NCBI GenBank assembly: GCA_001768195.1 | Contig: MENI01000030.1 | Span: forward strand, 32,168-96,167 | From: Bacteroidetes bacterium GWA2_40_15 | GTDB taxonomy: Bacteria; Bacteroidota; Bacteroidia; Bacteroidales; VadinHA17 | Direction: 5' to 3' | DNA length: 64,000 bases | Part shown: piece by piece, positions 1 to 64,000 of the stretch | Layout: each line of letters begins with the position of its first letter | Position numbering within the stretch: position 1 is the stretch's first letter | Notes under the pieces: model-generated | What the model was told of the DNA's origin: nothing | Databases searched by the model: none | The model's input: the letters and a program-made list of their open reading frames with translations, nothing else | Program-made: the position numbers and the translations under genes

Positions 1-767
1 AAAAAATTAAAGCACCTGCATTCGATGACATAGTCTTCGAATCAAGGAATAAGGAATACGGAGCTTACCGACTGCGTAAGAGATATAATCGAAATGTAGC
101 AATATCTATCCTTGTAGGTACTATTATTATTGCATCAGCAATCATTACTCCTTACCTTAGTGCAAAAGCTGCTGATAATGCAGCTAAGCGTGCGGAAAGA
201 CAAGTGGAAATCAAGATGGAGAACCTGGACCAGCCAAACGAGACTGTTGCTCCTCCTCCACCTCCTCCTCCTCCTCCGGCAGACGTTATACAACAAGCTA
301 AATATGTTCCTCCTGTAGTTGTCGACTCTGTCAAGCCTGAAGAAGACATTCAGCTGATGACAGCAGATGAAGCTCAGATTGAGGTTAAGGATCAGGTAGT
401 TGAACTTGTTGCAGAAGTAAGAGAAGAGGTGCAGGAAGAAGATCCTGAAGCAACTCCATTTGTTGTGGTAGAAGAGATGCCGATGTTCCCGGGTGGTGAT
501 GCTGAACTTCTCAAGTATATTGGCGAACACACCCAGTATCCTGAAATTGCAAAGGAAAACAACATTCAGGGAAGGGTTATCGTCAGATTCTGTGTTACTT
601 CCAAAGGAGGTGTGAGCCAAGTAAGCATCCTTAAGAGTGTTGACGCGGAACTCGATAAGGAAGCTATAAGGGTTGTGAACTCACTACCGGCATTCAAACC
701 CGGAAAACAGGGTGGAAAACCTGTACCTGTGTGGTACATGGTGCCGATTACTTTCACACTTAAGTAA
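1..767 (+). CDS. tonB: Energy transducer TonB (5' end outside the window)
   Basis: The reading frame is open from base 3, so the gene begins upstream of the window; 254 residues are visible. TonB links the proton-motive force at the inner membrane, through ExbB/ExbD, to TonB-dependent outer-membrane receptors. The visible N-terminus carries the Bacteroidota signature FESRNKEYGAYRLR, then one membrane segment (about visible residues 32-55), an acidic/proline-rich periplasmic linker with a run of nine prolines, and a C-terminal TonB domain (from about MFPGGDAELLKYI to the end, with YPEIAKENNIQGRV and a closing VPITFTLK). An ATG at 204 is internal: the membrane anchor lies upstream of it in the same frame. 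A terminator follows the stop. Identification is firm; which receptors it serves cannot be told. Confidence 0.93.
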   Translation, partial: KIKAPAFDDIVFESRNKEYGAYRLRKRYNRNVAISILVGTIIIASAIITPYLSAKAADNAAKRAERQVEIKMENLDQPNETVAPPPPPPPPPADVIQQAKYVPPVVVDSVKPEEDIQLMTADEAQIEVKDQVVELVAEVREEVQEEDPEATPFVVVEEMPMFPGGDAELLKYIGEHTQYPEIAKENNIQGRVIVRFCVTSKGGVSQVSILKSVDAELDKEAIRVVNSLPAFKPGKQGGKPVPVWYMVPITFTLK

Positions 768-786
768 AATCGTTTCAGATAATTAT

Positions 787-819
787 AAAAAGGCCGGGTA
801 GAATGATCCGGCCTTTTTG
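787..819 (+). terminator. Rho-independent terminator after tonB
   Basis: An 11-bp stem (AAAAAGGCCGG at 787-797 with CCGGCCTTTTT at 808-818) closes a 10-nt loop and ends in a T run. It lies about 20 bp after the tonB stop. The A-rich left arm would also give a T run on the other strand, so it could work in both directions between the convergent tonB and threonine aldolase genes. Confidence 0.85.
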
Positions 820-826
820 TTTATTA

Positions 827-898
827 AATCTGCGAGATCAGCGGGAAATTAAATAAAAATATTTCTCCCGCAGATTACGCTGATTGGCGCAGATAATT
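827..898. repeat. Inverted repeat built of 9-bp ATCTGCG/ATCAGCG units
   Basis: The left arm (827-849) reads ATCTGCGAG ATCAGCGGG AAA. The reverse complement of the right arm (861-898) reads ATCTGCGCC, ATCAGCGTA, ATCTGCGGG, AGAAA, so the same 7-mer core recurs about every 9-10 bases on both arms, around an AT-rich centre. It fills the gap between the tonB terminator and the stop codon of the convergent aldolase gene. It looks like one copy of a dispersed intergenic repeat family, but only this copy is present in the window. Confidence 0.6.
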
Positions 899-900
899 TG

Positions 901-1941
901 TCAGAACAATTCCTTCCTTAATATTTTAATGAAGTTGTTGATGTCTTCCTCATGTGTATCCCAGCTTGTCATCAGCCGGTATTCCGATATTTTATCATTC
1001 CAGGGGTAAAAGAAATAGTGCTTTCTGATTTTTTCTGCAACCGCTGCCGGAATAATAATAAATATTCCATTCGACTGAACCGGCTGGGTGATTTTCACAT
1101 CTTTTATCTCACCTAATTTCTCAGCCATTATTTTTGCCATCCTGTTCGAATGAGATGCACACTTTTTCCAAAGGTCATTGTGGAAGTAGGCAATATACTG
1201 AGCAGAAATAAATCTCATCTTTGAAGCCAGCTGCATTCCCTGCTTCCTGATATATTTGAAATCTTCCGACAGACCAGGTTTAAGGAAACAGATTGCCTCT
1301 CCGAACATCATACCATTTTTTGTACCCCCGAATGAAAGGACATCCACTCCGGCATCGGTTGTGAATGCTTTAAAGGGCAGTCCGAGATAAACAGCTGCAT
1401 TTGCAAGTCTGGCTCCATCCATATGCAGAAACATTTTATTGGAATGAGCAAACCCGGCAATTTCTTTAATCTCATCGACACTGTAAATGGTCCCCATCTC
1501 TGTTGTCTGTGTAATTGAGATAACTTTTGGCTGTGAATGGTGTTCAAAATCAATACCATGCATATGCTTCTCAAGCATTTTGGGAGTTATCTTGCCATCA
1601 GGAGTATCTACAGTAAGCACTTTGGCTCCCATGAATTTTTCCGGAGCCCCGCATTCATCCTGATCGAGATGAGCTGTTGATGCTGTAATCACTGAGTTCC
1701 ATGACCGGGTAATGCTGGTCAGACTCAACACATTGGCGGCGGTGCCGGTGAAAACAAAGAATATTTCAGCATCACTTCCCAGCTGTTCTTTAAACACTTT
1801 ATGAGCCTGCACTGTAAAAATATCAGATCCATAGCCGGTAACGTGCCCTATATTTGCAGATATTATCTCATTAAGAATATCAGGATGAATACCTGCATTA
1901 TTATCACTTGCAAATCCCCTTTTTACAATACCTTTTTCCAT
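901..1941 (-). CDS. ltaE: Low-specificity threonine aldolase family protein
   Basis: This is a PLP-dependent fold-type I enzyme, expected to cleave L-threonine or L-allo-threonine to glycine and acetaldehyde (beta-eliminating lyase family). It has 346 residues, normal for the family. Visible motifs are RGFASDNNAG near the N-terminus, HLDQDECGAPE (about 91-101), the cofactor-binding HMDGARLANA (173-182) and SFGGTKNG, whose Lys208 should form the internal aldimine with PLP. The ATG at 1941 is the natural start. It is the last gene of a minus-strand group (symporter, small membrane protein, isomerase-like, aldolase) and lies 50 bp after the isomerase-like gene. Exact substrate preference within the family is uncertain. 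Confidence 0.88.
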   Translation of the reverse strand: MEKGIVKRGFASDNNAGIHPDILNEIISANIGHVTGYGSDIFTVQAHKVFKEQLGSDAEIFFVFTGTAANVLSLTSITRSWNSVITASTAHLDQDECGAPEKFMGAKVLTVDTPDGKITPKMLEKHMHGIDFEHHSQPKVISITQTTEMGTIYSVDEIKEIAGFAHSNKMFLHMDGARLANAAVYLGLPFKAFTTDAGVDVLSFGGTKNGMMFGEAICFLKPGLSEDFKYIRKQGMQLASKMRFISAQYIAYFHNDLWKKCASHSNRMAKIMAEKLGEIKDVKITQPVQSNGIFIIIPAAVAEKIRKHYFFYPWNDKISEYRLMTSWDTHEEDINNFIKILRKELF

Positions 1942-1991
1942 AATTGAATAAAAAGCTAAAAATCATATCTCTCAATCCTTTAGAAAACAGC

Positions 1992-3065
1992 CTACTTATT
2001 GACAATACCAGCCATAAACTCACGTGCCAGGCTAACCTGTTCATGAACAAAATCAATACCTGCAAGGGTATGATCCTTATTTAATAACGGATGACAAAGT
2101 TCAAAGGTAAAATATCCATTATACCCTATCTCATTCATTAGTTGAATGTAATGCGTATAATCGGGGTTCCTGCCGTCAGCATAATAATCAAGTACTATCG
2201 GTTTTATGACTTTGTTTTCATCACGGTAGTATTCTCCTCCGAAATGGGAATGAGCCTGAAGATTACCAATTGTTCGCACTGCATTTGCAATGTAATCCTT
2301 GTCTTGTTTCTCAAATATCGGCAAATCCAGACAAGCTTTAAGCCAGGGAGAATTTACCTCCTTTATAAGATTCAACATATCCTTCCAGTTCCTGATAAGC
2401 GGAGCATGATTTTGAAGAGCCATAACAACGCCATTTTCCTCACCTATCTTTGCAGCTTCCTTAAGACCTTCTTTTACAAAATTATACCTGGCAAGCCATG
2501 TGGCATATGGATATTGTCTCATAAATGAATAAAAACCATCATGATCATGAACAAAATCATAGGTTCCCACTCCTTCATGAATTGGAACACCCGGCCAGGC
2601 AGCAAACAGTCTTACGATCTTTGCTCCAAGGTCTTTTGCCAGCCTGGCTGTTTCGCGCACCATCAGAAGCTGACATTCCCTGTGCTCGGGGATCGGGCTT
2701 GAGAAGTCGTTGTTTGCAGCCACGCATGGAATCTCAAGGCCATATCTGGCAAGTGAGTTTTTCATCTCTCCCCTCCTGCTCTGATCAAGGTCCATCGGGT
2801 TACCCATTGGACGCTTATTATCAAGTTCAACACCATCATACCCGAATTCTTTTGCGCGTTTGCACAATTCATCAAAAGAGAGCGCTGGTCCCGGATACCA
2901 CACTCCACCATAAGATATAGAGTATAATCCAAGTTTTATCCTGCTACTTTTCTGAACACCTGATTCCTTAACATCAGGTGCCGGATTAACTGAATTTGCT
3001 ACAGTGCCAAGCATTGCTCCTCCGGCAACTGCGCCAGATGTTTCAATAAATTTCCTGCGGTTCAT
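1992..3065 (-). CDS. Exported sugar phosphate isomerase/epimerase-like TIM barrel protein
   Basis: The N-terminus MNRRKFIETSGAVAGGAM is a Tat-type signal (RRKF followed by a hydrophobic stretch), so the protein is probably exported folded. The remainder (about residues 45-350) is an AP-endonuclease-2/xylose-isomerase-like TIM barrel: GLYSISYGGVWYPG, KEFGYDGVELDNKR, the LQNHAP strand and the C-terminal GYNGYFTFELCHPL are typical metal-site regions. Members of this family isomerise or epimerise sugars; the substrate here is unknown. It sits 94 bp downstream of the small membrane gene linked to an SSS symporter, so import and conversion of a sugar or polyol is a reasonable inference. Confidence 0.82.
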   Translation of the reverse strand: MNRRKFIETSGAVAGGAMLGTVANSVNPAPDVKESGVQKSSRIKLGLYSISYGGVWYPGPALSFDELCKRAKEFGYDGVELDNKRPMGNPMDLDQSRRGEMKNSLARYGLEIPCVAANNDFSSPIPEHRECQLLMVRETARLAKDLGAKIVRLFAAWPGVPIHEGVGTYDFVHDHDGFYSFMRQYPYATWLARYNFVKEGLKEAAKIGEENGVVMALQNHAPLIRNWKDMLNLIKEVNSPWLKACLDLPIFEKQDKDYIANAVRTIGNLQAHSHFGGEYYRDENKVIKPIVLDYYADGRNPDYTHYIQLMNEIGYNGYFTFELCHPLLNKDHTLAGIDFVHEQVSLAREFMAGIVNK

Positions 3066-3159
3066 GGTTACAAGTATTAAATGAAAATTATGAATTTAGA
3101 ATTGGCATAATAATGCAAATAGTGCGCCACCTGAGACGCAAACAAGAGTACAATAATAA

Positions 3160-3360
3160 CTATGTCTTTTTCTTTCTGAGTGCAAAGAACAGCATAATAA
3201 GGCCAAAAACAAGCATCAATGCTCCCATAAACAGATTTACATTGATACCCAGAGATTTCTGATACATCTCTGCATCAGAATTAGTAACAAGACCCATTAC
3301 CGAAATTATTACACCTATAATAGTGAACATCAAACCAATAGGTATTCTTATATCTACCAT
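3160..3360 (-). CDS. Small two-helix membrane protein linked to the symporter
   Basis: A 66-residue protein with two hydrophobic helices (about 7-28 and 40-60), a short polar loop (TNSDAEMYQKSLGIN) and a basic tail RKKKT. It starts 12 bp after the symporter stop, so the two are almost surely co-transcribed. I do not recognise a named family. Small membrane partners beside SSS-type transporters are common, so an accessory subunit or stabiliser is a plausible inference but is not shown by the sequence. Confidence 0.72.
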   Translation of the reverse strand: MVDIRIPIGLMFTIIGVIISVMGLVTNSDAEMYQKSLGINVNLFMGALMLVFGLIMLFFALRKKKT

Positions 3361-3372
3361 TTTTATTCCCTC

Positions 3373-5106
3373 CTACCAAAATATTATTGTTAATATTATA
3401 CTAATCACTCCAACAAGGATTGCAAGTCCAACCGGTCTTTCAAACCATGGCAGATGGCTATCATCTAATTCGCGCGGAGTGAGAGAATACACCAGACCCT
3501 TCAAATCCGTATCAGACTTTTGCTGTTTTGTCATAAAAGTTAAGCCTACAGTAAAAGATGTACTTACTGTAAAGGCTATGATAGCAGTCCAGAAGTTCTG
3601 AGCCATTTCAACAGGATATGTGTGCAGTTGTGCAATCCATCCACCCTTAACAAGTGTGGTAGCTCCCTCAGGTACTGTAAGACCATGGTGCAGCAGTGCG
3701 AGAAGAAATCCCGCAAGAAGTCCGGTAAATGCGGCATGACCTGTTGTTCTTTTCCAGAACATACCAAGGAAAATAACCGCAAACAGAGGAGCATTTATCA
3801 TCGAAAATATGGTCTGGAGAAAATCCATTATATTTCCGAATTTACTGGCAATATAGGCTGAAGCTATGCTCAAAAGAATAACTGCTACGGTAGCTACTCT
3901 TCCAACCTTCAGATAATGCTTGCCGTCAGCTTCTTCATTACCTGTTCGGGGACGAATATAACTCTGGTATATATCATAAGTCCAAACCGTATTGAACGCT
4001 GAAACATTACCAGCCATCCCCGACATGAACGATGCCAGCAATGCTGTAATACCCAGACCGAGAACCCCTGCAGGCAGATATTGTTTTAGCAGCATAATTA
4101 TAGTATAATCATATATTGGTTTCCCTGCTGCATCTACCGGGAAGCCGGCTCTGAAATCCGGATTGTGTCCATTAAACAGAACCAGTGCTATTATGCCGGG
4201 AACAATTATCAGAAAGGGGATAAACATTTTTGGTAATGCCCCGATGAGAGGTACCTTTCTTGCTGCAGCCTTTGATTCAGCTGCAAACGCTCTCTGAACG
4301 ATCAGGAAGTTAGTACACCAATACCCGAAAGAGAGTACAAATCCAAGTCCAAACAATATTCCGAACCATTCAACTCCCAGTGGGTTTGATGAAGCCTCTC
4401 CGGCGTATTTCCAGGTTGTTGTAAAAGTATCGGCAGCATAATTATTTGCAGCTGCAACAGGTTCAAGTTTCTCCTTCAGTCCAAACCATCCTCCGACATC
4501 CTTCAGGCTCAGAAACACAAGTGGCAGCAAACCAATTACAATAATGAAAAACTGAAGAACTTCATTATATATTGCTGATGAGAGTCCTCCGAGATAGGTA
4601 TAACCAAGAACTATCAGTGCGGAAATCCACAAACTCAGGTTAAAGTCCCAGCCTAAAACATTTTCCATAAGAATAGCAAGCGCATACATTGATATTCCGG
4701 ATGCAAGAACAGTCATCAGAGCAAACAGAATTGCATTCAGTCCTCTTGTCTTTTCATCGTACCGAAGCTTAAGGAATTCAGGTACAGATCTCGCCTTTGA
4801 ACCATAATAAAATGGCATCATGAACAATGCAAGGAATATCATTGCAGGTATTGCACCTATCCAGTAAAAATGAGTTGTAAGCATGCCATACTTCATCCCT
4901 GAACCTGTCATCCCCATAACTTCAAGCGCACCAAGATTTGTTGATATAAAAGCTAAACCCGCCACCCATGCCGGCATCGACCGGCCTGCTTCAAGGAATG
5001 CATTGGCATTCTTCATAAATTTTCTAAGGAACCAGCCGATTCCCAAAACAAATAAAAAGTAGATTATCATAATCAGATAATCAATCCAATGCAACTCAAG
5101 TCTCAT
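3373..5106 (-). CDS. Sodium:solute symporter (SSS/SGLT-like family)
   Basis: A 577-residue inner-membrane transporter with about 13-14 hydrophobic helices. It opens with WIDYLIMIIYFLFVLGIGW, and GRSMPAWVAGLAFISTNLGA is the typical TM1-TM2 region of the SSS family, whose unwound TM1 contributes to the sodium and substrate sites. ALLASFMSGMAGNVSAFNT corresponds to the conserved TM8 sodium-site helix. Length and pattern fit the sugar-transporting (SGLT) branch rather than proline or pantothenate carriers. It heads a minus-strand group with a small membrane protein and a sugar isomerase-like protein, which supports a sugar or polyol substrate; the actual substrate is not determinable. Confidence 0.88.
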   Translation of the reverse strand: MRLELHWIDYLIMIIYFLFVLGIGWFLRKFMKNANAFLEAGRSMPAWVAGLAFISTNLGALEVMGMTGSGMKYGMLTTHFYWIGAIPAMIFLALFMMPFYYGSKARSVPEFLKLRYDEKTRGLNAILFALMTVLASGISMYALAILMENVLGWDFNLSLWISALIVLGYTYLGGLSSAIYNEVLQFFIIVIGLLPLVFLSLKDVGGWFGLKEKLEPVAAANNYAADTFTTTWKYAGEASSNPLGVEWFGILFGLGFVLSFGYWCTNFLIVQRAFAAESKAAARKVPLIGALPKMFIPFLIIVPGIIALVLFNGHNPDFRAGFPVDAAGKPIYDYTIIMLLKQYLPAGVLGLGITALLASFMSGMAGNVSAFNTVWTYDIYQSYIRPRTGNEEADGKHYLKVGRVATVAVILLSIASAYIASKFGNIMDFLQTIFSMINAPLFAVIFLGMFWKRTTGHAAFTGLLAGFLLALLHHGLTVPEGATTLVKGGWIAQLHTYPVEMAQNFWTAIIAFTVSTSFTVGLTFMTKQQKSDTDLKGLVYSLTPRELDDSHLPWFERPVGLAILVGVISIILTIIFW

Positions 5107-5243
5107 AATTAAAGGATTTAAGTTTTTGTTTTTGTGAAAGATACTTCAATGAGTGTTTGTGGTAAATCATACCTAGTAAAAATACATTTTATGATCGGTT
5201 TTCAAAGTAATTTGAAGTAATTTTTTGTACAGATCAGAAATAG

Positions 5244-5251
5244 TATATTTG
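5244..5251 (+). promoter_or_regulatory. Bacteroidota -7 element (TATATTTG) of truA
   Basis: Exact match to TAnnTTTG. An upstream TTTTTTG (5221-5227) can serve as the -33 element. The element ends only 4 bases before the truA start codon at 5256, which would place transcription initiation at or next to the start codon. Confidence 0.55.
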
Positions 5252-5255
5252 CTTT

Positions 5256-6020
5256 ATGATCCCTGTAAAATCGCGGTATTTTCTATTCCTGTCCTACAAG
5301 GGTACTAATTTTCACGGCTGGCAGATTCAGCCGGAAGCAGTAACTGTACAAAAAACACTGGATATTGCCTTAGGCCTGGTCCTTAAGGAAAAAATTTCCA
5401 CAACCGGAGCAGGCAGGACTGACACAGGTGTTCATGCATTGGTATTTTGTGCTCACTTTGACAGTATCAGAGAGGATCTTGCTTCGGACAATAAATTGAT
5501 TTTCAGGCTCAACAGATTGCTGCCTCCTGATATAGCAGTTAAATCACTGAAAAAAGCACATCCGGATGCCAACGCAAGATACAGTGCTATCTCAAGAACT
5601 TATGAATATCATGTTACCAGGGTCAAAGATCCCTTCACTGAAGGCTGGAGCTGGTTTATTCACGGGAATATTAATATATCAGAAATGAATGAAGCCTGCA
5701 AACTGCTTCTGAAACAATCTGATTTTACAAGTTTCAGCCGACTTCATTCAGATACTAAAACCAATATCTGTAAAATACATTCTGCCGAATGGGTTGAGAG
5801 TGGTAACAGACTGGTTTTCAAAATAAGAGCAGACCGTTTTCTCAGAAATATGGTCAGGGCAATTGTCGGAACAATGATAGATATAGGTTTTTGCAAACTT
5901 GATCTTCATGAGTTCGAAGATATTATCTTCGCAAGGGACAGATGCAGGGCCGGGAAATCAGCTCCGGCCAAAGGATTGTTTCTGACTGATATTGAATATC
6001 CTTCTGAGATTTTTATCTGA
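5256..6020 (+). CDS. truA: tRNA pseudouridine synthase A
   Basis: TruA converts uridines 38-40 of the tRNA anticodon arm to pseudouridine. The protein has 254 residues, normal for the family. The catalytic motif GAGRTDTGVHA holds the nucleophile Asp56; the N-terminal RYFLFLSYKGTNFHGWQ and the later FLRNMVRAIVGTMIDIG are also family landmarks. The ATG at 5256 is the only start that leaves the conserved first strand complete. A TATATTTG promoter element lies immediately upstream, suggesting a very short or absent mRNA leader. The next gene, nuoA, starts 119 bp further on and has a separate putative control region, so truA is probably monocistronic. Confidence 0.96.
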   Translation: MIPVKSRYFLFLSYKGTNFHGWQIQPEAVTVQKTLDIALGLVLKEKISTTGAGRTDTGVHALVFCAHFDSIREDLASDNKLIFRLNRLLPPDIAVKSLKKAHPDANARYSAISRTYEYHVTRVKDPFTEGWSWFIHGNINISEMNEACKLLLKQSDFTSFSRLHSDTKTNICKIHSAEWVESGNRLVFKIRADRFLRNMVRAIVGTMIDIGFCKLDLHEFEDIIFARDRCRAGKSAPAKGLFLTDIEYPSEIFI

Positions 6021-6040
6021 TTGCTTCTGTTTGTAAAATA

Positions 6041-6054
6041 GTGATAATTATCAC
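6041..6054. promoter_or_regulatory. Perfect 14-bp palindrome upstream of nuoA (CRP/FNR-like operator candidate)
   Basis: GTGATAATTATCAC is perfectly self-complementary and has the layout GTGA-N6-TCAC. With flanking bases it reads AGTGATAATTATCACA, one mismatch from the TGTGA-N6-TCACA pattern bound by Crp-type regulators in other bacteria. It is centred about 92 bp before the nuoA start codon. Confidence 0.45.
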
Positions 6055-6097
6055 ATAATTGATCTGTTAGTAATTTCACGATACTGAAAATAAATTT

Positions 6098-6105
6098 TAC
6101 TTTTA
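6098..6105 (+). promoter_or_regulatory. Possible -7 element (TACTTTTA) of the nuo operon
   Basis: TACTTTTA matches TAnnTTTG except for the last base and lies 35 bp before nuoA. If used, transcription would begin near 6111 and the palindrome at 6041-6054 would be centred roughly 63 bp upstream of the start site. This is a weak call. Confidence 0.3.
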
Positions 6106-6139
6106 ACGCACTTTAAATCATTTTAAATACAATATTTCT

Positions 6140-6490
6140 ATGAGTAATGAATGGTTAATTCTGTTCTTCCTGGTTGGAGCATTGTTTGTTGGTGTAGTAG
6201 TAGTCTTTGCAGGTTTTGTTGCACCAAAATCAACTAACCTTCAGAAGTTTGAGCCTTATGAATGCGGTATACCAACAGAAGGTGTTACCTGGCTTCAGTT
6301 CAATGTAGGCTACTATCTTTTTGCAATTCTATTCCTTATTTTTGCTATTGAAACTGTTCTTGTGTTTCCATGGGCAGTTGTAATGAAGGAAGTCGGGCTT
6401 ACTGCATTCATTGAGATAGTGATATTCTTTGTTATACTGGGTCTCGGGCTGCTCTATGCCTGGAAAAAACATGCTCTTGTATGGGAATAA
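6140..6490 (+). CDS. nuoA: NADH-quinone oxidoreductase subunit A
   Basis: First gene of the complex I operon. NuoA is a small membrane subunit at the junction of the hydrophilic arm and the proton-pumping arm. At 116 residues it has the expected three membrane helices (about 5-25, 60-80 and 87-108). The conserved loop between helices 1 and 2 contains [15 protein letters not shown], with the Cys-Gly of the quinone-tunnel region. The end of the gene overlaps the likely nuoB start by 10 bases, indicating translational coupling. Confidence 0.96.
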
Positions 6491-7041
6491 AAGGAATGAA
6501 ATATGAAGAATTCAAGGATAACGAAAGCCTTGAACTTCTCAGAGAATCAGGATCAAATGTTCTGCTCACAACAATTGATGATGTAATTAACTGGGGAAGA
6601 AAAAGTTCCCTCTGGCCGCTTACTTTTGCAACCAGTTGCTGCGGAATTGAAATGATGCAGACAGGGGCACCGCGTCATGATTTTGCACGTTTCGGAATGG
6701 AAGTATACAGAGCCAGCCCCCGTCAGGCAGATGTAATTGTTATAGCTGGTACAATTGTTAACAAGATGGCTCCGGTTCTTAAAAGATTGTACGACCAGAT
6801 GTCAGAGCCGAAGTATGTTGTTGCTATGGGTGCTTGTGCAATCTCAGGCGGTCCTTTTTTCCTGAATTCGTATAGCGTAGTAAAAGGGGTGGAACATATT
6901 ATTCCTGTTGATGTTTATGTCCCGGGCTGCCCCCCACGACCGGAGGCATTGCTTTACGGTATGCTTCAGCTTCAGCGCCTGATAGAGACTGAAAACATCA
7001 AATCACGCAAGGAGAGAACTGCAAAAAATGATTCAGAATAA
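6481..7041 (+). CDS. nuoB: NADH-quinone oxidoreductase subunit B
   Basis: NuoB carries the terminal 4Fe-4S cluster N2, which hands electrons to quinone. The four ligands are visible: the tandem cysteines in [10 protein letters not shown], the cysteine in [10 protein letters not shown] and that in [14 protein letters not shown]. The length of 186 residues is normal. The ATG at 6481 overlaps nuoA by 10 bases. A second ATG at 6496, preceded by AAAAGGA, would remove five residues and is an equally possible start. It is followed by nuoC 21 bp downstream. Confidence 0.96.
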
Positions 7042-7062
7042 TTCCCGGAAACCTAGATAGAA

Positions 7063-7518
7063 ATGGATAAAACTCAACTTGGAGATTTTGTTAAATCTCT
7101 TAAGCCGGATGCAACTGTAATTGAAGGGAAACAATACACTGAAGTTACCGTTGCTGATACCGATCTCCATTCCCTTGCAAAAAAACTCAGGGAAAGTGAG
7201 GAAACATGGCTTGATTTTCTTGTCTGCCTTACAGGAGTTGACTACGGCGATAATTTTGGAGTAATTTATCATCTAAAGTCAACAAAGCACGGACATATGA
7301 TAGTGCTTAAGACAAGAACTTCAGAGAGGGAAAAACCTGTCCTTAATTCAGTCTGTGATATCTGGAAGGGCGCTGAATTTCATGAAAGAGAGGTATTTGA
7401 TCTTCTGGGTGTCAAATTCAATAATCATCCGGATCTGAGAAGGCTTTTTCTTGACAGCTCCTGGGGCTTTCCTCTCAGAAAAGACTATGTGGATGATATA
7501 AATATTGTCAGCAAATAA
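7063..7518 (+). CDS. nuoC: NADH-quinone oxidoreductase subunit C
   Basis: NuoC (30-kDa subunit) is a structural part of the quinone-binding module beside NuoB and NuoD. The protein has 151 residues. Family landmarks are the LVCLTGVDYGD strand and the C-terminal signature WKGAEFHEREVFDLLGVKFNNHPDLRRLFL followed by PLRKDY. It is separate from nuoD here, whereas many Bacteroides relatives and enterobacteria have a fused nuoCD gene. Only 2 bp separate its stop from the nuoD start. Confidence 0.95.
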   Translation: MDKTQLGDFVKSLKPDATVIEGKQYTEVTVADTDLHSLAKKLRESEETWLDFLVCLTGVDYGDNFGVIYHLKSTKHGHMIVLKTRTSEREKPVLNSVCDIWKGAEFHEREVFDLLGVKFNNHPDLRRLFLDSSWGFPLRKDYVDDINIVSK

Positions 7519-7520
7519 CT

Positions 7521-8645
7521 ATGGAAGAGATTATAAAGGAAGTTGTCATTGGCGAACAGGAGGAGTATGTTATTAATATGGGTCCCCAGCACCCGTCAAC
7601 ACATGGTGTTTTAAGACTCGTTGTTTCCCTGAAGGGAGAGATTGTAAAAAATGTTGAACCACATATCGGATACATACACAGAGGCATTGAAAAGATGTGT
7701 GAAAGCATCACCTATACTCAGATCATACATCTTACAGACAGGATGGATTACCTCTCTGCAATGATGAACAATGAAGCCGTCTGCCTTGCAGTGGAAAAAG
7801 CACTGGAGGTTGAAATCCCTGACAGGATAAAGATCATCAGGACCATAATGTCTGAACTTTCACGTATCCAGTCACATCAGCTCTTCTGGGCATCGTTCGG
7901 CATGGACCTGGGTGGGCAGACCTGCTTCTTTTACGGCCTGCGCGACAGGGAAAAAGTACTTGATATATTTGAAGAAACGACCGGTGGCAGAATGATAGTA
8001 AGCTATAATTGCCCCGGAGGTCTTATGTACGATATTCATCCTAACTTCCGGAAAAGAGTAAAGGAATTCATAAAATATTTCAGGGGAGTTCTGTGGGAGT
8101 ATGATGCTATCCTTACAGGTAACGTCATTTTCCGTGAACGAAGTATCGGAATTGGGACACTCTCCCTTGAAGATGCTATTTCCTACGGTATAACAGGACC
8201 TTCAGGAAGAGCATCTGGTTTCTCATGCGATATAAGGAAACATGAACCATATAGTGCCTACGACAGAGTTCAATTCAATGAAGTTCTTTATAATGAAGGC
8301 GATACATACCACAGGTACCTGGCCAGAATAGAAGAAATGAGAGAATCGATGAGTATTATTGACCAGCTCATTGATAATATACCTGAAGGCCCATACTTTG
8401 TGAAAATGAAACCGGTTATCAAGCTACCTGAAGGGGAATACTTCCAGAGAGTGGAGACAGCCCGAGGAGAGCTTGATGTTTTTATTATCAGTGACGGGAA
8501 CAAGAATCCGTACAGGGTGAAATTCAGATCACCAAACTTTGTAAATCTCGGCGTTTTGAATCACATCACGAAGGATTTTAAGATTGCCGACCTTATTGCC
8601 ATTGCCGGTTCACTCGATTTTGTGATCCCGGATATAGACAGGTAG
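7521..8645 (+). CDS. nuoD: NADH-quinone oxidoreductase subunit D
   Basis: NuoD (49-kDa subunit) forms the quinone pocket together with NuoB. It has 374 residues. The signature NMGPQHPSTHGVLRL contains the quinone-head histidine region; HIGYIHRGIEKM and DRMDYLSAMMNNEA are further family blocks, and it ends normally with IAIAGSLDFVIPDIDR. The gene stops at 8645. In 14-subunit operons nuoE, nuoF and nuoG follow here; instead a 240-bp non-coding gap filled with 7-bp repeats leads straight to nuoH. Confidence 0.96.
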   Translation: MEEIIKEVVIGEQEEYVINMGPQHPSTHGVLRLVVSLKGEIVKNVEPHIGYIHRGIEKMCESITYTQIIHLTDRMDYLSAMMNNEAVCLAVEKALEVEIPDRIKIIRTIMSELSRIQSHQLFWASFGMDLGGQTCFFYGLRDREKVLDIFEETTGGRMIVSYNCPGGLMYDIHPNFRKRVKEFIKYFRGVLWEYDAILTGNVIFRERSIGIGTLSLEDAISYGITGPSGRASGFSCDIRKHEPYSAYDRVQFNEVLYNEGDTYHRYLARIEEMRESMSIIDQLIDNIPEGPYFVKMKPVIKLPEGEYFQRVETARGELDVFIISDGNKNPYRVKFRSPNFVNLGVLNHITKDFKIADLIAIAGSLDFVIPDIDR

Positions 8646-8655
8646 GATGAAGAAG

Positions 8656-8879
8656 GCGCAGGGCACAGGGCGCAGGGCGCAGGGCACAGGGCGCAGGGCG
8701 CAGGGCACAGGGCACAGGGCGCAGGGCGCAGGGCGCAGGGCGCAGGGCACAGGGCGCAGGGCACAGGGCGCAGGGCACAGGGCGCAGCGTGGTGAGCGTA
8801 GAGCGATGAGTGGAGCGTTGAGCCGCAAGCCGTGAGTTGTGAGCCGTAGGACAAAAATTAAAAGTTAAAGGTTAAAAGT
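8656..8879 (+). repeat. 224-bp heptanucleotide tandem array between nuoD and nuoH
   Basis: Thirty-two consecutive 7-bp units run from 8656 to 8879. Units 1-18 are exact GCGCAGG or GCACAGG in the order GAGGAGGAAGGGGAGAGA (third base), and unit 19 is GCGCAGC. The 7-base register then continues through diverged units GTGGTGA, GCGTAGA, GCGATGA, GTGGAGC, GTTGAGC, CGCAAGC, CGTGAGT, TGTGAGC, CGTAGGA and finally AT-rich TAAAAGT-type units, ending 6 bp before the nuoH start codon. There are open frames through the array in several registers, but they encode only low-complexity 7-residue periodic peptides and are not genes. Confidence 0.95.
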
Positions 8880-8885
8880 ATATAT

Positions 8886-10022
8886 ATGTTACTGAATACA
8901 ATTACGAATACCTTAGTTACTCTGTCAGACCCATGGTGGAAGGTCTTTTACGATTTTTCATCCCTTACAAAGGGGATTGACGAAGGGCTGAGAAGTTCTT
9001 TGTCTCCATTCTGGGCAGTGACTGTCGAGATGGTGATCATCGGAATCCTTTTCCTGCTGTTTTATGCAGTAATAGGTCTTTTCCTGGTATATGCAGAAAG
9101 AAAGGTATGTGCTTTCATCCAAAACAGGCTGGGACCAAACAGAATCGGACCTTACGGGATCTTCCAGACAGTTGCCGACCTTATCAAACTGCTCTTCAAG
9201 GAGCTTATACCTATCAAAAATGCTGACAGCTTCCTTTTTAATCTGGCCCCATATATTGTTATTATTGTGAATTTTATGGTGCTTGCTGCCATCCCCTTTG
9301 CAAAGGGGCTTCATGCAATAGATTTTAATATCGGGATATTCTATGTGATTGCAGTTTCATCGATGAGTGTTATAGGTGTTCTTCTGGCTGGATGGTCCAG
9401 TAACAGCAAATATTCACTTATAGGTGCAATGAGAAGCGGTGCTCAGATTGTGAGCTATGAACTGTCAATCGGACTGGCGATTATAACTGTTGTCATACTT
9501 GCAGGATCGTTGCAGCTATCTGAAATCGTTGAAGCCCAGAGGACAGGATGGTTTATCTTCAAAGGCCATGTCCCGGCATTTATTGCTTTTGTCATCTATA
9601 TTATTTCCGGAACAGCAGAGACTAACCGTGGCCCCTTCGATATGGCTGAAGCTGAATCAGAGCTTACTGCCGGTTATCATACCGAGTATTCAGGTATCAA
9701 ATTTGCATTTTTCTACCTTGCCGAATATATCAACATGTTCATTGTTGCATCAATAGCTTCAACGCTGTTCCTGGGAGGCTGGATGCCTTTTCATGTAGGT
9801 AACTGGGAAGCCTTTAATCGTGTCATGGATATCATACCGCCATTTTTCTGGTATATCGGGAAAACATTCTTTGTTATTTATCTTATTATGTTGTTCAAGT
9901 GGACATTTCCCCGTTTGAGGATTGATCAACTTCTTACCCTCGAATGGAAATATCTTCTGCCAATAAATCTGGTCAATGTACTTATAATGGCTTTTTTGGT
10001 TCTGATGGGTTGGCATTTTTAG
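8886..10022 (+). CDS. nuoH: NADH-quinone oxidoreductase subunit H
   Basis: NuoH is the membrane subunit that completes the quinone tunnel and couples it to the proton channels. It has 378 residues and about eight to nine hydrophobic helices. The conserved blocks [23 protein letters not shown] (loop 1), KEL then FNLAPYI, and the [20 protein letters not shown] loop with its acidic residues are present. The start codon lies in a TATATATG context directly behind the heptanucleotide array, so its ribosome-binding region is made of repeat-derived AT-rich sequence. Confidence 0.95.
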
Positions 10023-10050
10023 TCCACAGAACGGATATAATTATATCAAT

Positions 10051-10530
10051 ATGAATAGTATAATTCAATATTTTAAAGAAATAACACAGGGAGTCGGTTC
10101 TCTCCTGAGAGGGATGCAGGTTACCAACAGATATTTTTTCAGTCCGGGTAAAATTGTCACCCAGAAATATCCGGACAACAGGAAAGATCTTGTAATGTTC
10201 GAGAGATTCAAGGGTGAGGTGGTCATGCCGCATAATGAAAAAAATGAACATAAATGCACGGGTTGTGGAATTTGTGAAATTAATTGTCCAAATGGAACTA
10301 TTGAGGTAATATCCAAAACTATTATAACTGAGGATGGAAAGAAAAAACGTATTATAGATAAACATATCTACAGGCTGGGAATGTGTACATTCTGTGCACT
10401 CTGTGTTAAAACCTGTCCCTCAAATGCACTTGCATTCTCGCAGGAATTTGAACATGCTGTATTCAACAGAGCATTGTTAATCAAGACATTAAATAAACCA
10501 GGTTCGCAACTAATGAAAGGAGTAGAATAA
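10051..10530 (+). CDS. nuoI: NADH-quinone oxidoreductase subunit I
   Basis: NuoI carries clusters N6a and N6b that bring electrons to NuoB. Two CxxCxxCxxxCP motifs are intact: CTGCGICEINCPNG (about 69-82) and CTFCALCVKTCPSN (about 112-125). The length of 159 residues is normal. With NuoE, F and G absent, this ferredoxin-like subunit would be the outermost Fe-S protein and the likely docking point for an external donor such as ferredoxin or flavodoxin (inference from other 11-subunit complexes). The stop overlaps the nuoJ start by one base (TAATG). Confidence 0.96.
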   Translation: MNSIIQYFKEITQGVGSLLRGMQVTNRYFFSPGKIVTQKYPDNRKDLVMFERFKGEVVMPHNEKNEHKCTGCGICEINCPNGTIEVISKTIITEDGKKKRIIDKHIYRLGMCTFCALCVKTCPSNALAFSQEFEHAVFNRALLIKTLNKPGSQLMKGVE

Positions 10531-11072
10531 TGACGAGTAATCAGTTAATGTTTGTTCTTTTTTCTGTCATGATCATTGTCTTTTCGATCCTGACAGTAAC
10601 TACGCGAAGGATTCTCAGAGCAGCTACCTATCTGCTGTTGGTGCTCATCTCTACTTCCGGGCTCTATTTCATGCTCAACTATCAGTTTATGGCAGCCGTA
10701 CAGCTGACTCTCTATGCCGGGGGTATAGTTGTATTAATAATATTTTCAATCCTCCTGACAAGCCACATAAGTCAGAAATTTGAACCGGTCGGGCTTAAAA
10801 AGTCAGTATTCTCAGCCCTGGCTGCAATTACCGGAGCAATTCTAAGTATTGTTACAATACTGGATTATAAGTTTTCAGCCAGCGTTGAAGCCGCCAAAGA
10901 GGTTGATATGAGACTTATTGGCAGGAGCCTGCTTTCAGTAGAATACGATGGATATGTACTTCCGTTTGAAGTTATTTCAATATTACTGCTGGCAGCAATG
11001 ATTGCTGCCATTATAGTCGCCAAAAAAGGCGGACCTTCAAAGACCAAAACACCAAATTATAATAAGGGATAA
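10530..11072 (+). CDS. nuoJ: NADH-quinone oxidoreductase subunit J
   Basis: A 180-residue membrane subunit with five predicted helices. The conserved helix-3 region, AAVQLTLYAGGIVVLIIFSILLTS, includes the pi-bulge segment that gates proton transfer in complex I. It begins inside the nuoI stop (TAATG overlap), and nuoK begins one base after its own stop, so translation of I, J and K is probably coupled. Confidence 0.94.
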   Translation: MTSNQLMFVLFSVMIIVFSILTVTTRRILRAATYLLLVLISTSGLYFMLNYQFMAAVQLTLYAGGIVVLIIFSILLTSHISQKFEPVGLKKSVFSALAAITGAILSIVTILDYKFSASVEAAKEVDMRLIGRSLLSVEYDGYVLPFEVISILLLAAMIAAIIVAKKGGPSKTKTPNYNKG

Positions 11073-11073
11073 T

Positions 11074-11391
11074 ATGATAACAGGAGTTCCAGTTCAGTAC
11101 TTTTTAATCCTGGCAACGCTTATGTTCTTTGCAGGGATTTACGGATTTCTTACCCGGCGTAACCTTATTACGATGTTAATGGCAGTTGAATTGATACTTA
11201 ATTCGGTAAATATCAATTTTATGGCTTTCAACAGATATCTCTATCCCCATAAAATGGAGGGGATGTTCTTCAGTCTGTTCGTTATTGCTGTGGCAGCCTC
11301 AGAGGCAGCTGTTGCCATCGCCATTATAATCAACATTTACAGGCGATTTGCAACAATAAATGTTGAAGATGTTAACGAGATGAAATATTGA
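11074..11391 (+). CDS. nuoK: NADH-quinone oxidoreductase subunit K
   Basis: A 105-residue, three-helix membrane subunit related to the MrpC antiporter subunit. The first buried glutamate of the proton path is in LITMLMAVELILNSVNINF, and the second is in the helix VIAVAASEAAVAIAIIINIYR. The length and spacing are typical. It lies between nuoJ (1 bp) and nuoL (25 bp). Confidence 0.95.
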   Translation: MITGVPVQYFLILATLMFFAGIYGFLTRRNLITMLMAVELILNSVNINFMAFNRYLYPHKMEGMFFSLFVIAVAASEAAVAIAIIINIYRRFATINVEDVNEMKY

Positions 11392-11416
11392 TTACTACAA
11401 ATAGAGTCAACTTAAA

Positions 11417-13336
11417 ATGATAAATTTCAGCTATACAATTTGGATCCTGTTACTGCCTTTCCTGGTGTTTCTATTGCTTGGACTGGCAGGGCATAAACTC
11501 AAGCCGAAACTGTCTGGCTTAATTGGTACAACAGGACTTGGAATAATTACATTTCTCTCATATCTCACTGCTTACCAGTACTTCTTTGCATCTGAGAAAG
11601 TTGATGGAGTATTTCAAAAGATCATTGCATTTAATGGTGTATGGCTTCAGCTGACTGAGAATCTTCATATTGATATCGGCATCCTGCTTGATCCTATATC
11701 AGTTATGATGCTTGTTGTTGTCACTACTGTTTCTTTCATGGTGCATATTTACAGTATTGGGTATATGCATGGAGAGAAAGGATTCGAACGTTTTTTTGCA
11801 TTCCTCTCCCTCTTCAGTTTTTCAATGTTAGGCTTAGTCGTGGCAACAAATATTTTCCAGATGTATATCTTCTGGGAACTTGTCGGTGTGTCATCATATC
11901 TTCTGATAGGTTTTTATTATACAAAGCCTTCAGCTGTAAGAGCTTCAAAGAAAGCCTTTATTGTTACAAGGTTTGCTGATATGGGATTTCTCATCGGCAT
12001 ACTGATACTGTCATTCAATACAAAAACATTTGATTTTATCACTCTGACAAGTCTGACAGGCCCTGCGATCACACAGACAGGCGGAGCAGCATTCATGGGA
12101 CTGTCAGTCATAACGTGGTCTATGATATTTGTATATATGGGAGGTGTTGGTAAATCGGCAATGTTCCCATTCCACATATGGCTTCCTGATGCTATGGAAG
12201 GTCCTACTCCTGTATCGGCTCTTATACATGCAGCAACAATGGTTGTGGCAGGTGTTTACCTCGTTGCACGTATGTTTCCGATATATGCGATTGCCGCTCC
12301 TGACGCATTAAATGTTGTTGCCTACGTTGGAGCATTCTCATCATTGCTGGCGGCTGTTATTGCCTGTACGCAGACTGATATAAAACGTGTGCTGGCTTAC
12401 TCCACCATGTCGCAGATCGGATATATGATGCTCGCACTCGGGGTATCAGGGTATGGCGGACATGATGGTTTAGGCTATATGGCATCAATGTTCCATCTCT
12501 TTACTCATGCTATGTTCAAAGCCCTTCTCTTCCTGGGAGCAGGAGCCATTATACATGCAGTTCACAGTAATTATATGACTGAAATGGGTGGCCTGAGAAA
12601 GTATCTGCCGATCACACATGCAACTTTCCTGATCGCATGTCTTACTATTGCCGGCATACCTCCTCTTTCAGGATTTTTCAGTAAAGATGAGATCCTTACC
12701 GCAGCTCTGCACCATAATAAACTTTTATTTGCAGTTGAGTATGCAGTTGCCGGATTAACAGCATTCTACATGTTCAGACTCTATTTCAGCATCTTCTGGA
12801 GAAAAGAGACACATTATCATCACACTCCCCATGAAGCACCTCTGACAATGACTATCCCGCTGATCATACTCGCCATCGGGTCTGTATTCTCAGGTTTTAT
12901 TCCGTTCAGTGAACTGGTTACTTCCGACAGTATGCCATTTGAATCCCATATCGAAATGGCTGTGGCAATACCTTCAGTTCTGATCGGTATTGCGGGTATC
13001 GGAATTGCATATATTATGTATAAGAAAGAGACCTCAATTCCTGACAGACTGGCTACAACATTCAAATACAGCTATAAATGGGCTTACAATAAGTTCTATA
13101 TTGACGAAGTATACCTTTACATTACAAAAAATATCATCTTCAGGTATATTTCAACACCAATAGCATGGTTTGACAGGCACATTGTTGATGGTACTATGAA
13201 TCTGATTGCATTTACCACTCAGTTGTTATCTTTCAGAATAAGAAATTATCAATCAGGTCAGCTGCAGAAGTATGGCTTCGTATTTGTAACCGGGGCCATT
13301 GCACTGGCAATCCTGTTTGCTTACCTCTGGAAATAG
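11417..13336 (+). CDS. nuoL: NADH-quinone oxidoreductase subunit L
   Basis: The most distal antiporter-like proton-pumping subunit, with the long lateral helix at its C-terminus. It has 639 residues and some 15-16 hydrophobic helices. The key acidic residue is in MYIFWELVGVSSYLLIGFYY, the key lysine in GGVGKSAMFPFHIWLPDAMEG, and STMSQIGYMMLALGV and HLFTHAMFKALLFLGAG are further hallmarks. A histidine-rich loop (HYHHTPHE) lies near residue 470. All expected residues are intact. Confidence 0.96.
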   Translation: MINFSYTIWILLLPFLVFLLLGLAGHKLKPKLSGLIGTTGLGIITFLSYLTAYQYFFASEKVDGVFQKIIAFNGVWLQLTENLHIDIGILLDPISVMMLVVVTTVSFMVHIYSIGYMHGEKGFERFFAFLSLFSFSMLGLVVATNIFQMYIFWELVGVSSYLLIGFYYTKPSAVRASKKAFIVTRFADMGFLIGILILSFNTKTFDFITLTSLTGPAITQTGGAAFMGLSVITWSMIFVYMGGVGKSAMFPFHIWLPDAMEGPTPVSALIHAATMVVAGVYLVARMFPIYAIAAPDALNVVAYVGAFSSLLAAVIACTQTDIKRVLAYSTMSQIGYMMLALGVSGYGGHDGLGYMASMFHLFTHAMFKALLFLGAGAIIHAVHSNYMTEMGGLRKYLPITHATFLIACLTIAGIPPLSGFFSKDEILTAALHHNKLLFAVEYAVAGLTAFYMFRLYFSIFWRKETHYHHTPHEAPLTMTIPLIILAIGSVFSGFIPFSELVTSDSMPFESHIEMAVAIPSVLIGIAGIGIAYIMYKKETSIPDRLATTFKYSYKWAYNKFYIDEVYLYITKNIIFRYISTPIAWFDRHIVDGTMNLIAFTTQLLSFRIRNYQSGQLQKYGFVFVTGAIALAILFAYLWK

Positions 13337-13361
13337 TTATTAAGGAAAAGATTTAGAAATT

Positions 13362-14867
13362 ATGGATATTTTAACACTATTTGTTGTAATCCCGGTACTG
13401 ACAATAACAGCAATCCTGTTTGTAAAGGATATTAAGCATGTGCGTGTTGTCTCGGCAACAGGAATGGGAATTCAGCTTATCCTGGCAGCAGTTCTGGTAT
13501 TTATGTATTTATCAGCAAGGAAAGCCGGAGCAGACGAGCAGATGCTCTTTGTAAGAGATTACCTCTGGTTCGTCAATCCCAACATTCACTATGCGGTCGG
13601 TGTGGATGGAATTTCTGTCGTGATGATAGCCCTGACATCTGTTGTGCTATTTGCCGGTATATTTGCCTCATGGGAGGTGGAATTTCTAACCAAGGAGTTT
13701 TTCGTATCATTGATACTTCTGGCTACCGGGGTGTTTGGTTTCTTTATTTCAATCGACCTCTTCACAATGTTCCTTTTTTACGAGCTGGCGGTTATACCGA
13801 TGTACTTGTTGATTGGCATCTGGGGAAGCGGACCTAAGGAATATTCAGCTATGAAGCTTACCCTGATGCTTATGGGCGGCTCAGCCCTGATCCTTGCCGG
13901 ATTACTGGGTATTTACTTTAATTCAGCACCTGAAGGAGGTCAGCTGACATTTAATATACTTGAGATTGCCAAAGTCACAATTCCGATGTCAGCACAGAGG
14001 CTGTTTTTCCCTCTAACATTTGTAGGATTTGGAGTACTTGGTGCCCTGTTCCCATTTCATACCTGGTCTCCAGACGGACATGCCTCCGCTCCTACTGCAG
14101 TATCAATGCTTCATGCAGGCGTCCTGATGAAGCTTGGAGGCTATGGTGCCTTCAGGGTGGCAATTTTCCTGATGCCTGAAGCTGCTGCAGAATTATCATG
14201 GATATTTATAATACTCACTGCTACCAGCGTAGTTTATGGTGCGTTCGGAGCAATAGTCCAGAAGGATCTTAAATACATCAATGCCTACTCCTCAGTAAGC
14301 CATTGCGGATTGGTATTATTCGCCATTCTGATGATGAATCAGACAGCTCTAAACGGGGCAGTAATACAGATGATCTCCCATGGATTGATGACAGCTCTCT
14401 TTTTTGCTCTTATCGGAATGCTTTACGGCAGGACACATACCAGGATGATTAACGAGATGGGAGGATTGATGAAGGTGATTCCATTCCTTTCAGTCTGTTA
14501 TGTAATTGCAGGTCTCGCGTCACTCGGACTTCCCGGATTAAGCGGATTTGTTGCCGAAATGACAATTTTTGTCGGAGCATTTCAGCATACAGATGTTTTC
14601 CACAGGGTTGTTACCATTGTTGCAGTATCATCCATCGTAATCACAGCAGTGTATATTCTCAGAGTAGTGGCAATACTTTTGCTTGGGCCTACGACCGATG
14701 AACATCATGAACATCTGACTGATGCAAAGTGGTTTGAAAAGGTTTCAGTAGTTATATTAATAGGATCAGTAGCTGGTATAGGTCTTGCTCCCTACTGGTT
14801 GTCATCGATGATAGGTACGAGCCTTCAACCGATTGTTGTAAAGATACTAGCCACAAACCCGTTTTAA
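13362..14867 (+). CDS. nuoM: NADH-quinone oxidoreductase subunit M
   Basis: Antiporter-like proton-pumping subunit of 501 residues with about 14 helices. The essential glutamate is in LFTMFLFYELAVIPMYLLIG; the lysine region is LFPFHTWSPDGHASAPTAVSMLHAGVLMKLGGYG. It starts 26 bp after nuoL and is followed by nuoN after 37 bp. No damage is seen. Confidence 0.96.
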   Translation: MDILTLFVVIPVLTITAILFVKDIKHVRVVSATGMGIQLILAAVLVFMYLSARKAGADEQMLFVRDYLWFVNPNIHYAVGVDGISVVMIALTSVVLFAGIFASWEVEFLTKEFFVSLILLATGVFGFFISIDLFTMFLFYELAVIPMYLLIGIWGSGPKEYSAMKLTLMLMGGSALILAGLLGIYFNSAPEGGQLTFNILEIAKVTIPMSAQRLFFPLTFVGFGVLGALFPFHTWSPDGHASAPTAVSMLHAGVLMKLGGYGAFRVAIFLMPEAAAELSWIFIILTATSVVYGAFGAIVQKDLKYINAYSSVSHCGLVLFAILMMNQTALNGAVIQMISHGLMTALFFALIGMLYGRTHTRMINEMGGLMKVIPFLSVCYVIAGLASLGLPGLSGFVAEMTIFVGAFQHTDVFHRVVTIVAVSSIVITAVYILRVVAILLLGPTTDEHHEHLTDAKWFEKVSVVILIGSVAGIGLAPYWLSSMIGTSLQPIVVKILATNPF

Positions 14868-14904
14868 ACAGACATTTACCAATTGCTTAGCATAAAAACC
14901 TAAT

Positions 14905-16326
14905 ATGAGTTTAGAAACATTCCTCATAATGCGCCATGAACTGCTGCTGACTGCTGCACTACTAGTGGTATTAGTGGCTGAGTTATTCAGTCACCCCGAT
15001 AAAAAGGGACCTATTATTACCCTATCTGTTGTCTGTTTTGGAATTATCACTGCATTGGGATTCATTCCCTCCCCTGAAGGAGAACTTTTTGGTGGAATGT
15101 ATGTTGCCTCAGGCAGCAGGTTAATGATGAAGAACATATTGAACATTGGAGTACTCCTCGTTATACTGCAATCAGTTGACTGGTTGAGAAGAGGAGAAAA
15201 TTCGGATAAAACAAGTGAATATTTTATTCTCCTTGTTTCTACACTGATCGGAATGAATTTTATGATCTCTTCTGGTCATTTCCTGATGTTTTACATAGGG
15301 CTTGAACTGGCAACAATTCCCATAGCAGCACTTGCAGCTTTTGATAAATACAGAAACAATTCTGCAGAGGCCGGTATAAAGCTGATCCTGATCTCTGCTC
15401 TTTCTTCCGGAATACTACTTTATGGTTTATCCATGATCTACGGAACAACAGGTACCTTTTATTTTAATGAAATTGCAGCTGTATTCAGTGACAGTAACCT
15501 CCAGATACTCGGATTTATCTTCTTCTTTACCGGAATGGCTTTTAAGATATCAATAGTTCCATTCCATCTCTGGACTGCAGATGTCTATGAGGGAGCGCCG
15601 ATAAATATAACAGCATACCTGTCTGTTATTTCAAAGGGAGCTGCAATCTTTATCTTCATAATTGTACTTTTCACCGTATTTCCGGTAATTGTGGGAACGT
15701 GGCAGAAAGCTATTTATCTGTTATCAATTCTAACAATGACTATCGGTAACCTTTTTGCCATAAGGCAGCAGAATCTAAAGAGATTCCTTGCATTCTCATC
15801 AATATCCCAGGCAGGATACATCTTACTGGGATTTGTTGGCGGCAACCAGCTTGGAATGGCATCTGTAATATATTACGTCCTTGTTTACATATTCTCAAAC
15901 CTGGGAGCTTTCGGAGTAGTTCTGGCTGTATCAAATGCTTCAGGCAAAGAGAATATAGATGATTATAATGGTCTTTACCATACAAATCCCAAGCTAAGTC
16001 TCATAATGATGCTTGCCTTGTTTTCGCTGGCAGGAATACCGCCTGTGGCAGGTTACTTCGGAAAGTTCTTTCTCTTTACAGCTGCTGCAGAAAAAGGCTT
16101 TTTTACGCTTGTTATCATTGCAGTGCTCAATACCATTATTTCATTATATTATTATTTGCTCATAGTAAAGGCAATGTTTCTGCTGAAAAGTGAGACGCCG
16201 GTTGAAAAATTCAGAAGCACTCTCTATACAAGATTTGCACTTGGACTTTGCGTTGCAGGTATTATTGTAACCGGGTTTGCAAGCACTCTGTTTGAGTTTA
16301 TAAGGAATTTAAGTTTTGGGGTTTAA
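14905..16326 (+). CDS. nuoN: NADH-quinone oxidoreductase subunit N
   Basis: Antiporter-like proton-pumping subunit of 473 residues, about 14 helices. The glutamate region is LMFYIGLELATIPIAALAAF, the lysine region FKISIVPFHLWTADVYEGAP, and FLAFSSISQAGYILLGFVGG matches the central conserved block. It is the last nuo gene. A heptanucleotide array and a GC-rich stem-loop follow it before the next small gene. Confidence 0.96.
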   Translation: MSLETFLIMRHELLLTAALLVVLVAELFSHPDKKGPIITLSVVCFGIITALGFIPSPEGELFGGMYVASGSRLMMKNILNIGVLLVILQSVDWLRRGENSDKTSEYFILLVSTLIGMNFMISSGHFLMFYIGLELATIPIAALAAFDKYRNNSAEAGIKLILISALSSGILLYGLSMIYGTTGTFYFNEIAAVFSDSNLQILGFIFFFTGMAFKISIVPFHLWTADVYEGAPINITAYLSVISKGAAIFIFIIVLFTVFPVIVGTWQKAIYLLSILTMTIGNLFAIRQQNLKRFLAFSSISQAGYILLGFVGGNQLGMASVIYYVLVYIFSNLGAFGVVLAVSNASGKENIDDYNGLYHTNPKLSLIMMLALFSLAGIPPVAGYFGKFFLFTAAAEKGFFTLVIIAVLNTIISLYYYLLIVKAMFLLKSETPVEKFRSTLYTRFALGLCVAGIIVTGFASTLFEFIRNLSFGV

Positions 16327-16330
16327 TAAT

Positions 16331-16379
16331 GGCGGAAGGAAGAAGGGTGCAGGGCGCAGGAAGAAGGGCGCAGGTTACA
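16331..16379 (+). repeat. Heptanucleotide array after nuoN
   Basis: Seven in-register 7-mers: GGCGGAA, GGAAGAA, GGGTGCA, GGGCGCA, GGAAGAA, GGGCGCA, GGTTACA. The GGGCGCA unit is the same 7-mer circle as the GCGCAGG unit of the nuoD/nuoH array, read in another phase. Confidence 0.8.
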
Positions 16380-16390
16380 CGGATTTAGTT

Positions 16391-16442
16391 CCCCTCCCGG
16401 GAGAGCCTGCCCCGACCGCAGCGTCGGGGGGCAAGGGGTGGG
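16391..16442. repeat. GC-rich stem-loop element between nuoN and the next gene
   Basis: A G/C-rich block starting CCCCTCCCGGGAG contains a perfect 7-bp stem (CCCCGAC at 410-416 of 16 kb, GTCGGGG at 423-429) with loop CGCAGC, then GGGCAAGGGGTGGG. No T run follows directly, so it is a poor intrinsic terminator. A related but shorter sequence, CCCCTGGGGGGCAGGG, occurs at about 36729-36744, which suggests a dispersed repeat. Confidence 0.55.
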
Positions 16443-16467
16443 TTAATTAAGTTAAAAGGTTGAAAAT

Positions 16468-16821
16468 ATGGCAATAAATAATGCGAAACATATTGTAAGT
16501 GAAATAAATGGTGTCCGTTGCACTATTGTGGAAACCGGGGCTACTCTTGAAAGAGCTGCGTTTCTCAGAGATCTTCTTACTATCAATAATCTGGAAGTTA
16601 TGGAGTTACAGGAGCCTATGAAGGAAGAAGGAGGAGATACTGTATTTACAATCGGGGTAACTGACCTGCTGTTCAATCCTGTTTTTGCAGTATATGAAAG
16701 GCAGTTAAAGACGCTTGAAGGAGGCCCTATAACCCCCGGTTACTGGAAGCAGGAATGCATTGAGTGCGATCCAAGGTACTGGATCAGGAGGAAAGGTGCG
16801 AGAAAGGGTTTGGACGGATAG
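16468..16821 (+). CDS. Small conserved-looking protein of unknown function
   Basis: A 117-residue soluble protein with no signal peptide or membrane helix. It begins MAINNAKHIVSEINGVRCTIVE, has a mixed alpha/beta pattern in the middle (ETGATLERAAFLRDLL, DTVFTIGVTDLLFNPVFAVYE), and a C-terminal part with CIECDPRYW and a basic tail RRKGARKG. I do not recognise the family. The codon use is like its neighbours and an ATG follows a TTGAAAAT leader. It is bracketed by two heptanucleotide arrays (16331-16379 and 16829-16928), and it may be read through from the nuo operon 141 bp upstream. Confidence 0.7.
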   Translation: MAINNAKHIVSEINGVRCTIVETGATLERAAFLRDLLTINNLEVMELQEPMKEEGGDTVFTIGVTDLLFNPVFAVYERQLKTLEGGPITPGYWKQECIECDPRYWIRRKGARKGLDG

Positions 16822-16828
16822 TAAGAGA

Positions 16829-16928
16829 GGTGAGAGGTGAGTGGTTAGTGGTGAGTGGTGAGTAAGTCGTGAGTCGTGAGTCGTGAGTCGTGAGCCGTGA
16901 GCCGTGAGCCGTGAGTTGGCAGTTGGCA
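16829..16928 (+). repeat. Heptanucleotide array with changing unit sequence
   Basis: Five units (GGTGAGA, GGTGAGT, GGTTAGT, GGTGAGT, GGTGAGT; 16829-16863), two spacer bases, then nine units: GTCGTGA x4, GCCGTGA x3, GTTGGCA x2 (16866-16928). It fills nearly the whole 112-bp gap between the unknown gene and the convergent aroE stop at 16934. The unit changes in blocks while the 7-base period is kept. Confidence 0.95.
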
Positions 16929-16933
16929 ATAAA

Positions 16934-17686
16934 CTACAGATTGTCATCATTCCATATTTCCCAGGATTTTTCAGCCTGAGAATGAAGCATTCTCAATCCG
17001 CTAATTACAGTGGCGCCCTGCTCCGCTCCTTTCCTTAAAAATAATGTAATCTCAGGATTGTAGACAAGATCAAACAAAATATGGGTGTTGTTAAGTAACC
17101 TGTAATCAATATCAGGACATGAATCCATATTGGGATACATTCCCAGAGGTGTGGTATTTACAATTAGCTGTGTACTAATCAGTAAAGCAGCATCAATATC
17201 AGAATATGAAATAATGCCGGCTGTACTCTTTCGCGAAACAAGAGTTACATCCAAACCCATCTTTCTTAAAACATAGCATACAGCCCTGGAGCTTCCTCCG
17301 GTACCAAATACCAACGCTCTTTTTGTCTGATTAATTTTAAATGGCTTTAGAGAATCTCTTATTCCTGTAACATCGCTGTTAAAACCCAACAGTTCTGTCT
17401 TTTCACCTGTCCTTAATATCTTGATAACATTTACAGCACCTATATCTTCTGCTTCAGACGAGATCCTGTTCAGAAATCTAATAATATCCGATTTGTATGG
17501 AATCGTAACATTAAGTCCGGTCAGCCCGGGTTCACCGGCAATAAGATCCTTTAGCTTATTTATGTCAGCTAGTGGGAAATTTTCATAAAAGCAATCCTCA
17601 ATATGCTCATTATGAAATTTTTCTGTAAAATACTTTTTGGAGAAAGAATGTCCCAGAGGATATCCAATGAGTCCATATTTTCTCAT
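16934..17686 (-). CDS. aroE: Shikimate dehydrogenase (NADP+)
   Basis: AroE reduces 3-dehydroshikimate to shikimate in aromatic amino acid synthesis. The 250-residue protein has the N-terminal substrate domain (LIGYPLGHSFSKKYFTEKF, with the substrate serines, and GLNVTIPYKSDI, with the catalytic lysine) and the nucleotide-binding domain with VFGTGGSSRAVCYVLRK. Length is slightly short of the usual 270 but all motifs are present. The ATG lies 6 bp after the stop of the upstream phosphosulfolactate synthase-like gene, so the two are translationally close in one operon. Confidence 0.93.
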   Translation of the reverse strand: MRKYGLIGYPLGHSFSKKYFTEKFHNEHIEDCFYENFPLADINKLKDLIAGEPGLTGLNVTIPYKSDIIRFLNRISSEAEDIGAVNVIKILRTGEKTELLGFNSDVTGIRDSLKPFKINQTKRALVFGTGGSSRAVCYVLRKMGLDVTLVSRKSTAGIISYSDIDAALLISTQLIVNTTPLGMYPNMDSCPDIDYRLLNNTHILFDLVYNPEITLFLRKGAEQGATVISGLRMLHSQAEKSWEIWNDDNL

Positions 17687-17692
17687 TACAGA

Positions 17693-18466
17693 CTATTGCT
17701 TAAGGTTTTCAGGCAGAAACTGAAAAAAAGTATCGCCACGCAGACCCAATCTTAATGTTTCAAGAGGGATTATTTCATTTGGTGCAATATTGCCAAGATT
17801 GACATTTGCTCCAAAATGTTTTATGAACCATGCCTGCTGGGATATCAACGGGGCTTCCCAAATTACATTTTCAAGTCTGACATGTTCCGAGATAGCTGTT
17901 ATGATTTTACTATTTATTGACCCATCCTCATTATAAATGCCTGTGGTACCTGACTCTCTGGCTTCAGCAATAACCTTAACTGAGCCGGCTTTAAGCTCTG
18001 ATTTCATCATTGCGACCCACTCCTCAGGAGAATAGACAACATCTTTCTTCTTTGAACCAACCTCTGAAATAACGGTCCCCCTTTCTGCCAGACGGTTAAT
18101 ATATTCCAGCTTCCTGTTATGATCGATATCGTAGGAGCCGTCAGAAACTTCAACCAGGGTTATCTCATATTTATCAAGAAAATCAATATATTCTTTGAAC
18201 AAATTCCTGACTACAAATGCTTCAAACAATGTGCCTCCAAAATAAGGAACAGCACCTGCCTTCTTATAAACTGAGATTTTCTTCTCAAATCCCGGTGTTA
18301 CAAGAGATGTTCCGAAACCAAGCTTAACATAATCTGTATATTCACTTCCTACTGACATAAAGTCTTCAGCTTCTCTTATGCTAAGACCTTTATCCATCAC
18401 CATCGTCATTCCTGAATCTCTTGGTTTTAAAGGTCTTTCCGGCAAGAATGGGAGTACCACTTTCAT
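17693..18466 (-). CDS. Phosphosulfolactate synthase family protein (ComA-like)
   Basis: A 257-residue TIM-barrel protein of the ComA family. ComA adds sulfite to phosphoenolpyruvate to give phosphosulfolactate, the first step of coenzyme M synthesis in methanogens. Family features are the N-terminal KPRDSGMTMVMDKGLS, YVKLGFGTSLVTPG, PYFGGTLFEAFVV and the EVSDGSYDID strand, followed by VIAEARESGTTGIYNEDG. Bacteria with this gene do not make coenzyme M, so the product is probably used for other sulfonates or in another reaction; that is inference. It lies between a TPR gene (24 bp upstream) and aroE (6 bp downstream). Confidence 0.87.
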   Translation of the reverse strand: MKVVLPFLPERPLKPRDSGMTMVMDKGLSIREAEDFMSVGSEYTDYVKLGFGTSLVTPGFEKKISVYKKAGAVPYFGGTLFEAFVVRNLFKEYIDFLDKYEITLVEVSDGSYDIDHNRKLEYINRLAERGTVISEVGSKKKDVVYSPEEWVAMMKSELKAGSVKVIAEARESGTTGIYNEDGSINSKIITAISEHVRLENVIWEAPLISQQAWFIKHFGANVNLGNIAPNEIIPLETLRLGLRGDTFFQFLPENLKQ

Positions 18467-18490
18467 AATTTCAACAGGTTTTCAAATAGA

Positions 18491-19906
18491 TTAACTGAAC
18501 AGATCATTTCCCTCCAGTAGTTTTTTCATCTTTCTTGTCAGGAGATCCTGAGGAAAAATTTCTTTAAAATCATTAAATATCTCTTTTTCCATGTTCAAAG
18601 CGGAGGAAAGGTGCTTGAAAGCTTTTTCAGCGCTTCCTGTATGGAGGAAAAATGAAGCCAGAAGATAATTAATCCCAGGTACATCACCAGTAACTTTATA
18701 TGCCAGTTCAAGGTAAGGAAGAGCCTTGTCGGTAAGCCCGTCATTTATTATTATCTTCCCGAGATCAGACCACACTTCGCTATAATATGCATCAAGCTTG
18801 AGAGCTTCCCTGAAACACCGCATAGCAGCTTTCTTTTCTCCCTTCAGAGAATGGGCTTTCCCCAGCAAGTACCAGAATTCAGGATTTTCATCATCCAGAC
18901 GTACAGCCTTTCTGAAGAACACCAGGCTGTCATCAGTATTTCCTGAATTCAGGGCTATCACACCAAGCCCAAACCATGGATCTGAAAATTCAGGAGCCAT
19001 TTCAATTGCCTCCTGATAATATTTTTTTGCCAGTTTAATTTCGTTTATTTTCTCATAACATTCAGCAAGATAGGTCATAGCTTCAAAGCTATCAGGCTCA
19101 TTCTCAAGATACTCATGATAGACTGGAATCGCCTCCGCATACTTCTCCATATTGCTGAGAATATTTCCTTTGTTGAATAATGCAAAAGTGTTCTGAGAAT
19201 TAATTGCAAGAGCATAATCATAGGCTTCCATTGCCTTCTCGTACATTTCCTGTTTATTGTAAATTATCCCAAGATTATACCATGCACTATCGGAGAAAGG
19301 CTCCTCCTCGAGGTATTTCAGATAGAATTTAGTACTGTTTTCAAAATCCTCCGTCTTCTCATAAGCATATGCCAGGTCATAAAGATGAGCCTTGAATTCG
19401 GGTTCCATTTCTACCAGCCTTAACATATAAGGAATCATGTAATCATAATAATTAAGGTTCTGGAGTACAGAGGTTATAGTAAACAAGACATTTTCAACTT
19501 CTTCAGAATCAAGTGTAAGTGCATAATCAAACATCCGTTTGGCACCCTGAATATCACCAAGAATCCCATACGCTGTTCCTTTGGCAATGAATAACTCATG
19601 GTTTCCCGGTTCAATGCTCTCAAGCTTCTTAAGCAGCCGCAATGCTTCAACAGCCCTTCCTTTATCAAGAAGGACTTTGGCTTTTCTCAACTGTATTGAA
19701 ACTGAGTTTGGGTGTTGCTCAGTTGCAAGTGTTGCAGCTTCAAATGCCTTTGATGAATTATTGCTTTCAATATAAAAATCTATGATGGTCTCGAATTCGA
19801 TAACATCAAAAAAACAACGTTCATTGTTTTTTCTCATGCGTTCGAACTTCTGTACCGCATGCTTAACATCCTCCTCGTAAAATAATCCAAACTTATCTTC
19901 TTCCAT
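18491..19906 (-). CDS. Tetratricopeptide repeat protein
   Basis: A 471-residue soluble protein made almost entirely of TPR helix pairs (about ten to twelve), for example DSAWYNLGIIYNKQEMYEKA and NPEFWYLLGKAHSLKGEKKA. There is no signal peptide, so it probably acts as a cytoplasmic scaffold; partners are unknown. A longer frame starts with GTG at 19927, but a promoter element (TAATTTTG on the minus strand) covers 19934-19927, so I chose the ATG at 19906, giving MEEDKFGLFYEEDVKH as the N-terminus. It heads an operon with the ComA-like gene and aroE. Confidence 0.88.
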   Translation of the reverse strand: MEEDKFGLFYEEDVKHAVQKFERMRKNNERCFFDVIEFETIIDFYIESNNSSKAFEAATLATEQHPNSVSIQLRKAKVLLDKGRAVEALRLLKKLESIEPGNHELFIAKGTAYGILGDIQGAKRMFDYALTLDSEEVENVLFTITSVLQNLNYYDYMIPYMLRLVEMEPEFKAHLYDLAYAYEKTEDFENSTKFYLKYLEEEPFSDSAWYNLGIIYNKQEMYEKAMEAYDYALAINSQNTFALFNKGNILSNMEKYAEAIPVYHEYLENEPDSFEAMTYLAECYEKINEIKLAKKYYQEAIEMAPEFSDPWFGLGVIALNSGNTDDSLVFFRKAVRLDDENPEFWYLLGKAHSLKGEKKAAMRCFREALKLDAYYSEVWSDLGKIIINDGLTDKALPYLELAYKVTGDVPGINYLLASFFLHTGSAEKAFKHLSSALNMEKEIFNDFKEIFPQDLLTRKMKKLLEGNDLFS

Positions 19907-19926
19907 CTCACCAATGAATATCCTCA

Positions 19927-19934
19927 CAAAATTA
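19927..19934 (-). promoter_or_regulatory. -7 element (TAATTTTG) of the TPR-comA-aroE operon
   Basis: Exact TAnnTTTG match on the minus strand, 21 bases before the ATG at 19906. It decides against the longer GTG start at 19927, which lies inside the element. Confidence 0.5.
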
Positions 19935-20049
19935 ATACTATTTTCAATAGGGTCGTCACCTCTTATTTTCAGTTATCAACAATTATTTTTTTTTATAAAC
20001 CACTAATAAACAATCACATACAAAATATTTACTTGTATCTGTCTTTTTT

Positions 20050-20186
20050 TTATGTAACCAACGCAACCCAGACAGCCAAATTACCATCTTATGGTTATAA
20101 CAGAGTTATCTAAGCTTAAACAACATAAATACCCTAGAATTAACCTAAATTCTACCTCTGAAGAACCGGGACCCTACCCGGTTTTT
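20050..20186 (+). ncRNA. Candidate small RNA ending at an intrinsic terminator
   Basis: On the plus strand a strong terminator (20164-20186) has no plus-strand gene in front of it for more than 3 kb, and is directly followed by a separate promoter element (20200-20207) for the next gene. It therefore seems to end a short transcript that starts within this intergenic region. A second stem-loop, TAGAATT/AATTCTA at 20135-20154, lies just before it. No matching known RNA family is recognised and no clear TAnnTTTG promoter was found, so the 5' end is arbitrary. Confidence 0.25.
20164..20186 (+). terminator. Orphan intrinsic terminator
   Basis: AACCGGG (20164-20170) pairs with CCCGGTT (20177-20183) around ACCCTA, followed by a T run to 20186. 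It is upstream, not downstream, of the next plus-strand gene. Confidence 0.65.
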
Positions 20187-20199
20187 CATTTTATATTGA

Positions 20200-20207
20200 T
20201 ATCTTTG
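20200..20207 (+). promoter_or_regulatory. -7 element (TATCTTTG) of the PD40 lipoprotein gene
   Basis: Exact TAnnTTTG match 27 bases before the ATG at 20235. The T run of the preceding terminator (20182-20186) sits at about -33 spacing. Confidence 0.5.
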
Positions 20208-20234
20208 TGTTGATCCATTATCGATTTTTTATTT

Positions 20235-21239
20235 ATGGAAGCATCATTACGAACAATAATATATGCATTATTTTCAGGCTTAGTTATTGCAACGATATTT
20301 TCTTCATGCAAAAAAGATGATAATCCTGTAAAATTTACAGATGGAACCTTTTCTGACTCCATAATAAATCTTCAGGGCCTCAATTCTTCATTTGATGATT
20401 ATAATGCTGATCTTTATGTACTTTATGGAAAAATTGCTTTGGTATTTTCAAGTAACAGAAAAAGCTCAGGCGGTCAGTTCGATATTGAGCAGGGGGAAAT
20501 CTCCTATCAGTTTGATCTTACAAACGGGAATTTTGTACTCATTTCGGAAATTACCAATGATAGTTTTACAAGTAAGCTTATTGGTAAAGCAGTAACACCT
20601 GATGATGACTTCGGCCCTTATCACTTTTTCAGTACTTCCGATGGATTTGAGTACTTTATGCTGTCATCTGTAAATGCAGAAGGTAATCTTGATCTGTACT
20701 ATCTTAAGAATCCTCCTGTTTATGGATCAAATATTCCTGAAATAACCGGCCCAAAGCCTGTGAATCTCTTTAATACAAGTTCTGACGATGCTTATATATG
20801 TTTTGATGTAAATATGGATTCTGCCTACTTTGCATCAGACAGAGATGGCAATTTTGATATTTTTTTAAGTACAATGAATGCTGATAAACCACTTAGCGAA
20901 TTGTTTGACATGCATTTTTTAATTTCTTCAAAACCAGATAGTATTAACAGTACTGAAGATGACAAATGCCCTATTGTGCACAGGGGAGTCATGGTTTTTG
21001 CTTCAAACAGGTTGGGTGGATTGGGCGGATATGATTTATATTATTCCGTTTTCAAAAACGGGAAGTGGAACTCGCCTGTCAATTTCGGCCCGGGAATAAA
21101 CACCTCATCAGATGAATACAGGCCTGTACTTGGTTCTGTACAGGATTTCACGAATTCTTTTTTGATATTTTCATCGAACAGACCCGGAGGCAAAGGTGGA
21201 TTTGATCTTTATTTCATGGGTCTTGATCTGCCAAATTAG
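20235..21239 (+). CDS. PD40 (TolB-like beta-propeller) repeat lipoprotein
   Basis: A 334-residue lipoprotein: an N-terminal hydrophobic segment ends in the lipobox FSSC (Cys at about 29), followed by acidic and lysine residues. The C-terminal half contains PD40/WD40-like propeller strands: SAYFASDRDGNFDIF, MVFASNRLGGLGGYDLYYSV and LIFSSNRPGGKGGFDLYFM. Such repeats are common in Bacteroidota outer-membrane lipoproteins, often beside OmpA-like proteins, and probably bind a partner or glycan; the partner is unknown. It has its own promoter element and is convergent with folD (21 bp gap). Confidence 0.8.
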   Translation: MEASLRTIIYALFSGLVIATIFSSCKKDDNPVKFTDGTFSDSIINLQGLNSSFDDYNADLYVLYGKIALVFSSNRKSSGGQFDIEQGEISYQFDLTNGNFVLISEITNDSFTSKLIGKAVTPDDDFGPYHFFSTSDGFEYFMLSSVNAEGNLDLYYLKNPPVYGSNIPEITGPKPVNLFNTSSDDAYICFDVNMDSAYFASDRDGNFDIFLSTMNADKPLSELFDMHFLISSKPDSINSTEDDKCPIVHRGVMVFASNRLGGLGGYDLYYSVFKNGKWNSPVNFGPGINTSSDEYRPVLGSVQDFTNSFLIFSSNRPGGKGGFDLYFMGLDLPN

Positions 21240-21260
21240 CTGATCATCAGCAGATATTAA

Positions 21261-22130
21261 TCAGGATTTCGTGGCTGCAAGTAAAGTATTTCTTAACAGG
21301 GAAACTCTTGTCATTGGACCGACACCACCTGGAACAGGCGTGATATAAGAGCATTTAGGCGCGACATTCTCAAAATCCACATCCCCAACAAGCCTGTATC
21401 CTGATTTTGTTTCATTACTTAAGACACGAGTTGTGCCAACATCAATCACAACTGCACCCTCTTTAACCATTTCGGCAGTAACAAAACCCGGAGAACCGAG
21501 TGCAGCTATAATAATATCAGCACTACGTACAATATCTTTAATATTCCTGGTACGGCTGTGCACAAGAGTCACTGTTGCATCCAATCCCTTCTGTGAGAGC
21601 AGTATGCTTACAGGCCTGCCAACAATATTGCTGCGACCAATAACAACGCAGTGACTGCCTGAAGTATTGATATTATATCTCTTTATCAGTTCAACAATAC
21701 CAAATGGCGTGGCAGGAAGATATCCCGGAAGGCCAACCATCATCCTGCCTATATTAACAGGATGAAAGCCATCGGCATCCTTTGCCGGATCTATGGCCTC
21801 AATGACACCGTATTCTGAGATATGAGAAGGTAATGGTAACTGAACAATAAAGCCATCAACATCCTTATCTGCATTGAGTTCAAATATCTTTTGAAGCAAA
21901 AGTGCCTCTGATATTGTGTTGTCAAACCGAATGAGAGTTGATTTGAAACCAACCTCCTTACAATCCTTAACTTTATTGGCAACATAACTTTCGCTGGAAC
22001 CATCATTACCAACCAGGATAGCTGCAAGATGAGGTATTTTTTTACCTTCAGATTTAAGCTTCAGGACCTCTTTTGCAATCTCCTGTTTAATCTCGCCAGC
22101 GACTTTTTTACCATCAATCAGAGTATACAT
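21261..22130 (-). CDS. folD: Bifunctional methylenetetrahydrofolate dehydrogenase/methenyltetrahydrofolate cyclohydrolase
   Basis: FolD interconverts 5,10-methylene-, methenyl- and 10-formyl-tetrahydrofolate using NADP+. The 289-residue protein has the substrate motif [16 protein letters not shown] with the catalytic lysine, [20 protein letters not shown], the nucleotide-binding [17 protein letters not shown] and the C-terminal [16 protein letters not shown]. Its start lies 8 bp after the ffh stop, so it is probably co-transcribed with ffh. Confidence 0.96.
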
Positions 22131-22138
22131 TTCAGTAA

Positions 22139-23458
22139 TTATTTTCTGCCCATAAGTTTAGTAACATTGCCACCTTTGGTCATCATTTTCATCATTTTAC
22201 GTGTATCATCAAACTGCTTAAGAAGCTTATTGACTTCCTGTACTGAGGTACCGCTTCCCATGGCAATTCTTTTTCGCCTGTTACCATTCAGTACTACAGG
22301 ATTGGTTCTCTCCTCCGGAGTCATGCTCCTGATTATTGCTTCAATGCTTTTAAATGCATTATCGTCGATATCAAGATCTTTAACAGCTTTTCCCACTCCG
22401 GGTATCATTGACATCAGATCCTTGACATTTCCCATCTTCTTGATCTGCTGGATCTGGTTAATGAAATCATTGAAATCGAACTGATCTTTGGCAATTTTTT
22501 TCTGCAGTTTTCTCGCTTCCTCTGTATCATACTGTTCCTGAGCTTTCTCAACAAGTGAAACAATATCACCCATGCCGAGAATCCTGTCTGCCATTCGTGC
22601 CGGGTAGAAGATGTCGATAGCATCCATTTTTTCGCCTGAGCTTACAAACTTAATGGGTTTGTTCACAACAGACTTTATTGAAAGGGCTGCTCCTCCCCTT
22701 GTATCGCCATCAAGTTTGGTCAGTACCACTCCATCAAAATCAAGCCTCTCATTAAATTCCCTGGCAGTGTTAACCGCATCCTGACCTGTCATTGAGTCAA
22801 CTACAAAAAGTATCTCATTTGGATTTACTGCCTGCTTAACTGATGATATCTCATTCATCATCTCTTCATCAATTGCAAGCCTTCCGGCTGTATCAATTAT
22901 TACAACATCATGACCACTCTTTCTGGCCTCCCTGATAGCATTTCGGGCAATTGACACTGGATCCATGTTCCCGGGCTCGGTATAAACAGGCACTTCCACC
23001 TGGGTACCAATGATCTTAAGCTGCTCAATTGCCGCAGGTCGGTAAACATCACATGCAACAAGCAGAGGGCTTTTGCTTCTTTTGCTCCTGATCAGCTTAG
23101 CAAGTTTGCCGCTGAAAGTAGTTTTTCCTGATCCCTGAAGCCCTGCTATAAGAATTACCGATGGATTACTTTTTAAATTTATGTCTGTTTTGTCGGTACC
23201 CATCAGTTCAACAAGTTCATCATGAACTATTTTTATCATCATCTGTGATGGATTGACCGACTTCAGAACTTCCTGTCCCAAAGCCTTATGCTTAACTGTA
23301 TCGGTAAACTGTTTGGCAATTTTAAAATTGACATCAGCATCAAGTAAAGCTCTTCGAACCTCCTTAAGTGTTTCAGCAATATTTATTTCTGATATCCGTC
23401 CCTGTCCTTTAAGGAGTTTGAAGGATTTCTCAAGGCGGTCACTTAGATTTTCAAACAT
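22139..23458 (-). CDS. ffh: Signal recognition particle protein Ffh
   Basis: Ffh binds the SRP RNA and the signal sequences of nascent membrane proteins and delivers them to FtsY. The 439-residue protein shows the N domain, the GTPase domain (P-loop [36 protein letters not shown]) and the methionine-rich M domain ending in [18 protein letters not shown]. The RNA-binding stretch [20 protein letters not shown] is intact. Upstream of its start is a heptanucleotide-repeat region that separates it from argS. Confidence 0.97.
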
Positions 23459-23474
23459 GTTGTTCGTTATATAG

Positions 23475-23566
23475 AGTTATTAAGTTATTTAATTTAAAGG
23501 CGGAAGGCGGAAGGCCGTCACAATATTACCGCTCTGCGCCCTGCGCCCTGCGCCCTTTGCCTTACA
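23475..23566 (-). repeat. Heptanucleotide arrays between ffh and argS
   Basis: Two 7-bp blocks fill most of the 103-bp gap. The first (plus-strand reading) has AT-rich units leading into GGCGGAA, GGCGGAA, GGCCGTC (23500-23520). The second reads GCTCTGC, GCCCTGC, GCCCTGC, GCCCTTT, GCCTTAC (23532-23566), which on the minus strand is the GCGCAGG unit seen elsewhere. It runs into the last codons of argS. The two blocks have opposite G-rich strands. Confidence 0.85.
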
Positions 23567-25349
23567 TCCTTTCCGGCATCTCAATACCCAGCATCCACAT
23601 ACCGGTATTCAGAATTTCACCAGTAACCCTCGACAATGCGAGCCGCAAATTCCTGACGGATTCATCATTTTCGCCAAGAATTGAATAATCGTGATAAAAC
23701 TGATTATACTCCCGGGCAAGTTCATAACAGTAATTAGCCACTAAGGCAGGAGAATAACCTTCCGCTGCTTCTGATACTCTCTCCGGAAATTTTCTGATAA
23801 GCTTGATAAGCACTATCTCCTTCTCTCCGGCTTTAACATCAGCAAGCAAACCCGGTTTTTCATTCAAACCTGTTTCTTCTGCTTTTCTGAAGACAGATTT
23901 TATCCTGGCATAGGTATACTGAATAAAGGGACCTGTATTACCATTGAAGTCAATCGACTCGACCGGATTAAATGTCATATTCTTCTTCGGATCAACTTTA
24001 AGGATGAAATATTTAAGTGCTCCAAGACCAATTTTGCGGAAAATCTCTTCTTTTTCTTCCGGTGTAAAATCAGATAGTTTTCCAAGTTCAAGAGATACCT
24101 CACGGGCTGTTTCAATCATCTCAACAATGAGGTCATCTGCATCTACAACACTCCCCTCGCGTGATTTCATTTTGCCCTCAGGAAGCTCAACCATGCCATA
24201 CGAAAAATGATAAAGGCCATCATGCCAAGGGTAACCCATTTTTTTCAATAAAGCCTTAAGAACGTGAAAATGATAATTCTGTTCATTCCCTACAACATAT
24301 ATGTTCTTATGGAACCTGTACTCATTATACCGGTCAACTGCCGTTCCAAGATCCTGTGTCATATAAACTGCAGTACCATCGGACCGAAGAAGCAGCTTTT
24401 GATCCAGTCCATCCGCAGTCAGATCAGCCCATATTGAAGAGTCTTCATTGCTGTAAAGAACATTCTTTTCAAGCGCTTCCTGGACTATTTTCTTTCCATG
24501 CTTATAAGTCTGTGATTCATAGTATATTTTATCGAAATCCACACCAAGCTTTTTATAAGTTTCATCAAACCCGGCATAAACCCACGAATTCATTCTCTTC
24601 CAGAGCTCAACGACCTCTGTATCACCTGCTTCCCATTTAAGCAGCATTTCCCGTGCTTCCTTCATCATCGGGGCAGAGTTCCTGGCCTCATTCTCATCAA
24701 TACCGCATCTCACAAGGTCTTCAATCTGGGTTTTATACTCCTTTTCAAAGAGAACATAGTATTTCCCAACAAGATGATCACCTTTTATCCCTGTAGTTTC
24801 AGGAGTTTCTCCATTACCAAATTTCTGCCAGGCCAGCATTGACTTACAGATATGAATTCCCCTGTCGTTGACAATATTTGTTTTTATTACATTATGTCCG
24901 CAGATTGACAAAATCCGGTACAATGAAAATCCAAGGAGATTGTTGCGGATATGTCCAAGATGTAATGGTTTATTGGTATTTGGAGAAGAATACTCAACCA
25001 GAATTGTTTGAGGAGAGGCGACCTTGCAGTTTCCAAGTTGATTCTTAAGTATCGCTGTTTTTCCGAAATACTCTAACCACCAGCTATCCGCTATTTCCAG
25101 ATTAAGAAATCCTTTTATGACATTATAGCCTGCTATAACATTATAGTTACCAACAAGATAATTTCCAATGGTTTCACCGGTCTGTTCAGGAGTATTCTTC
25201 GAAAAACGAAGAAGAGGAAAGACAACCAGTGTAAAATCACCTTTAAAATCTTTTCTCGTCTCCTGTAACTGTATTAATTCATCCGCAACATGGCTATTAT
25301 AAAGTGCTTTAACAGCATCCCTGATCTTTTCCCTTAGGATTATTTCCAT
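23562..25349 (-). CDS. argS: Arginyl-tRNA synthetase
   Basis: Class I synthetase charging tRNA-Arg; 595 residues with the chosen start. The HIGH motif is in SSPNTNKPLHLGHIRNNLLG, the KMSKS-equivalent is GKMKSREG, and the N-terminal Add-1 and C-terminal DALR anticodon-binding domains are present, ending MWMLGIEMPERM. A longer frame begins with TTG at 25376, but a TATCTTTG promoter element overlaps that codon on the minus strand, so the ATG at 25349 (MEIILREKIRDAVKAL) is the better start. Confidence 0.95.
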   Translation of the reverse strand: MEIILREKIRDAVKALYNSHVADELIQLQETRKDFKGDFTLVVFPLLRFSKNTPEQTGETIGNYLVGNYNVIAGYNVIKGFLNLEIADSWWLEYFGKTAILKNQLGNCKVASPQTILVEYSSPNTNKPLHLGHIRNNLLGFSLYRILSICGHNVIKTNIVNDRGIHICKSMLAWQKFGNGETPETTGIKGDHLVGKYYVLFEKEYKTQIEDLVRCGIDENEARNSAPMMKEAREMLLKWEAGDTEVVELWKRMNSWVYAGFDETYKKLGVDFDKIYYESQTYKHGKKIVQEALEKNVLYSNEDSSIWADLTADGLDQKLLLRSDGTAVYMTQDLGTAVDRYNEYRFHKNIYVVGNEQNYHFHVLKALLKKMGYPWHDGLYHFSYGMVELPEGKMKSREGSVVDADDLIVEMIETAREVSLELGKLSDFTPEEKEEIFRKIGLGALKYFILKVDPKKNMTFNPVESIDFNGNTGPFIQYTYARIKSVFRKAEETGLNEKPGLLADVKAGEKEIVLIKLIRKFPERVSEAAEGYSPALVANYCYELAREYNQFYHDYSILGENDESVRNLRLALSRVTGEILNTGMWMLGIEMPERM

Positions 25350-25373
25350 TTTTCTCTTTAAAAATTCAGGTTC

Positions 25374-25381
25374 CAAAGATA
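25374..25381 (-). promoter_or_regulatory. -7 element (TATCTTTG) of argS
   Basis: Exact TAnnTTTG match on the minus strand, 25 bases before the ATG at 25349. It excludes the TTG at 25376 as the start. Confidence 0.5.
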
Positions 25382-25579
25382 ATATTTTAAAATATTGATA
25401 TACAATAAAACATGTTCAAAAAAGAAGATGGATATTCCTTAAAAAACAGTTTGATTATGCCAATCGACCAAAATATTTGACAATTGATCCTTTCTTTTTG
25501 ATTAAGGTGAAACATGGAATTGAAAAGTTAGCTTATTTTTAAATAATTGTTCCGGTAACATTTAGGGGATAAAATATTT

Positions 25580-26044
25580 GTGTCAATAGTGGAAATTAAA
25601 AACATTTTCATAGAAGGTTCGGCTAAGACACCCCAGATAGATCTTAATTATCTTAACGGGGAGATGATTCTTTCCGGCAGATCAATTCCGGAAAATGCAG
25701 CGGAACTTTATGATGATGTCCTTAAATGGGTTCATGAATACGTTAAAAATCCCAGACAATTCACCAATTTAAGGCTTAATCTTGAATACTTTAACACAGC
25801 TTCTTCAATCTGGCTTGCTAAAATTGTCAAAACACTCAGCACCATAAAGGAAAGTGAAAATACTCTATTCATTCATCTCTATTTCAATATTGAAGAATTC
25901 AATAGTATGGACTCTGAAGATATTAAAGACGCACTAAGTCCTATCATTGACATTGTAGGCAGCACAAAACTAAGCATTGGAATAAAGATATATGGTGCTG
26001 ATCCCAAGGGACAGATTATAAAGGAATCCATGGTGCTTATTTAA
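25580..26044 (+). CDS. SiaC/DUF1987 family regulatory phosphoprotein
   Basis: A 154-residue single-domain protein of the SiaC (DUF1987) family, studied in Pseudomonas as a partner switch: its phosphorylation state, set by a kinase SiaB and phosphatase SiaA, controls binding to the diguanylate cyclase SiaD. Visible family features are IKNIFIEGSAKTPQIDLNYL, the SGRSIPENA turn and LNLEYFNTASSIWLAKI, whose Thr/Ser cluster corresponds to the phosphorylated position. No siaA, B or D is adjacent. The start codon is GTG (25580; a second GTG at 25589 gives a closer fit to family N-termini). An AATATTTG sequence directly precedes it. Confidence 0.85.
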   Translation: MSIVEIKNIFIEGSAKTPQIDLNYLNGEMILSGRSIPENAAELYDDVLKWVHEYVKNPRQFTNLRLNLEYFNTASSIWLAKIVKTLSTIKESENTLFIHLYFNIEEFNSMDSEDIKDALSPIIDIVGSTKLSIGIKIYGADPKGQIIKESMVLI

Positions 26045-26092
26045 TTCCTTCCATCAAGTTATAGCTTTTAATTATACTTTGTTCATTATTTT

Positions 26093-26111
26093 GGCCTAAC
26101 TTTATTAGGCC
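26093..26111 (+). promoter_or_regulatory. Hairpin in the leader of the MEMO-AMMECR1 gene
   Basis: GGCCTAA (26093-26099) and TTAGGCC (26105-26111) form a perfect 7-bp stem with a 5-nt loop, 16 bases before the start codon at 26128. There is no T run, so it is not a usual terminator of the preceding gene; it may structure the leader. Confidence 0.4.
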
Positions 26112-26127
26112 GATTCCATTTACTGTC

Positions 26128-27636
26128 ATGCGAACGGAGTTAATTATATTGTTTTCAATAATAGGAATTATGGAATTAAATTTTCAGAATAAATCAACTG
26201 ACAGGCAGCCTGTTGCAGCAGGGAGGTTTTATTCTGCCAACAGGGAAACTCTTTCAAAGGACCTTTCAATACTTTTCAATCAATGCAAGAAAAAACCGGA
26301 AAATATGATTGTGAGAGCAATAATATCGCCTCATGCAGGATATGTTTTTTCAGGTAAAATATCAGCCACAGCATTTTCTGCTGTCAACAGGGATCAGATT
26401 TACAGGAACATTTTCATAATAGGATCAAGTCATGTAATGTCATTCGGGGGAGCATCTGTTTATAACACAGGTGACTATCTGACACCGCTTGGAAGAATTC
26501 CGGTAAACAGGGAGATTGCCAATAAACTTAAAAATGACAACAGTGTATTCGATTTTCCCACCGGTGCGCATCTCCAGGAACACAGCATAGAAGTCCAGTT
26601 GCCATTTATTCAGTACTATTTTAATTCGAAACCTCAAATTGTCCCGGTGATTATCGGTACTGACAATGAAGGTACATTAAAAAAAATAGCAGAGGCATTG
26701 AGACCCTGGTTCAATTCCGACAATCTCTTTATTATCAGTAGTGACTTTTCTCATTATCCTTCTTATAATGATGCAATTACAGCAGATAATTCTACAGCAC
26801 TCGGATTGATTTCAGGAGATCCCAATATCTTTCTTAAGGCTCTGAAAAACAACTCATTAAAACATATTGACGGATTGGCAACCAGTATGTGTGGATGGTC
26901 GTCGGGGCTGGTTCTTTTATATCTTTCTGAAGGAAACATGAATCTTAAATACAAATTACTGGATTACTGCAATTCAGGTGATTCCGGATACGGTGATAAG
27001 GACAGAGTTGTGGGTTATCATGCAATAGCACTGACAGATAACCTTAAGAGCAATGAAAATGTCAAAGATAAGGGTGACAGTTTTTCATTTAATGAAGACG
27101 AGAAAAGTAAACTTTTTGAAATAGCACGATCAAGCATCAGTTCAAGGTTATTTGAGACCAGGATGTCTGAAACAGAGAGCAGACGAATAACTGAAAAGCT
27201 TAAGATGCAATACGGAGCTTTTGTTACACTCAAGATCGATGGCAACCTTAGAGGTTGCATCGGAAGGTTTATCTCTTCCGATTCGCTTTACGAAGTTGTA
27301 AAAGTGTCAGCTGCCTCCTCGGCTTTTGAAGATCCAAGGTTTCCCCCTCTCACAAAAGACGAATATGCTAAAACCGAAATCGAAATAACCGTCCTGGGCC
27401 CTCTCAGGAAGATCAGCAAACTAAATGAGATAATCCTTGGCAAACACGGCATATATATAAAGAAGGATTTCAGATCAGGAACAATGCTACCTCAGGTGGC
27501 TATCGAACAAGGCTGGACAGTAGAACAATTCCTGGGTTATACTTCAAGGGATAAAGCCGGTTTGGGCTGGGATGGATGGAAAGATGCGGAACTTTTTATA
27601 TATGATGGTGTTGTTCTTGAAGAAAACAGCAAATAG
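26128..27636 (+). CDS. AmmeMemoRadiSam system protein B-A fusion (MEMO1-AMMECR1)
   Basis: A 502-residue fusion of two families usually encoded separately. Residues about 28-300 are MEMO1-like: RQPVAAGRFYSANRE, SPHAGYVFSGKISA, SSHVMSFGGA, SSDFSHYPSYNDA and ATSMCGWSSGL keep the His and Cys positions of the metal-site pocket. Residues about 325-495 are AMMECR1-like, with KIDGNLRGCIGRF, AFEDPRFPPL and GTMLPQVAIEQGWT. The N-terminal hydrophobic stretch may be a short anchor or signal. The biochemical role of the MEMO/AMMECR1/radical SAM trio is not settled. The next two genes belong to the same neighbourhood but are damaged. Confidence 0.92.
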   Translation: MRTELIILFSIIGIMELNFQNKSTDRQPVAAGRFYSANRETLSKDLSILFNQCKKKPENMIVRAIISPHAGYVFSGKISATAFSAVNRDQIYRNIFIIGSSHVMSFGGASVYNTGDYLTPLGRIPVNREIANKLKNDNSVFDFPTGAHLQEHSIEVQLPFIQYYFNSKPQIVPVIIGTDNEGTLKKIAEALRPWFNSDNLFIISSDFSHYPSYNDAITADNSTALGLISGDPNIFLKALKNNSLKHIDGLATSMCGWSSGLVLLYLSEGNMNLKYKLLDYCNSGDSGYGDKDRVVGYHAIALTDNLKSNENVKDKGDSFSFNEDEKSKLFEIARSSISSRLFETRMSETESRRITEKLKMQYGAFVTLKIDGNLRGCIGRFISSDSLYEVVKVSAASSAFEDPRFPPLTKDEYAKTEIEITVLGPLRKISKLNEIILGKHGIYIKKDFRSGTMLPQVAIEQGWTVEQFLGYTSRDKAGLGWDGWKDAELFIYDGVVLEENSK

Positions 27637-27638
27637 AA

Positions 27639-28921
27639 ATGTCTCAAGGTCCGGGTGACTCAGGGATAAGCACGAACCTTTTTATTACAGGATTTGTAAG
27701 TACTTCCATTCAGATCCTGCTTATCAGGGAGATGATGAATATCTCAGGAGGCTATGAACTTATAACAGGTATATTCCTGGATACATGGCTTATAACATTT
27801 GCAGCAGGATCATCATCTCAAATTCAGATGCCTTCAGTTATATCCGAAAATCTAAAGAAAAATCAGATGTGATTATTATGCTCGTTCCGCCGCCATCCAC
27901 ACTACTCCTTAACCGGTATTATACAACTGAGTTTTTTTCAATGATAAAGGAGCATCTTAATCCAGGTGGTGTATTTATGTGTTCACCCGGATCGGCACAG
28001 ACATACTTCAATGAAGAATCTTTAAAACTGAATTCATCTGTTTTCAATAGTTTGAAGGTGGCTTTTGCAAACGTCAAACCTGTTGCCGGAAATAAACTAT
28101 ATTTTATTGCTTCAGATAAAGTTTTATCGGCATCTTTCTGCAGACTTACGGAGCAGCAAAATATTAAGAATCATTATGTCAGTTCAGACTATCTGGCAGA
28201 TGATCTGACGGAGAGGAAATCAGACGAAATAGAAAGTCTTCTTGATCCTGAAATGAGACAAAACAGCTCCTCATTTCCAATCGCTTACAACTATTTCCAA
28301 TTATATAATTTAAGCAAAGATCTCAATGAGAAGGTACCTGCAATAGTTTTACTGATTTTACTCTTCGCAACTCCTTTGTTTGCAATTAAGCGAAAAAATC
28401 TAATAATGTATTTCAGCGCTTCGGCACTGGCCGCATTTGAGATCATCGTACTATTAACCCTCCAGCTGACTGTCGGTAATATGTACCAGCTTACAGGTCT
28501 GATCATAGCAGGTTTAATGGCCGGACTTGCAATTGGAGCGGGTTCAGATTTTTCTCGTGTCACCCCGATCTCCATTCCGGTAAAGAGTATAATTTTAATT
28601 CTATTCTATGTTTTAGCAGCTTCGGTTTATGGCTCCATAATTAAAACAGATAGCAGGTTTCCTGCTATTTGCATGATAATGCTTCTTTCATTTATTCCGG
28701 CATTTATTACGGGAAATATTTTCAGGGAACTTACCTGCGAAAGCAGAACAGGAAATCATATTGCCTCAGTTTATAGTGCTGATCTTTCGGGCTCGGCAAT
28801 GGGTTTTATAGCTGTTTCAGGATTCGCCGTTCCCGCATTCGGAACTGCAGCTACAATTTATTTTCTTGCCTTGCTTGTTTTTAGCGGATTTCTTTTTGGT
28901 ACAATCATGAACAAGCATTAG
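27639..28921 (+). pseudogene. Broken membrane-fused spermidine synthase-like gene
   Basis: Two frames carry pieces of one family. The first (27639 to about 27820) encodes the first membrane helices (TGFVSTSIQILLIREMMN, GIFLDTWLITFAAGS). The second (about 27825 to 28921) begins in the middle of a spermidine synthase-like domain (SDVIIMLVPPPSTLLLNRYY, FFSMIKEHLNPGGVF) and ends with about six membrane helices. The rest of the N-terminal membrane bundle and the SAM-binding first half of the synthase domain are absent in every frame. Family members have roughly 750-800 residues; about 427 codons are left here. Deletion plus frameshift is the simplest explanation. It begins 2 bp after the MEMO-AMMECR1 stop. 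Confidence 0.75.
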
Positions 28922-28955
28922 TTTTATTGATTATTGATAAGGCTTTCCCGGGCAG

Positions 28956-29708
28956 ATGAAGAATTCAAAACATAATATCAGCAAGAGGGATTTCATAAGA
29001 AAGTCAGCGCTCTTATCAGCCGGACTGATATGTTTCCCATGCCATAAAATGCTTTCAGAATCTCTTCCGGATCAGCAAGGTATTTATAAAAGAGTCGCAA
29101 TGTATCAGGAGAAGACAGCTGATGGCATTTTGTGCAGAATCTGTCCCAATGAGTGTGTTCTTAATGAGAGTGATTTGAGCAGATGCAATAGCCGGAAAGT
29201 CCACAATTCAAAGTTATATACCCTGGCATATGGTAATCCCTGTTCTGTCAATATTGATCCTGTTGAAAAGAAACCACTCTATCATTTCTATCCGGGATCG
29301 AGGGCATATTCAATTGCTACCGCAGGATGCAATCTTGCATGTCGGAACTGCCAGAACTGGACCATTTCACAAACAAGTCCCGATAAAACAAGAAATTTTG
29401 ACCTCCCTCCCGCCGATGTTGTTGCAGAATGTATAAGCAACAACTGTCGTTCAATAGCATACACATATTCAGAGCCGGTTACTTTCTATGAGTATGTATA
29501 CGAGACTGCAATGATTGCCAGAAAATCAGGGATAAAAAACATCATGAAATCAAACGGATATATAAATCCGGAACCTCTGAAAAAACTCTGTACTGTAATA
29601 GATGCCGCCAACATTGATCTTAAAGCCTTTACTGAGAGCACTTATCTTAAACTTACAGGCGGAAAATGCAGCAACTGCTTAAAATCTGTTGACGGAGTAT
29701 GGAACTAA
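28956..29708 (+). CDS. AmmeMemoRadiSam system radical SAM enzyme, C-terminally truncated
   Basis: A 250-residue protein whose family normally has about 330-350 residues. The N-terminus has a Tat-like signal (SKRDFIRKSALLSAG), then CRICPNECVL and the intact radical SAM motif TAGCNLACRNCQNW (CxxxCxxC). It proceeds normally through SIAYTYSEPVTFYEYVYE to AANIDLKAFTESTYLKLTGGK, then stops after GVWN. In the next frame GTKILIIA follows before two stops, resembling the expected continuation. So the C-terminal third has been lost, probably through frameshift and deletion. It may be non-functional. It lies between another broken gene and ligA. Confidence 0.78.
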   Translation: MKNSKHNISKRDFIRKSALLSAGLICFPCHKMLSESLPDQQGIYKRVAMYQEKTADGILCRICPNECVLNESDLSRCNSRKVHNSKLYTLAYGNPCSVNIDPVEKKPLYHFYPGSRAYSIATAGCNLACRNCQNWTISQTSPDKTRNFDLPPADVVAECISNNCRSIAYTYSEPVTFYEYVYETAMIARKSGIKNIMKSNGYINPEPLKKLCTVIDAANIDLKAFTESTYLKLTGGKCSNCLKSVDGVWN

Positions 29709-29730
29709 GATCCTTATTATCGCATAATAA

Positions 29731-31755
<2,025 letters not shown>

Positions 31756-31801
31756 TCTTGGTGATACATGATTCTAATAAAAAAAAAGTTAGGTTTGCAA
31801 T

Positions 31802-32350
31802 ATGGATTTATTCAAAAATACCAGACTTAAAATTGCAAGGGCAGTACTGAAAAAAAGAGCAGCCAGGAGCAATCGTAAAATGGTATATAATAATTTCACA
31901 CGGGTAAAAACCATTGGCATCGTCTGGGATGCATCAAAGCAGAACGAATTCCAGGCATTGTCCGGATTTCATCAGAGGATGATGGAAAGGAATATTGATG
32001 TGAAGATAATTGGATATTATGAAGGTAAAAACCTGCCTGATCAGTATACAGCGCTAAGGTACCTTACCTGCTTCAGGAAACCGGAAATAAATCTTTTACA
32101 TATACCCGATTCAACTGATATAAAATCGTTTATAAACAATAAATTCGATATCCTGATAGACATAAATTTTGAGAAGCTGTTTTTCCTGGCTTACATAACA
32201 ACATTATCAAAGGCATCATTAAAAGCAGGTTTATATGATGCTGACGATACCGATGCTTCTTTCGACTTTATGATGGAGATTAAAAAGCCTGTAAATATCA
32301 ATGATTATCTGAACCAGGTTATACAGTATCTGGAAATGATTAATTCCTGA
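31802..32350 (+). CDS. DUF6913-type protein of unknown function
   Basis: A 182-residue soluble protein with a basic N-terminus (RLKIARAVLKKRAARSNRK) and an alpha/beta core (IGIVWDASKQNEFQAL, DVKIIGYYEG, FDILIDINFEKLFFLAYITT). It resembles a Bacteroidota-specific family listed as DUF6913; I have no function for it. It lies between ligA and dapA, 31 bp before the dapA start, and is probably co-transcribed with dapA. Confidence 0.72.
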   Translation: MDLFKNTRLKIARAVLKKRAARSNRKMVYNNFTRVKTIGIVWDASKQNEFQALSGFHQRMMERNIDVKIIGYYEGKNLPDQYTALRYLTCFRKPEINLLHIPDSTDIKSFINNKFDILIDINFEKLFFLAYITTLSKASLKAGLYDADDTDASFDFMMEIKKPVNINDYLNQVIQYLEMINS

Positions 32351-32381
32351 AAAATCATAATTATTGAAAACTGAATACAAT

Positions 32382-33266
32382 ATGAAAAAATTCAAAGGCA
32401 CGGGAGTTGCTATTGTAACACCTTTTAAGAATGACTTAAGTATTGATTTCGCTGCATTGGGCAGGGTGGTCAGACACGTTATCGACGGAGGTGTTAACTA
32501 TATCGTTGCAATGGGAACTACAGGGGAATCTGTAACTCTCACAAAAGACGAGAAAAAGGCAATAATAACCTGTGTTGCCGAGGCAATTGAAGGACAGGTA
32601 CCTCTGGTTGTCGGAATTGGCGGAAATAACACGCAGGAAGTTATAAATTCTATCAGGCATACTAATCTTGAAGCAGTTGACGGCATTCTGTCGGTAGCAC
32701 CATATTATAATAAACCAACCCAAAGAGGACTTTTCCAGCATTTTAAAGCAATTGCAACATGCAGTTCATTGCCTTTGATCATATATAACGTTCCAGGCAG
32801 GACGTCATGCAATATAACAGCAGAGACATGTCTTGAACTGGCTCATGAATGTGAAAATATTGTGGCAGTAAAAGAGGCTTCAGGTGATATAAGCCAAATT
32901 ATGAAGATAATAAAAGGTAAACCTGAAAATTTCAGTGTTATTTCAGGCGATGATATGCTTACCATTCCGATTATTGCAGCAGGTGGTACAGGAGTTATTT
33001 CAGTTCTGGCCAATGCGTATCCGTCTCAGTGCAGTGAAATTGTCAATAATGCAATCAAGAACAACTTCAAACTTGCAAGGGAAACCCAATTCAGATTATT
33101 AGAAATGATCGAATTGCTGTTTGTGGAAGGAAACCCTGCCGGAGTAAAGGCTATGATGAGTATCATGAACATTTGCCATAACACTTTACGACTGCCGCTA
33201 GTAACTGTAAGCAGATCAATATATTCCAGGATTCAGAAAGCTATGGAAGAGGTCAGCCGAAAATAG
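32382..33266 (+). CDS. dapA: 4-hydroxy-tetrahydrodipicolinate synthase
   Basis: DapA condenses pyruvate with aspartate semialdehyde, the first committed step to lysine and diaminopimelate. With the ATG at 32382 the protein has 294 residues (MKKFKGTGVAIVTPFKND), the usual length; a TTG 18 bp upstream in frame is less likely. The GTTGESVTL loop, IIYNVPGRTSCN with the catalytic tyrosine, and NIVAVKEASGD with the Schiff-base lysine are present. It is convergent with secA, with only 11 bp between the stops and no clear terminator. Confidence 0.96.
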   Translation: MKKFKGTGVAIVTPFKNDLSIDFAALGRVVRHVIDGGVNYIVAMGTTGESVTLTKDEKKAIITCVAEAIEGQVPLVVGIGGNNTQEVINSIRHTNLEAVDGILSVAPYYNKPTQRGLFQHFKAIATCSSLPLIIYNVPGRTSCNITAETCLELAHECENIVAVKEASGDISQIMKIIKGKPENFSVISGDDMLTIPIIAAGGTGVISVLANAYPSQCSEIVNNAIKNNFKLARETQFRLLEMIELLFVEGNPAGVKAMMSIMNICHNTLRLPLVTVSRSIYSRIQKAMEEVSRK

Positions 33267-33277
33267 TTTGAGTTAGT

Positions 33278-36200
33278 TTAAGCCGGAGCACCAGGCTGCT
33301 GCTGAAGACCATGACACTGTTTATACTTTTTGCCGCTGCCACATGGACAGGGGTCATTTCTTCCTACCTTTTTTTCTACTCTCACCGGTTCTGTGTTACG
33401 CTGATTTCGTTCGGGCCCTCCTCCTCCGGTACTGCTGTACTGTGAGAAATCACTTTTTGAGGTACGAAGATTACTCATGTCCATCTGGCGTTTTCTCTGA
33501 GCCTCCCTGACCTGATCAGGGTCCTGTGTCGGAATATGACCTTTCATCAGAGTGCTAACCACATCCTTGTTTACTTTAGCAAGCATAATCTTGAAAAGAT
33601 CAAAAGATTCAAACTTGTAGATAAGAAGAGGATCCTTTTGTTCATATGTGGCATTCTGTACGGACTGTTTAAGGTCATCCATTTCCCTGAGATGCTCTTT
33701 CCAGGCATCATCGATAGTTGCCAGGACTACTGTTTTTTCATATGATCTGGCCAGTTCCCTTCCCTCCGATTCGGCAGTTGCCTTCAGATTGGTTATGACC
33801 TGGAATACCCTGACACCATCGGAGATCGGGACCACGACATTCTCATACTGATGAGACATCCTTTCATAAACATCCTTAAGGACGGGGTATGCCTGTGCAG
33901 ATATTGATTCTACTTTCCTTTTATATGCATCAAGCACTTTTGCATACACATTATCAGTTACTTCTGCCGGACTGAGTTTTTTGAACTCAGAATCCTTTAC
34001 AGGAGAGTCCATTGAAAAGGATCTGATCAGATCAAAATCAAAACCTTCAGAATCGCCTTCAGAGTGATATATCTCTACAAGGTTTTCAGTTACATCGAAC
34101 ATCATGTTTGCGATATCCACACTTAATCGTTCTCCAAGTAAGGCATGCCTTCTTTTTCTGTAAATGACCTCCCTTTGCGAGTTCATAACATCATCATATT
34201 CAAGCAATCGCTTTCTGATTCCAAAGTTATTCTCTTCAACTTTCTTCTGGGCGCGTTCAATAGATCTTGTGATCATTGAGTGCTGGATCATCTCCCCATC
34301 TTTCAAACCCAGTTTATCCATTATACCGGCAATCCTTTCAGATCCGAACAGTCGCATAAGCTCATCTTCAAGAGAGACAAAAAACTGGGATGAACCCGGA
34401 TCTCCCTGCCTTCCTGCCCTACCCCTCAGCTGCCTGTCGACTCTTCTCGATTCATGCCTTTCAGTACCTATAATGGCAAGGCCACCTGCCCGCTTAACCT
34501 CTTCGGTAAGCTTTATATCAGTTCCCCTACCGGCCATGTTGGTAGCAATTGTTATAGTACCCGGTTTCCCTGCCTCTGCAACTATTTCAGCTTCTCTCTG
34601 GTGTAGTTTTGCATTAAGGACATTATGTTTAAGTCCCTTCATCTTCAGCATCCTGCTGAGCAATTCTGATATCTCAACTGAAGTTGTTCCGACAAGTACT
34701 GGACGACCCAGTTTATACATTTCAGCTATCTCATCTATAACCGCATTATATTTCTCTCTTTTAGTCTTATAAACCAGATCCTCCCTGTCGAATCTGATTA
34801 CCGGAACATTGGTAGGAATAACAACAACATCAAGCTTATAGATGTTCCACAATTCACCGGCTTCTGTCTCTGCAGTTCCGGTCATCCCTGACAGCTTATG
34901 GTACATCCTGAAATAGTTCTGAAGTGTTATTGTTGCATAGGTTTGGGTAGCAGCTTCAACTTTAACATTCTCCTTTGCTTCAATTGCCTGGTGCAGTCCA
35001 TCAGAGTACCTTCTGCCTTCCAGTATCCGACCAGTCTGTTCATCGACAATCTTAACCTTATTATCGATAACCACATATTCAGTGTCTTTGTCAAAAAGTG
35101 TCCATGCTTTAAGGAGCTGGGTCATAGTATGAACACGTTCCGATTTCACTGAGAAATCCTGAAGAAGCTCATCCTTTACTTTAAGTTTCTCTCTTTCATC
35201 CAGACCTGACTTTTCAATATCTGCTATTTTTGAACCAACATCGGGAAGAATAAAAAAGCTGCTATCCTCAACAGATGTTGATATAAGATCTAGTCCCTTC
35301 TCTGTAAGCTCTATCGAATTTGCCTTCTCATCAATAATAAAGAATAACTCATCCGTGGCTTTATGCATATCTTTACTATTATTCTGCATGTAGAAGTTTT
35401 CCGTCTTCAGCAGCAATGATTTGTTGCCCTCTTCGCTCAGGAATTTGATAAGGGCATGGTTCTTGGGCAGACCCTTATAAGCCCTGAGAAGCAGCAAGCC
35501 TCCTTCTTCATTCTTATTGTCCCCGATAAGTTTCCTGGCATCGGCCAGTATCTGAGTTACAAGTTTTTTTTGCGCACTTACCAGCTTATCTACCTTTGGT
35601 TTAAGTTCATCGAACTGAGCAGTATCGCTTTTTGAGGTAGGACCTGAAATGATCAGGGGTGTCCGGGCATCATCAATCAGAACTGAGTCAACCTCATCCA
35701 CAATTGCATAATGATGTTTTCGCTGAACAAGATCCTCGGGATTTATGGCCATATTATCACGCAGGTAGTCAAATCCGAATTCGTTATTCGTACCGAATGT
35801 GATGTCAGCATTATATGCCTTTCTTCTTTCAGGGGAATTTGGCTGGTGCTTATCGATGCAATCAACTGAAAGACCATGAAATTCATAGATAGGACCCATC
35901 CATTCAGAGTCTCTTTTTGAGAGATAATCATTAACAGTAACAATATGTACTCCCCTGCCTGCCAGTGCATTAAGAAATACAGGAAGTGTTGCTACAACTG
36001 TTTTACCCTCACCCGTACCCATTTCTGCTATCTTGCCTTTATGCAGCGCCACTCCTCCGATAAGCTGCACATCATAGTGAACCATATCCCACGAGATCTC
36101 ATTGCCTCCTGCTATCCAGGTATTCTTCCAGAGGGCTTTGTTTCCATCAATGGTTATGCTTTCCCGTGCAGCAGCAAGATCCCTGTCGTACTGACGCGCA

Positions 36201-36595
36201 GTTACCTGCAAAACCTTATTTTGCTTAAAACGCCTTGCAGTTTCTTTTACTATTGCAAAGGCTTTAGGAACAAGCTGATCAAGAATTACTTCCAGTTTTT
36301 CATTTATCTGTTTTTCAATTTTATCCACCGAGTTGTACAGCTCCTCTTTCTGGTAAATATCTTCTTCCGCTTCAGCTTTTTCCCTTAATGACTTTATTTC
36401 ATTCTCATCCCCCTCAATACTGCTTTGAATTTCTTTTTTCAGGTTTTCAGTAAGATCTCTCAGAGCGTCATTTGAAAGCTCCTGTAGTTTTTCAAATTCA
36501 GAATGTATTTTCGTTATGTATGGATTGATTTCCTTAATATCACGCTCATATTTATTACCAAGGAACAGGCCCAATACACTATTTATAATGCTCAT
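33278..36595 (-). CDS. secA: Preprotein translocase ATPase SecA
   Basis: SecA drives proteins through SecYEG. The 1105-residue length is typical of the long Bacteroidota SecA. Present are the N-terminal [23 protein letters not shown], Walker [14 protein letters not shown], the [20 protein letters not shown] block, a long insert in the first nucleotide-binding domain, [22 protein letters not shown] followed by [20 protein letters not shown], and a C-terminal SEC-C zinc motif [23 protein letters not shown] 36 bp upstream lies inside a promoter element, so the ATG at 36595 was chosen. Confidence 0.97.
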
Positions 36596-36628
36596 TTTAT
36601 GGTGTTTTAGGATTTTTTTAAATTTCAG

Positions 36629-36636
36629 CAAAATTA
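36629..36636 (-). promoter_or_regulatory. -7 element (TAATTTTG) of secA
   Basis: Exact TAnnTTTG match on the minus strand, 34 bases before the ATG at 36595; it overlaps the in-frame TTG at 36631, which therefore cannot be the start. Confidence 0.5.
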
Positions 36637-36744
36637 GCTTAATTTTCCAATATTGAATTCGTTTTTTTAATTTAATAAAAAGTCGGAATATCAGGTATGT
36701 CCTTTTTGAATTTCAGATATTAAGAAGTCCCCTGGGGGGCAGGG

Positions 36745-39207
36745 TTATTTGATCAGGCTGTACTTGAATGTTCTGATTCCATCATCAAAATATATAACTA
36801 TAATATATATTCCTGAAGACAAGCCTGTTATATCGATAACTGTCTCATTCCCCACTGAAGCAAACCCTTTAGAAACAGGGATTCCTGTGGTATTGAATAC
36901 TTCATACCTGACAGGATAAATGCCTGAGATGATCCCCTGCCCTTTCAGTCTTATAATTCCTCTTCCGGGATTAGGATAAATCATTAATTTTTCAGACATC
37001 AATTCTTCAATTCCGTCTATCAGCGGACTAATTTCAAGATCCTGAATAGCCCATCCCCAGCCATAGGCAAACGGATCGGAGAATAGTCTGAACCTGATCA
37101 GGATTGTGTCACCTGCCTTCAGGCTGGCTGAAGGCGAAATAAACCCGGACTGCTTAACAAACATCCATTCTTTAGCTGTTGCTGTTGAGTTCTGGTCGAC
37201 AATTGAACTATTATATGTTTTGAGCCAGGTTGAATTAAAGCGTGCGTCATATCCGTCAAAAAGAGAGAGCCATGATTTGCCAAAATCTTTCGAAGCCTCA
37301 ACAACAACGTAATCATAAAAATCCACTGATCCGAAAGCTGCACCATCTTCTCCCGGTTCAATAAGTGCTATATCACTGTATTGGAATAAAAGTCCGCTTT
37401 CGTCTAATTTTAAGGGATTCAGAAGCATTGCAATAAAGTTCAGGTTCTTCCCGTTTTCCTCAGGGCTTTCATAAGGATGTTTTGAATGAAGTCCTGATTT
37501 CTGGAAACCTAAAGGTCTGGTAAATTCAAATCCCAGTTTGAAAAAGTCATCCTCTGCATCAGTAAAATCAGAGGTATAGGAGGAAATAACAGGTCCGATA
37601 TTAACAATACCAATCGAATAATAACCCGAGTCCGGAGCAACTGAAATATTCGGAACAACTGCAGAGTCTGTTGCAAAGATCCGGTATCGCAATGAGTCGC
37701 CTCCTCTCAGTAACAAATCTTCTGTTCCCAGAACTATTTTATAGGAATCATCCTTATCGTATTTAAAGGATGCAAATGCTGATTGATTGTCATCCACCCA
37801 ATATTCCAGATAAACTGAATCAATTCCAATATTGTCGACGGCTTCTGCCATCAGTGTGATTGAATCTACCGTCTCAAAATAATATTCGGCAGGGGTATGA
37901 TTCAGATCGGGTTTGATGGTATCAGAACCAATAAAGGCTTTATAACGGAACAACTGGTATAAAGATGGAGAATGGAAAGACCTCAGGAAAAAATCTTCAG
38001 TAAAAAAGTAGTATTGAAGCTCCGTGTTATAGGATGGCAGATTAACATTCACAGAAAAGTGATTATCAGAAGTAAATGATGTCATAAAGAGAGTATCGCT
38101 GTTTTCAAAGCTATCAAAGGAATATACGAGCGCTACTTTATCGCGGTTAAATATGGTATCTGATTTTATCTCTACAGAAAGTTCTATCTGTGATAATGTT
38201 TCCTCTGAGTCACCCGGAGGCTCATGTATTATTCTTGTATTAATCCAGCCAATATCTCCCAAAACAGATAATGTATAGATCCCGGGATCATGAATAGCTT
38301 CCCTCATATCTATTAATGGGGTCATAAGTTCATTTGGCTGTAAGGTAAGCTCTTCATCGAGATGAGAAATACTCGATCCGTTATCCCAGGTGGCAGGGGC
38401 ATAAATTCTGGTTTTTGGAACTCCTGTCAGCTTTTCGAAAACAGGTCCTCGAAAATACAGATTGCCGCCGGTTAATTCATTACGCAATGCCATTGTATAG
38501 TTCCTGAATTCCAATGTATCTGTAAGCAGCTTCCCCTGAGAATTCTCAATGAAGGTATCGTAGATGACCGGAAAGGAACTGAATCCATACCAGCCGGTAT
38601 TACTATCTGTATTAAAACTGTCGAAGAAACCGAGTCCGTGACAAAGCTCATGAAGGACAACGGTTACAAAATCATATTTTCCCACAGGTACATTGCCATC
38701 TGTTCCAAGATACCAATTGACAGAGCTGTTGACTGCAAGTGTGATATCTCCTTCAAGATCTGAATTAAGAGATCTCCCTGCTATTTTTTCCGCAAGCGAT
38801 ACAGGATAGAGTGCAAGCGGATTCAATGCATCTATGGCCCATCCTCCTGCAATGGCGGTAACAGATGAATTAGCCAGTACTCCTGATGTTTCAATTCTTA
38901 CCCAACTGGTAAGTACAGTTGTTTTTGTGTCTGCCGGCAGCAATACCTCAAGGATTGAAACGGCATACTCAAAAGCCTCCATGGCCTCAGTTGAGTAACC
39001 GGTATAATAAACAGTAATTGAACCTCCCCCTTTTGACCTGTCATTTTTCAGGAATCTCTGAGGCGGAGGTATATAGATCCTGGTAGTTTTGTTACCAGCA
39101 TAGCATACCCCGGTAACAGACTTATTATAAATCAGTTCCTGGGCATTAATTGAATTTATAATAAGACAAGATGAAAGTAATATATTTATTAAAAAAGGTT
39201 TGTTCAT
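36745..39207 (-). CDS. Secreted metalloprotease-like protein with T9SS sorting domain
   Basis: An 820-residue exported protein. Signal peptide MNKPFLINILLSSCLIINSINAQ; metalloprotease-type motif VVLHELCHGLGFFDSF (about 188-203, HExxHxxGF) in a domain reaching to about residue 330; then beta-rich, fibronectin-like regions (DTIKPDLNHTPAEYYFETVD); then a C-terminal T9SS type A sorting domain (MIYPNPGRGIIRL to the end), which directs export across the outer membrane. Substrate unknown; the surrounding fold resembles secreted zinc peptidases but the third ligand is not certain. Its start codon overlaps the ferritin stop (ATGA), so it is translationally coupled to ferritin, an unusual pairing. Confidence 0.85.
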   Translation of the reverse strand: MNKPFLINILLSSCLIINSINAQELIYNKSVTGVCYAGNKTTRIYIPPPQRFLKNDRSKGGGSITVYYTGYSTEAMEAFEYAVSILEVLLPADTKTTVLTSWVRIETSGVLANSSVTAIAGGWAIDALNPLALYPVSLAEKIAGRSLNSDLEGDITLAVNSSVNWYLGTDGNVPVGKYDFVTVVLHELCHGLGFFDSFNTDSNTGWYGFSSFPVIYDTFIENSQGKLLTDTLEFRNYTMALRNELTGGNLYFRGPVFEKLTGVPKTRIYAPATWDNGSSISHLDEELTLQPNELMTPLIDMREAIHDPGIYTLSVLGDIGWINTRIIHEPPGDSEETLSQIELSVEIKSDTIFNRDKVALVYSFDSFENSDTLFMTSFTSDNHFSVNVNLPSYNTELQYYFFTEDFFLRSFHSPSLYQLFRYKAFIGSDTIKPDLNHTPAEYYFETVDSITLMAEAVDNIGIDSVYLEYWVDDNQSAFASFKYDKDDSYKIVLGTEDLLLRGGDSLRYRIFATDSAVVPNISVAPDSGYYSIGIVNIGPVISSYTSDFTDAEDDFFKLGFEFTRPLGFQKSGLHSKHPYESPEENGKNLNFIAMLLNPLKLDESGLLFQYSDIALIEPGEDGAAFGSVDFYDYVVVEASKDFGKSWLSLFDGYDARFNSTWLKTYNSSIVDQNSTATAKEWMFVKQSGFISPSASLKAGDTILIRFRLFSDPFAYGWGWAIQDLEISPLIDGIEELMSEKLMIYPNPGRGIIRLKGQGIISGIYPVRYEVFNTTGIPVSKGFASVGNETVIDITGLSSGIYIIVIYFDDGIRTFKYSLIK

Positions 39208-39716
39208 GCCTGAGGTTGAGGGCCGGTTGATGGTGCACGCAATCCCAGAATATCTCTGTCGAACTGGTACAAATTATTCTTTCCGACAAGCCGTACTTTA
39301 TCAAGTATGTTTTTAACTGATGCTTCCTCTTCAACCTGTTCCATGACAAACCATTGCAGAAAATTATGAGTGTTGAAATCTTTTTCGTCAAGGGTCAGGG
39401 CAACAATTTCATTGATACTGGCAGTGACAAATTCCTCGTGCTTCAAAACCTCTTTAAAAACATCTTCAACATTTTTGTATTCTGCAACCGGCTTTTTCAA
39501 TGCAGGAATAACAGCTTTTCCGCCTCTTTCATTTATATATTTTATAAATTTCAGCATATGCATTCTCTCTTCATCAGCCTGAACATAAAGCCAGCCGGCA
39601 ACACCTGCGAACCCGTTAGTTTCAGCCCATATAGCCATTGCAAGATACAGATTTGATGAATAGGCTTCTCTTTCGACCTGTCTGTTACAGATATCTTCAA
39701 CTTTCTTCTTAAGCAT
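39204..39716 (-). CDS. ftnA: Ferritin (non-heme, FtnA type)
   Basis: Ferritin stores iron as a 24-subunit shell. The 170-residue four-helix protein has the ferroxidase glutamates and histidine in REAYSSNLYLAMAIW, ADEERMHMLKFIKYINERGG and FLQWFVMEQVEEEASV. The length and the ending (FDRDILGLRA) fit prokaryotic FtnA. The last bases overlap the start of the secreted metalloprotease-like gene downstream. No TAnnTTTG element is obvious in front of it. Confidence 0.95.
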   Translation of the reverse strand: MLKKKVEDICNRQVEREAYSSNLYLAMAIWAETNGFAGVAGWLYVQADEERMHMLKFIKYINERGGKAVIPALKKPVAEYKNVEDVFKEVLKHEEFVTASINEIVALTLDEKDFNTHNFLQWFVMEQVEEEASVKNILDKVRLVGKNNLYQFDRDILGLRAPSTGPQPQA

Positions 39717-39753
39717 AATTTATAATTTTAAAGTTTATTATATAACAATCCAA

Positions 39754-40134
39754 CTAATTCTGTTGTTCAAGAGCCAGAAGCTCTTCTATTTTCAAAATAA
39801 GATCATTTATTGAAAATGGCTTTGAAAGAACTGCATTGGCGCCAAGGGCTTTGGCTAAATTGAGGTACCCTCCGGGGCCGGCTTTTCCTCCACCCGAAAT
39901 TGCAATTATCTTCAGAGCAGGCTTAAGTTCTCTTAATTTCATTATTACCTTTAAACCGTCCTCTTCCGGCATAATAAGATCTGTAACCACAAGATCAGTC
40001 GTTGAAGGTTTAAAATGAGACAAGGCTTCTTTGCCATTTTCAGCCTCCAGAACGGTATATTTACGACGGATCAGAGAAGTTTTTATCATTTCCCGTAATT
40101 CCATATCATCTTCAATAATCAGAACCCTAGGCAT
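39754..40134 (-). CDS. Single-domain response regulator (receiver only)
   Basis: A 126-residue CheY-like receiver with no output domain. The acidic pocket is IEDD (8-10), the phosphoacceptor Asp52 is in VVTDLIMPEEDG, the Thr/Ser position is in IIAISGGG and the lysine in VLSKPFS. A glycine-rich insertion (GGGKAGPGGYLN) follows strand 4. It lies 92 bp downstream of a PAS histidine kinase that has a degenerate receiver, so the kinase may phosphorylate this protein; a candidate promoter between them suggests partly independent expression. Confidence 0.9.
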   Translation of the reverse strand: MPRVLIIEDDMELREMIKTSLIRRKYTVLEAENGKEALSHFKPSTTDLVVTDLIMPEEDGLKVIMKLRELKPALKIIAISGGGKAGPGGYLNLAKALGANAVLSKPFSINDLILKIEELLALEQQN

Positions 40135-40161
40135 GTCTGTCAGCTTTTAAGATAATAACAA

Positions 40162-40169
40162 CAAAATTA
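40162..40169 (-). promoter_or_regulatory. -7 element (TAATTTTG) of the receiver gene
   Basis: Exact TAnnTTTG match on the minus strand, 28 bases before the receiver ATG at 40134 and between the kinase and receiver genes. Confidence 0.45.
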
Positions 40170-40226
40170 TACCTGCATAATAAAGGAAGAGAAGAGAGGT
40201 ATTCATTTTTTCCGGATACCTATAAT

Positions 40227-42155
40227 TCAATCCAGTTTTATAATAGACAACTGAATGGCATTTCTTATTTCCTTCAGAGATACAGGTTTTATCAGATGTT
40301 GTTTAACAATTCCCGAATTTAGTAATTTTTCTTCGAATATGCTATAACTCTGATTAGTTATGATAACACAAGGAGTATATATTTTGGCCTGTTGAAATAT
40401 AATCAGGAAATCTTCGGGTTTTACAAGTTTTGAATCTGTCATATATATAATAAGCTCAGGCAGATCACCGGTATTTGATACAGACCTGGCAAAACCCTGC
40501 CTGTCTGATATGTACAACAGATCATAACCTGTATTCTCAAGGGCCATTGAAAGCATTCGTGATTCATGTTTATTACCTGCAATAAAGAGTATTTTCTTTC
40601 TAATACCTTTGAAGGATTCTATTTGTTTATCATTTCTGGACACAGGTAAATAGACATAGAATTCAGACCCTTCATCTCTTTTGCTTGAAACAAGTATCTC
40701 TCCTTCCATCTCCGAAATAATTCCGTAAGTTACAGCGAGCCCGAGTCCGGTTCCCTGGCCAACTTCACGGGTTGTGAAAAAAGGTTCAAATATTCTGCCC
40801 AGGATAGCAGGTTCCATCCCTTTTCCTGTATCTTTGAAAATCATGAGAACATATTCATCAGCGACTATGTTTTTGTTTATCTGGTGCTGAAGAAGCTTTC
40901 CCTCAACTAACTCCATTTTCACTGAAAGAATACCTCCCTTCTCCTCCATTGCCTGAATAGCATTTGTCATGAGGTTAATAAAGACCCTGAACAACTGAGT
41001 AGGGTCGGCAAGTACTTTAATATCATTCTGAAGAATATTGCTTTGCACTTCTATATTTGAAGGTATCGATGATTTTATAAAATCTAATGTCTCCTTAAGA
41101 ACCTCAGCAACGCTTACAGCAATTTTTTCCTGCTCAAACTGCCTGCTGAAAGTCAGTATCTGATTTATTATCGACTTAGCCCTCAGAACTGCGCTTTGAA
41201 TCCTGCCTACTTTTTCGGAGGTATCGGAATCTGGAGGAAGGTCTTCCATTAAGAGTTCTGAATAGCCTGAAATAGTTGTAAGAATATTATTGAAATCATG
41301 AGCAATACCTCCTGCCAGAGCGCCTATTGTTTCAAGCTTATGGGCCTGGATCAACCGATTTTCCAACATCAATTCTCTTGTTGCATCCTCAACAACAAAA
41401 TCAAGTATAGGCAGAGTACCTGTTTCATCAAATGAGAGATAACCACTTATCCGGCAGGAGATTTCATTTCCTTCACAGTCCTTCATAGATACTCTTCCAA
41501 GGGTTACAGAATGTTTTTCAAGCAGTTGTTCACAATGTATATCAAATAAATCGGGCTGAAGATAAAAGCTCTTAAGATTGGTTTTCCTGATTGAATAAGC
41601 ATTATAACAATCCATAATATCAAGAAATGCTTTATTTGCATGGATTATCTGACCATCGGGAGAACACCTTACAATTCCAATAGGTAATTTTGTCTCAAAT
41701 GTCCTGAGTTCCTCTTCTTTATCTTTTATCTCAAGTTCTCTTCGCTTTGATTCCTCAATGTCGAAAGTTTCAGCTATAAGATGAGTGATTTCTTTACTGC
41801 TGACTGATAAAGGACGAAATGTAACCTCAAAATATCTTCTTCCATATCCCGGAGTCTCGAAAGATGCTTCATATTTTACCGTCTCTCCGGAAAAACATAA
41901 ATCAATATTTTTTTTAATGAATTCACAAAAAGTCAGTGTGCCCCATATATCTGACAGAGACCTGCCAACAATCTGATCAGGGGTGATATTATGAGCATTA
42001 CAGAAAGTCAGATTAGCCTTTTCATATATATAGTTCCGGTTAATGACACTGATCATTGATCTTGAATGATTAATTATACTCTCTGATATTTCATGTTCAT
42101 CAGAAAGAACCTTATGCTGTTTATCATCCCTCAGGAGATCCTTTTTGTCCTTCAT
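40227..42155 (-). CDS. PAS-domain histidine kinase with degenerate C-terminal receiver
   Basis: A 642-residue cytoplasmic sensor kinase without membrane helices. Order: PAS domain 1 (about 25-140), PAS domain 2 (about 150-265), HisKA with GALAGGIAHDFNNILTTISGY carrying the phospho-His, HATPase with LMTNAIQAMEE, DTGKGM and GTGLGLAVTYGI, then a receiver-like domain (about 525-640). In that receiver the acidic pair after strand 1 is replaced (ILFIAGNKHE) and the expected phosphoacceptor position reads LIIYMTDSK, so it probably cannot be phosphorylated in the usual way. The lysine loop IKPVS is kept. The stimulus is unknown. Confidence 0.9.
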   Translation of the reverse strand: MKDKKDLLRDDKQHKVLSDEHEISESIINHSRSMISVINRNYIYEKANLTFCNAHNITPDQIVGRSLSDIWGTLTFCEFIKKNIDLCFSGETVKYEASFETPGYGRRYFEVTFRPLSVSSKEITHLIAETFDIEESKRRELEIKDKEEELRTFETKLPIGIVRCSPDGQIIHANKAFLDIMDCYNAYSIRKTNLKSFYLQPDLFDIHCEQLLEKHSVTLGRVSMKDCEGNEISCRISGYLSFDETGTLPILDFVVEDATRELMLENRLIQAHKLETIGALAGGIAHDFNNILTTISGYSELLMEDLPPDSDTSEKVGRIQSAVLRAKSIINQILTFSRQFEQEKIAVSVAEVLKETLDFIKSSIPSNIEVQSNILQNDIKVLADPTQLFRVFINLMTNAIQAMEEKGGILSVKMELVEGKLLQHQINKNIVADEYVLMIFKDTGKGMEPAILGRIFEPFFTTREVGQGTGLGLAVTYGIISEMEGEILVSSKRDEGSEFYVYLPVSRNDKQIESFKGIRKKILFIAGNKHESRMLSMALENTGYDLLYISDRQGFARSVSNTGDLPELIIYMTDSKLVKPEDFLIIFQQAKIYTPCVIITNQSYSIFEEKLLNSGIVKQHLIKPVSLKEIRNAIQLSIIKLD

Positions 42156-42187
42156 TATGTGTAATTGAAGTTTATATCTGCCTTATG

Positions 42188-43936
42188 TTAATTAATATCA
42201 AGATTAAATGTCTTTTTTATATCTTTCATAATGGGATATTTAGTGTTGAGATAGCTATATTTCTGTTCGTCTGAATAAATAATTTCATTAGTCTCTGATA
42301 AATCCACGATTGTTTCAATGTCAATATCCTGAATTATGAATCTCTTCTCCATATAATTAATCAGTCTTTGTTTGTATTTATGGACAAAAGTATCCTTCTG
42401 TGTAGCATTGCTAAGGTGTATTCTGATTGTCTGGTTATTTTCCAATTCAGGCTTAATTGACTTAAACATACTTATTATCCTTGGGCCTTCTCCCTTCATC
42501 TGCTCAGTAAAATCTGTCCAGGCATTTTCAAGCGCTTCCGGAGTAAAATCTGCTTTTGGCATTTCTGAACCTGAAGGGACTGCGGGAACATCAACCTTTT
42601 CATTTCTTTTTGCTTCTGCAGCAATCTCATCATTTATCAATTCTTTAATTGAGAAGGTCTTTGCTGATTTTTCAATAACCGGATCGTGTTTTCCTGAAAC
42701 ACCTGCTCCTGAAGTCTCTTTGTTTGCAGGCGAACTCTCCTCCTGTCGTACAATTTGTGATCGTGAAGGAAGTGTAAGTTCACTCTCTTCTTTTTTCAGT
42801 TTTGAAAGATCAGGCTTTTTTTTTTCCGTATCAACGACAGCGTCAGTCAGTAAACGGCATAATCTGATCAGCGATAATTCAATATGAAGTCTGGGGTTCT
42901 TGCTGGCTTTATAGGTAAGATCACAATTAGTACCGATTTCGAGTGAACGGAAAAGAAAATCAACAGGACACTGCGAAGTTTGTTTAAGGTAATGTTGTTT
43001 AACAGCCGGTGTTGCTTCGAGTAGTTTGATAGTAGATTCATCTTTGCATATAAGCAGATCACGTAAATGACTGTTGAGACCCGAGATAAAATTGTGTCCG
43101 TCGAAACCCTTTTCAAGTATTTCATTGAATGTCAGCAATACTTCTGAGACATTTCCGGCCAGTGCGCCATCAACTGTTTTAAAGTAGTACTCATAATCAA
43201 GTACATTAAGGTTATCGATAACATCCCTGTAAGTAATGGTCTTTCCACAGAGACTAACTATCTGGTCAAAAATTGAAAGTGCATCACGAAGCGCACCATC
43301 AGCTTTCTGGCCTATTATGTGAAGAGCCTCTTCAGCAGCACTTACTCCCTCTCTTTCAGCTACATAAAATAAACGGGAGACAATATCCTCAATTCTTATC
43401 CGGTTGAAATCAAATATCTGGCAACGGGATAAAATTGTAGGTATTATTTTATGTTTTTCAGTTGTTGCCAGAATAAAAATTGCATGTGACGGAGGTTCCT
43501 CGAGTGTTTTAAGAAAAGCATTAAATGCCGATGAGGAAAGCATGTGAACTTCATCTATTATATAAATACTGTATTTTCCTATCTGAGGCGGGATCCTCAC
43601 CTGGTCATTAAGACTTCTGATATCTTCCACCTTATTGTTAGATGCAGCATCAAGCTCATGGATATTGAAAGATCTGAGTGAATTGAAAGAGAGGCATGAT
43701 TCACATTTATCACATGCTTCAGCATCTTCTCCGAGATTTATACAGTTAATTGTTTTGGCAAATATCCTTGCACAGGTTGTTTTTCCAACTCCTCTGGGAC
43801 CGCAGAAGAGATATGCCTGAGCAAGATGTTTGTTTTTAATAGCACTTTTAAGCGTATTGGTAATTGAATCCTGACCTATCACCATATCAAAACTGGCAGG
43901 ACGGTATTTACGGGCTGAAACAATAAAGTTTTCCAT
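42188..43936 (-). CDS. dnaX: DNA polymerase III subunit gamma/tau
   Basis: Clamp-loader ATPase. The 582-residue protein has the N-terminal KYRPASFDMVIGQDSI, Walker A GPRGVGKTTCARIFAKT, a zinc module (CINLGEDAEACDKCESC), Walker B with YIIDEVHMLSS and sensor 1 ATTEKHKIIPTILSRCQ. Domain III ends at about residue 375; the rest is a charged linker and a C-terminal region that should contact the polymerase. I saw no obvious frameshift signal for a short gamma form. A TATATTTG promoter element lies upstream. Confidence 0.95.
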   Translation of the reverse strand: MENFIVSARKYRPASFDMVIGQDSITNTLKSAIKNKHLAQAYLFCGPRGVGKTTCARIFAKTINCINLGEDAEACDKCESCLSFNSLRSFNIHELDAASNNKVEDIRSLNDQVRIPPQIGKYSIYIIDEVHMLSSSAFNAFLKTLEEPPSHAIFILATTEKHKIIPTILSRCQIFDFNRIRIEDIVSRLFYVAEREGVSAAEEALHIIGQKADGALRDALSIFDQIVSLCGKTITYRDVIDNLNVLDYEYYFKTVDGALAGNVSEVLLTFNEILEKGFDGHNFISGLNSHLRDLLICKDESTIKLLEATPAVKQHYLKQTSQCPVDFLFRSLEIGTNCDLTYKASKNPRLHIELSLIRLCRLLTDAVVDTEKKKPDLSKLKKEESELTLPSRSQIVRQEESSPANKETSGAGVSGKHDPVIEKSAKTFSIKELINDEIAAEAKRNEKVDVPAVPSGSEMPKADFTPEALENAWTDFTEQMKGEGPRIISMFKSIKPELENNQTIRIHLSNATQKDTFVHKYKQRLINYMEKRFIIQDIDIETIVDLSETNEIIYSDEQKYSYLNTKYPIMKDIKKTFNLDIN

Positions 43937-43974
43937 TCGTTTGCAACTTATACTCCCACAAAAATGTTATTTTA

Positions 43975-43982
43975 CAAATATA
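43975..43982 (-). promoter_or_regulatory. -7 element (TATATTTG) of dnaX
   Basis: Exact TAnnTTTG match on the minus strand, 39 bases before the dnaX ATG at 43936. Confidence 0.5.
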
Positions 43983-44102
43983 GTCAAAAAGCCATGCTGA
44001 TAAAAACGGGGTAAAAATTAAAACCAGCTCTGGTTCAATCATGATTTGTGAAGACCATATCATATTTTTTCCGGAATAATTTCTTATAATCCAAAAAAAA
44101 TG

Positions 44103-44110
44103 TACCTTTG
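44103..44110 (+). promoter_or_regulatory. -7 element (TACCTTTG) of the rpsF-rpsR-rplI operon
   Basis: TACCTTTG followed by C fits the strong Bacteroidota consensus. It lies 41 bases before the rpsF ATG at 44151, in a region with A- and T-runs upstream. Confidence 0.65.
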
Positions 44111-44150
44111 CGAGCCAAAATCATTAAACTAAATTTAAGAATTAATTATT

Positions 44151-44504
44151 ATGTTGAATCAGTACGAAACCGTTTTCATTGCAACTCCCGTTTTATCTGA
44201 GACCCAGATGAAGGAAGCGGTACAGAAATTCAAGAAAGTCATCACCGACAATAAAGGTGAGATTGTTCATGAAGAGAACTGGGGTTTGAAAAAACTGGCC
44301 TATCCTATCCAGAAGAAGTCTACTGGCTTCTATTATCTGGTTGAATTTAAAGGCACAGGCGATCTGATAGAAAAGCTTGAGGTCCAATATCGTCGCGACG
44401 AAAGGATCATAAGATTTTTGACTTTCAGGATGGAGAAATTCTCCATTGAATATGCAGAGAAGAAGAGAAGACAGAAAGAATCAGGAAAATCGAAGGAGGA
44501 ATAA
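44151..44504 (+). CDS. rpsF: 30S ribosomal protein S6
   Basis: S6 binds 16S rRNA as a heterodimer with S18. The 117-residue protein starts [17 protein letters not shown] and has the [19 protein letters not shown] strand pair and the charged tail [15 protein letters not shown]. It is the first gene of the conserved rpsF-rpsR-rplI operon, with rpsR 3 bp downstream. Confidence 0.97.
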
Positions 44505-44507
44505 TAT

Positions 44508-44777
44508 ATGGCACAGAATGAATCAGAAATCAGATATTTAACCCCTCCGACTGTTGAGGTTAAGAAGAAAAAGTACTGCCGTTTCAAGAAAAACAAGATC
44601 AGGTATATAGATTACAAGGATCCTGAATTTCTCAAAAAATTTCTCAATGATCAGGGAAAGATTCTTCCCAGAAGAATTACAGGAACTTCACTTAAATATC
44701 AAAGGAAAGTTGCAAAGGCTGTCAAAAGAGCCAGGCATATTGCTCTTCTTCCTTATGTAACTGACCTTTTAAAATAA
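44508..44777 (+). CDS. rpsR: 30S ribosomal protein S18
   Basis: S18 pairs with S6 on the platform of the 30S subunit. The 89-residue protein has the family core [39 protein letters not shown] and the [16 protein letters not shown]-terminus. The N-terminal YCRFKKN keeps one cysteine. It lies between rpsF and rplI with gaps of 3 and 12 bp. Confidence 0.97.
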
Positions 44778-44789
44778 GGAGGATATACT

Positions 44790-45236
44790 ATGGAAATTAT
44801 ACTCATACAGGACGTCAATAAGCTTGGGCAGAAGGACGATATCGTTAATGTGAAGGACGGATATGGCAGAAACTACCTTATTCCAAGAGGTTATGCAGTT
44901 GCTGCAACAACATCGGTAAAGAAGATGCATGCTGAAAATTTAAGGCAGAGAGCTCACAAAGAAGAGAAAATAAAAATCGCTGCCCAGGAAATAGCAGGCA
45001 AACTTGAAGGAGTTAAAATTACAGTTGGTGCAAAGACAAGTACCTCAGGAAAAATTTTCGGATCTGTCAATACTATTCAGATTGCAGAATCGCTGAAAGA
45101 GAAAGGATTTGATATCGATCGTAAGAATATTACCCTGCCTCTCGATCAGATAAAGGAAGTTGGAAATTATAAGGCTGTGATCAAACTCCACAGGGAAGTT
45201 AAGGTTGAGATCGATTTTGAAATAATAGGAGAATAA
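44790..45236 (+). CDS. rplI: 50S ribosomal protein L9
   Basis: L9 binds domain V of 23S rRNA near the L1 stalk. The 148-residue protein has the N-terminal domain MEIILIQDVNKLGQKDDIVNVKDGYGRNYLIPRGYA, a long connecting helix (about 42-75) and the C-terminal rRNA-binding domain with KTSTSGKIFGSVN. A GGAGG ribosome-binding site precedes the start, and a terminator follows 24 bp after the stop. Confidence 0.97.
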   Translation: MEIILIQDVNKLGQKDDIVNVKDGYGRNYLIPRGYAVAATTSVKKMHAENLRQRAHKEEKIKIAAQEIAGKLEGVKITVGAKTSTSGKIFGSVNTIQIAESLKEKGFDIDRKNITLPLDQIKEVGNYKAVIKLHREVKVEIDFEIIGE

Positions 45237-45259
45237 TTAATTATCACAAAATGAATAAT

Positions 45260-45290
45260 AAAAAGGGACTCATCATAAGGTCCCTTTTTC
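45260..45290 (+). terminator. Intrinsic terminator of the rpsF operon
   Basis: AAAAGGGA (45261-45268) pairs with TCCCTTTT (45281-45288) followed by TTC. The A-rich left arm gives a T run on the opposite strand, so it may serve the convergent lptD gene too. Confidence 0.8.
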
Positions 45291-45314
45291 ATTTTACTGA
45301 TACAGCTTCAATTA

Positions 45315-47954
45315 TTAATACTGATCATGAAAATCTTTTCTCCTGTCATATTTCAGATCGCCAAGCACCGATGCTTTTGCACGGATTGTAAAATTCCATC
45401 CTTTCATTGATCCGTTGGGTACCCAGTTAAAGCTCATAATCCAGCAATGAAGATCGCGACGTATACCAATCTGGGTCATTGTAATTGCCTTGGAAGTAAA
45501 ATCATACCCGCTTGTATAGTCCATCAGCATCTTTTTTGTGATTGTAACACTGCCATTAAACGAAAGAGTCTGACTGATAGTAGATTTAAGTGAAGGCTTT
45601 GAGTAATTTATGCTATAACTAAGGTTTAGAGTCCAGGGCATGTCAAAATTCTGATAACCATACCTGTCTGTCATGCCTCCTCCAGGATCATCGTGATCAT
45701 CGTGATCATCCACACCTATCGGAGACCGGCTGTTATCAAACCCAATACCCTGAGAACCCGTGGGTTGTCCGGGGCTACTGGTTGATTTTTTCCCGGTAAG
45801 CAACTTGTCCAGACTCAGATCAAGGCTTGTACCAACACTGGTAAGCCTCATAAGCTTGTTATTGGCAGCAAGTGCAAAGGTACCAATGGATCTTCCCTCA
45901 CTGTTGATTCCATAAAGGTCAAAATTAGCCCTGGCAGAAATATTTATATTCTCAAGCAGTGTTGTCCTTGCCTGCATTGAAACCGGAGCCCATCGCATAG
46001 AGTCCGCAAAAACATTGTAAGAGGAAGTAATCCCGAAGTTGTCAATTATCTTAACCTTCTTTGCTATACCAGTCGTATCATTCTTTGCAAACACTTTGGC
46101 TTCTACAAGATTGACCAGACTGAAGGAGAATGATCCGCTTTTGTTAGATAGTGAAGGAGTTCCATATATGTTTCCTTCAAAAACAGAATACTCCTCATAT
46201 CTGTTACCTGAAGCATCTGTGCGCACTGTATCGTACATGTCTGAACTAAGACCTGGTATTTCAGGCACATAACTAAAACCTACTGAAGGTTTTATAACAT
46301 GCCTGATAGCCTGAACCCTGGAATTTGGGTTTAAGAATGAATACATACCGAAAATCTGAGGGTTGTAACCTGCTGATATTGAAGGATTAACAGCCTGGCC
46401 GTAAAACATTCCTGAAATTGTATCCTTTACCACCTGTGAAGTTTCATAATCAAAGGTCTTTTGGATCTTCTGAGAATAAAGCACACCTGAATAAGTGAGC
46501 GAGGGTGAGATATTGAAATTCTTAAATGGACGCAGTTGTATACTCAATGGAGCATCATGCTTAAAACCGTTCTGCATACTTTCCAGGCTCTCACCTGTAA
46601 ACAAAAGACTGTCATAAGTGCTGATCCGGTTATCGAGAGATGATGAATACTGGAACTGCAACTCCTGGTACCACTTTGTCTTTCCGGTACTTCTTTTCAT
46701 TTTCAAAGGGTAAATTCTGCCCATGTTAAAACTGACTTTGGGTAAATTTACATCAACAGTCTTATTCTTAACGTTCTGGCTATGATTTGCACTTGCTGAA
46801 AGATTGAACGGAGTGCCGGCCCATGATTTTGAGTAACTTATACTCGACTGCCTGGTTGTAGTGACGTGATCATTTACATTATAGCTGTTTTGCTGGTCGT
46901 ATCCGCTTGAACTCATATTGACACTGGCAGAAAATCTGGAACCCGGAGATGACTTGGGATCCTGGTTAAAAGCCCATCCCAGCCTGTAGTTTGTTGATTG
47001 TCCATAATCTTCAAGCCCCTTATGCCCGGTTATATTGTTAGCATAGCTGAAATTGAAATTACCATTATATTTATAGAGCTTATTATAGTTTGTAACAGCA
47101 TTGGCAAGCCAGGTTCCATTTGAATATACGTCACCTTTAATGCTCAGGTCCATATAACTGCTGATAGCAAAGTAATAACCCATATCCTTGAAGGAATAAC
47201 CACGTTCCCTTTCCTGTCCGAAACTGGGAAATAAAATCCCTGAAGAAGACCTGTTTGTATTAATCGGGAAATAACCAAAAGGTATTACAAGAGGCAATGG
47301 AATGCCTTCGACCACCAGGTTCCCAGGGCCTGAAATGATCTTCTCTCCCGGATATACCCTGGCTTTTGGCATGTTTATGTAAAAGTGAGGAGTATCTGCA
47401 TCACATGTCGAATAAGAACTCTTGGAGATATTGGAAGTACCATCCTCTAACAGTTTAGTATATGAACTATGAATAAGACCTTCGTCCTGTTTGGTAACAA
47501 TATTTTTAATAAGAGCTTTTTTAGTTTTAAAATTATAAGTCAGCTCATCAGCTTTGAACTCATTGCTTCCCTCCTTGAATACCGGAGTGCCAATCATTTT
47601 ACCACTGGTATCTCTCCTTCCTGCAGCAAAAAGCAGGTTATTACTCATATTAAAGATCATGGAATCGGCTGTGATCTCAATTTCTTCACTTCTGACAATA
47701 GCTTTATCGATGAGAATCACTCTTTTATTGGCAATATCACGTTTTACCTGTCCGGCAGCAGAGTATGTAACTTTCTGATCGATGGCGCTTGATGAAATCT
47801 TGCGAAAACCCGGCATGAGGCTATCTGCCTTTACCGAATCCTGCTTTACTATTTCATTCCCATCCGGAATTTTTGATTCCTGTGCCGCCAATGAAAATGA
47901 GATGGCCATCAACAGGTACAAAACATGAAACCGCTTTTCTTTTAAAAAATACAA
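45315..47954 (-). CDS. lptD: LPS-assembly outer-membrane protein LptD
   Basis: LptD inserts lipopolysaccharide into the outer leaflet. The N-terminal domain (about 45-200) is an OstA/LptA-like beta-jellyroll (KVTYSAAGQVKRDIANKRVI, EITADSMIFNMSN), followed by the large beta barrel with many amphipathic strands. A His/Asp-rich loop, VDDHDDHDDPGGG near residue 750, comes from a 9-bp DNA repeat. The frame can be extended to a TTG at 48005, but that codon lies in a promoter element (TAGTTTTG). The TTG at 47954 yields a good signal peptide (MYFLKEKRFHVLYLLMAISFSLAAQ in sense), so I chose it; 879 residues. An ATG at 47909 would cut the signal peptide short. Confidence 0.88.
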   Translation of the reverse strand: MYFLKEKRFHVLYLLMAISFSLAAQESKIPDGNEIVKQDSVKADSLMPGFRKISSSAIDQKVTYSAAGQVKRDIANKRVILIDKAIVRSEEIEITADSMIFNMSNNLLFAAGRRDTSGKMIGTPVFKEGSNEFKADELTYNFKTKKALIKNIVTKQDEGLIHSSYTKLLEDGTSNISKSSYSTCDADTPHFYINMPKARVYPGEKIISGPGNLVVEGIPLPLVIPFGYFPINTNRSSSGILFPSFGQERERGYSFKDMGYYFAISSYMDLSIKGDVYSNGTWLANAVTNYNKLYKYNGNFNFSYANNITGHKGLEDYGQSTNYRLGWAFNQDPKSSPGSRFSASVNMSSSGYDQQNSYNVNDHVTTTRQSSISYSKSWAGTPFNLSASANHSQNVKNKTVDVNLPKVSFNMGRIYPLKMKRSTGKTKWYQELQFQYSSSLDNRISTYDSLLFTGESLESMQNGFKHDAPLSIQLRPFKNFNISPSLTYSGVLYSQKIQKTFDYETSQVVKDTISGMFYGQAVNPSISAGYNPQIFGMYSFLNPNSRVQAIRHVIKPSVGFSYVPEIPGLSSDMYDTVRTDASGNRYEEYSVFEGNIYGTPSLSNKSGSFSFSLVNLVEAKVFAKNDTTGIAKKVKIIDNFGITSSYNVFADSMRWAPVSMQARTTLLENINISARANFDLYGINSEGRSIGTFALAANNKLMRLTSVGTSLDLSLDKLLTGKKSTSSPGQPTGSQGIGFDNSRSPIGVDDHDDHDDPGGGMTDRYGYQNFDMPWTLNLSYSINYSKPSLKSTISQTLSFNGSVTITKKMLMDYTSGYDFTSKAITMTQIGIRRDLHCWIMSFNWVPNGSMKGWNFTIRAKASVLGDLKYDRRKDFHDQY

Positions 47955-47963
47955 CTTAAATAC

Positions 47964-47971
47964 TATTTTTG
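47964..47971 (+). promoter_or_regulatory. -7 element (TATTTTTG) of the amidase gene
   Basis: Exact TAnnTTTG match, 60 bases before the amidase ATG at 48031. It lies in the leader of the divergent lptD gene. Confidence 0.4.
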
Positions 47972-48002
47972 TATAGTTTTTGTGTATACTGTGATGCCAG
48001 CG

Positions 48003-48010
48003 CAAAACTA
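48003..48010 (-). promoter_or_regulatory. -7 element (TAGTTTTG) of lptD
   Basis: Exact TAnnTTTG match on the minus strand, about 49 bases before the chosen TTG start at 47954. It rules out the in-frame TTG at 48005 as start. Confidence 0.45.
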
Positions 48011-48030
48011 ATAAAAAACATCAACTTAAA

Positions 48031-49188
48031 ATGAGTGCAATTACTAAAAACGACAAACTCAACACTAATAATATAAACACCTGGAAATTATTTCTGTTAT
48101 TATCTTCATTACTGGTTTTATCCGGCTCATTTTCAATTAATAATACGAATAAAACCTGGATTATTGTGATAGACGCCGGCCATGGAGGAAAAGATCCCGG
48201 GGCTCTTGGTACTTTTGCTGCTGAAAAGAATATTACCCTTGGGATTGCACTTAAGACAGGGAAATATATAGAACAGAATCTCAAAAATGTTAAAGTAATT
48301 TACACAAGAAAGAATGACACTTTTGTCGAATTAAAAGACAGAGCCAGCATTGCCAATAAGAGCAAAGCTGACCTCTTCATATCAATACATGCAAACTGGG
48401 CTCCATCGAAAAAAATTCTCGGAACAGAGAGTTTCATAATGGGTCATGCCAAGGATGAAGCTAATCTGCAGGTAGCAATGAAGGAGAACGAAGTAATACT
48501 TCTTGAAAGCGATTACACTACCAAATATGAAGGGTTTGATCCCAAGTCACCTGAATCATATATAATGTTCACCCTGATGCAGAACATTTACCAGGAACAG
48601 AGTACGCTGCTGGCTGCAAAAATACAGTCACAGTTCAGGGAAAGGATCAGCAGGGTCGACAGGGGGGTAAAACAGGCAGGTTTCTGGGTTCTTTTCATGA
48701 CAACAATGCCAAGCGTCCTTGTCGAAACCGGTTTTATCACCCACCCTAATGAGGAGAAATTTCTGAACTCAGATGAGGGACAAGACTACCTTGCATCAGC
48801 CATTTTCAGGGCATGCAGGGACTATATAGGTGAAACTGACAGAAGAAGTGGTATTTCAGCAGTCAAGAGTGCTGAAAACAACCTTGATCCGGAAAACAAA
48901 CCTGGAAACGCACCAGGGGCAAACAAGGTCATATTCATGGTACAAATTGCTGCCTCATCTATAAAAAAAGAGCTGAAACCGGAAAACTTCAGCGGATTGG
49001 AAGACGTTGTTGAAATAAATGAAAATGAAAGGTTTAAGTATGCATCAGGCAACTTCGCCGAGTATGCAGATGCTGCAAATTACAGAAAAAAGATTGAGAG
49101 TGCCTGGCCCGATGCATTTGTCATAGCTGTCAAAGGCAACAAAACAGTACCTTTGCAACAGGCACTGGAACAAAAAAAGAACAAATAA
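48031..49188 (+). CDS. N-acetylmuramoyl-L-alanine amidase with SPOR-like C-terminus
   Basis: A zinc amidase (Amidase_3) that cuts the bond between MurNAc and the stem peptide, needed for cell separation. The 385-residue protein has an N-terminal hydrophobic signal/anchor (about 18-36), the zinc ligands in VIDAGHGGKDPGALG and FISIHANWAPS, the glutamate in VLVETGFITHPNEEKFL, and a C-terminal region (about 300-375, VIFMVQIAASSIKKEL ... NYRKKIESAWPDAFVIAV) that looks like a SPOR peptidoglycan-binding domain. It lies 17 bp before an MCE/MlaD gene and is divergent from lptD, a common Bacteroidota arrangement. Confidence 0.93.
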   Translation: MSAITKNDKLNTNNINTWKLFLLLSSLLVLSGSFSINNTNKTWIIVIDAGHGGKDPGALGTFAAEKNITLGIALKTGKYIEQNLKNVKVIYTRKNDTFVELKDRASIANKSKADLFISIHANWAPSKKILGTESFIMGHAKDEANLQVAMKENEVILLESDYTTKYEGFDPKSPESYIMFTLMQNIYQEQSTLLAAKIQSQFRERISRVDRGVKQAGFWVLFMTTMPSVLVETGFITHPNEEKFLNSDEGQDYLASAIFRACRDYIGETDRRSGISAVKSAENNLDPENKPGNAPGANKVIFMVQIAASSIKKELKPENFSGLEDVVEINENERFKYASGNFAEYADAANYRKKIESAWPDAFVIAVKGNKTVPLQQALEQKKNK

Positions 49189-49205
49189 TAAATATAATAC
49201 ACCAG

Positions 49206-50159
49206 ATGAAGAAGATTTCGAATGAAGTTAAGGTTGGAGCTACAGCTATTTTAACTTTAATTGTTTTTATATGGCTTTACAGTTTTCTCAAAGGAAAAGA
49301 TTTCTTTAAGAATTCATCTTACTATTATACTGTATATGAAAATGTTGGCGGACTATCAGAATCAAATCCTGTTGAAATTAACGGTTACAAGGTTGGTGTG
49401 GTTCAGTCGATTGATTTCCTCAATGCTACCAGCGGCAAACTGCTTGTTGAATTTTCTGTCAGCAAGGATTTCAAACTTCCGAAAAATACTGTTGCTGAAA
49501 TCATACCCATTTCTGTGCTTGGAGGAATGAAAGTTCAGTTTGTTTACGGAAATGGCCCCGGATTTTACGAGGAAGGAGATACTCTGCCCGGCAGAGTGGC
49601 TCCTTCATTAACAGATATGATAAACAGGGAGATATTGCCTTTAAAAGATATAATATCAGGACTGATTGTCACACTGGATTCCGTTACAAGTTCATTGGAT
49701 GATTTAATGGATGATAATTTCAAGGATGATCTGCGAGGAACAATAGACAACCTTAACAATACTACCGGAATCATTGAAAGCATTGTCGGTTCCAAAGAGA
49801 CAGAATTAAAAAACACACTTGCAAATCTTGACCGGTTTTCCCGTATGTTATCTGAAAATTCAGAAAAAATAGGAAATACGTTCTCCAATATGGAAAGAAT
49901 CTCTGATACTCTTGCTGCAGCTGATATTTACGGAACCATCAGAAACCTTAAATCAAGTCTCGAAGAAACTTCAGTCACACTTGATAATATGAACAACGGT
50001 AAAGGAACTGCCGGCCAGTTAATGACAAATGACACACTTTATACAAATCTGTCGAACAGTCTTGAAAATTTAAACATACTTTTAATTGATATGAAAGCTA
50101 ATCCTAAAAGATATGTTCACTTCTCTCTCTTCGGAAAAAAAGAAAAAAGCGCTGAATGA
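49206..50159 (+). CDS. MlaD/MCE family lipid-transport protein
   Basis: A 317-residue periplasmic protein anchored by one N-terminal helix (about 8-27, VGATAILTLIVFIWLYSFL). The MCE domain follows (about 36-115: YYTVYENVGGLSESNPVEINGYKVGVV, EIIPISVLGGMKVQFVYG), then long helical regions that may form a coiled coil. MlaD hexamers bind phospholipids and work with an ABC transporter (MlaFE) to move lipids between membranes. No mlaE or mlaF is adjacent. It follows the amidase by 17 bp and is probably co-transcribed. Confidence 0.9.
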   Translation: MKKISNEVKVGATAILTLIVFIWLYSFLKGKDFFKNSSYYYTVYENVGGLSESNPVEINGYKVGVVQSIDFLNATSGKLLVEFSVSKDFKLPKNTVAEIIPISVLGGMKVQFVYGNGPGFYEEGDTLPGRVAPSLTDMINREILPLKDIISGLIVTLDSVTSSLDDLMDDNFKDDLRGTIDNLNNTTGIIESIVGSKETELKNTLANLDRFSRMLSENSEKIGNTFSNMERISDTLAAADIYGTIRNLKSSLEETSVTLDNMNNGKGTAGQLMTNDTLYTNLSNSLENLNILLIDMKANPKRYVHFSLFGKKEKSAE

Positions 50160-50496
50160 TTTTTTAATAAAATTCAGATAATCTTTGCTTTAAAATTTAT
50201 ATCTGAATCAATGTCAAAATAGTCCTCATTTAAAATAGTCACAGTTATATTATGATTAACATTTCATAATGAATTGTTACACACTTACAAAACAAACTTT
50301 ACATTCTTAATATATTGATTATCAATATATTAAAAAAATAAAAAATAATTCATTTTATAAGTTGCTGATGATTAAAAACATATACTATTTTTGAAAAAGT
50401 CAAGTAAAAAAAAATTTTTTTATTAGGTTTTTTTTACAAATATTGCTAACTGAATCAGCAAGATTGGGATCAGAATTTTTTAAAACAACAACCTAA
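50160..50496. other. AT-rich non-coding region upstream of dnaA
   Basis: A 337-bp strongly AT-rich gap with long A and T runs (for example 50406-50422). It contains a 27-bp palindrome (50307-50333). No convincing DnaA box (TTATCCACA type) was found, so it is not called an origin. It should contain the dnaA promoter, but no exact TAnnTTTG element was found on the plus strand. Confidence 0.6.
50307..50333. promoter_or_regulatory. Perfect 13-bp inverted repeat upstream of dnaA
   Basis: TTAATATATTGAT and ATCAATATATTAA are exact reverse complements separated by a single T. It is centred 177 bp before the dnaA start. No T tract suited to termination follows; an operator or a DNA-unwinding/cruciform site is possible. 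Confidence 0.5.
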
Positions 50497-51927
50497 ATGA
50501 ATAAGTCTCATGTTGACGTATGGAATAATTGTCTGCAGATAATAAAAGACATTATTCCATCCATCAGTTATAAAACATGGTTTGAGCCAATCATACCATT
50601 GAAAATTGAGAATAATGTACTGACGATCCAGGTACCGAGTCCATTCTTTTATGAGTACCTTGAAGAGCAGTATATTGAGATACTGAGGAAAACATTAAGG
50701 CGTGAAATCGGCACTGACGCCAAGCTCGAGTACAATGTTGTAATGGAGAATGCAAATTATTCTAATGGGAAACCGTATACAGTAAGATATCCGTCAAGAA
50801 ATAAAACCGAACTGAATAATAAGCCAGTACAGGTACCTTTTGATATTACACAGCCTTCAATCCGGAATCCTTTCGTTATCCCGGGAATTAAGAAAGTACA
50901 CTTTGATCCTAAACTTAATCCTGATTACAACTTCAATAATTATGTGGAAGGTGAGTGCAACAGGCTGGCAAGATCGGCAGGGATTGCAGTCGGAAATAAT
51001 CCCGGAGGTACCGCATTCAATCCACTGATGATTTACGGCGATTCCGGACTGGGAAAAACCCATCTTGCTCAGGCAATAGGTATTCTTGTCAAGGAAAAAC
51101 ACCCGGACAAAACTGTTCTTTATGTAAATGCCAATAAGTTTCAGACCCAGTTTGTAGAATCAGTCAGAAACAATAACAAAAATGATTTCCTGCATTTTTA
51201 TCAGATGATAGATGTTCTGATTCTTGATGATGTACATGAATTTGCAGGAAAGGAAAAGACCCAGGATACCTTCTTCCACATCTTCAATCATCTTCATCAG
51301 TCAGGCAAGCAGCTTATTTTAACCAGCGACAGGCCTCCTGTTGAGTTACAGGGCATGGAACAGAGGCTCCTGTCAAGATTTAAGTGGGGACTTCAGGCCG
51401 ATCTGCAACGACCTGATTATGAGACCAGACTGGCTATTTTAAAAAAGAAAGCCTATAACGACGGGATAGAACTTCCGGAAGAGATTTTCGAATTCCTGGC
51501 AATCAATATATCAAACAACATTCGCGAGCTTGAGGCTGTATTGATTTCTCTTTATGCACAGTCAACACTCAACAGAAAAGAGATAACACTTGATCTCGCG
51601 AGGATGATGGTAGAAAAGCTTATAAGTACAAGCCACCGTGAAATAACTATTGAATATATTCAGAAGATAGTATGCGATTACTACAAGATCCCGATTGAGT
51701 TGATTCAGGGTAAAACGAGGAAGAGGGAGATTGTTCAGGCACGACAGGTTTCTATGTTTTTCTCGAAAAGCCTTACCAAGGCCAGTCTGGCCAGCATAGG
51801 GTCGCACATCGGAGGCAAGGATCATGCAACTGTACTTCATGCATGCAAAACCGTAAATAACCTTATTGACACTGATAAGCATTTCAGAAATCAGATAACT
51901 GAAATTGAAAAGAAACTGAAGGTGTAA
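50497..51927 (+). CDS. dnaA: Chromosomal replication initiator protein DnaA
   Basis: DnaA binds origin boxes and opens DNA. The 476-residue protein has domain I (VDVWNNCLQIIKDIIPSISYKTWFEP), a linker, the AAA+ core with Walker A IYGDSGLGKTHLAQAIG and Walker B VLILDDVHEFAGKEKTQDTF, and the C-terminal DNA-binding domain with KTRKREIVQARQVSMFFSK and the signature GSHIGGKDHATVLHACKTV. It is preceded by a 337-bp AT-rich gap and followed directly by a heptanucleotide array. Confidence 0.97.
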   Translation: MNKSHVDVWNNCLQIIKDIIPSISYKTWFEPIIPLKIENNVLTIQVPSPFFYEYLEEQYIEILRKTLRREIGTDAKLEYNVVMENANYSNGKPYTVRYPSRNKTELNNKPVQVPFDITQPSIRNPFVIPGIKKVHFDPKLNPDYNFNNYVEGECNRLARSAGIAVGNNPGGTAFNPLMIYGDSGLGKTHLAQAIGILVKEKHPDKTVLYVNANKFQTQFVESVRNNNKNDFLHFYQMIDVLILDDVHEFAGKEKTQDTFFHIFNHLHQSGKQLILTSDRPPVELQGMEQRLLSRFKWGLQADLQRPDYETRLAILKKKAYNDGIELPEEIFEFLAINISNNIRELEAVLISLYAQSTLNRKEITLDLARMMVEKLISTSHREITIEYIQKIVCDYYKIPIELIQGKTRKREIVQARQVSMFFSKSLTKASLASIGSHIGGKDHATVLHACKTVNNLIDTDKHFRNQITEIEKKLKV

Positions 51928-51932
51928 ATACG

Positions 51933-52002
51933 GCGCAGGGCGCAGGCTGAGGAGCGGAGCGACGAAGTCCCGCATGGCGGGAGCGCAGGGCAAAGCCGCA
52001 GG
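51933..52002 (+). repeat. Heptanucleotide-type array between dnaA and the convergent gene
   Basis: GCGCAGG, GCGCAGG, CTGAGGA, GCGGAGC, GACGAAG, then a stem-loop TCCCGC-ATG-GCGGGA (51968-51982) and AGCGCAGGGCAAAGCCGCAGG. It fills almost all of the 78-bp gap. Only the first two units are exact; the rest is diverged and shifted by one base. Confidence 0.7.
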
Positions 52003-52005
52003 ACG

Positions 52006-54810
52006 TTATCGTTTTACCTTAAAGTTCTTACTATCGATATCTTTTACGCATCTGAAGCCGACAGTAGCACTTCTGTCAAAACCCGGAGAGACAAGAAGTA
52101 ATATCTGAGTCTTATCCAGTGACTGGGGGCCACCCTGCAGATACCACCAGCTGGAATCAGGTTTATAAAAACTTCCGCCTCTTATTACGGCTGAATAATA
52201 GGTTCCGTTGAAATAAATATCATTTGTCATCTGCCACACATTGCCAACCATATCCATTACACCATAAGGACTTTGCCCCTTTGGAAAAGCATCCACAGGT
52301 GTCTGCCTGCCAAAAGAGTTATTACAGTAAGTGGCATGAAAATCATTACCCCATGGCCATCTTCGTTTATCAGTACCCTGGGCTGCCAGTTGCCACTCTG
52401 CCTGTGTGGGAAGTCTTTTCCCTGCCCACCGGGCATATGATGACATATCCTCATAACTTAAATTTACAACAGGATATTTATCCTGTCCCTGTTTAAACAT
52501 ACCAGATTGCCAATGCCGCAAATACCCTGAAGTATCTGAAGGACGATAACCTGATAAAGTAATGAACTCATAATATTGTGCATTTGTGACGGGATATCTG
52601 TCAATAATAAAGCTATCAACCACAATTCCATTTCCGGGAAGGTCAGGGTATGGAATGAAATCATCTCCCCCGGTCAGTTCCATTAAAACATTGGAGCCTG
52701 GCACAAGAACCATTTCAGCCGGCAGCACTTCAGACCTGACTGTAGGTATAACCTTGCTAATAATCCGTTGTTCATTGCCACTGATCCTCAGAATTACCTC
52801 ATCCTTTAGTTTTTTATCCTCAATAAGCTGCAACACAATTTTACCTTCATAATAGCCATACAGATCTTTAATACGCATTGAAGTATCGCATGGCATTTTA
52901 ATTTCCTTACAGGTATTTTTCTGAGCAGGATTTCCTTTCCATAACAACAGGCTTCCTCCGGATTCACTTCTGACCTTTATTGAATCACCGGCAATCTCGG
53001 CTCCTATCAGGCATGGGAATTCAGCTATGCAGTCAACCGATCCTTCCCTTCGTGTATCTGAGAATGAAGTATCCCAACCTTCTGCAGTAACAGGAATAAA
53101 TGCCTTACCATTACTTACTTCAGGATTAACAGATTCATGATTCCACAAGGATACATAGTGAATACCTTCGCTCCTTTCTGAGGTGAACATCTTGCCCTTT
53201 AAACCTTCAGGTCTCATATTAAGCACAGTGAATATTGTTTTTTCACCCGATCTCCACCTGTTAACGTATACCCCGTCGGTGGCAGTTGAAATTAAGGGAG
53301 TCCAGTCTTTATCAAGGAATGCATCAGAATTCTGCCTTAGTATGAATGTTGTACGGGAAAGAAAGTCAATATCCCGATCAAAGGATTCACCTCTTCCTCC
53401 GGGCCGGAACATATTTAATTCTGTACCATACCCATTAAAGAAGGCAATAGCTATTTCACGGTGCAGTATGTCCTCCCCCACATCGCATACTCTGAAAATG
53501 GCAAAATCAGGTTTAATAAGCTTATTCAGATTCAGCTCAGGACTCATTAATATAGCATTATGGACCCGGCCTGAAATAATTCCCTGCATATCGCGGGGTG
53601 TGGCCATCCCTTCAGAATACATTATCACACCTTTCCTGACGCTGTCGACTGCTTCCTGCAGTTCTGGTCCTGAATTGCCTCTGGTATCAAGTACAACACC
53701 GTCTGCTTCTGTTTCAGAAATCAGTTTTGCCATTCCCTTGAAATGTTCCTCTTTTCGTGTACTGTTATCCCATGGATTGTAGGAAATAAAGAACCGCGTA
53801 CCCGAAAGCTGTGACATTTTAACAAAACTCCTGAGTTGCTGCGTTCCTCCCGGCAGATCGCGGTACAGGTCCCACTGGTTTCTCTGATCAAGCCCAAGCC
53901 GTGGCCACGTTGGCCAGATTCCGAAAACATCAATATTGCCAAAAAGAGTGAACCATTTCTTCAGGAAATCCGCATAGGTGTATTTTCCTGAAAACCGGTC
54001 AAAGAACTCCCTGTCCCATGCCATCTGAAGTATAATCAGGTAGCTCTCCTTTATCCAGGCCAGATCATCCCGCTCAAAAAGGGAGTTATCAAATTCCTCT
54101 ACGTCATATATATACCTGTCCCTGAATACCTTACGCAAACCATTCTGCCAGTCACCTTTGTACAATTCAGTGTACATTGAAAAACTGACACTAGCTTCAG
54201 GAGGCAAAACTGACTCATATCTTTTTTTCTGCCCTTGCTCAACTGACTGTCGTCTTATCACAGAGCAAACTGAATATTCACTTCCGGTAACAAATGAGGA
54301 ATATCCCATTTCCCAGGCATTATCAGGAAGAATAACTCTTACCGGCTTGTAACCCGGACGGAAAAGCCAGGCTCTGGCAAGGTTGGAGGGTCCCTTTCCT
54401 GTGATATAAACAGAAGTGCTGTCTTCACCATATGGAACTACATTACCTATTATTAAAGTGTCTTTCCCGGTATTTTTGAATATGAGATCTCCTTTCCAGC
54501 CTGCAGCTGAAGTATCAGAGGGGTTGTATTTTACCTGCAACCAATTGTCATAAATCTGAATATACCCGGTTCCATTTATAGCCACATTCACTCCCGAAGA
54601 GTTTCTTAAATTATTGTTAAGAAGGAAACTGTACAAAGGTCTGCTGTAATTAAGGTTTACTGAAGTGGAGTCGGTCAGAATGAATCTGTTTACCAGTAGC
54701 CCCTGGTTGTAAGAAAGCTTAATGTCAACTATTTCCTGTGCTCTGACATCAAGGATTAAAGCAATGAAAGTAAATAACAGAAAATATCTTAATCCGGTTG
54801 AATTCTCCAT
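52006..54810 (-). CDS. Exported TIM-barrel glycoside-hydrolase-like protein fused to a SUMF1 domain
   Basis: A 934-residue protein with signal peptide MENSTGLRYFLLFTFIALILDVRAQ. The N-terminal 200 residues are beta-rich; about 240-560 look like a glycoside-hydrolase-type TIM barrel (DVFGIWPTWPRLGLDQRNQW, FFISYNPWDNST, ADGVVLDTRGNSGPELQEAV); beta-rich segments follow; about 690-925 form a formylglycine-generating-enzyme-like (SUMF1) domain (PAEMVLVPGSNVLM, DRYPVTNAQYYEFI, RLPTQAEWQLAAQG, GNVWQMTND, RGGSFYKPDSSWW, VGFRCVKD). The copper-binding cysteines of true formylglycine-generating enzymes are not seen after RGGSF, so this domain is probably structural or binding. Substrate unknown. Confidence 0.8.
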   Translation of the reverse strand: MENSTGLRYFLLFTFIALILDVRAQEIVDIKLSYNQGLLVNRFILTDSTSVNLNYSRPLYSFLLNNNLRNSSGVNVAINGTGYIQIYDNWLQVKYNPSDTSAAGWKGDLIFKNTGKDTLIIGNVVPYGEDSTSVYITGKGPSNLARAWLFRPGYKPVRVILPDNAWEMGYSSFVTGSEYSVCSVIRRQSVEQGQKKRYESVLPPEASVSFSMYTELYKGDWQNGLRKVFRDRYIYDVEEFDNSLFERDDLAWIKESYLIILQMAWDREFFDRFSGKYTYADFLKKWFTLFGNIDVFGIWPTWPRLGLDQRNQWDLYRDLPGGTQQLRSFVKMSQLSGTRFFISYNPWDNSTRKEEHFKGMAKLISETEADGVVLDTRGNSGPELQEAVDSVRKGVIMYSEGMATPRDMQGIISGRVHNAILMSPELNLNKLIKPDFAIFRVCDVGEDILHREIAIAFFNGYGTELNMFRPGGRGESFDRDIDFLSRTTFILRQNSDAFLDKDWTPLISTATDGVYVNRWRSGEKTIFTVLNMRPEGLKGKMFTSERSEGIHYVSLWNHESVNPEVSNGKAFIPVTAEGWDTSFSDTRREGSVDCIAEFPCLIGAEIAGDSIKVRSESGGSLLLWKGNPAQKNTCKEIKMPCDTSMRIKDLYGYYEGKIVLQLIEDKKLKDEVILRISGNEQRIISKVIPTVRSEVLPAEMVLVPGSNVLMELTGGDDFIPYPDLPGNGIVVDSFIIDRYPVTNAQYYEFITLSGYRPSDTSGYLRHWQSGMFKQGQDKYPVVNLSYEDMSSYARWAGKRLPTQAEWQLAAQGTDKRRWPWGNDFHATYCNNSFGRQTPVDAFPKGQSPYGVMDMVGNVWQMTNDIYFNGTYYSAVIRGGSFYKPDSSWWYLQGGPQSLDKTQILLLVSPGFDRSATVGFRCVKDIDSKNFKVKR

Positions 54811-55011
54811 AAGAAATTAATCGTATTATATCCCCAACACCCAAGCAAATAAGTACGCAAGATAATTCTTAGAAAGCAATTCTGAAATTGTAAGTAATAA
54901 CATAATGTTAAAAAAGATCAAAAAAGGTCAAATCATACATAATCCCTGCAATATTTTCATATAACATAAATATATTGTACTTTTAAACGTGATTCAAAAC
55001 AGGATAAGGTG

Positions 55012-55218
55012 ATGAATGGATCAGTGAGTATACTAAAATATGCCCTGTATATTTTGTTGATGCTTGCGATGACATCATGCGCATCATCTAAGAAGAATTC
55101 ATATCATGCCAAAAAGAAGGAGTCATCGCGCGTAAGCACTTCACAACTAGGTAGAAACAAGTATTATTTTTCAACAGGGTACCAGAAAAAGCTGAACAGG
55201 AGCTACAAAAAACGATAA
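55012..55218 (+). CDS. Small basic lipoprotein
   Basis: A 68-residue protein with a lipoprotein signal: hydrophobic ILKYALYILLMLAMTSC with the lipobox cysteine at about 24, then a Ser/Lys/Tyr-rich basic tail (SSKKNSYHAKKKES, KLNRSYKKR). The frame can start at GTG 55009 or ATG 55012; the ATG was chosen. Its function is unknown. The mature part, with its high positive charge, may lie against peptidoglycan or LPS. It is convergent with the MBL hydrolase gene (10 bp between the ends). Confidence 0.68.
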   Translation: MNGSVSILKYALYILLMLAMTSCASSKKNSYHAKKKESSRVSTSQLGRNKYYFSTGYQKKLNRSYKKR

Positions 55219-55228
55219 TAAGCGGCAA

Positions 55229-55996
55229 TCACTTATTAAATTGAACAGTGAGTCCGTCAAATGCCAATGATGTCCCCTTAGGCAATTCTTTTGAAACTTC
55301 AGCATGATATCCCATCTGATGGCTGATATGGGTAATAAAAGCCTTTTTTGGAGAAATCTCCCTTATAAGATCAAGAGCTTCCCTGAGGCTGAAATGCGAA
55401 ATATGCTTTTCTTTCCTTAACGCATTTATTACAAGATACTTAACTCCAAAGAGTTTTTCTTTGCTCTCTTCAGGTATATAGTTGGTATCTGTTATGTACG
55501 CAAAATTTCCGATTCTGAATCCATATACAGGCAAATGGTAATGGAATACTCTTATTGGCAGAATTTCCAACCCCTTTACATTAAATCCATGTTCCTGGAT
55601 AGGGTTAAGCTTCATTTTAGGAATACCAGGATACTGGATTTCAGAGAAAACATATGAATATTCCTTCCTGAGGGCTTTCTGTACCCTGTCCTCCGAAAAA
55701 ATATCGATGGCAGACTGGCTCTTATAGTTAAATGCTCTGACATCATCAAGACCTGCAATATGGTCCTTATGCTCATGGGTCAGAATTATTGAATCGAGTC
55801 TTTTAACCTTTTCGCGAAGCATCTGTTGTCTGAAGTCGGGACCAGCATCAAACAGCAATATTACATTATCTTCTTCGAGAAGCAGTGATGTCCTCAGCCT
55901 CTTGTCATGAGGGTCATCGGAATTACAAGTATTGCAATCACAAGCTATTACCGGCACACCCTGAGATGTTCCTGTACCCAGAAAAGTAATTTTCAC
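55229..55996 (-). CDS. MBL-fold metallo-hydrolase (PhnP-like)
   Basis: A 255-residue metallo-beta-lactamase-fold hydrolase. The N-terminus MKITFLGTGTSQGVPVIACDCNTCNSDDPHDKRLRTS has the cysteine/aspartate zinc-structural motif of PhnP-like phosphodiesterases; the metal motif is THEHKDHIAGLDD; later ligands are in YITDTNYI and FITHISHQMGYH. PhnP cleaves cyclic ribose phosphates in phosphonate use, but the many paralogues have other phosphodiester substrates, and no phn gene is near. The start codon is GTG at 55996, which fits the family N-terminus. Confidence 0.88.
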   Translation of the reverse strand: MKITFLGTGTSQGVPVIACDCNTCNSDDPHDKRLRTSLLLEEDNVILLFDAGPDFRQQMLREKVKRLDSIILTHEHKDHIAGLDDVRAFNYKSQSAIDIFSEDRVQKALRKEYSYVFSEIQYPGIPKMKLNPIQEHGFNVKGLEILPIRVFHYHLPVYGFRIGNFAYITDTNYIPEESKEKLFGVKYLVINALRKEKHISHFSLREALDLIREISPKKAFITHISHQMGYHAEVSKELPKGTSLAFDGLTVQFNK

Positions 55997-56093
55997 CTAA
56001 TCATTATTTCATAACAAACCTAACTAAAAAAAAACCACAAATGGCAATAATGTATTTTGAATTTCTCATTCAGGCAAACATGGGTTAATTTAC

Positions 56094-56101
56094 TATATTT
56101 G
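56094..56101 (+). promoter_or_regulatory. -7 element (TATATTTG) of the RsmI-like methyltransferase gene
   Basis: Exact TAnnTTTG match, 18 bases before the ATG at 56120. It lies downstream of an earlier in-frame ATG (56057) and so fixes the later start. Confidence 0.55.
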
Positions 56102-56119
56102 ACTAAACATTCAACAATT

Positions 56120-56815
56120 ATGGCAGGAAAGATTTATCTTTTACCTGTAACACTGGGAGGAGATGATTTTTCATATGTTATCCCGGCTCGTGTTATAAAT
56201 ATCACCAGGCAACTGAGGTTTTTTGTAGTGGAAGAATTGAGGAGTGCCCGCAGGTATCTCAGGAAGATCGACAAAGAGTTTCCTATAGATGAAAGTAATT
56301 TCTCAGTACTTAATGAACATACAACTGAAGATGAAATTGAACAATTGCTCGATCCGATAAATATTGGGTATAATATCGGGTTGATGAGTGAAGCCGGATT
56401 ACCATGCATCGCTGATCCGGGAGCAAGGATTGTTTCGCTTGCTCAAAAAAAAAGAATAGAAGTGATCCCGCTTTCCGGACCATCATCGATTATTCTGGCA
56501 TTAATCGCTTCAGGATTTAATGGTCAGAATTTTACTTTTAACGGGTATCTGCCGGTAAAACCTGCCGAAAGGATGATAAAAATAAAAGAACTTGAGAAAA
56601 GATCCAAGACTGGATGCACTCAGATCTTTATGGAAACACCCTATCGTAATCAACAGATGTTTGATTCAATAATTAATGTATGCAATAATGAAACTCTTCT
56701 GTGTTTAGCAATAGATATAACTCTTCCGTCAGAAACAATAAAAACTATGAAAATATCACAATGGAATAAAGGGGTTCCCTCACTAAAGGACCGGCTTGTA
56801 ATTTTTATTATTTAA
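56120..56815 (+). CDS. Tetrapyrrole-methylase-fold SAM-dependent methyltransferase (RsmI-like)
   Basis: A 231-residue member of the TP-methylase family related to RsmI, which 2'-O-methylates C1402 of 16S rRNA. Visible features are GKIYLLPVTLGGDD, the SAM-binding GLMSEAGLPCIADPGARIVSLAQ, PLSGPSSIILALIASGFNGQNF and FNGYLPVKP with QIFMETPYRNQQM. The family has divergent Bacteroidota paralogues, so rRNA methylation is likely but not certain. The start at 56120 was chosen because a promoter element lies at 56094-56101, downstream of the alternative ATG at 56057. It is convergent with the FKBP gene with a 4-bp gap. Confidence 0.85.
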   Translation: MAGKIYLLPVTLGGDDFSYVIPARVINITRQLRFFVVEELRSARRYLRKIDKEFPIDESNFSVLNEHTTEDEIEQLLDPINIGYNIGLMSEAGLPCIADPGARIVSLAQKKRIEVIPLSGPSSIILALIASGFNGQNFTFNGYLPVKPAERMIKIKELEKRSKTGCTQIFMETPYRNQQMFDSIINVCNNETLLCLAIDITLPSETIKTMKISQWNKGVPSLKDRLVIFII

Positions 56816-56819
56816 AGTT

Positions 56820-57314
56820 TCATTTTCCGGGACCAGCCTTCACCTTAACCAGTTCCACATCAAACAGCAGCGGTGTAAAACCGGATATTCCTGCATAAGG
56901 TATTCCAATTGAACCATAGCCCAGAGATGAAGGTACCAGCAGTAATGACTTTCCCCCCTGTGCCATATATGTAATCCCTTCTGCAAAACCCTCAATAAGT
57001 CCCGGAGCACCAACAACTACGTCAAGCGTATTTGCAGTACCTACATTGGTATCGAATATCCGTCCATCGAGAAATTTGCCGGTATATTTTAAACTTACAG
57101 TATCAAACTTTACAGGTATCCTGCCTGTGCCGGTCACCACTTCGAGATAATAGAGACCACTGGGCTTCTTTTCAAAATTAAGACTGCTGTTTCTATCCAG
57201 ATAAGCATCGATGACAGCCTGCTCTTCTTTTTCAAACTGTTTGGTTTTATTGCATGCAGATACTGCTAACAGAAAGGTTAATGATGATAACAGTAAAATC
57301 AGTGACTTTTTCAT
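56820..57314 (-). CDS. FKBP-type peptidyl-prolyl isomerase lipoprotein
   Basis: A 164-residue lipoprotein with signal MKKSLILLLSSLTFLLAVSAC (Cys21). The FKBP domain covers about 60-160: VKFDTVSLKYTGKFLDGRIFDTN, GAPGLIEGFAEGITYMAQGGKSLLLVPSSLGYGSIG and a final FDVELVKV strand. It should catalyse proline isomerisation and chaperone proteins at the outer membrane. It lies 69 bp after a second FKBP lipoprotein gene; the two are probably paralogues in one operon. Confidence 0.9.
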   Translation of the reverse strand: MKKSLILLLSSLTFLLAVSACNKTKQFEKEEQAVIDAYLDRNSSLNFEKKPSGLYYLEVVTGTGRIPVKFDTVSLKYTGKFLDGRIFDTNVGTANTLDVVVGAPGLIEGFAEGITYMAQGGKSLLLVPSSLGYGSIGIPYAGISGFTPLLFDVELVKVKAGPGK

Positions 57315-57383
57315 TATAAGTATAATTGATTGAATTGAAACTAGATTAATCCATTAACGTAAAAAACAACATTAAATTACCTG

Positions 57384-57926
57384 TTATTGCTGAAAACTGC
57401 GCAAATATACATCTTTTGAAACAATCTGAATATTATATACAACCGTAGCCCTTGGAGGAATTTTTTTACCATCGCCAATCAGACCGTATGCCATAAAGGG
57501 CGGGATAATGAATATTGCCACTCCTCCCGGTCTCATTAGTTTAAGGCCTTCATTCAGCCCTGCCGGCAATTCACTTCTTCCCAGAACTACATCCTTAGGG
57601 CCAAGATCCTTTGAAGAATAGCACCTGGTTCCATCAAGCAGAGAACATTCATACTCAAAGACAATCCTGTCATTTTCTTTGAAAAATGCCCCATTACCTT
57701 CCTTTTCAATTTTATACCATAAACCGGCAGGAGACTCTTTCATGGCCAATCCTTTTCGTTCGGAATAGTTCTGAATCCTCTCCCTGTCTTTCTGAACAAT
57801 GTACCTGTTAATGTCAGCCAGCTCATCTTTGCCGGGTCTGAACCGTGAAGAATTATTCACTGGACTATCCCTGCATGAATATATGGCAACAGATAATAAG
57901 ATCAGTAATATAAATCTTGGAAACAT
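57384..57926 (-). CDS. gldI: GldI-like FKBP-type peptidyl-prolyl isomerase lipoprotein
   Basis: A 180-residue lipoprotein: MFPRFILLILLSVAIYSC (Cys18), then a helical segment (DINRYIVQKDRERIQNYSERKGL) and an FKBP domain (FKENDRIVFEYECSLLDGTRCYSS, LPAGLNEGLKLMRPGGVAIFIIPPFMAYGL). GldI of flavobacteria is a lipoprotein FKBP needed for gliding and T9SS function, and is found beside a DHH phosphoesterase gene as here (4 bp gap). The assignment rests on architecture and context; a role in folding T9SS components is inference. Confidence 0.8.
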   Translation of the reverse strand: MFPRFILLILLSVAIYSCRDSPVNNSSRFRPGKDELADINRYIVQKDRERIQNYSERKGLAMKESPAGLWYKIEKEGNGAFFKENDRIVFEYECSLLDGTRCYSSKDLGPKDVVLGRSELPAGLNEGLKLMRPGGVAIFIIPPFMAYGLIGDGKKIPPRATVVYNIQIVSKDVYLRSFQQ

Positions 57927-57930
57927 TACT

Positions 57931-58956
57931 CTATTCTATACCGTTAAATCTCCATGCATTATCCTGCAGAACTTTCAGAAAATACCTGATAGTATTTTCG
58001 AGAGTATCATAATATTCTCCTCCTGATGCATTCATATGGCCTCCGCCTGAAAAATACTGTGATGCAATTTCATTGGAGGGAAAGGTTCCTTTTGACCGGA
58101 AGGAGAGTTTTATAAATCCCTCCTTCTCAATAAAGAGAGTAGAGAAACAGATTCCTTTTATTGATAATGGCATATTAACGAATCCTTCTGTATCTCCCTT
58201 TACATGGTTATACTCTTTAAGGTCCTCTTTCGTCAGAAAAATATAAGCACTTTGTAATTCGGGAAGTACTACCATCCTGGTATTGAGTGCAAAACCCTGC
58301 AATCTGAGTCTTTCTGCAGAAAAATTATTGTAGATCAGGTTCAATATCTTCTCTTTCTGAATTCCGGTTTCAAGCAGATCAGCTACAATTCTCAGTGTCC
58401 GGGACGTATAGGAGCCGTATTCAAAGTTACCGGTATCTGTAATAATCCCGGTATAGAGCGCTTCGGCATATGCCTTATTCATGAATGCAGAACCATTAAG
58501 TTCACAAATCAGTTCATGTACAAGTTCACAAGTTGAGCACATTGATGATTCAGAAATGGTAATATCTGCAAATTGCAAAGGATCGAGGTGATGATCGATA
58601 AGGACTTTTTTTGCATTTGACGCAATAACAAGTTCCTCTGCTTCACCCATTCTGTTAGGCTGGTTGAAATCGAGCATAACTATCAGATCTGCAGAATTAA
58701 TAAGGCTTCTGCATTTCTTCCTGTCCTGGATAAAGACCGAGATATGATCGCTTCCCTCCATCCACTTGAGAAATTCCTGAAGATAATTGGGGGCAAGCAT
58801 GCTTACTTTCCTGCCCTGAGATGTAAGAAACTGGTATAAAGCTATTTGAGATCCTATTGCATCACCATCCGGATTGATATGAGCGATCAGCAATATATTA
58901 TCAGCTGTTGAAAAAAGTTTCGATAATTGTTTTGTATATTTGGATAATTCTATCAC
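57931..58956 (-). CDS. nrnA: DHH-family phosphoesterase (NrnA-like, oligoribonuclease/pAp phosphatase)
   Basis: NrnA-type enzymes degrade RNA or DNA oligomers of 2-5 nt and remove the 3'-phosphate from pAp. The 341-residue protein has the motifs AHINPDGDAIGSQIALYQFL, LIVMLDFNQPNRMGE, VLIDHHLDPLQFAD (the DHH motif) and a C-terminal DHHA1 domain with YFSGGGHMNASGGEYYD. The start codon is GTG at 58956. It heads a minus-strand operon with the GldI-like and FKBP genes and is divergent from ndk. Confidence 0.9.
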   Translation of the reverse strand: MIELSKYTKQLSKLFSTADNILLIAHINPDGDAIGSQIALYQFLTSQGRKVSMLAPNYLQEFLKWMEGSDHISVFIQDRKKCRSLINSADLIVMLDFNQPNRMGEAEELVIASNAKKVLIDHHLDPLQFADITISESSMCSTCELVHELICELNGSAFMNKAYAEALYTGIITDTGNFEYGSYTSRTLRIVADLLETGIQKEKILNLIYNNFSAERLRLQGFALNTRMVVLPELQSAYIFLTKEDLKEYNHVKGDTEGFVNMPLSIKGICFSTLFIEKEGFIKLSFRSKGTFPSNEIASQYFSGGGHMNASGGEYYDTLENTIRYFLKVLQDNAWRFNGIE

Positions 58957-59042
58957 TTTTACTTCTGCTTTTTTGGTTTTTTAAAGATAAAAAATATTCC
59001 GGAAGGCAAATTTTAATTAATCATGTTTCAATAATCTGAACT

Positions 59043-59465
59043 ATGTACACTGATTTTACTTTTTCAATAATTAAGCCAAACGCTGTCAGAACAGGTAAGA
59101 CCGGACCAATTCTTGCCATGATAAATGAAGCAGGATTTGAAATTGCCGCAATGAGAATGGTAAGGCTCACTAAACCACAGGCTGAATCATTTTATGCAAT
59201 ACATAATGGAAAACCTTTCTTTGAAGGACTGATTGAATTTATGACATCAGGCCCTGTAGTGGTTATGATTTTAAGGCATGAAAATGCTGTTGAGCAATTC
59301 AGAAAGCTGATCGGATCAACTGATCCCGCTAAGGCAGAGCCTGGAACCATCAGAAAACTATATGCTGTATCTGTGCAGATGAATGCGGTTCATGGATCGG
59401 ATAGTGTTGAGAATGCTGCCATAGAGGCTGGTTTCTTCTTTTCCAGAATTGAAAGGTTCTTATAG
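59043..59465 (+). CDS. ndk: Nucleoside diphosphate kinase
   Basis: Ndk transfers phosphate between nucleoside di- and triphosphates through a phosphohistidine. The 140-residue protein has FSIIKPNAVRTG at the start and the active-site His117 in NAVHGSDSVENA. The length matches bacterial Ndk. It starts 86 bp from the divergent nrnA gene; the unknown 582-residue gene follows after 53 bp. Confidence 0.97.
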   Translation: MYTDFTFSIIKPNAVRTGKTGPILAMINEAGFEIAAMRMVRLTKPQAESFYAIHNGKPFFEGLIEFMTSGPVVVMILRHENAVEQFRKLIGSTDPAKAEPGTIRKLYAVSVQMNAVHGSDSVENAAIEAGFFFSRIERFL

Positions 59466-59518
59466 AGAAAACATTCTGTCCGTTGTCGTGTTAATAGTAT
59501 TTAACTTTTATCCAACAG

Positions 59519-61267
59519 ATGCAATCTGATTTAAATCCTTTATTCTCAAATAAGAAAACACTTGAGAAATATTCTTCGGCTTTCACATTGTCCGACATGG
59601 AGATCTTCATATTTCCTGAGCTTTTTTATCCGCTTGTTATTGCTAATATTATGTCTCCCGTGTTATGGAAATGGAGAGATGATCCATGGTTTAAGGGTAT
59701 TGAGAAAAAGAATTTTAACAGCAAGGCAAACAGAATAAAACAGTATATAATACAGAATTACATATTCAATCTTGACCTTTCAACCTGGGGCCTCACATCA
59801 AAAACTAACGAAATAGCCCGATTCAGTGATTTTTTTGATATTGAGTTGCTTAAACAATCCAATGCGCTTTTCGGGTATGAGGGAGACAAATATTATTTTG
59901 ATATTGATATAAGAAAACACTTTGGCCTCGATAAATATAATTCGGATATAATTCCTTATTGGAAAACTGAAACTATCGAGGCAATGAATGCTTTCAAACA
60001 TAAGGAAAAAAATTCCACGGGGGCAGGTGAATGTGTTTCACTATCAGCGCTTTATGCATCAGCTCTTTTTGTGGTTGGGAGGATACCTCTCGAAAAGATT
60101 TTTCTGATAGCAACTCCACTTCACTCTCAGAATTTTGTAACTGAAAAAGAAGGTCTGATCACGAATAACAGAAGAATTGTCACTAAAAACATGTGGTATA
60201 ATGGTACTTCATTTTCAGAAAAAGCAAGAAGAGCCCTTGAGAATGAAAAAGTTACTATAGTTGCCCACATAACAGGCTATATACATGTTCTGTACAATGA
60301 TGCTACCATCAATAAAAGTTCCTACAATTTGTTTTCACAAAAACTTACAGAGTTTCTGAAAAGTGAACTTACAAGCCTGGTTTTCATAAACTTCCTGCGT
60401 TTCAAGTCAAAATACAAAACACTTTTCCAGTACAGATGCGAGTGTTCAGGAAAAAACAGGTACATCTCCCTTGAGAAAATGTTTGAATATGAACACACCA
60501 GCAAATACAATGTATCAGCTGATACCCGTGCTTCCCTCGTAAAGGAAATCGAGGGTGATGAGTTTCACCTCAGCCCTATCCTGGGTAAAATATTCCTGAA
60601 TGACATCGAGAACGTACTGGATAACTCAGCAGGTAAGAGCCTGGAAGCTATCAGGAATGAAGTTAATATATCCAGAGGCACTGTTTCTGAAGATGTTATA
60701 ACTGAAATGTTCAATGATATACATGACTTTATTATCACAGATCCCTGCTTGCCTGATTCTGGAAAGGACTATAAAGAGACTTATACTCTTTGTTTAAGTA
60801 CATTCGACAGCCGGGAAACAATTATTGAAAAGATCAATAACTCAATAGATAAATCAGAGTTATCGCTCCTTTCATTGTATGTGTACAGGGATATGGATAA
60901 AATTGACTGGTTGCCTTTCATAAAAGCTGCCATTGAGCGAAATCCTGTCTGCTTCAACGATCTGAATGAAAAAAGTACAGATGAAGTTTATAAGTTATTA
61001 ATCAATATGTCGAATGACTCGGTATATGACAACAACAGGCTTGCTTTACCCGATGAGATATGGAACTTCAAACGTGGTGACGGAATTGAGAAGGCACTTC
61101 TGCTTTCAGATATTATAGTTCAGAGAGAAAACTCTGCCGGTATTGAAATCATAATAGACAGGGAAAAGGTTTCTCTTGAATCAGCGGGGAGCGTATTTCA
61201 ATTTACATCGCATAAAAACTTCAGAAAGAGGATCAGTATCAGAGGAAAAGAAATCTCGGTTGAATAA
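59519..61267 (+). CDS. Large unknown protein with transglutaminase-like Cys/His motif
   Basis: A 582-residue soluble protein with no signal peptide. I do not recognise a named family. The central region (about 160-200) reads STGAGECVSLSALYASALFVVGRIP ... FLIATPLHSQNFVT (split here), which has the layout of a transglutaminase-like cysteine enzyme core: Cys at the start of a helix, small residues, then a strand ending with His. The third catalytic residue is not clear. N- and C-terminal regions are helical and acidic. It could be a cytoplasmic peptidase or amidase-like enzyme or an inactive relative. It lies after ndk and is convergent with the DUF721-recF pair. Confidence 0.75.
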   Translation: MQSDLNPLFSNKKTLEKYSSAFTLSDMEIFIFPELFYPLVIANIMSPVLWKWRDDPWFKGIEKKNFNSKANRIKQYIIQNYIFNLDLSTWGLTSKTNEIARFSDFFDIELLKQSNALFGYEGDKYYFDIDIRKHFGLDKYNSDIIPYWKTETIEAMNAFKHKEKNSTGAGECVSLSALYASALFVVGRIPLEKIFLIATPLHSQNFVTEKEGLITNNRRIVTKNMWYNGTSFSEKARRALENEKVTIVAHITGYIHVLYNDATINKSSYNLFSQKLTEFLKSELTSLVFINFLRFKSKYKTLFQYRCECSGKNRYISLEKMFEYEHTSKYNVSADTRASLVKEIEGDEFHLSPILGKIFLNDIENVLDNSAGKSLEAIRNEVNISRGTVSEDVITEMFNDIHDFIITDPCLPDSGKDYKETYTLCLSTFDSRETIIEKINNSIDKSELSLLSLYVYRDMDKIDWLPFIKAAIERNPVCFNDLNEKSTDEVYKLLINMSNDSVYDNNRLALPDEIWNFKRGDGIEKALLLSDIIVQRENSAGIEIIIDREKVSLESAGSVFQFTSHKNFRKRISIRGKEISVE

Positions 61268-61289
61268 CATACTGGAATGAATGAAATCC

Positions 61290-61580
61290 CTATCGCAGGA
61301 CAATATCTCTAATCACCTTATTACCTGCTTTTTCATTTAGTTTATCTCTAAGTGATTCTCTCAACATCATAAGTTCATTCCTTACCACTGAGGAATTAAG
61401 GTGTACATAAAGAACATGATCTTTTATGTATATCTTTGATGTCCTGGAGCTTATGGCTTTACCAACTATCTCTTCCCATGAATTAATCAGAGCTGTTTCA
61501 CCAAGCTTCTCACCCAGATTCATTTCAGTTATGTAATCTTTGATTGCTTCGGCAAGTGTTATGGTTTTGCTTCGTCTCAT
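61290..61580 (-). CDS. DUF721 domain protein (DciA-like)
   Basis: A 96-residue protein of the DUF721 family, which includes DciA, the ancestral loader or regulator of the replicative helicase DnaB. Features are the helical N-terminus, LINSWEEIVGKAISSRTSKI and IKDHVLYVHLNSSVVRNELMMLRESL. The start overlaps the recF stop by one base (TGATG), so it is translationally coupled to recF. Its position next to recF, with dnaA about 10 kb away, fits a replication role; a direct DnaB link is not shown here. Confidence 0.85.
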   Translation of the reverse strand: MRRSKTITLAEAIKDYITEMNLGEKLGETALINSWEEIVGKAISSRTSKIYIKDHVLYVHLNSSVVRNELMMLRESLRDKLNEKAGNKVIRDIVLR

Positions 61581-62704
61581 CAGCTGTTTTTTCCATTCCG
61601 TGTAATAACTTCAACCCTGTTTTCTGAAATATTGAAGAGTTTGTAATCGGTATTGTGCGAGGTCAGAATTTCATGCAACCTGCTCTGGTGAGTATCTGTT
61701 ATAAATATCTGTCCGAACCTGTGGTTCCCAACGAGTCGTATTATCTGTTCGACTCTTTCTGCATCAAACTTGTCGAAAATATCGTCGAGTAATAATATCG
61801 GAGAGAATCCGGCTTTGTGTTTTATGTAATCAAATTTTGCAAGTTTCAGTGAAACAAGATAGGATTTCTGCTGACCCTGTGAACCCAGCGATTTAACAGG
61901 GAAATCGTTCATGTCAAGTAACAGATCATCCTTGTGTATACCGACTGTTGTATATTCCAGAATCCTGTCCTTGTTTATTGCATTTGCAAGAGTTAGTCCG
62001 AAATCGCCCTCAGACAGGTGCGACCTGTATTGAAGCTTTACCGTTTCCTTTCCTGATGAAATCAATGAATAGTATTCCTGAAACACAGGAATAAGCTCCT
62101 TAACCAGAAGATCTCTCTCCTTGAAAATATAACTTCCGTACTTTATTAGCCGCGAGTCCCATCCGGAAATCATATCGCTATCGAATTTCCCTGATGATCT
62201 GAAATCTTTCAGCAGTTGGTTTCTCTGTTGAAGAGCCTTGTTATACTTCAGAACAGAATCAAGATATTCAGCATTGTATTGGCTTATAATTTTATTCATG
62301 AACCTCCTGCGATCTTCACTCCCTTCGGAAATCAGAACGCTGTCGGCAGGAGAAATCATTACAACAGGATATCTTCCAACATGTTCAGAAAGTTTCTGGT
62401 ACTCCTTCCCATTTCGTTTAAGTAACTTTTGTTTCTGCTTCTGGAATGCACAATATATCTGATCTTCCCCGTCATTCCTGGCCATTGTTCCCTGCAGAAT
62501 GAAATAGTCTTCTCCATGACGAATGCTTAGACTGTCAATATTATTGAAGAAACTCTTTGCAAGCGACAGGTAATGAATTGCATCCAGAATATTAGTTTTA
62601 CCAACTCCGTTGTTCCCGACAAAACAGTTTATTTTTGGCGAAAACTCAAGTTCAGTCAGTTCGTAATTTTTGAAATTGGTAAGTATAAGATTCTTAAGAT
62701 ACAT
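61580..62704 (-). CDS. recF: DNA replication and repair protein RecF
   Basis: RecF is an SMC-like ATPase that loads RecA at gaps through RecOR. With the ATG at 62704 it has 374 residues (MYLKNLILTNFKNY). The Walker A is FVGNNGVGKTNILDAIHYL, the signature is VKSLGSQGQQKSYLVSLKLA and Walker B is PILLLDDIFDKFDAERVEQI, all intact. Extending upstream gives only repeat-derived codons and a TTG start at 62716. The heptanucleotide array begins right at the start codon and would form the leader. Confidence 0.95.
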   Translation of the reverse strand: MYLKNLILTNFKNYELTELEFSPKINCFVGNNGVGKTNILDAIHYLSLAKSFFNNIDSLSIRHGEDYFILQGTMARNDGEDQIYCAFQKQKQKLLKRNGKEYQKLSEHVGRYPVVMISPADSVLISEGSEDRRRFMNKIISQYNAEYLDSVLKYNKALQQRNQLLKDFRSSGKFDSDMISGWDSRLIKYGSYIFKERDLLVKELIPVFQEYYSLISSGKETVKLQYRSHLSEGDFGLTLANAINKDRILEYTTVGIHKDDLLLDMNDFPVKSLGSQGQQKSYLVSLKLAKFDYIKHKAGFSPILLLDDIFDKFDAERVEQIIRLVGNHRFGQIFITDTHQSRLHEILTSHNTDYKLFNISENRVEVITRNGKNS

Positions 62705-62752
62705 TTCAGGGTTCAAAGTTCAAAGTTCAGGGTTCAAAGTTTAAAATGTAAA
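62704..62752 (+). repeat. Heptanucleotide array in the recF leader
   Basis: Seven in-register units (plus-strand reading): TTTCAGG, GTTCAAA, GTTCAAA, GTTCAGG, GTTCAAA, GTTTAAA, ATGTAAA. It directly abuts the recF start codon on the other strand, so the transcript leader would be repeat sequence. Between 62753 and 62927 there are only A-rich stretches, including short AAAAGAC repeats. Confidence 0.88.
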
Positions 62753-62927
62753 GGTAGCAGATATTGATAAAAGACAAAAGACTTGCCCTGGCAAGCTCAG
62801 CATTAATTAAAAAAAAACAAAAGACAAAAAAGCAAATTTATTAACTGATAATCTGATGTTTAACAACTATTTTTAACATAACTACATAATCATCAGACAT
62901 ATTATTTTAAAATTGTCTGAAAAAAAT

Positions 62928-62935
62928 TACTTTTG
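62928..62935 (+). promoter_or_regulatory. -7 element (TACTTTTG) of the TPR-ribH operon
   Basis: Exact TAnnTTTG match followed by CGG, 37 bases before the ATG at 62973. Confidence 0.55.
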
Positions 62936-62972
62936 CGGTGGTAAAAATTGAAGTTAAACTGTAAAATCCAAT

Positions 62973-63659
62973 ATGGCAAAGAGCAATAAGGATGCAAATC
63001 CACAGACAATATCAAATGTTGAACAGACTCTGACCAGGACAGAACAATTTCTTGAAGAGAATTACAAGAGACTATTGACCGGGCTGGTAGTAGTTGTGGC
63101 AATTGTAGGAATCATCTGGCTTGGCAAGTTTTACCTTTCCAGGAGAAATGACGAGGCATTGTCACAGATCTACCAGGCAGAAAAATATCTTGAATCGGAT
63201 TCCCTGAAACTTGCTTTAAACGGAGACGGAAACTACCTGGGATTTCTGGATATTACCAAAAGTTACAAATTCACCAAAACCGGAAACCTGGCAAATTATG
63301 GAGCCGGAATATGCTACCTTCATCTTGGGGAATACCAGTCGGCAATTGACTACCTGAACAAATACTCAAAGAAAGACAAGGTAATTGGATCTCTGGCACT
63401 GGGTGCCACAGGTGATGCACTTGTTGAATTAGGCGACCTTGACGAAGGTGCAGCAAAATATATCGAAGCTGCCGAATACGCAAAAAATTCATTTAATACG
63501 CCCCTGTTCCTAATGAAAGCAGGTGAGATATATGAAATTAGCGGAAAATTTTCAGAAGCTTTAAAGGTTTATGAACGCATAGAGAGTGAGTATCCGCAAA
63601 GTACAGAAGGCTCATCTATAGAAAAGTATATTTCAAGGATAAAGCTGCTGATAAATTAG
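62973..63659 (+). CDS. Membrane-anchored TPR protein (YfgM-like)
   Basis: A 228-residue protein with a cytoplasmic N-terminus (about 1-35), one membrane helix (about 38-56, [18 protein letters not shown]) and a periplasmic domain with two or three TPR units ([44 protein letters not shown]). Its topology resembles YfgM, a SecYEG-associated chaperone ancillary protein of enterobacteria; function here is inferred only. ribH starts 1 bp after its stop. It has its own promoter element. Confidence 0.85.
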
Positions 63660-63660
63660 C

Positions 63661-64000
63661 ATGGGAACAAAAAATCTTTCAGCATATGATCCGGATAACA
63701 TACCTGATGCAACAGATATGCGATTCGGCATTGTGGTATCTGACTGGAACAATGAGATCACGTGGTCTTTGCTTGATGGTGCTGTAAATACACTCAGAAA
63801 GCATGGGGCGACTGATGAAAATATTATAATAAAACATGTTCCGGGAAGTTTTGAGTTGCCACTGGGAGCTCAGTTTCTTGCAGAATACGATGATCTTGAT
63901 GCTGTAATATGTCTGGGATGTGTCATACAGGGTGAAACCCCTCACTTTGCCTATATTTGCCAGGGAGTAACACAGGGTATCACACAGCTAAACCTGGAAT
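63661..64000 (+). CDS. ribH: 6,7-dimethyl-8-ribityllumazine synthase (3' end outside the window)
   Basis: RibH makes the lumazine precursor of riboflavin. The 113 visible residues begin [20 protein letters not shown] and show [13 protein letters not shown] (substrate-binding aromatic and Asn), [16 protein letters not shown] and [19 protein letters not shown] with the catalytic-region histidine. The gene runs off the end of the window still open; about 40-50 more residues are expected. The ATG lies 1 bp after the stop of the TPR gene. Confidence 0.94.

Follow-up and report, generated by a model that had tools for sequence, protein, structure and literature searches.

The 7-base tandem arrays analysed here shared a polarity: read 5′ to 3′, their G-richer strand mostly pointed into the gap and away from the closest gene edge, whatever the direction of the gene. 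This is the strongest regularity of the arrays and was absent from the initial annotation of the DNA. Heptamer excess, convergent pairs and nearness of an open reading frame (ORF) on the 5′ side have already been published for individual families (PMC4060949, PMC4692102); new here is the geometry, outward polarity across families with unrelated motifs.

Period-7 arrays of the window and the source genome

The window was a stretch of 64,000 nt of contig MENI01000030.1 from the source genome, Bacteroidetes bacterium GWA2_40_15 (G000). Gap lengths were compared with a congeneric sister genome (G015). Arrays were also analysed in 80 named nuo loci (nuo80), of which two are labelled Chlorobi or Chlorobiota and are without a period-7 array, and in a distant, array-rich genome (G348). 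Genes were taken as ORFs, not from annotation, with a length cut-off of 60 to 120 aa varying with the analysis. The following features were recorded in the window.

8655..8787, plus strand: 19 GGCRCAG units with either G or A as fourth base, 9 bp past the nuoD stop, G-rich strand sense (TRF, lag scan)
8788..8852, plus strand: degenerate heptamers of GTGAGC and GCCGTGA types prolonging the array (sequence; within relaxed segment)
8853..8879, plus strand: AAAAGTT heptamers immediately 5′ of the nuoH start (TRF)
16331..16374, plus strand: mixed GGCGGAA / GGCGCAG units directly past the nuoN stop (lag 21 segment only, 16337-16374)
16389..16442, no strand: GC-rich hairpin-like element, TTCCCCTCCC..GGGGTGGG (sequence)
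16825..16928, plus strand: GAGAGGT / GGTGAGT / GTCGTGA / GCCGTGA / GTTGGCA array filling a convergent-gene gap (TRF, lag scan)
23497..23515, plus strand: short inverted-pair arm made up of GGCGGAA units (sequence)
23530..23556, minus strand: GGCGCAG array from 5 bp past the stop codon of gene 23562-25376, also on the minus strand (TRF)
51928..52005, plus strand: GGCGCAG units around a GC-rich element, convergent genes (sequence)
62705..62752, plus strand: GTTCAAA / GTTCAGG array (TRF or lag scan)

Lags 2 to 30 were scanned across the window, and four segments were obtained at lag 7. Lags 3, 6 and 9 picked up a common CTC tract, with lag 9 additionally at 45686-45710; lags 14, 21, 25 and 28 re-found the lag-7 arrays, plus 16337-16374, and the remaining lags gave zero segments. 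Six places had been annotated as 7-base arrays; four were strong, and 16331-16379 and 51933-52002 fell below the lag-7 threshold individually. At 51933-52002 two full GGCGCAG units lie next to a different GC-rich element, and the corresponding site of G015 is occupied by AAGGCTK heptamers. Stretches like the 16389..16442 element adjoin GGCRCAG arrays at other loci and also occur in the same gap of locus L042. A dispersed GGAGCGRAGCGACGAAG element was ruled out as carrier of the arrays because it had only 6 matches in G000 (1 mismatch allowed). The motif blocks were correctly described as following the same plus-strand order in both long arrays; this G-rich-to-AT-rich order fits the geometry, with G-richer units from the stop codon and AT-richer units ahead of the next start.

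Periods in G000 were counted in 44 stretches picked by contig number, an unbiased sample of 688,210 bp. Period 7 made up 32 of the 58 tandem arrays, the others having periods 8 (10 arrays), 6 (6), 9 (3), 10 (2), 12 (2) and 16, 21 and 30 (1 each). Five of the six period-6 arrays lay on a single contig. One first-order Markov copy of the sample held no period-7 array and no array of any period. No tandem array was found in 150 kb of E. coli K-12, nor in repeated array scans of the E. coli control, and one simulated copy of the 150 kb held a single array at lag 29. These counts confirmed the annotated 7-base period and the genome-wide excess of lag 7 over other lags (32 vs 3 to 10 at periods 6, 8 and 9). 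Such an excess of one short period over simulated sequence (32 vs 0 in 688 kb) is also found in slippage microsatellites. Within nuo80, period 7 was found in 43 of 78 arrays.

Exact two-copy repeats in 24 G000 stretches were in excess at period 7 (53 vs 29 expected), which is not special next to period 8 (14 vs 6). Exact runs of at least three copies numbered 7 vs 0.33 at period 7, 6 vs 0 at period 6 and 5 vs 0 at period 12 in these stretches; period 7 was prominent in nuo80 (20 vs 0.33; period 8: 3, period 9: 3, period 6: 1). The step is not strictly 7, as shown by period-8 arrays with the related unit GGCRCAAN.

Non-redundant period-7 arrays lay mostly outside ORFs (77 of 83; 81 of 92 with a different ORF cut), so that their placement only between genes was nearly right. 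The claim that they often fill the whole gap holds for a few: 4 of 61 G000 arrays lay ≤12 bp from both edges, arrays without GC skew being left out of this test. Arrays of G000 had 49% GC vs 34% in other intergenic DNA, and are therefore hard to derive by slippage of local sequence; single arrays ranged from 15 to 87%. Stop-adjacent nuo80 arrays averaged 25% GC and, since arrays elsewhere are AT-rich, the argument from GC content is local.

Polarity toward gene edges

Polarity ratios exclude neutral arrays (|G-C| <3) and gap-filling arrays (≤12 bp from both edges). The rule was first noticed in G000, with 39 outward to 9 inward arrays in a sample of which 15 stretches had been picked by a (GTCGTGA) pattern match, and in nuo80 (25:3). 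It was then tested in G348, picked for its many arrays, and the ratio was 41:3; nuo80 already included two or more of the 41. The nuo loci of 14 relatives, four of which share sequence with nuo80, gave 6:0, and loci from viral contigs 12:4. Too few arrays were usable in the set of G007, G008, G330 and G346 (1:1 at period 7, 4:0 at periods 8-9). Convergent gaps gave 14:1, counting gap-filling and two period-8 arrays, and single-arm gaps obeyed the rule in 15 of 15 cases. Array-free gaps were unbiased (116:134, 140:122 and 55:45).

The median distance to an ORF on the 5′ side of the G-rich strand was 4.5 bp, vs 108.5 bp on the other side, in G348, and 17 vs 90 bp in G000. Of the 49 edge arrays for which this could be decided, 37 had their most regular half on the gene-edge side, a result that edge truncation alone could produce. 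The stop codon as array seed was rejected as not general: the stop triplet was repeated 7 bases further along in 4/26 G000 and 2/21 nuo80 arrays, and in phase in 6/21 G348 arrays. A fixed 3′ terminal phase, suggestive for ARTTAAG, was confounded by the more variable unit positions 5-7 and was dropped.

GGCRCAG arrays began ≤15 bp past a sense stop in 24 of 41 cases and beside an antisense stop in 1 of 41. This argues for a function at the RNA level, the arrays being terminators, G-quadruplexes or protein-binding sites at transcript 3′ ends, as does the ability of convergent arms to pair; cold-shock proteins able to bind one heptamer each are described in PMC4679880. We nevertheless consider such a function very unlikely. 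The same geometry occurs in antisense ahead of the next start: on the right side of co-directional gaps (5′ of the next start), arrays were C-rich vs G-rich on the sense strand in a ratio of 16:10, gap-filling arrays included, and 8 of 8 C-only gaps of G348 had their arrays on this side. Several arrays are missing in G015, arm lengths are unequal, and quadruplexes would be possible only for GGG-bearing units (GGGCRCA, judged by sequence, and not ARTTAAG, GTYGTGA, AAAAGAY or GTTCAAA). A selected hairpin was rejected as well, the expected matching arm lengths not being seen.

Two-arm gaps with convergent pairs made up 14 of 32 gaps in G348. These, with the genome-wide families, the inserts and the finding of PF01797 matches in 11 of the 12 array genomes, are consistent with a mobile MITE- or REP-like repeat that has convergent heptamer arms and uses a transposase in trans, e.g. 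Y1 (IS200/RAYT-type). However, the arms sit at gene edges with unrelated intervening sequence (by eye), single arms are common and follow the polarity rule, and arm copy numbers were uncorrelated (rho 0.25, P 0.40, 14 gaps). No PF01797 match was found in array-rich G007 (97% complete), and no target-site duplication was seen by eye at 16822-16933. We regard a mobile repeat as quite improbable; a Y1/RAYT transposase is perhaps unneeded in G007. No arrays were seen by eye in the flanks of one of the five Y1 genes of G000 (in L039). The palindromic units of REP/BIME elements were not found: going by sequence, single units form no hairpins and only arrays pair mutually.

Unit families and gaps in relatives

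One genome can carry a unit family at many loci. (GGCRCAG)3 was present in 21 of 41 genus genomes and 0 of 295 others, and an ARTTAAG-type 21-mer had 604 matches in G348 (≤3 mismatches); none of ten other genomes had more than 24. Unit pairs differing by ≤1 base numbered 47 vs 10.9 permuted (maximum of 1000 permutations, 23). In 1.05 Mb of G000, two-copy heptamer loci numbered 187 and had 124 distinct units, so that most units are not shared. As a correction to the initial annotation, some motifs are multi-locus families of one genome.

Two unrelated families have a unit position that takes either of two bases, at random from one unit to the next, which is unlike slippage. Equal neighbours were counted in 66 of 131 cases for GGCRCAG (65-68 expected, 25 arrays) and 53 of 100 for ARTTAAG (57-59 expected, 28 arrays); in neither family did neighbours resemble each other at variable positions beyond chance, as would be expected of slippage microsatellites. 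The tally of 399 units takes in out-of-register units and, at L266, an inter-array stretch. AAAAGAY (7 arrays) showed a lag-2 excess, i.e. a 14-base alternation, and AAAAGAY and GTYGTGA have the alternating or block patterns typical of slippage.

Arrays arise in gaps that are short in relatives. The nuoD-nuoH gap measures 240 bp in the window vs 52 bp in G015, the gap after nuoN 141 vs 15 bp, and the gap of 23530..23556 103 vs 37 bp. The convergent gap of 16825..16928 is 112 bp in the window, whereas the stop codons touch (0 bp) in G015; it is 0 bp in L172 and 4, 12 and 14 bp in L043, L176 and L173, respectively, which come from three other relatives. Species differ in the units of the 7-base arrays that occupy the orthologous nuoD-nuoH gap, and therefore the period outlasts the motif.

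Ordinary replication slippage could have a preferred 7-base step through the length of polymerase contact (Mrazek and colleagues 2007); mutation and selective removal from genes would come next, and families would reflect a small number of successful seeds. Heptamer excess is known (PMC4060949 Table 2 gives a 7n3 median category of 0.75 in Bacteroidetes, with 6n3 and 8n3 at 0), the GTTCAAA seed of 62705..62752 has about 2 units in G015 and about 5 in the window, AAAAGAY alternates over 14 bases, and most G000 units are confined to one locus. Slippage does not, however, lead one to expect outward polarity in every type of gap (tandem, convergent and divergent), neighbour-independent two-state bases, or the 112 bp array where stop codons touch in G015. 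Given outward polarity and neighbour-independent bases, the pattern is not explained by plain copying slips, and we judge this account unlikely. A 7-step copier is not required by motif change within one array alone, as slippage and mutation preserve an existing register of 7, and a copier moving in steps of 7 remains an inferred one.

Known heptamers and the origin of the arrays

Several distinct heptamers in one genome are known from heterocystous cyanobacteria as short tandemly repeated repetitive (STRR) sequences. The arrays share this diversity per genome with STRR sequences, which come from another phylum; Calothrix heptamers are mentioned in PMC4692102. The constant period with many unit sequences, the intergenic site and a parallel in known heptamers had been rightly recognized.

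The heptameric repeats GGGAATC of Xanthomonas and GGGGA(C/T)T of Nostoc are mostly intergenic (PMC4692102). Convergent pairs number 70 and 75 in two Xanthomonas strains, with few inverted pairs in Nostoc; Xanthomonas repeats lie nearer the 5′-side ORF (mean 28 vs 160 nt), and the Nostoc unit has a C/T two-state base (PMC4692102). Period 7, intergenic location, a lineage-specific unit, convergent pairs, nearness of the 5′-side ORF (Xanthomonas) and a two-state base (Nostoc) are shared with the arrays here, where the 5′ side of the G-rich strand was nearer an ORF and convergent pairs were present. Those systems have one family per genome studied, tied to G-quadruplexes (PMC4692102), whereas the Bacteroidota here have several families of unrelated, often G4-incapable units with one common geometry.

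TAACTGA direct repeats are described from Beggiatoaceae, Cyanobacteria and some Bacteroidetes, where these intergenic heptamers also form long arrays mixed with other heptamers (PMC4679880). Their unit is fixed, and in the account given for Guaymas Maribeggiatoa they stand mostly just 5′ of start codons, read as a translational signal (PMC4679880); the arrays here have other units, and the G-rich ones adjoin stop codons. For long simple sequence repeats with 7-base units, a 7-base polymerase contact was proposed (Mrazek 2007, cited in PMC4692102 and PMC4679880). They share the heptamer excess, including Bacteroidetes, and, as far as PMC4060949 describes them, are without unit families, two-state base or polarity. 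Literature searches on stop-adjacent or Flavobacterium heptamers added nothing to PMC6749651.

The arrays are lineage-specific heptamer satellites colonising intergenic gaps and are probably of no use to the cell. As best explanation we tentatively put forward, as possible rather than probable, that 3′ ends at breaks in gaps are extended on a DNA template and that slippage follows; the extension is what we infer. Where intergenic DNA is broken or gapped, units would be added to its 3′ ends, with arrays already in the genome as template. Each broken end would gain outward-reading G-richer heptamers, two extended ends giving a convergent pair, and in-register slippage, mutation and decay would later reshape the arrays. 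Genes would merely set limits, because selection removes insertions into them. For the step of seven, the simplest addition would be that the copying enzyme contacts seven bases, as Mrazek and colleagues have suggested.

As in telomerase-like addition, the 3′ end of the G-richer strand faces the gap, at a presumed break. A reverse-transcriptase (telomerase-like) origin was rejected, PF00078 not being found in 8 of the 12 array genomes searched, including G348, G007 (97% complete) and G346 (94%); G000 has one PF00078 protein, presumably of group II intron type. It seems highly unlikely that a terminal-addition activity exists across several bacterial phyla with no canonical reverse transcriptase involved. 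This would extend 3′ ends at intergenic breaks by G-richer heptamers in which one position is degenerate, a chromosome healing like telomere addition, with convergent pairs as scars of two healed, rejoined ends and 7 as the template or register length of the enzyme.

Polar recognition by a break-processing helicase-nuclease is very doubtful. Chi-like G-rich units would halt AddAB/RecBCD coming from a gap break, and arrays in active orientation would survive. The active orientation of Chi is that of the arrays, and PDDEXK_1 proteins occur in 12 of 12 array genomes, many in frames that we take to be AddB-sized. They also occur, however, in 12 of the 14 control genomes, E. coli among them, and are therefore non-discriminating; AGTTAAG was found in ORFs 2 times vs 3.5 expected (286 kb) and GGCGCAG 32 vs 26.5, and the top rotation of any tested unit, AAAGACA, ranked 259th of 16,362. 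Chi-like sites were rejected, the units being without clear over-representation in ORFs.

The dominance of heptamers among bacterial intergenic repeats has been an open question since 2007. Slippage alone does not seem to suffice, in view of the polarity toward gene edges in families with unrelated motifs and of the random two-state bases; the two clearly predict strand, end and growth direction. Should the arrays not derive from breaks, any rival must still account for the polarity rule. If units are added at broken ends, as in the extension proposed here, the arrays would document how intergenic breaks were repaired, and the unit families could provide fast markers specific to a lineage.

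Heptamer arrays and their period

All six places at which the initial annotation had seen heptamer arrays were read; four hold strong period-7 arrays, and 16331-16379 and 51933-52002 are weak when taken alone. The first was read from the sequence as follows, its flanking genes being those that we take, from their sequences, to be nuoD and nuoH.

8655-8787: GGCGCAG/GGCACAG long array of 19 units between nuoD and nuoH
3' of 8655-8787, in order: degenerate heptamers, then AAAAGTT units ahead of the nuoH start

The window belongs to a 4.77-Mb draft genome (G000). By nuoL, its closest named relatives belong to uncultured Bacteroidales/Bacteroidia, with 83-86% identity in the five best full-length matches. 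At 16389-16442 lies an element that is rich in GC and bears a hairpin (CCCCTCCYGGGAGGGG..AGGGGTGGG; variants occur); it adjoins GGCRCAG arrays at L232, L233, L236, L238, L240-L243, L248 and L250, and an array of another heptamer in the nuoN gap of L042. Within the 44505-44789 gap of the ORF list, a short open frame missed by the 100-aa cut ends just short of 44790 and presumably encodes ribosomal protein S18.

Arrays with a score of at least 15 were counted in 44 stretches of G000 picked by contig number (688,210 bp). The expected excess of lag 7 over other lags was borne out: 32 arrays had period 7, 10 period 8, six period 6 (five of them on one contig), three period 9 and seven other periods. 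One simulated copy of the sample with local first-order composition gave 0 arrays, as did the same scan of 150 kb of E. coli K-12. Among 80 named nuoL loci (nuo80; 1.42 Mb, two loci labelled Chlorobi or Chlorobiota and the remainder Bacteroidota), the counts were 43 at period 7, nine at 8, five at 9 and 21 at the others together. The peak stayed at 7 under varied mismatch penalties (22 to 27 segments vs 6 to 11 at period 8). Exact two-copy duplications showed no special excess at 7; runs of at least three exact copies were specially common at 7, but G000 had many at periods 6 and 12 as well. That arrays sit only between genes held for most: 77 of 83 non-redundant period-7 arrays were mostly outside ORFs, and six were not.

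Period-8 arrays of GGCRCAAN or similar units, the 7-base family plus one base, were seen at L041:16280-16362, L226:15784-15879 and L135:7191-7290; in L226, by eye, both convergent arms have period 8. Arrays may break assemblies, because the ends of some contigs fall inside an array or immediately next to one (L258, at the end of G007:C42; G007:C22:95).

A bacterial heptamer excess and a proposed 7-base polymerase contact are attributed to Mrazek and colleagues (2007) in PMC4692102 and PMC4679880. In PMC4060949, the Bacteroidetes median category is 0.75 for 7n3 and 0 for 6n3 and 8n3. TAACTGA arrays, Bacteroidetes included, are described in PMC4679880.

Turnover, unit families and two-state bases

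For 38 orthologous gaps listed in the window and in a same-genus genome (G015), lengths were compared using gene ends extrapolated from tblastn. Counted from that listing, 22 of the 32 array-free gaps differ by at most 5 bp and 10 by more; in two of these ten the G015 gap exceeds the window's, by 366 and 1147 bp. The array-free gap at 27637-27784 (148 bp vs 1295 bp in G015) probably reflects differences in gene content or starts.

Array-bearing gaps in the window and in G015
8646-8885: 240 bp in the window, 52 bp in G015
16327-16467: 141 bp in the window, 15 bp in G015
16822-16933: 112 bp (16 x 7) in the window, 0 bp in G015, where both stop codons touch
23459-23561: 103 bp in the window, 37 bp in G015

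At 16822-16933, gain of the array in the window's lineage is the simpler reading, because the orthologous gap is 0 bp in G015 and 4, 12 and 14 bp in the relatives' loci L043, L176 and L173; it is at least 41 bp in the other measurable relatives. An extrapolated 0-bp G015 gap at 51928 was not real, AAGGCTK heptamers being present there. At 62705, a GTTCAAA-type seed is common to both genomes and longer in the window. Several relatives (L043, L046, L072, L172, L173) have a nuoN gap of 10 to 15 bp, but in L042, L045, L174 and L176 this gap carries other heptamers. Similarly, the nuoD-nuoH gap of other species holds 7-base arrays of other units (e.g. TAGTTTA, ATTTACC, GGTGACY, GGTAAAA); in some species it is array-free, and there both genes often abut or overlap.

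(GGCRCAG)3 gave 87 overlapping matches at 22 loci of G000 (counted from the listing). Of 41 genomes in the genus, 21 (G000 among them) carried it; none of 295 further genomes sampled from the phylum did. An ARTTAAG-type 21-mer, allowing up to 3 mismatches, had 604 matches in G348, which holds L071 (a named locus with the label Candidatus Azobacteroides sp.), and at most 24 in ten other genomes. Among 36 G000 arrays, 47 of 630 unit pairs were within one base, vs 10.9 with letters permuted (maximum of 1000 permutations, 23); in nuo80, 33% of 24 within-genome pairs were, vs 7% of 875 between-genome pairs. Across 1.05 Mb of G000, 187 two-copy heptamer loci held 124 different units; therefore most units lie outside any large family. 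GC content in G000 was 49% in arrays vs 34% in other intergenic DNA; stop-adjacent nuo80 arrays were not GC-rich (mean 25%).

At 41 GGCRCAG loci (the window's and 40 fetched by motif: 20 from G000, 15 from G007, 3 from G346 and 2 from G005), GGCACAG (136) and GGCGCAG (115) made up 251 of 399 units, a tally including some out-of-register stretches, followed by GGCTCAG (16) and AGCACAG (15). Duplicating slippage should produce an excess of equal neighbours in GGCRCAG and ARTTAAG arrays. Neighbouring two-state bases were independent in both families, with 66 of 131 equal in GGCRCAG (65-68 expected) and 53 of 100 in ARTTAAG (57-59 expected). Smaller families do look slipped, as where AAAAGAC and AAAAGAT alternate ten times within one array or a GTCGTGA block is followed by a GCCGTGA block. 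Two-state bases are already published for Nostoc GGGGA(C/T)T (PMC4692102) and Chloroflexus GATAGRA (PMC6749651); their independence of neighbours was not found stated in a literature search with most subscription journals outside it.

Polarity relative to gene edges

In co-directional gaps, 53 arrays lay a median of 9 bp past the upstream stop and 49 bp ahead of the next start. Stop-adjacent arrays had sense-strand G>C in 35 of 42 cases (G000 19:4, nuo80 16:3; two ties excluded), and array-free 3' flanks had no G/C bias (170:162 of 356; 206:199 of 445). Of the 41 GGCRCAG arrays, 24 begin no more than 15 bp from a sense stop; one adjoins an antisense stop. Pooled start-adjacent arrays showed no sense bias (11:12), and the right half of co-directional gaps held C-rich and G-rich arrays at 16:10. 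The simpler rule is therefore that, whatever the gap, G-rich arrays are placed toward its left edge and C-rich ones toward its right, the G-richer strand running 5' to 3' from the nearest gene edge into the gap.

Excluding arrays with |G-C| <3 and gap-filling arrays, the obeying:opposing ratio was 39:9 in G000 (tandem 27:7, convergent 6:1, divergent 6:1), 25:3 in nuo80 and 6:0 in 14 relatives at their nuo loci (four of these share sequence with nuo80). Period 8-9 arrays gave 25:7 over four sets, 14 viral-contig loci 12:4, and G007/G008/G330/G346 1:1, a set too small. A first count in convergent gaps, with gap-filling and two period-8 arrays included, was 14:1. A later test on 379 kb of G348 gave 41:3, with no fewer than two of the 41 already part of nuo80. 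Single-arm gaps obeyed in 15/15 and three were mixed; another 14 of the 32 gaps carried two arms, each with two or more exact units, whose copy numbers were uncorrelated. The median ORF distance on the 5' vs 3' side of the G-richer strand was 4.5 vs 108.5 bp in G348 and 17 vs 90 bp in G000. Palindromic heptamer pairs of GTSGTGA or GCGAATA-type units were seen on IMG/VR contigs (L189:1849-1968, L192:2902-3208, L193:4639-4905).

General strand skew as the source of polarity was ruled out by array-free gaps, whose most GC-skewed 35-mers gave 116:134, 140:122 and 55:45. The most regular array half was at the gene edge in 37:12, vs 9:14 for arrays away from edges; truncation may account for this.

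Xanthomonas GGGAATC repeats, according to PMC4692102, form convergent pairs with the 5' ORF nearer (28 vs 160 nt), the same polarity as here for one family; for Nostoc that paper describes only a few paired repeats. The rule across unrelated units was not found stated in the same literature search.

Candidate mechanism

An RNA-level role of the arrays is argued against by the same geometry at stop and start edges. DNA-templated 3'-end extension is preferred because the strand that carries the G-richer units is the one with its 3' end toward the gap; the units look as though they had been added to the 3' ends of a broken gap. In short, these ends would be extended with resident arrays as template and then rejoined, and slippage and decay would reshape the arrays afterwards.

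RNA-templated addition by a reverse transcriptase is not supported: a search of 12 array genomes (completeness figures for four of the twelve) found no RVT_1 (PF00078) in eight of them. The sole PF00078 protein found in G000 (L312, G000:C101:581-1243, 475 aa) is presumably a group II intron protein. The Y1 (IS200/RAYT-type) transposase domain PF01797 occurred in 11 of the 12, none being found in G007. PDDEXK_1 (AddB-like) was present in all 12; a Chi-like role may exist but gains no support here, because this domain also occurred in 12 of 14 controls and heptamer units were not clearly enriched in ORFs.

Heptamer arrays are a real phenomenon, present at many, though not at every one, of the Bacteroidota loci examined; their regularities exceed what slippage gives, and 3'-end extension is a candidate mechanism.
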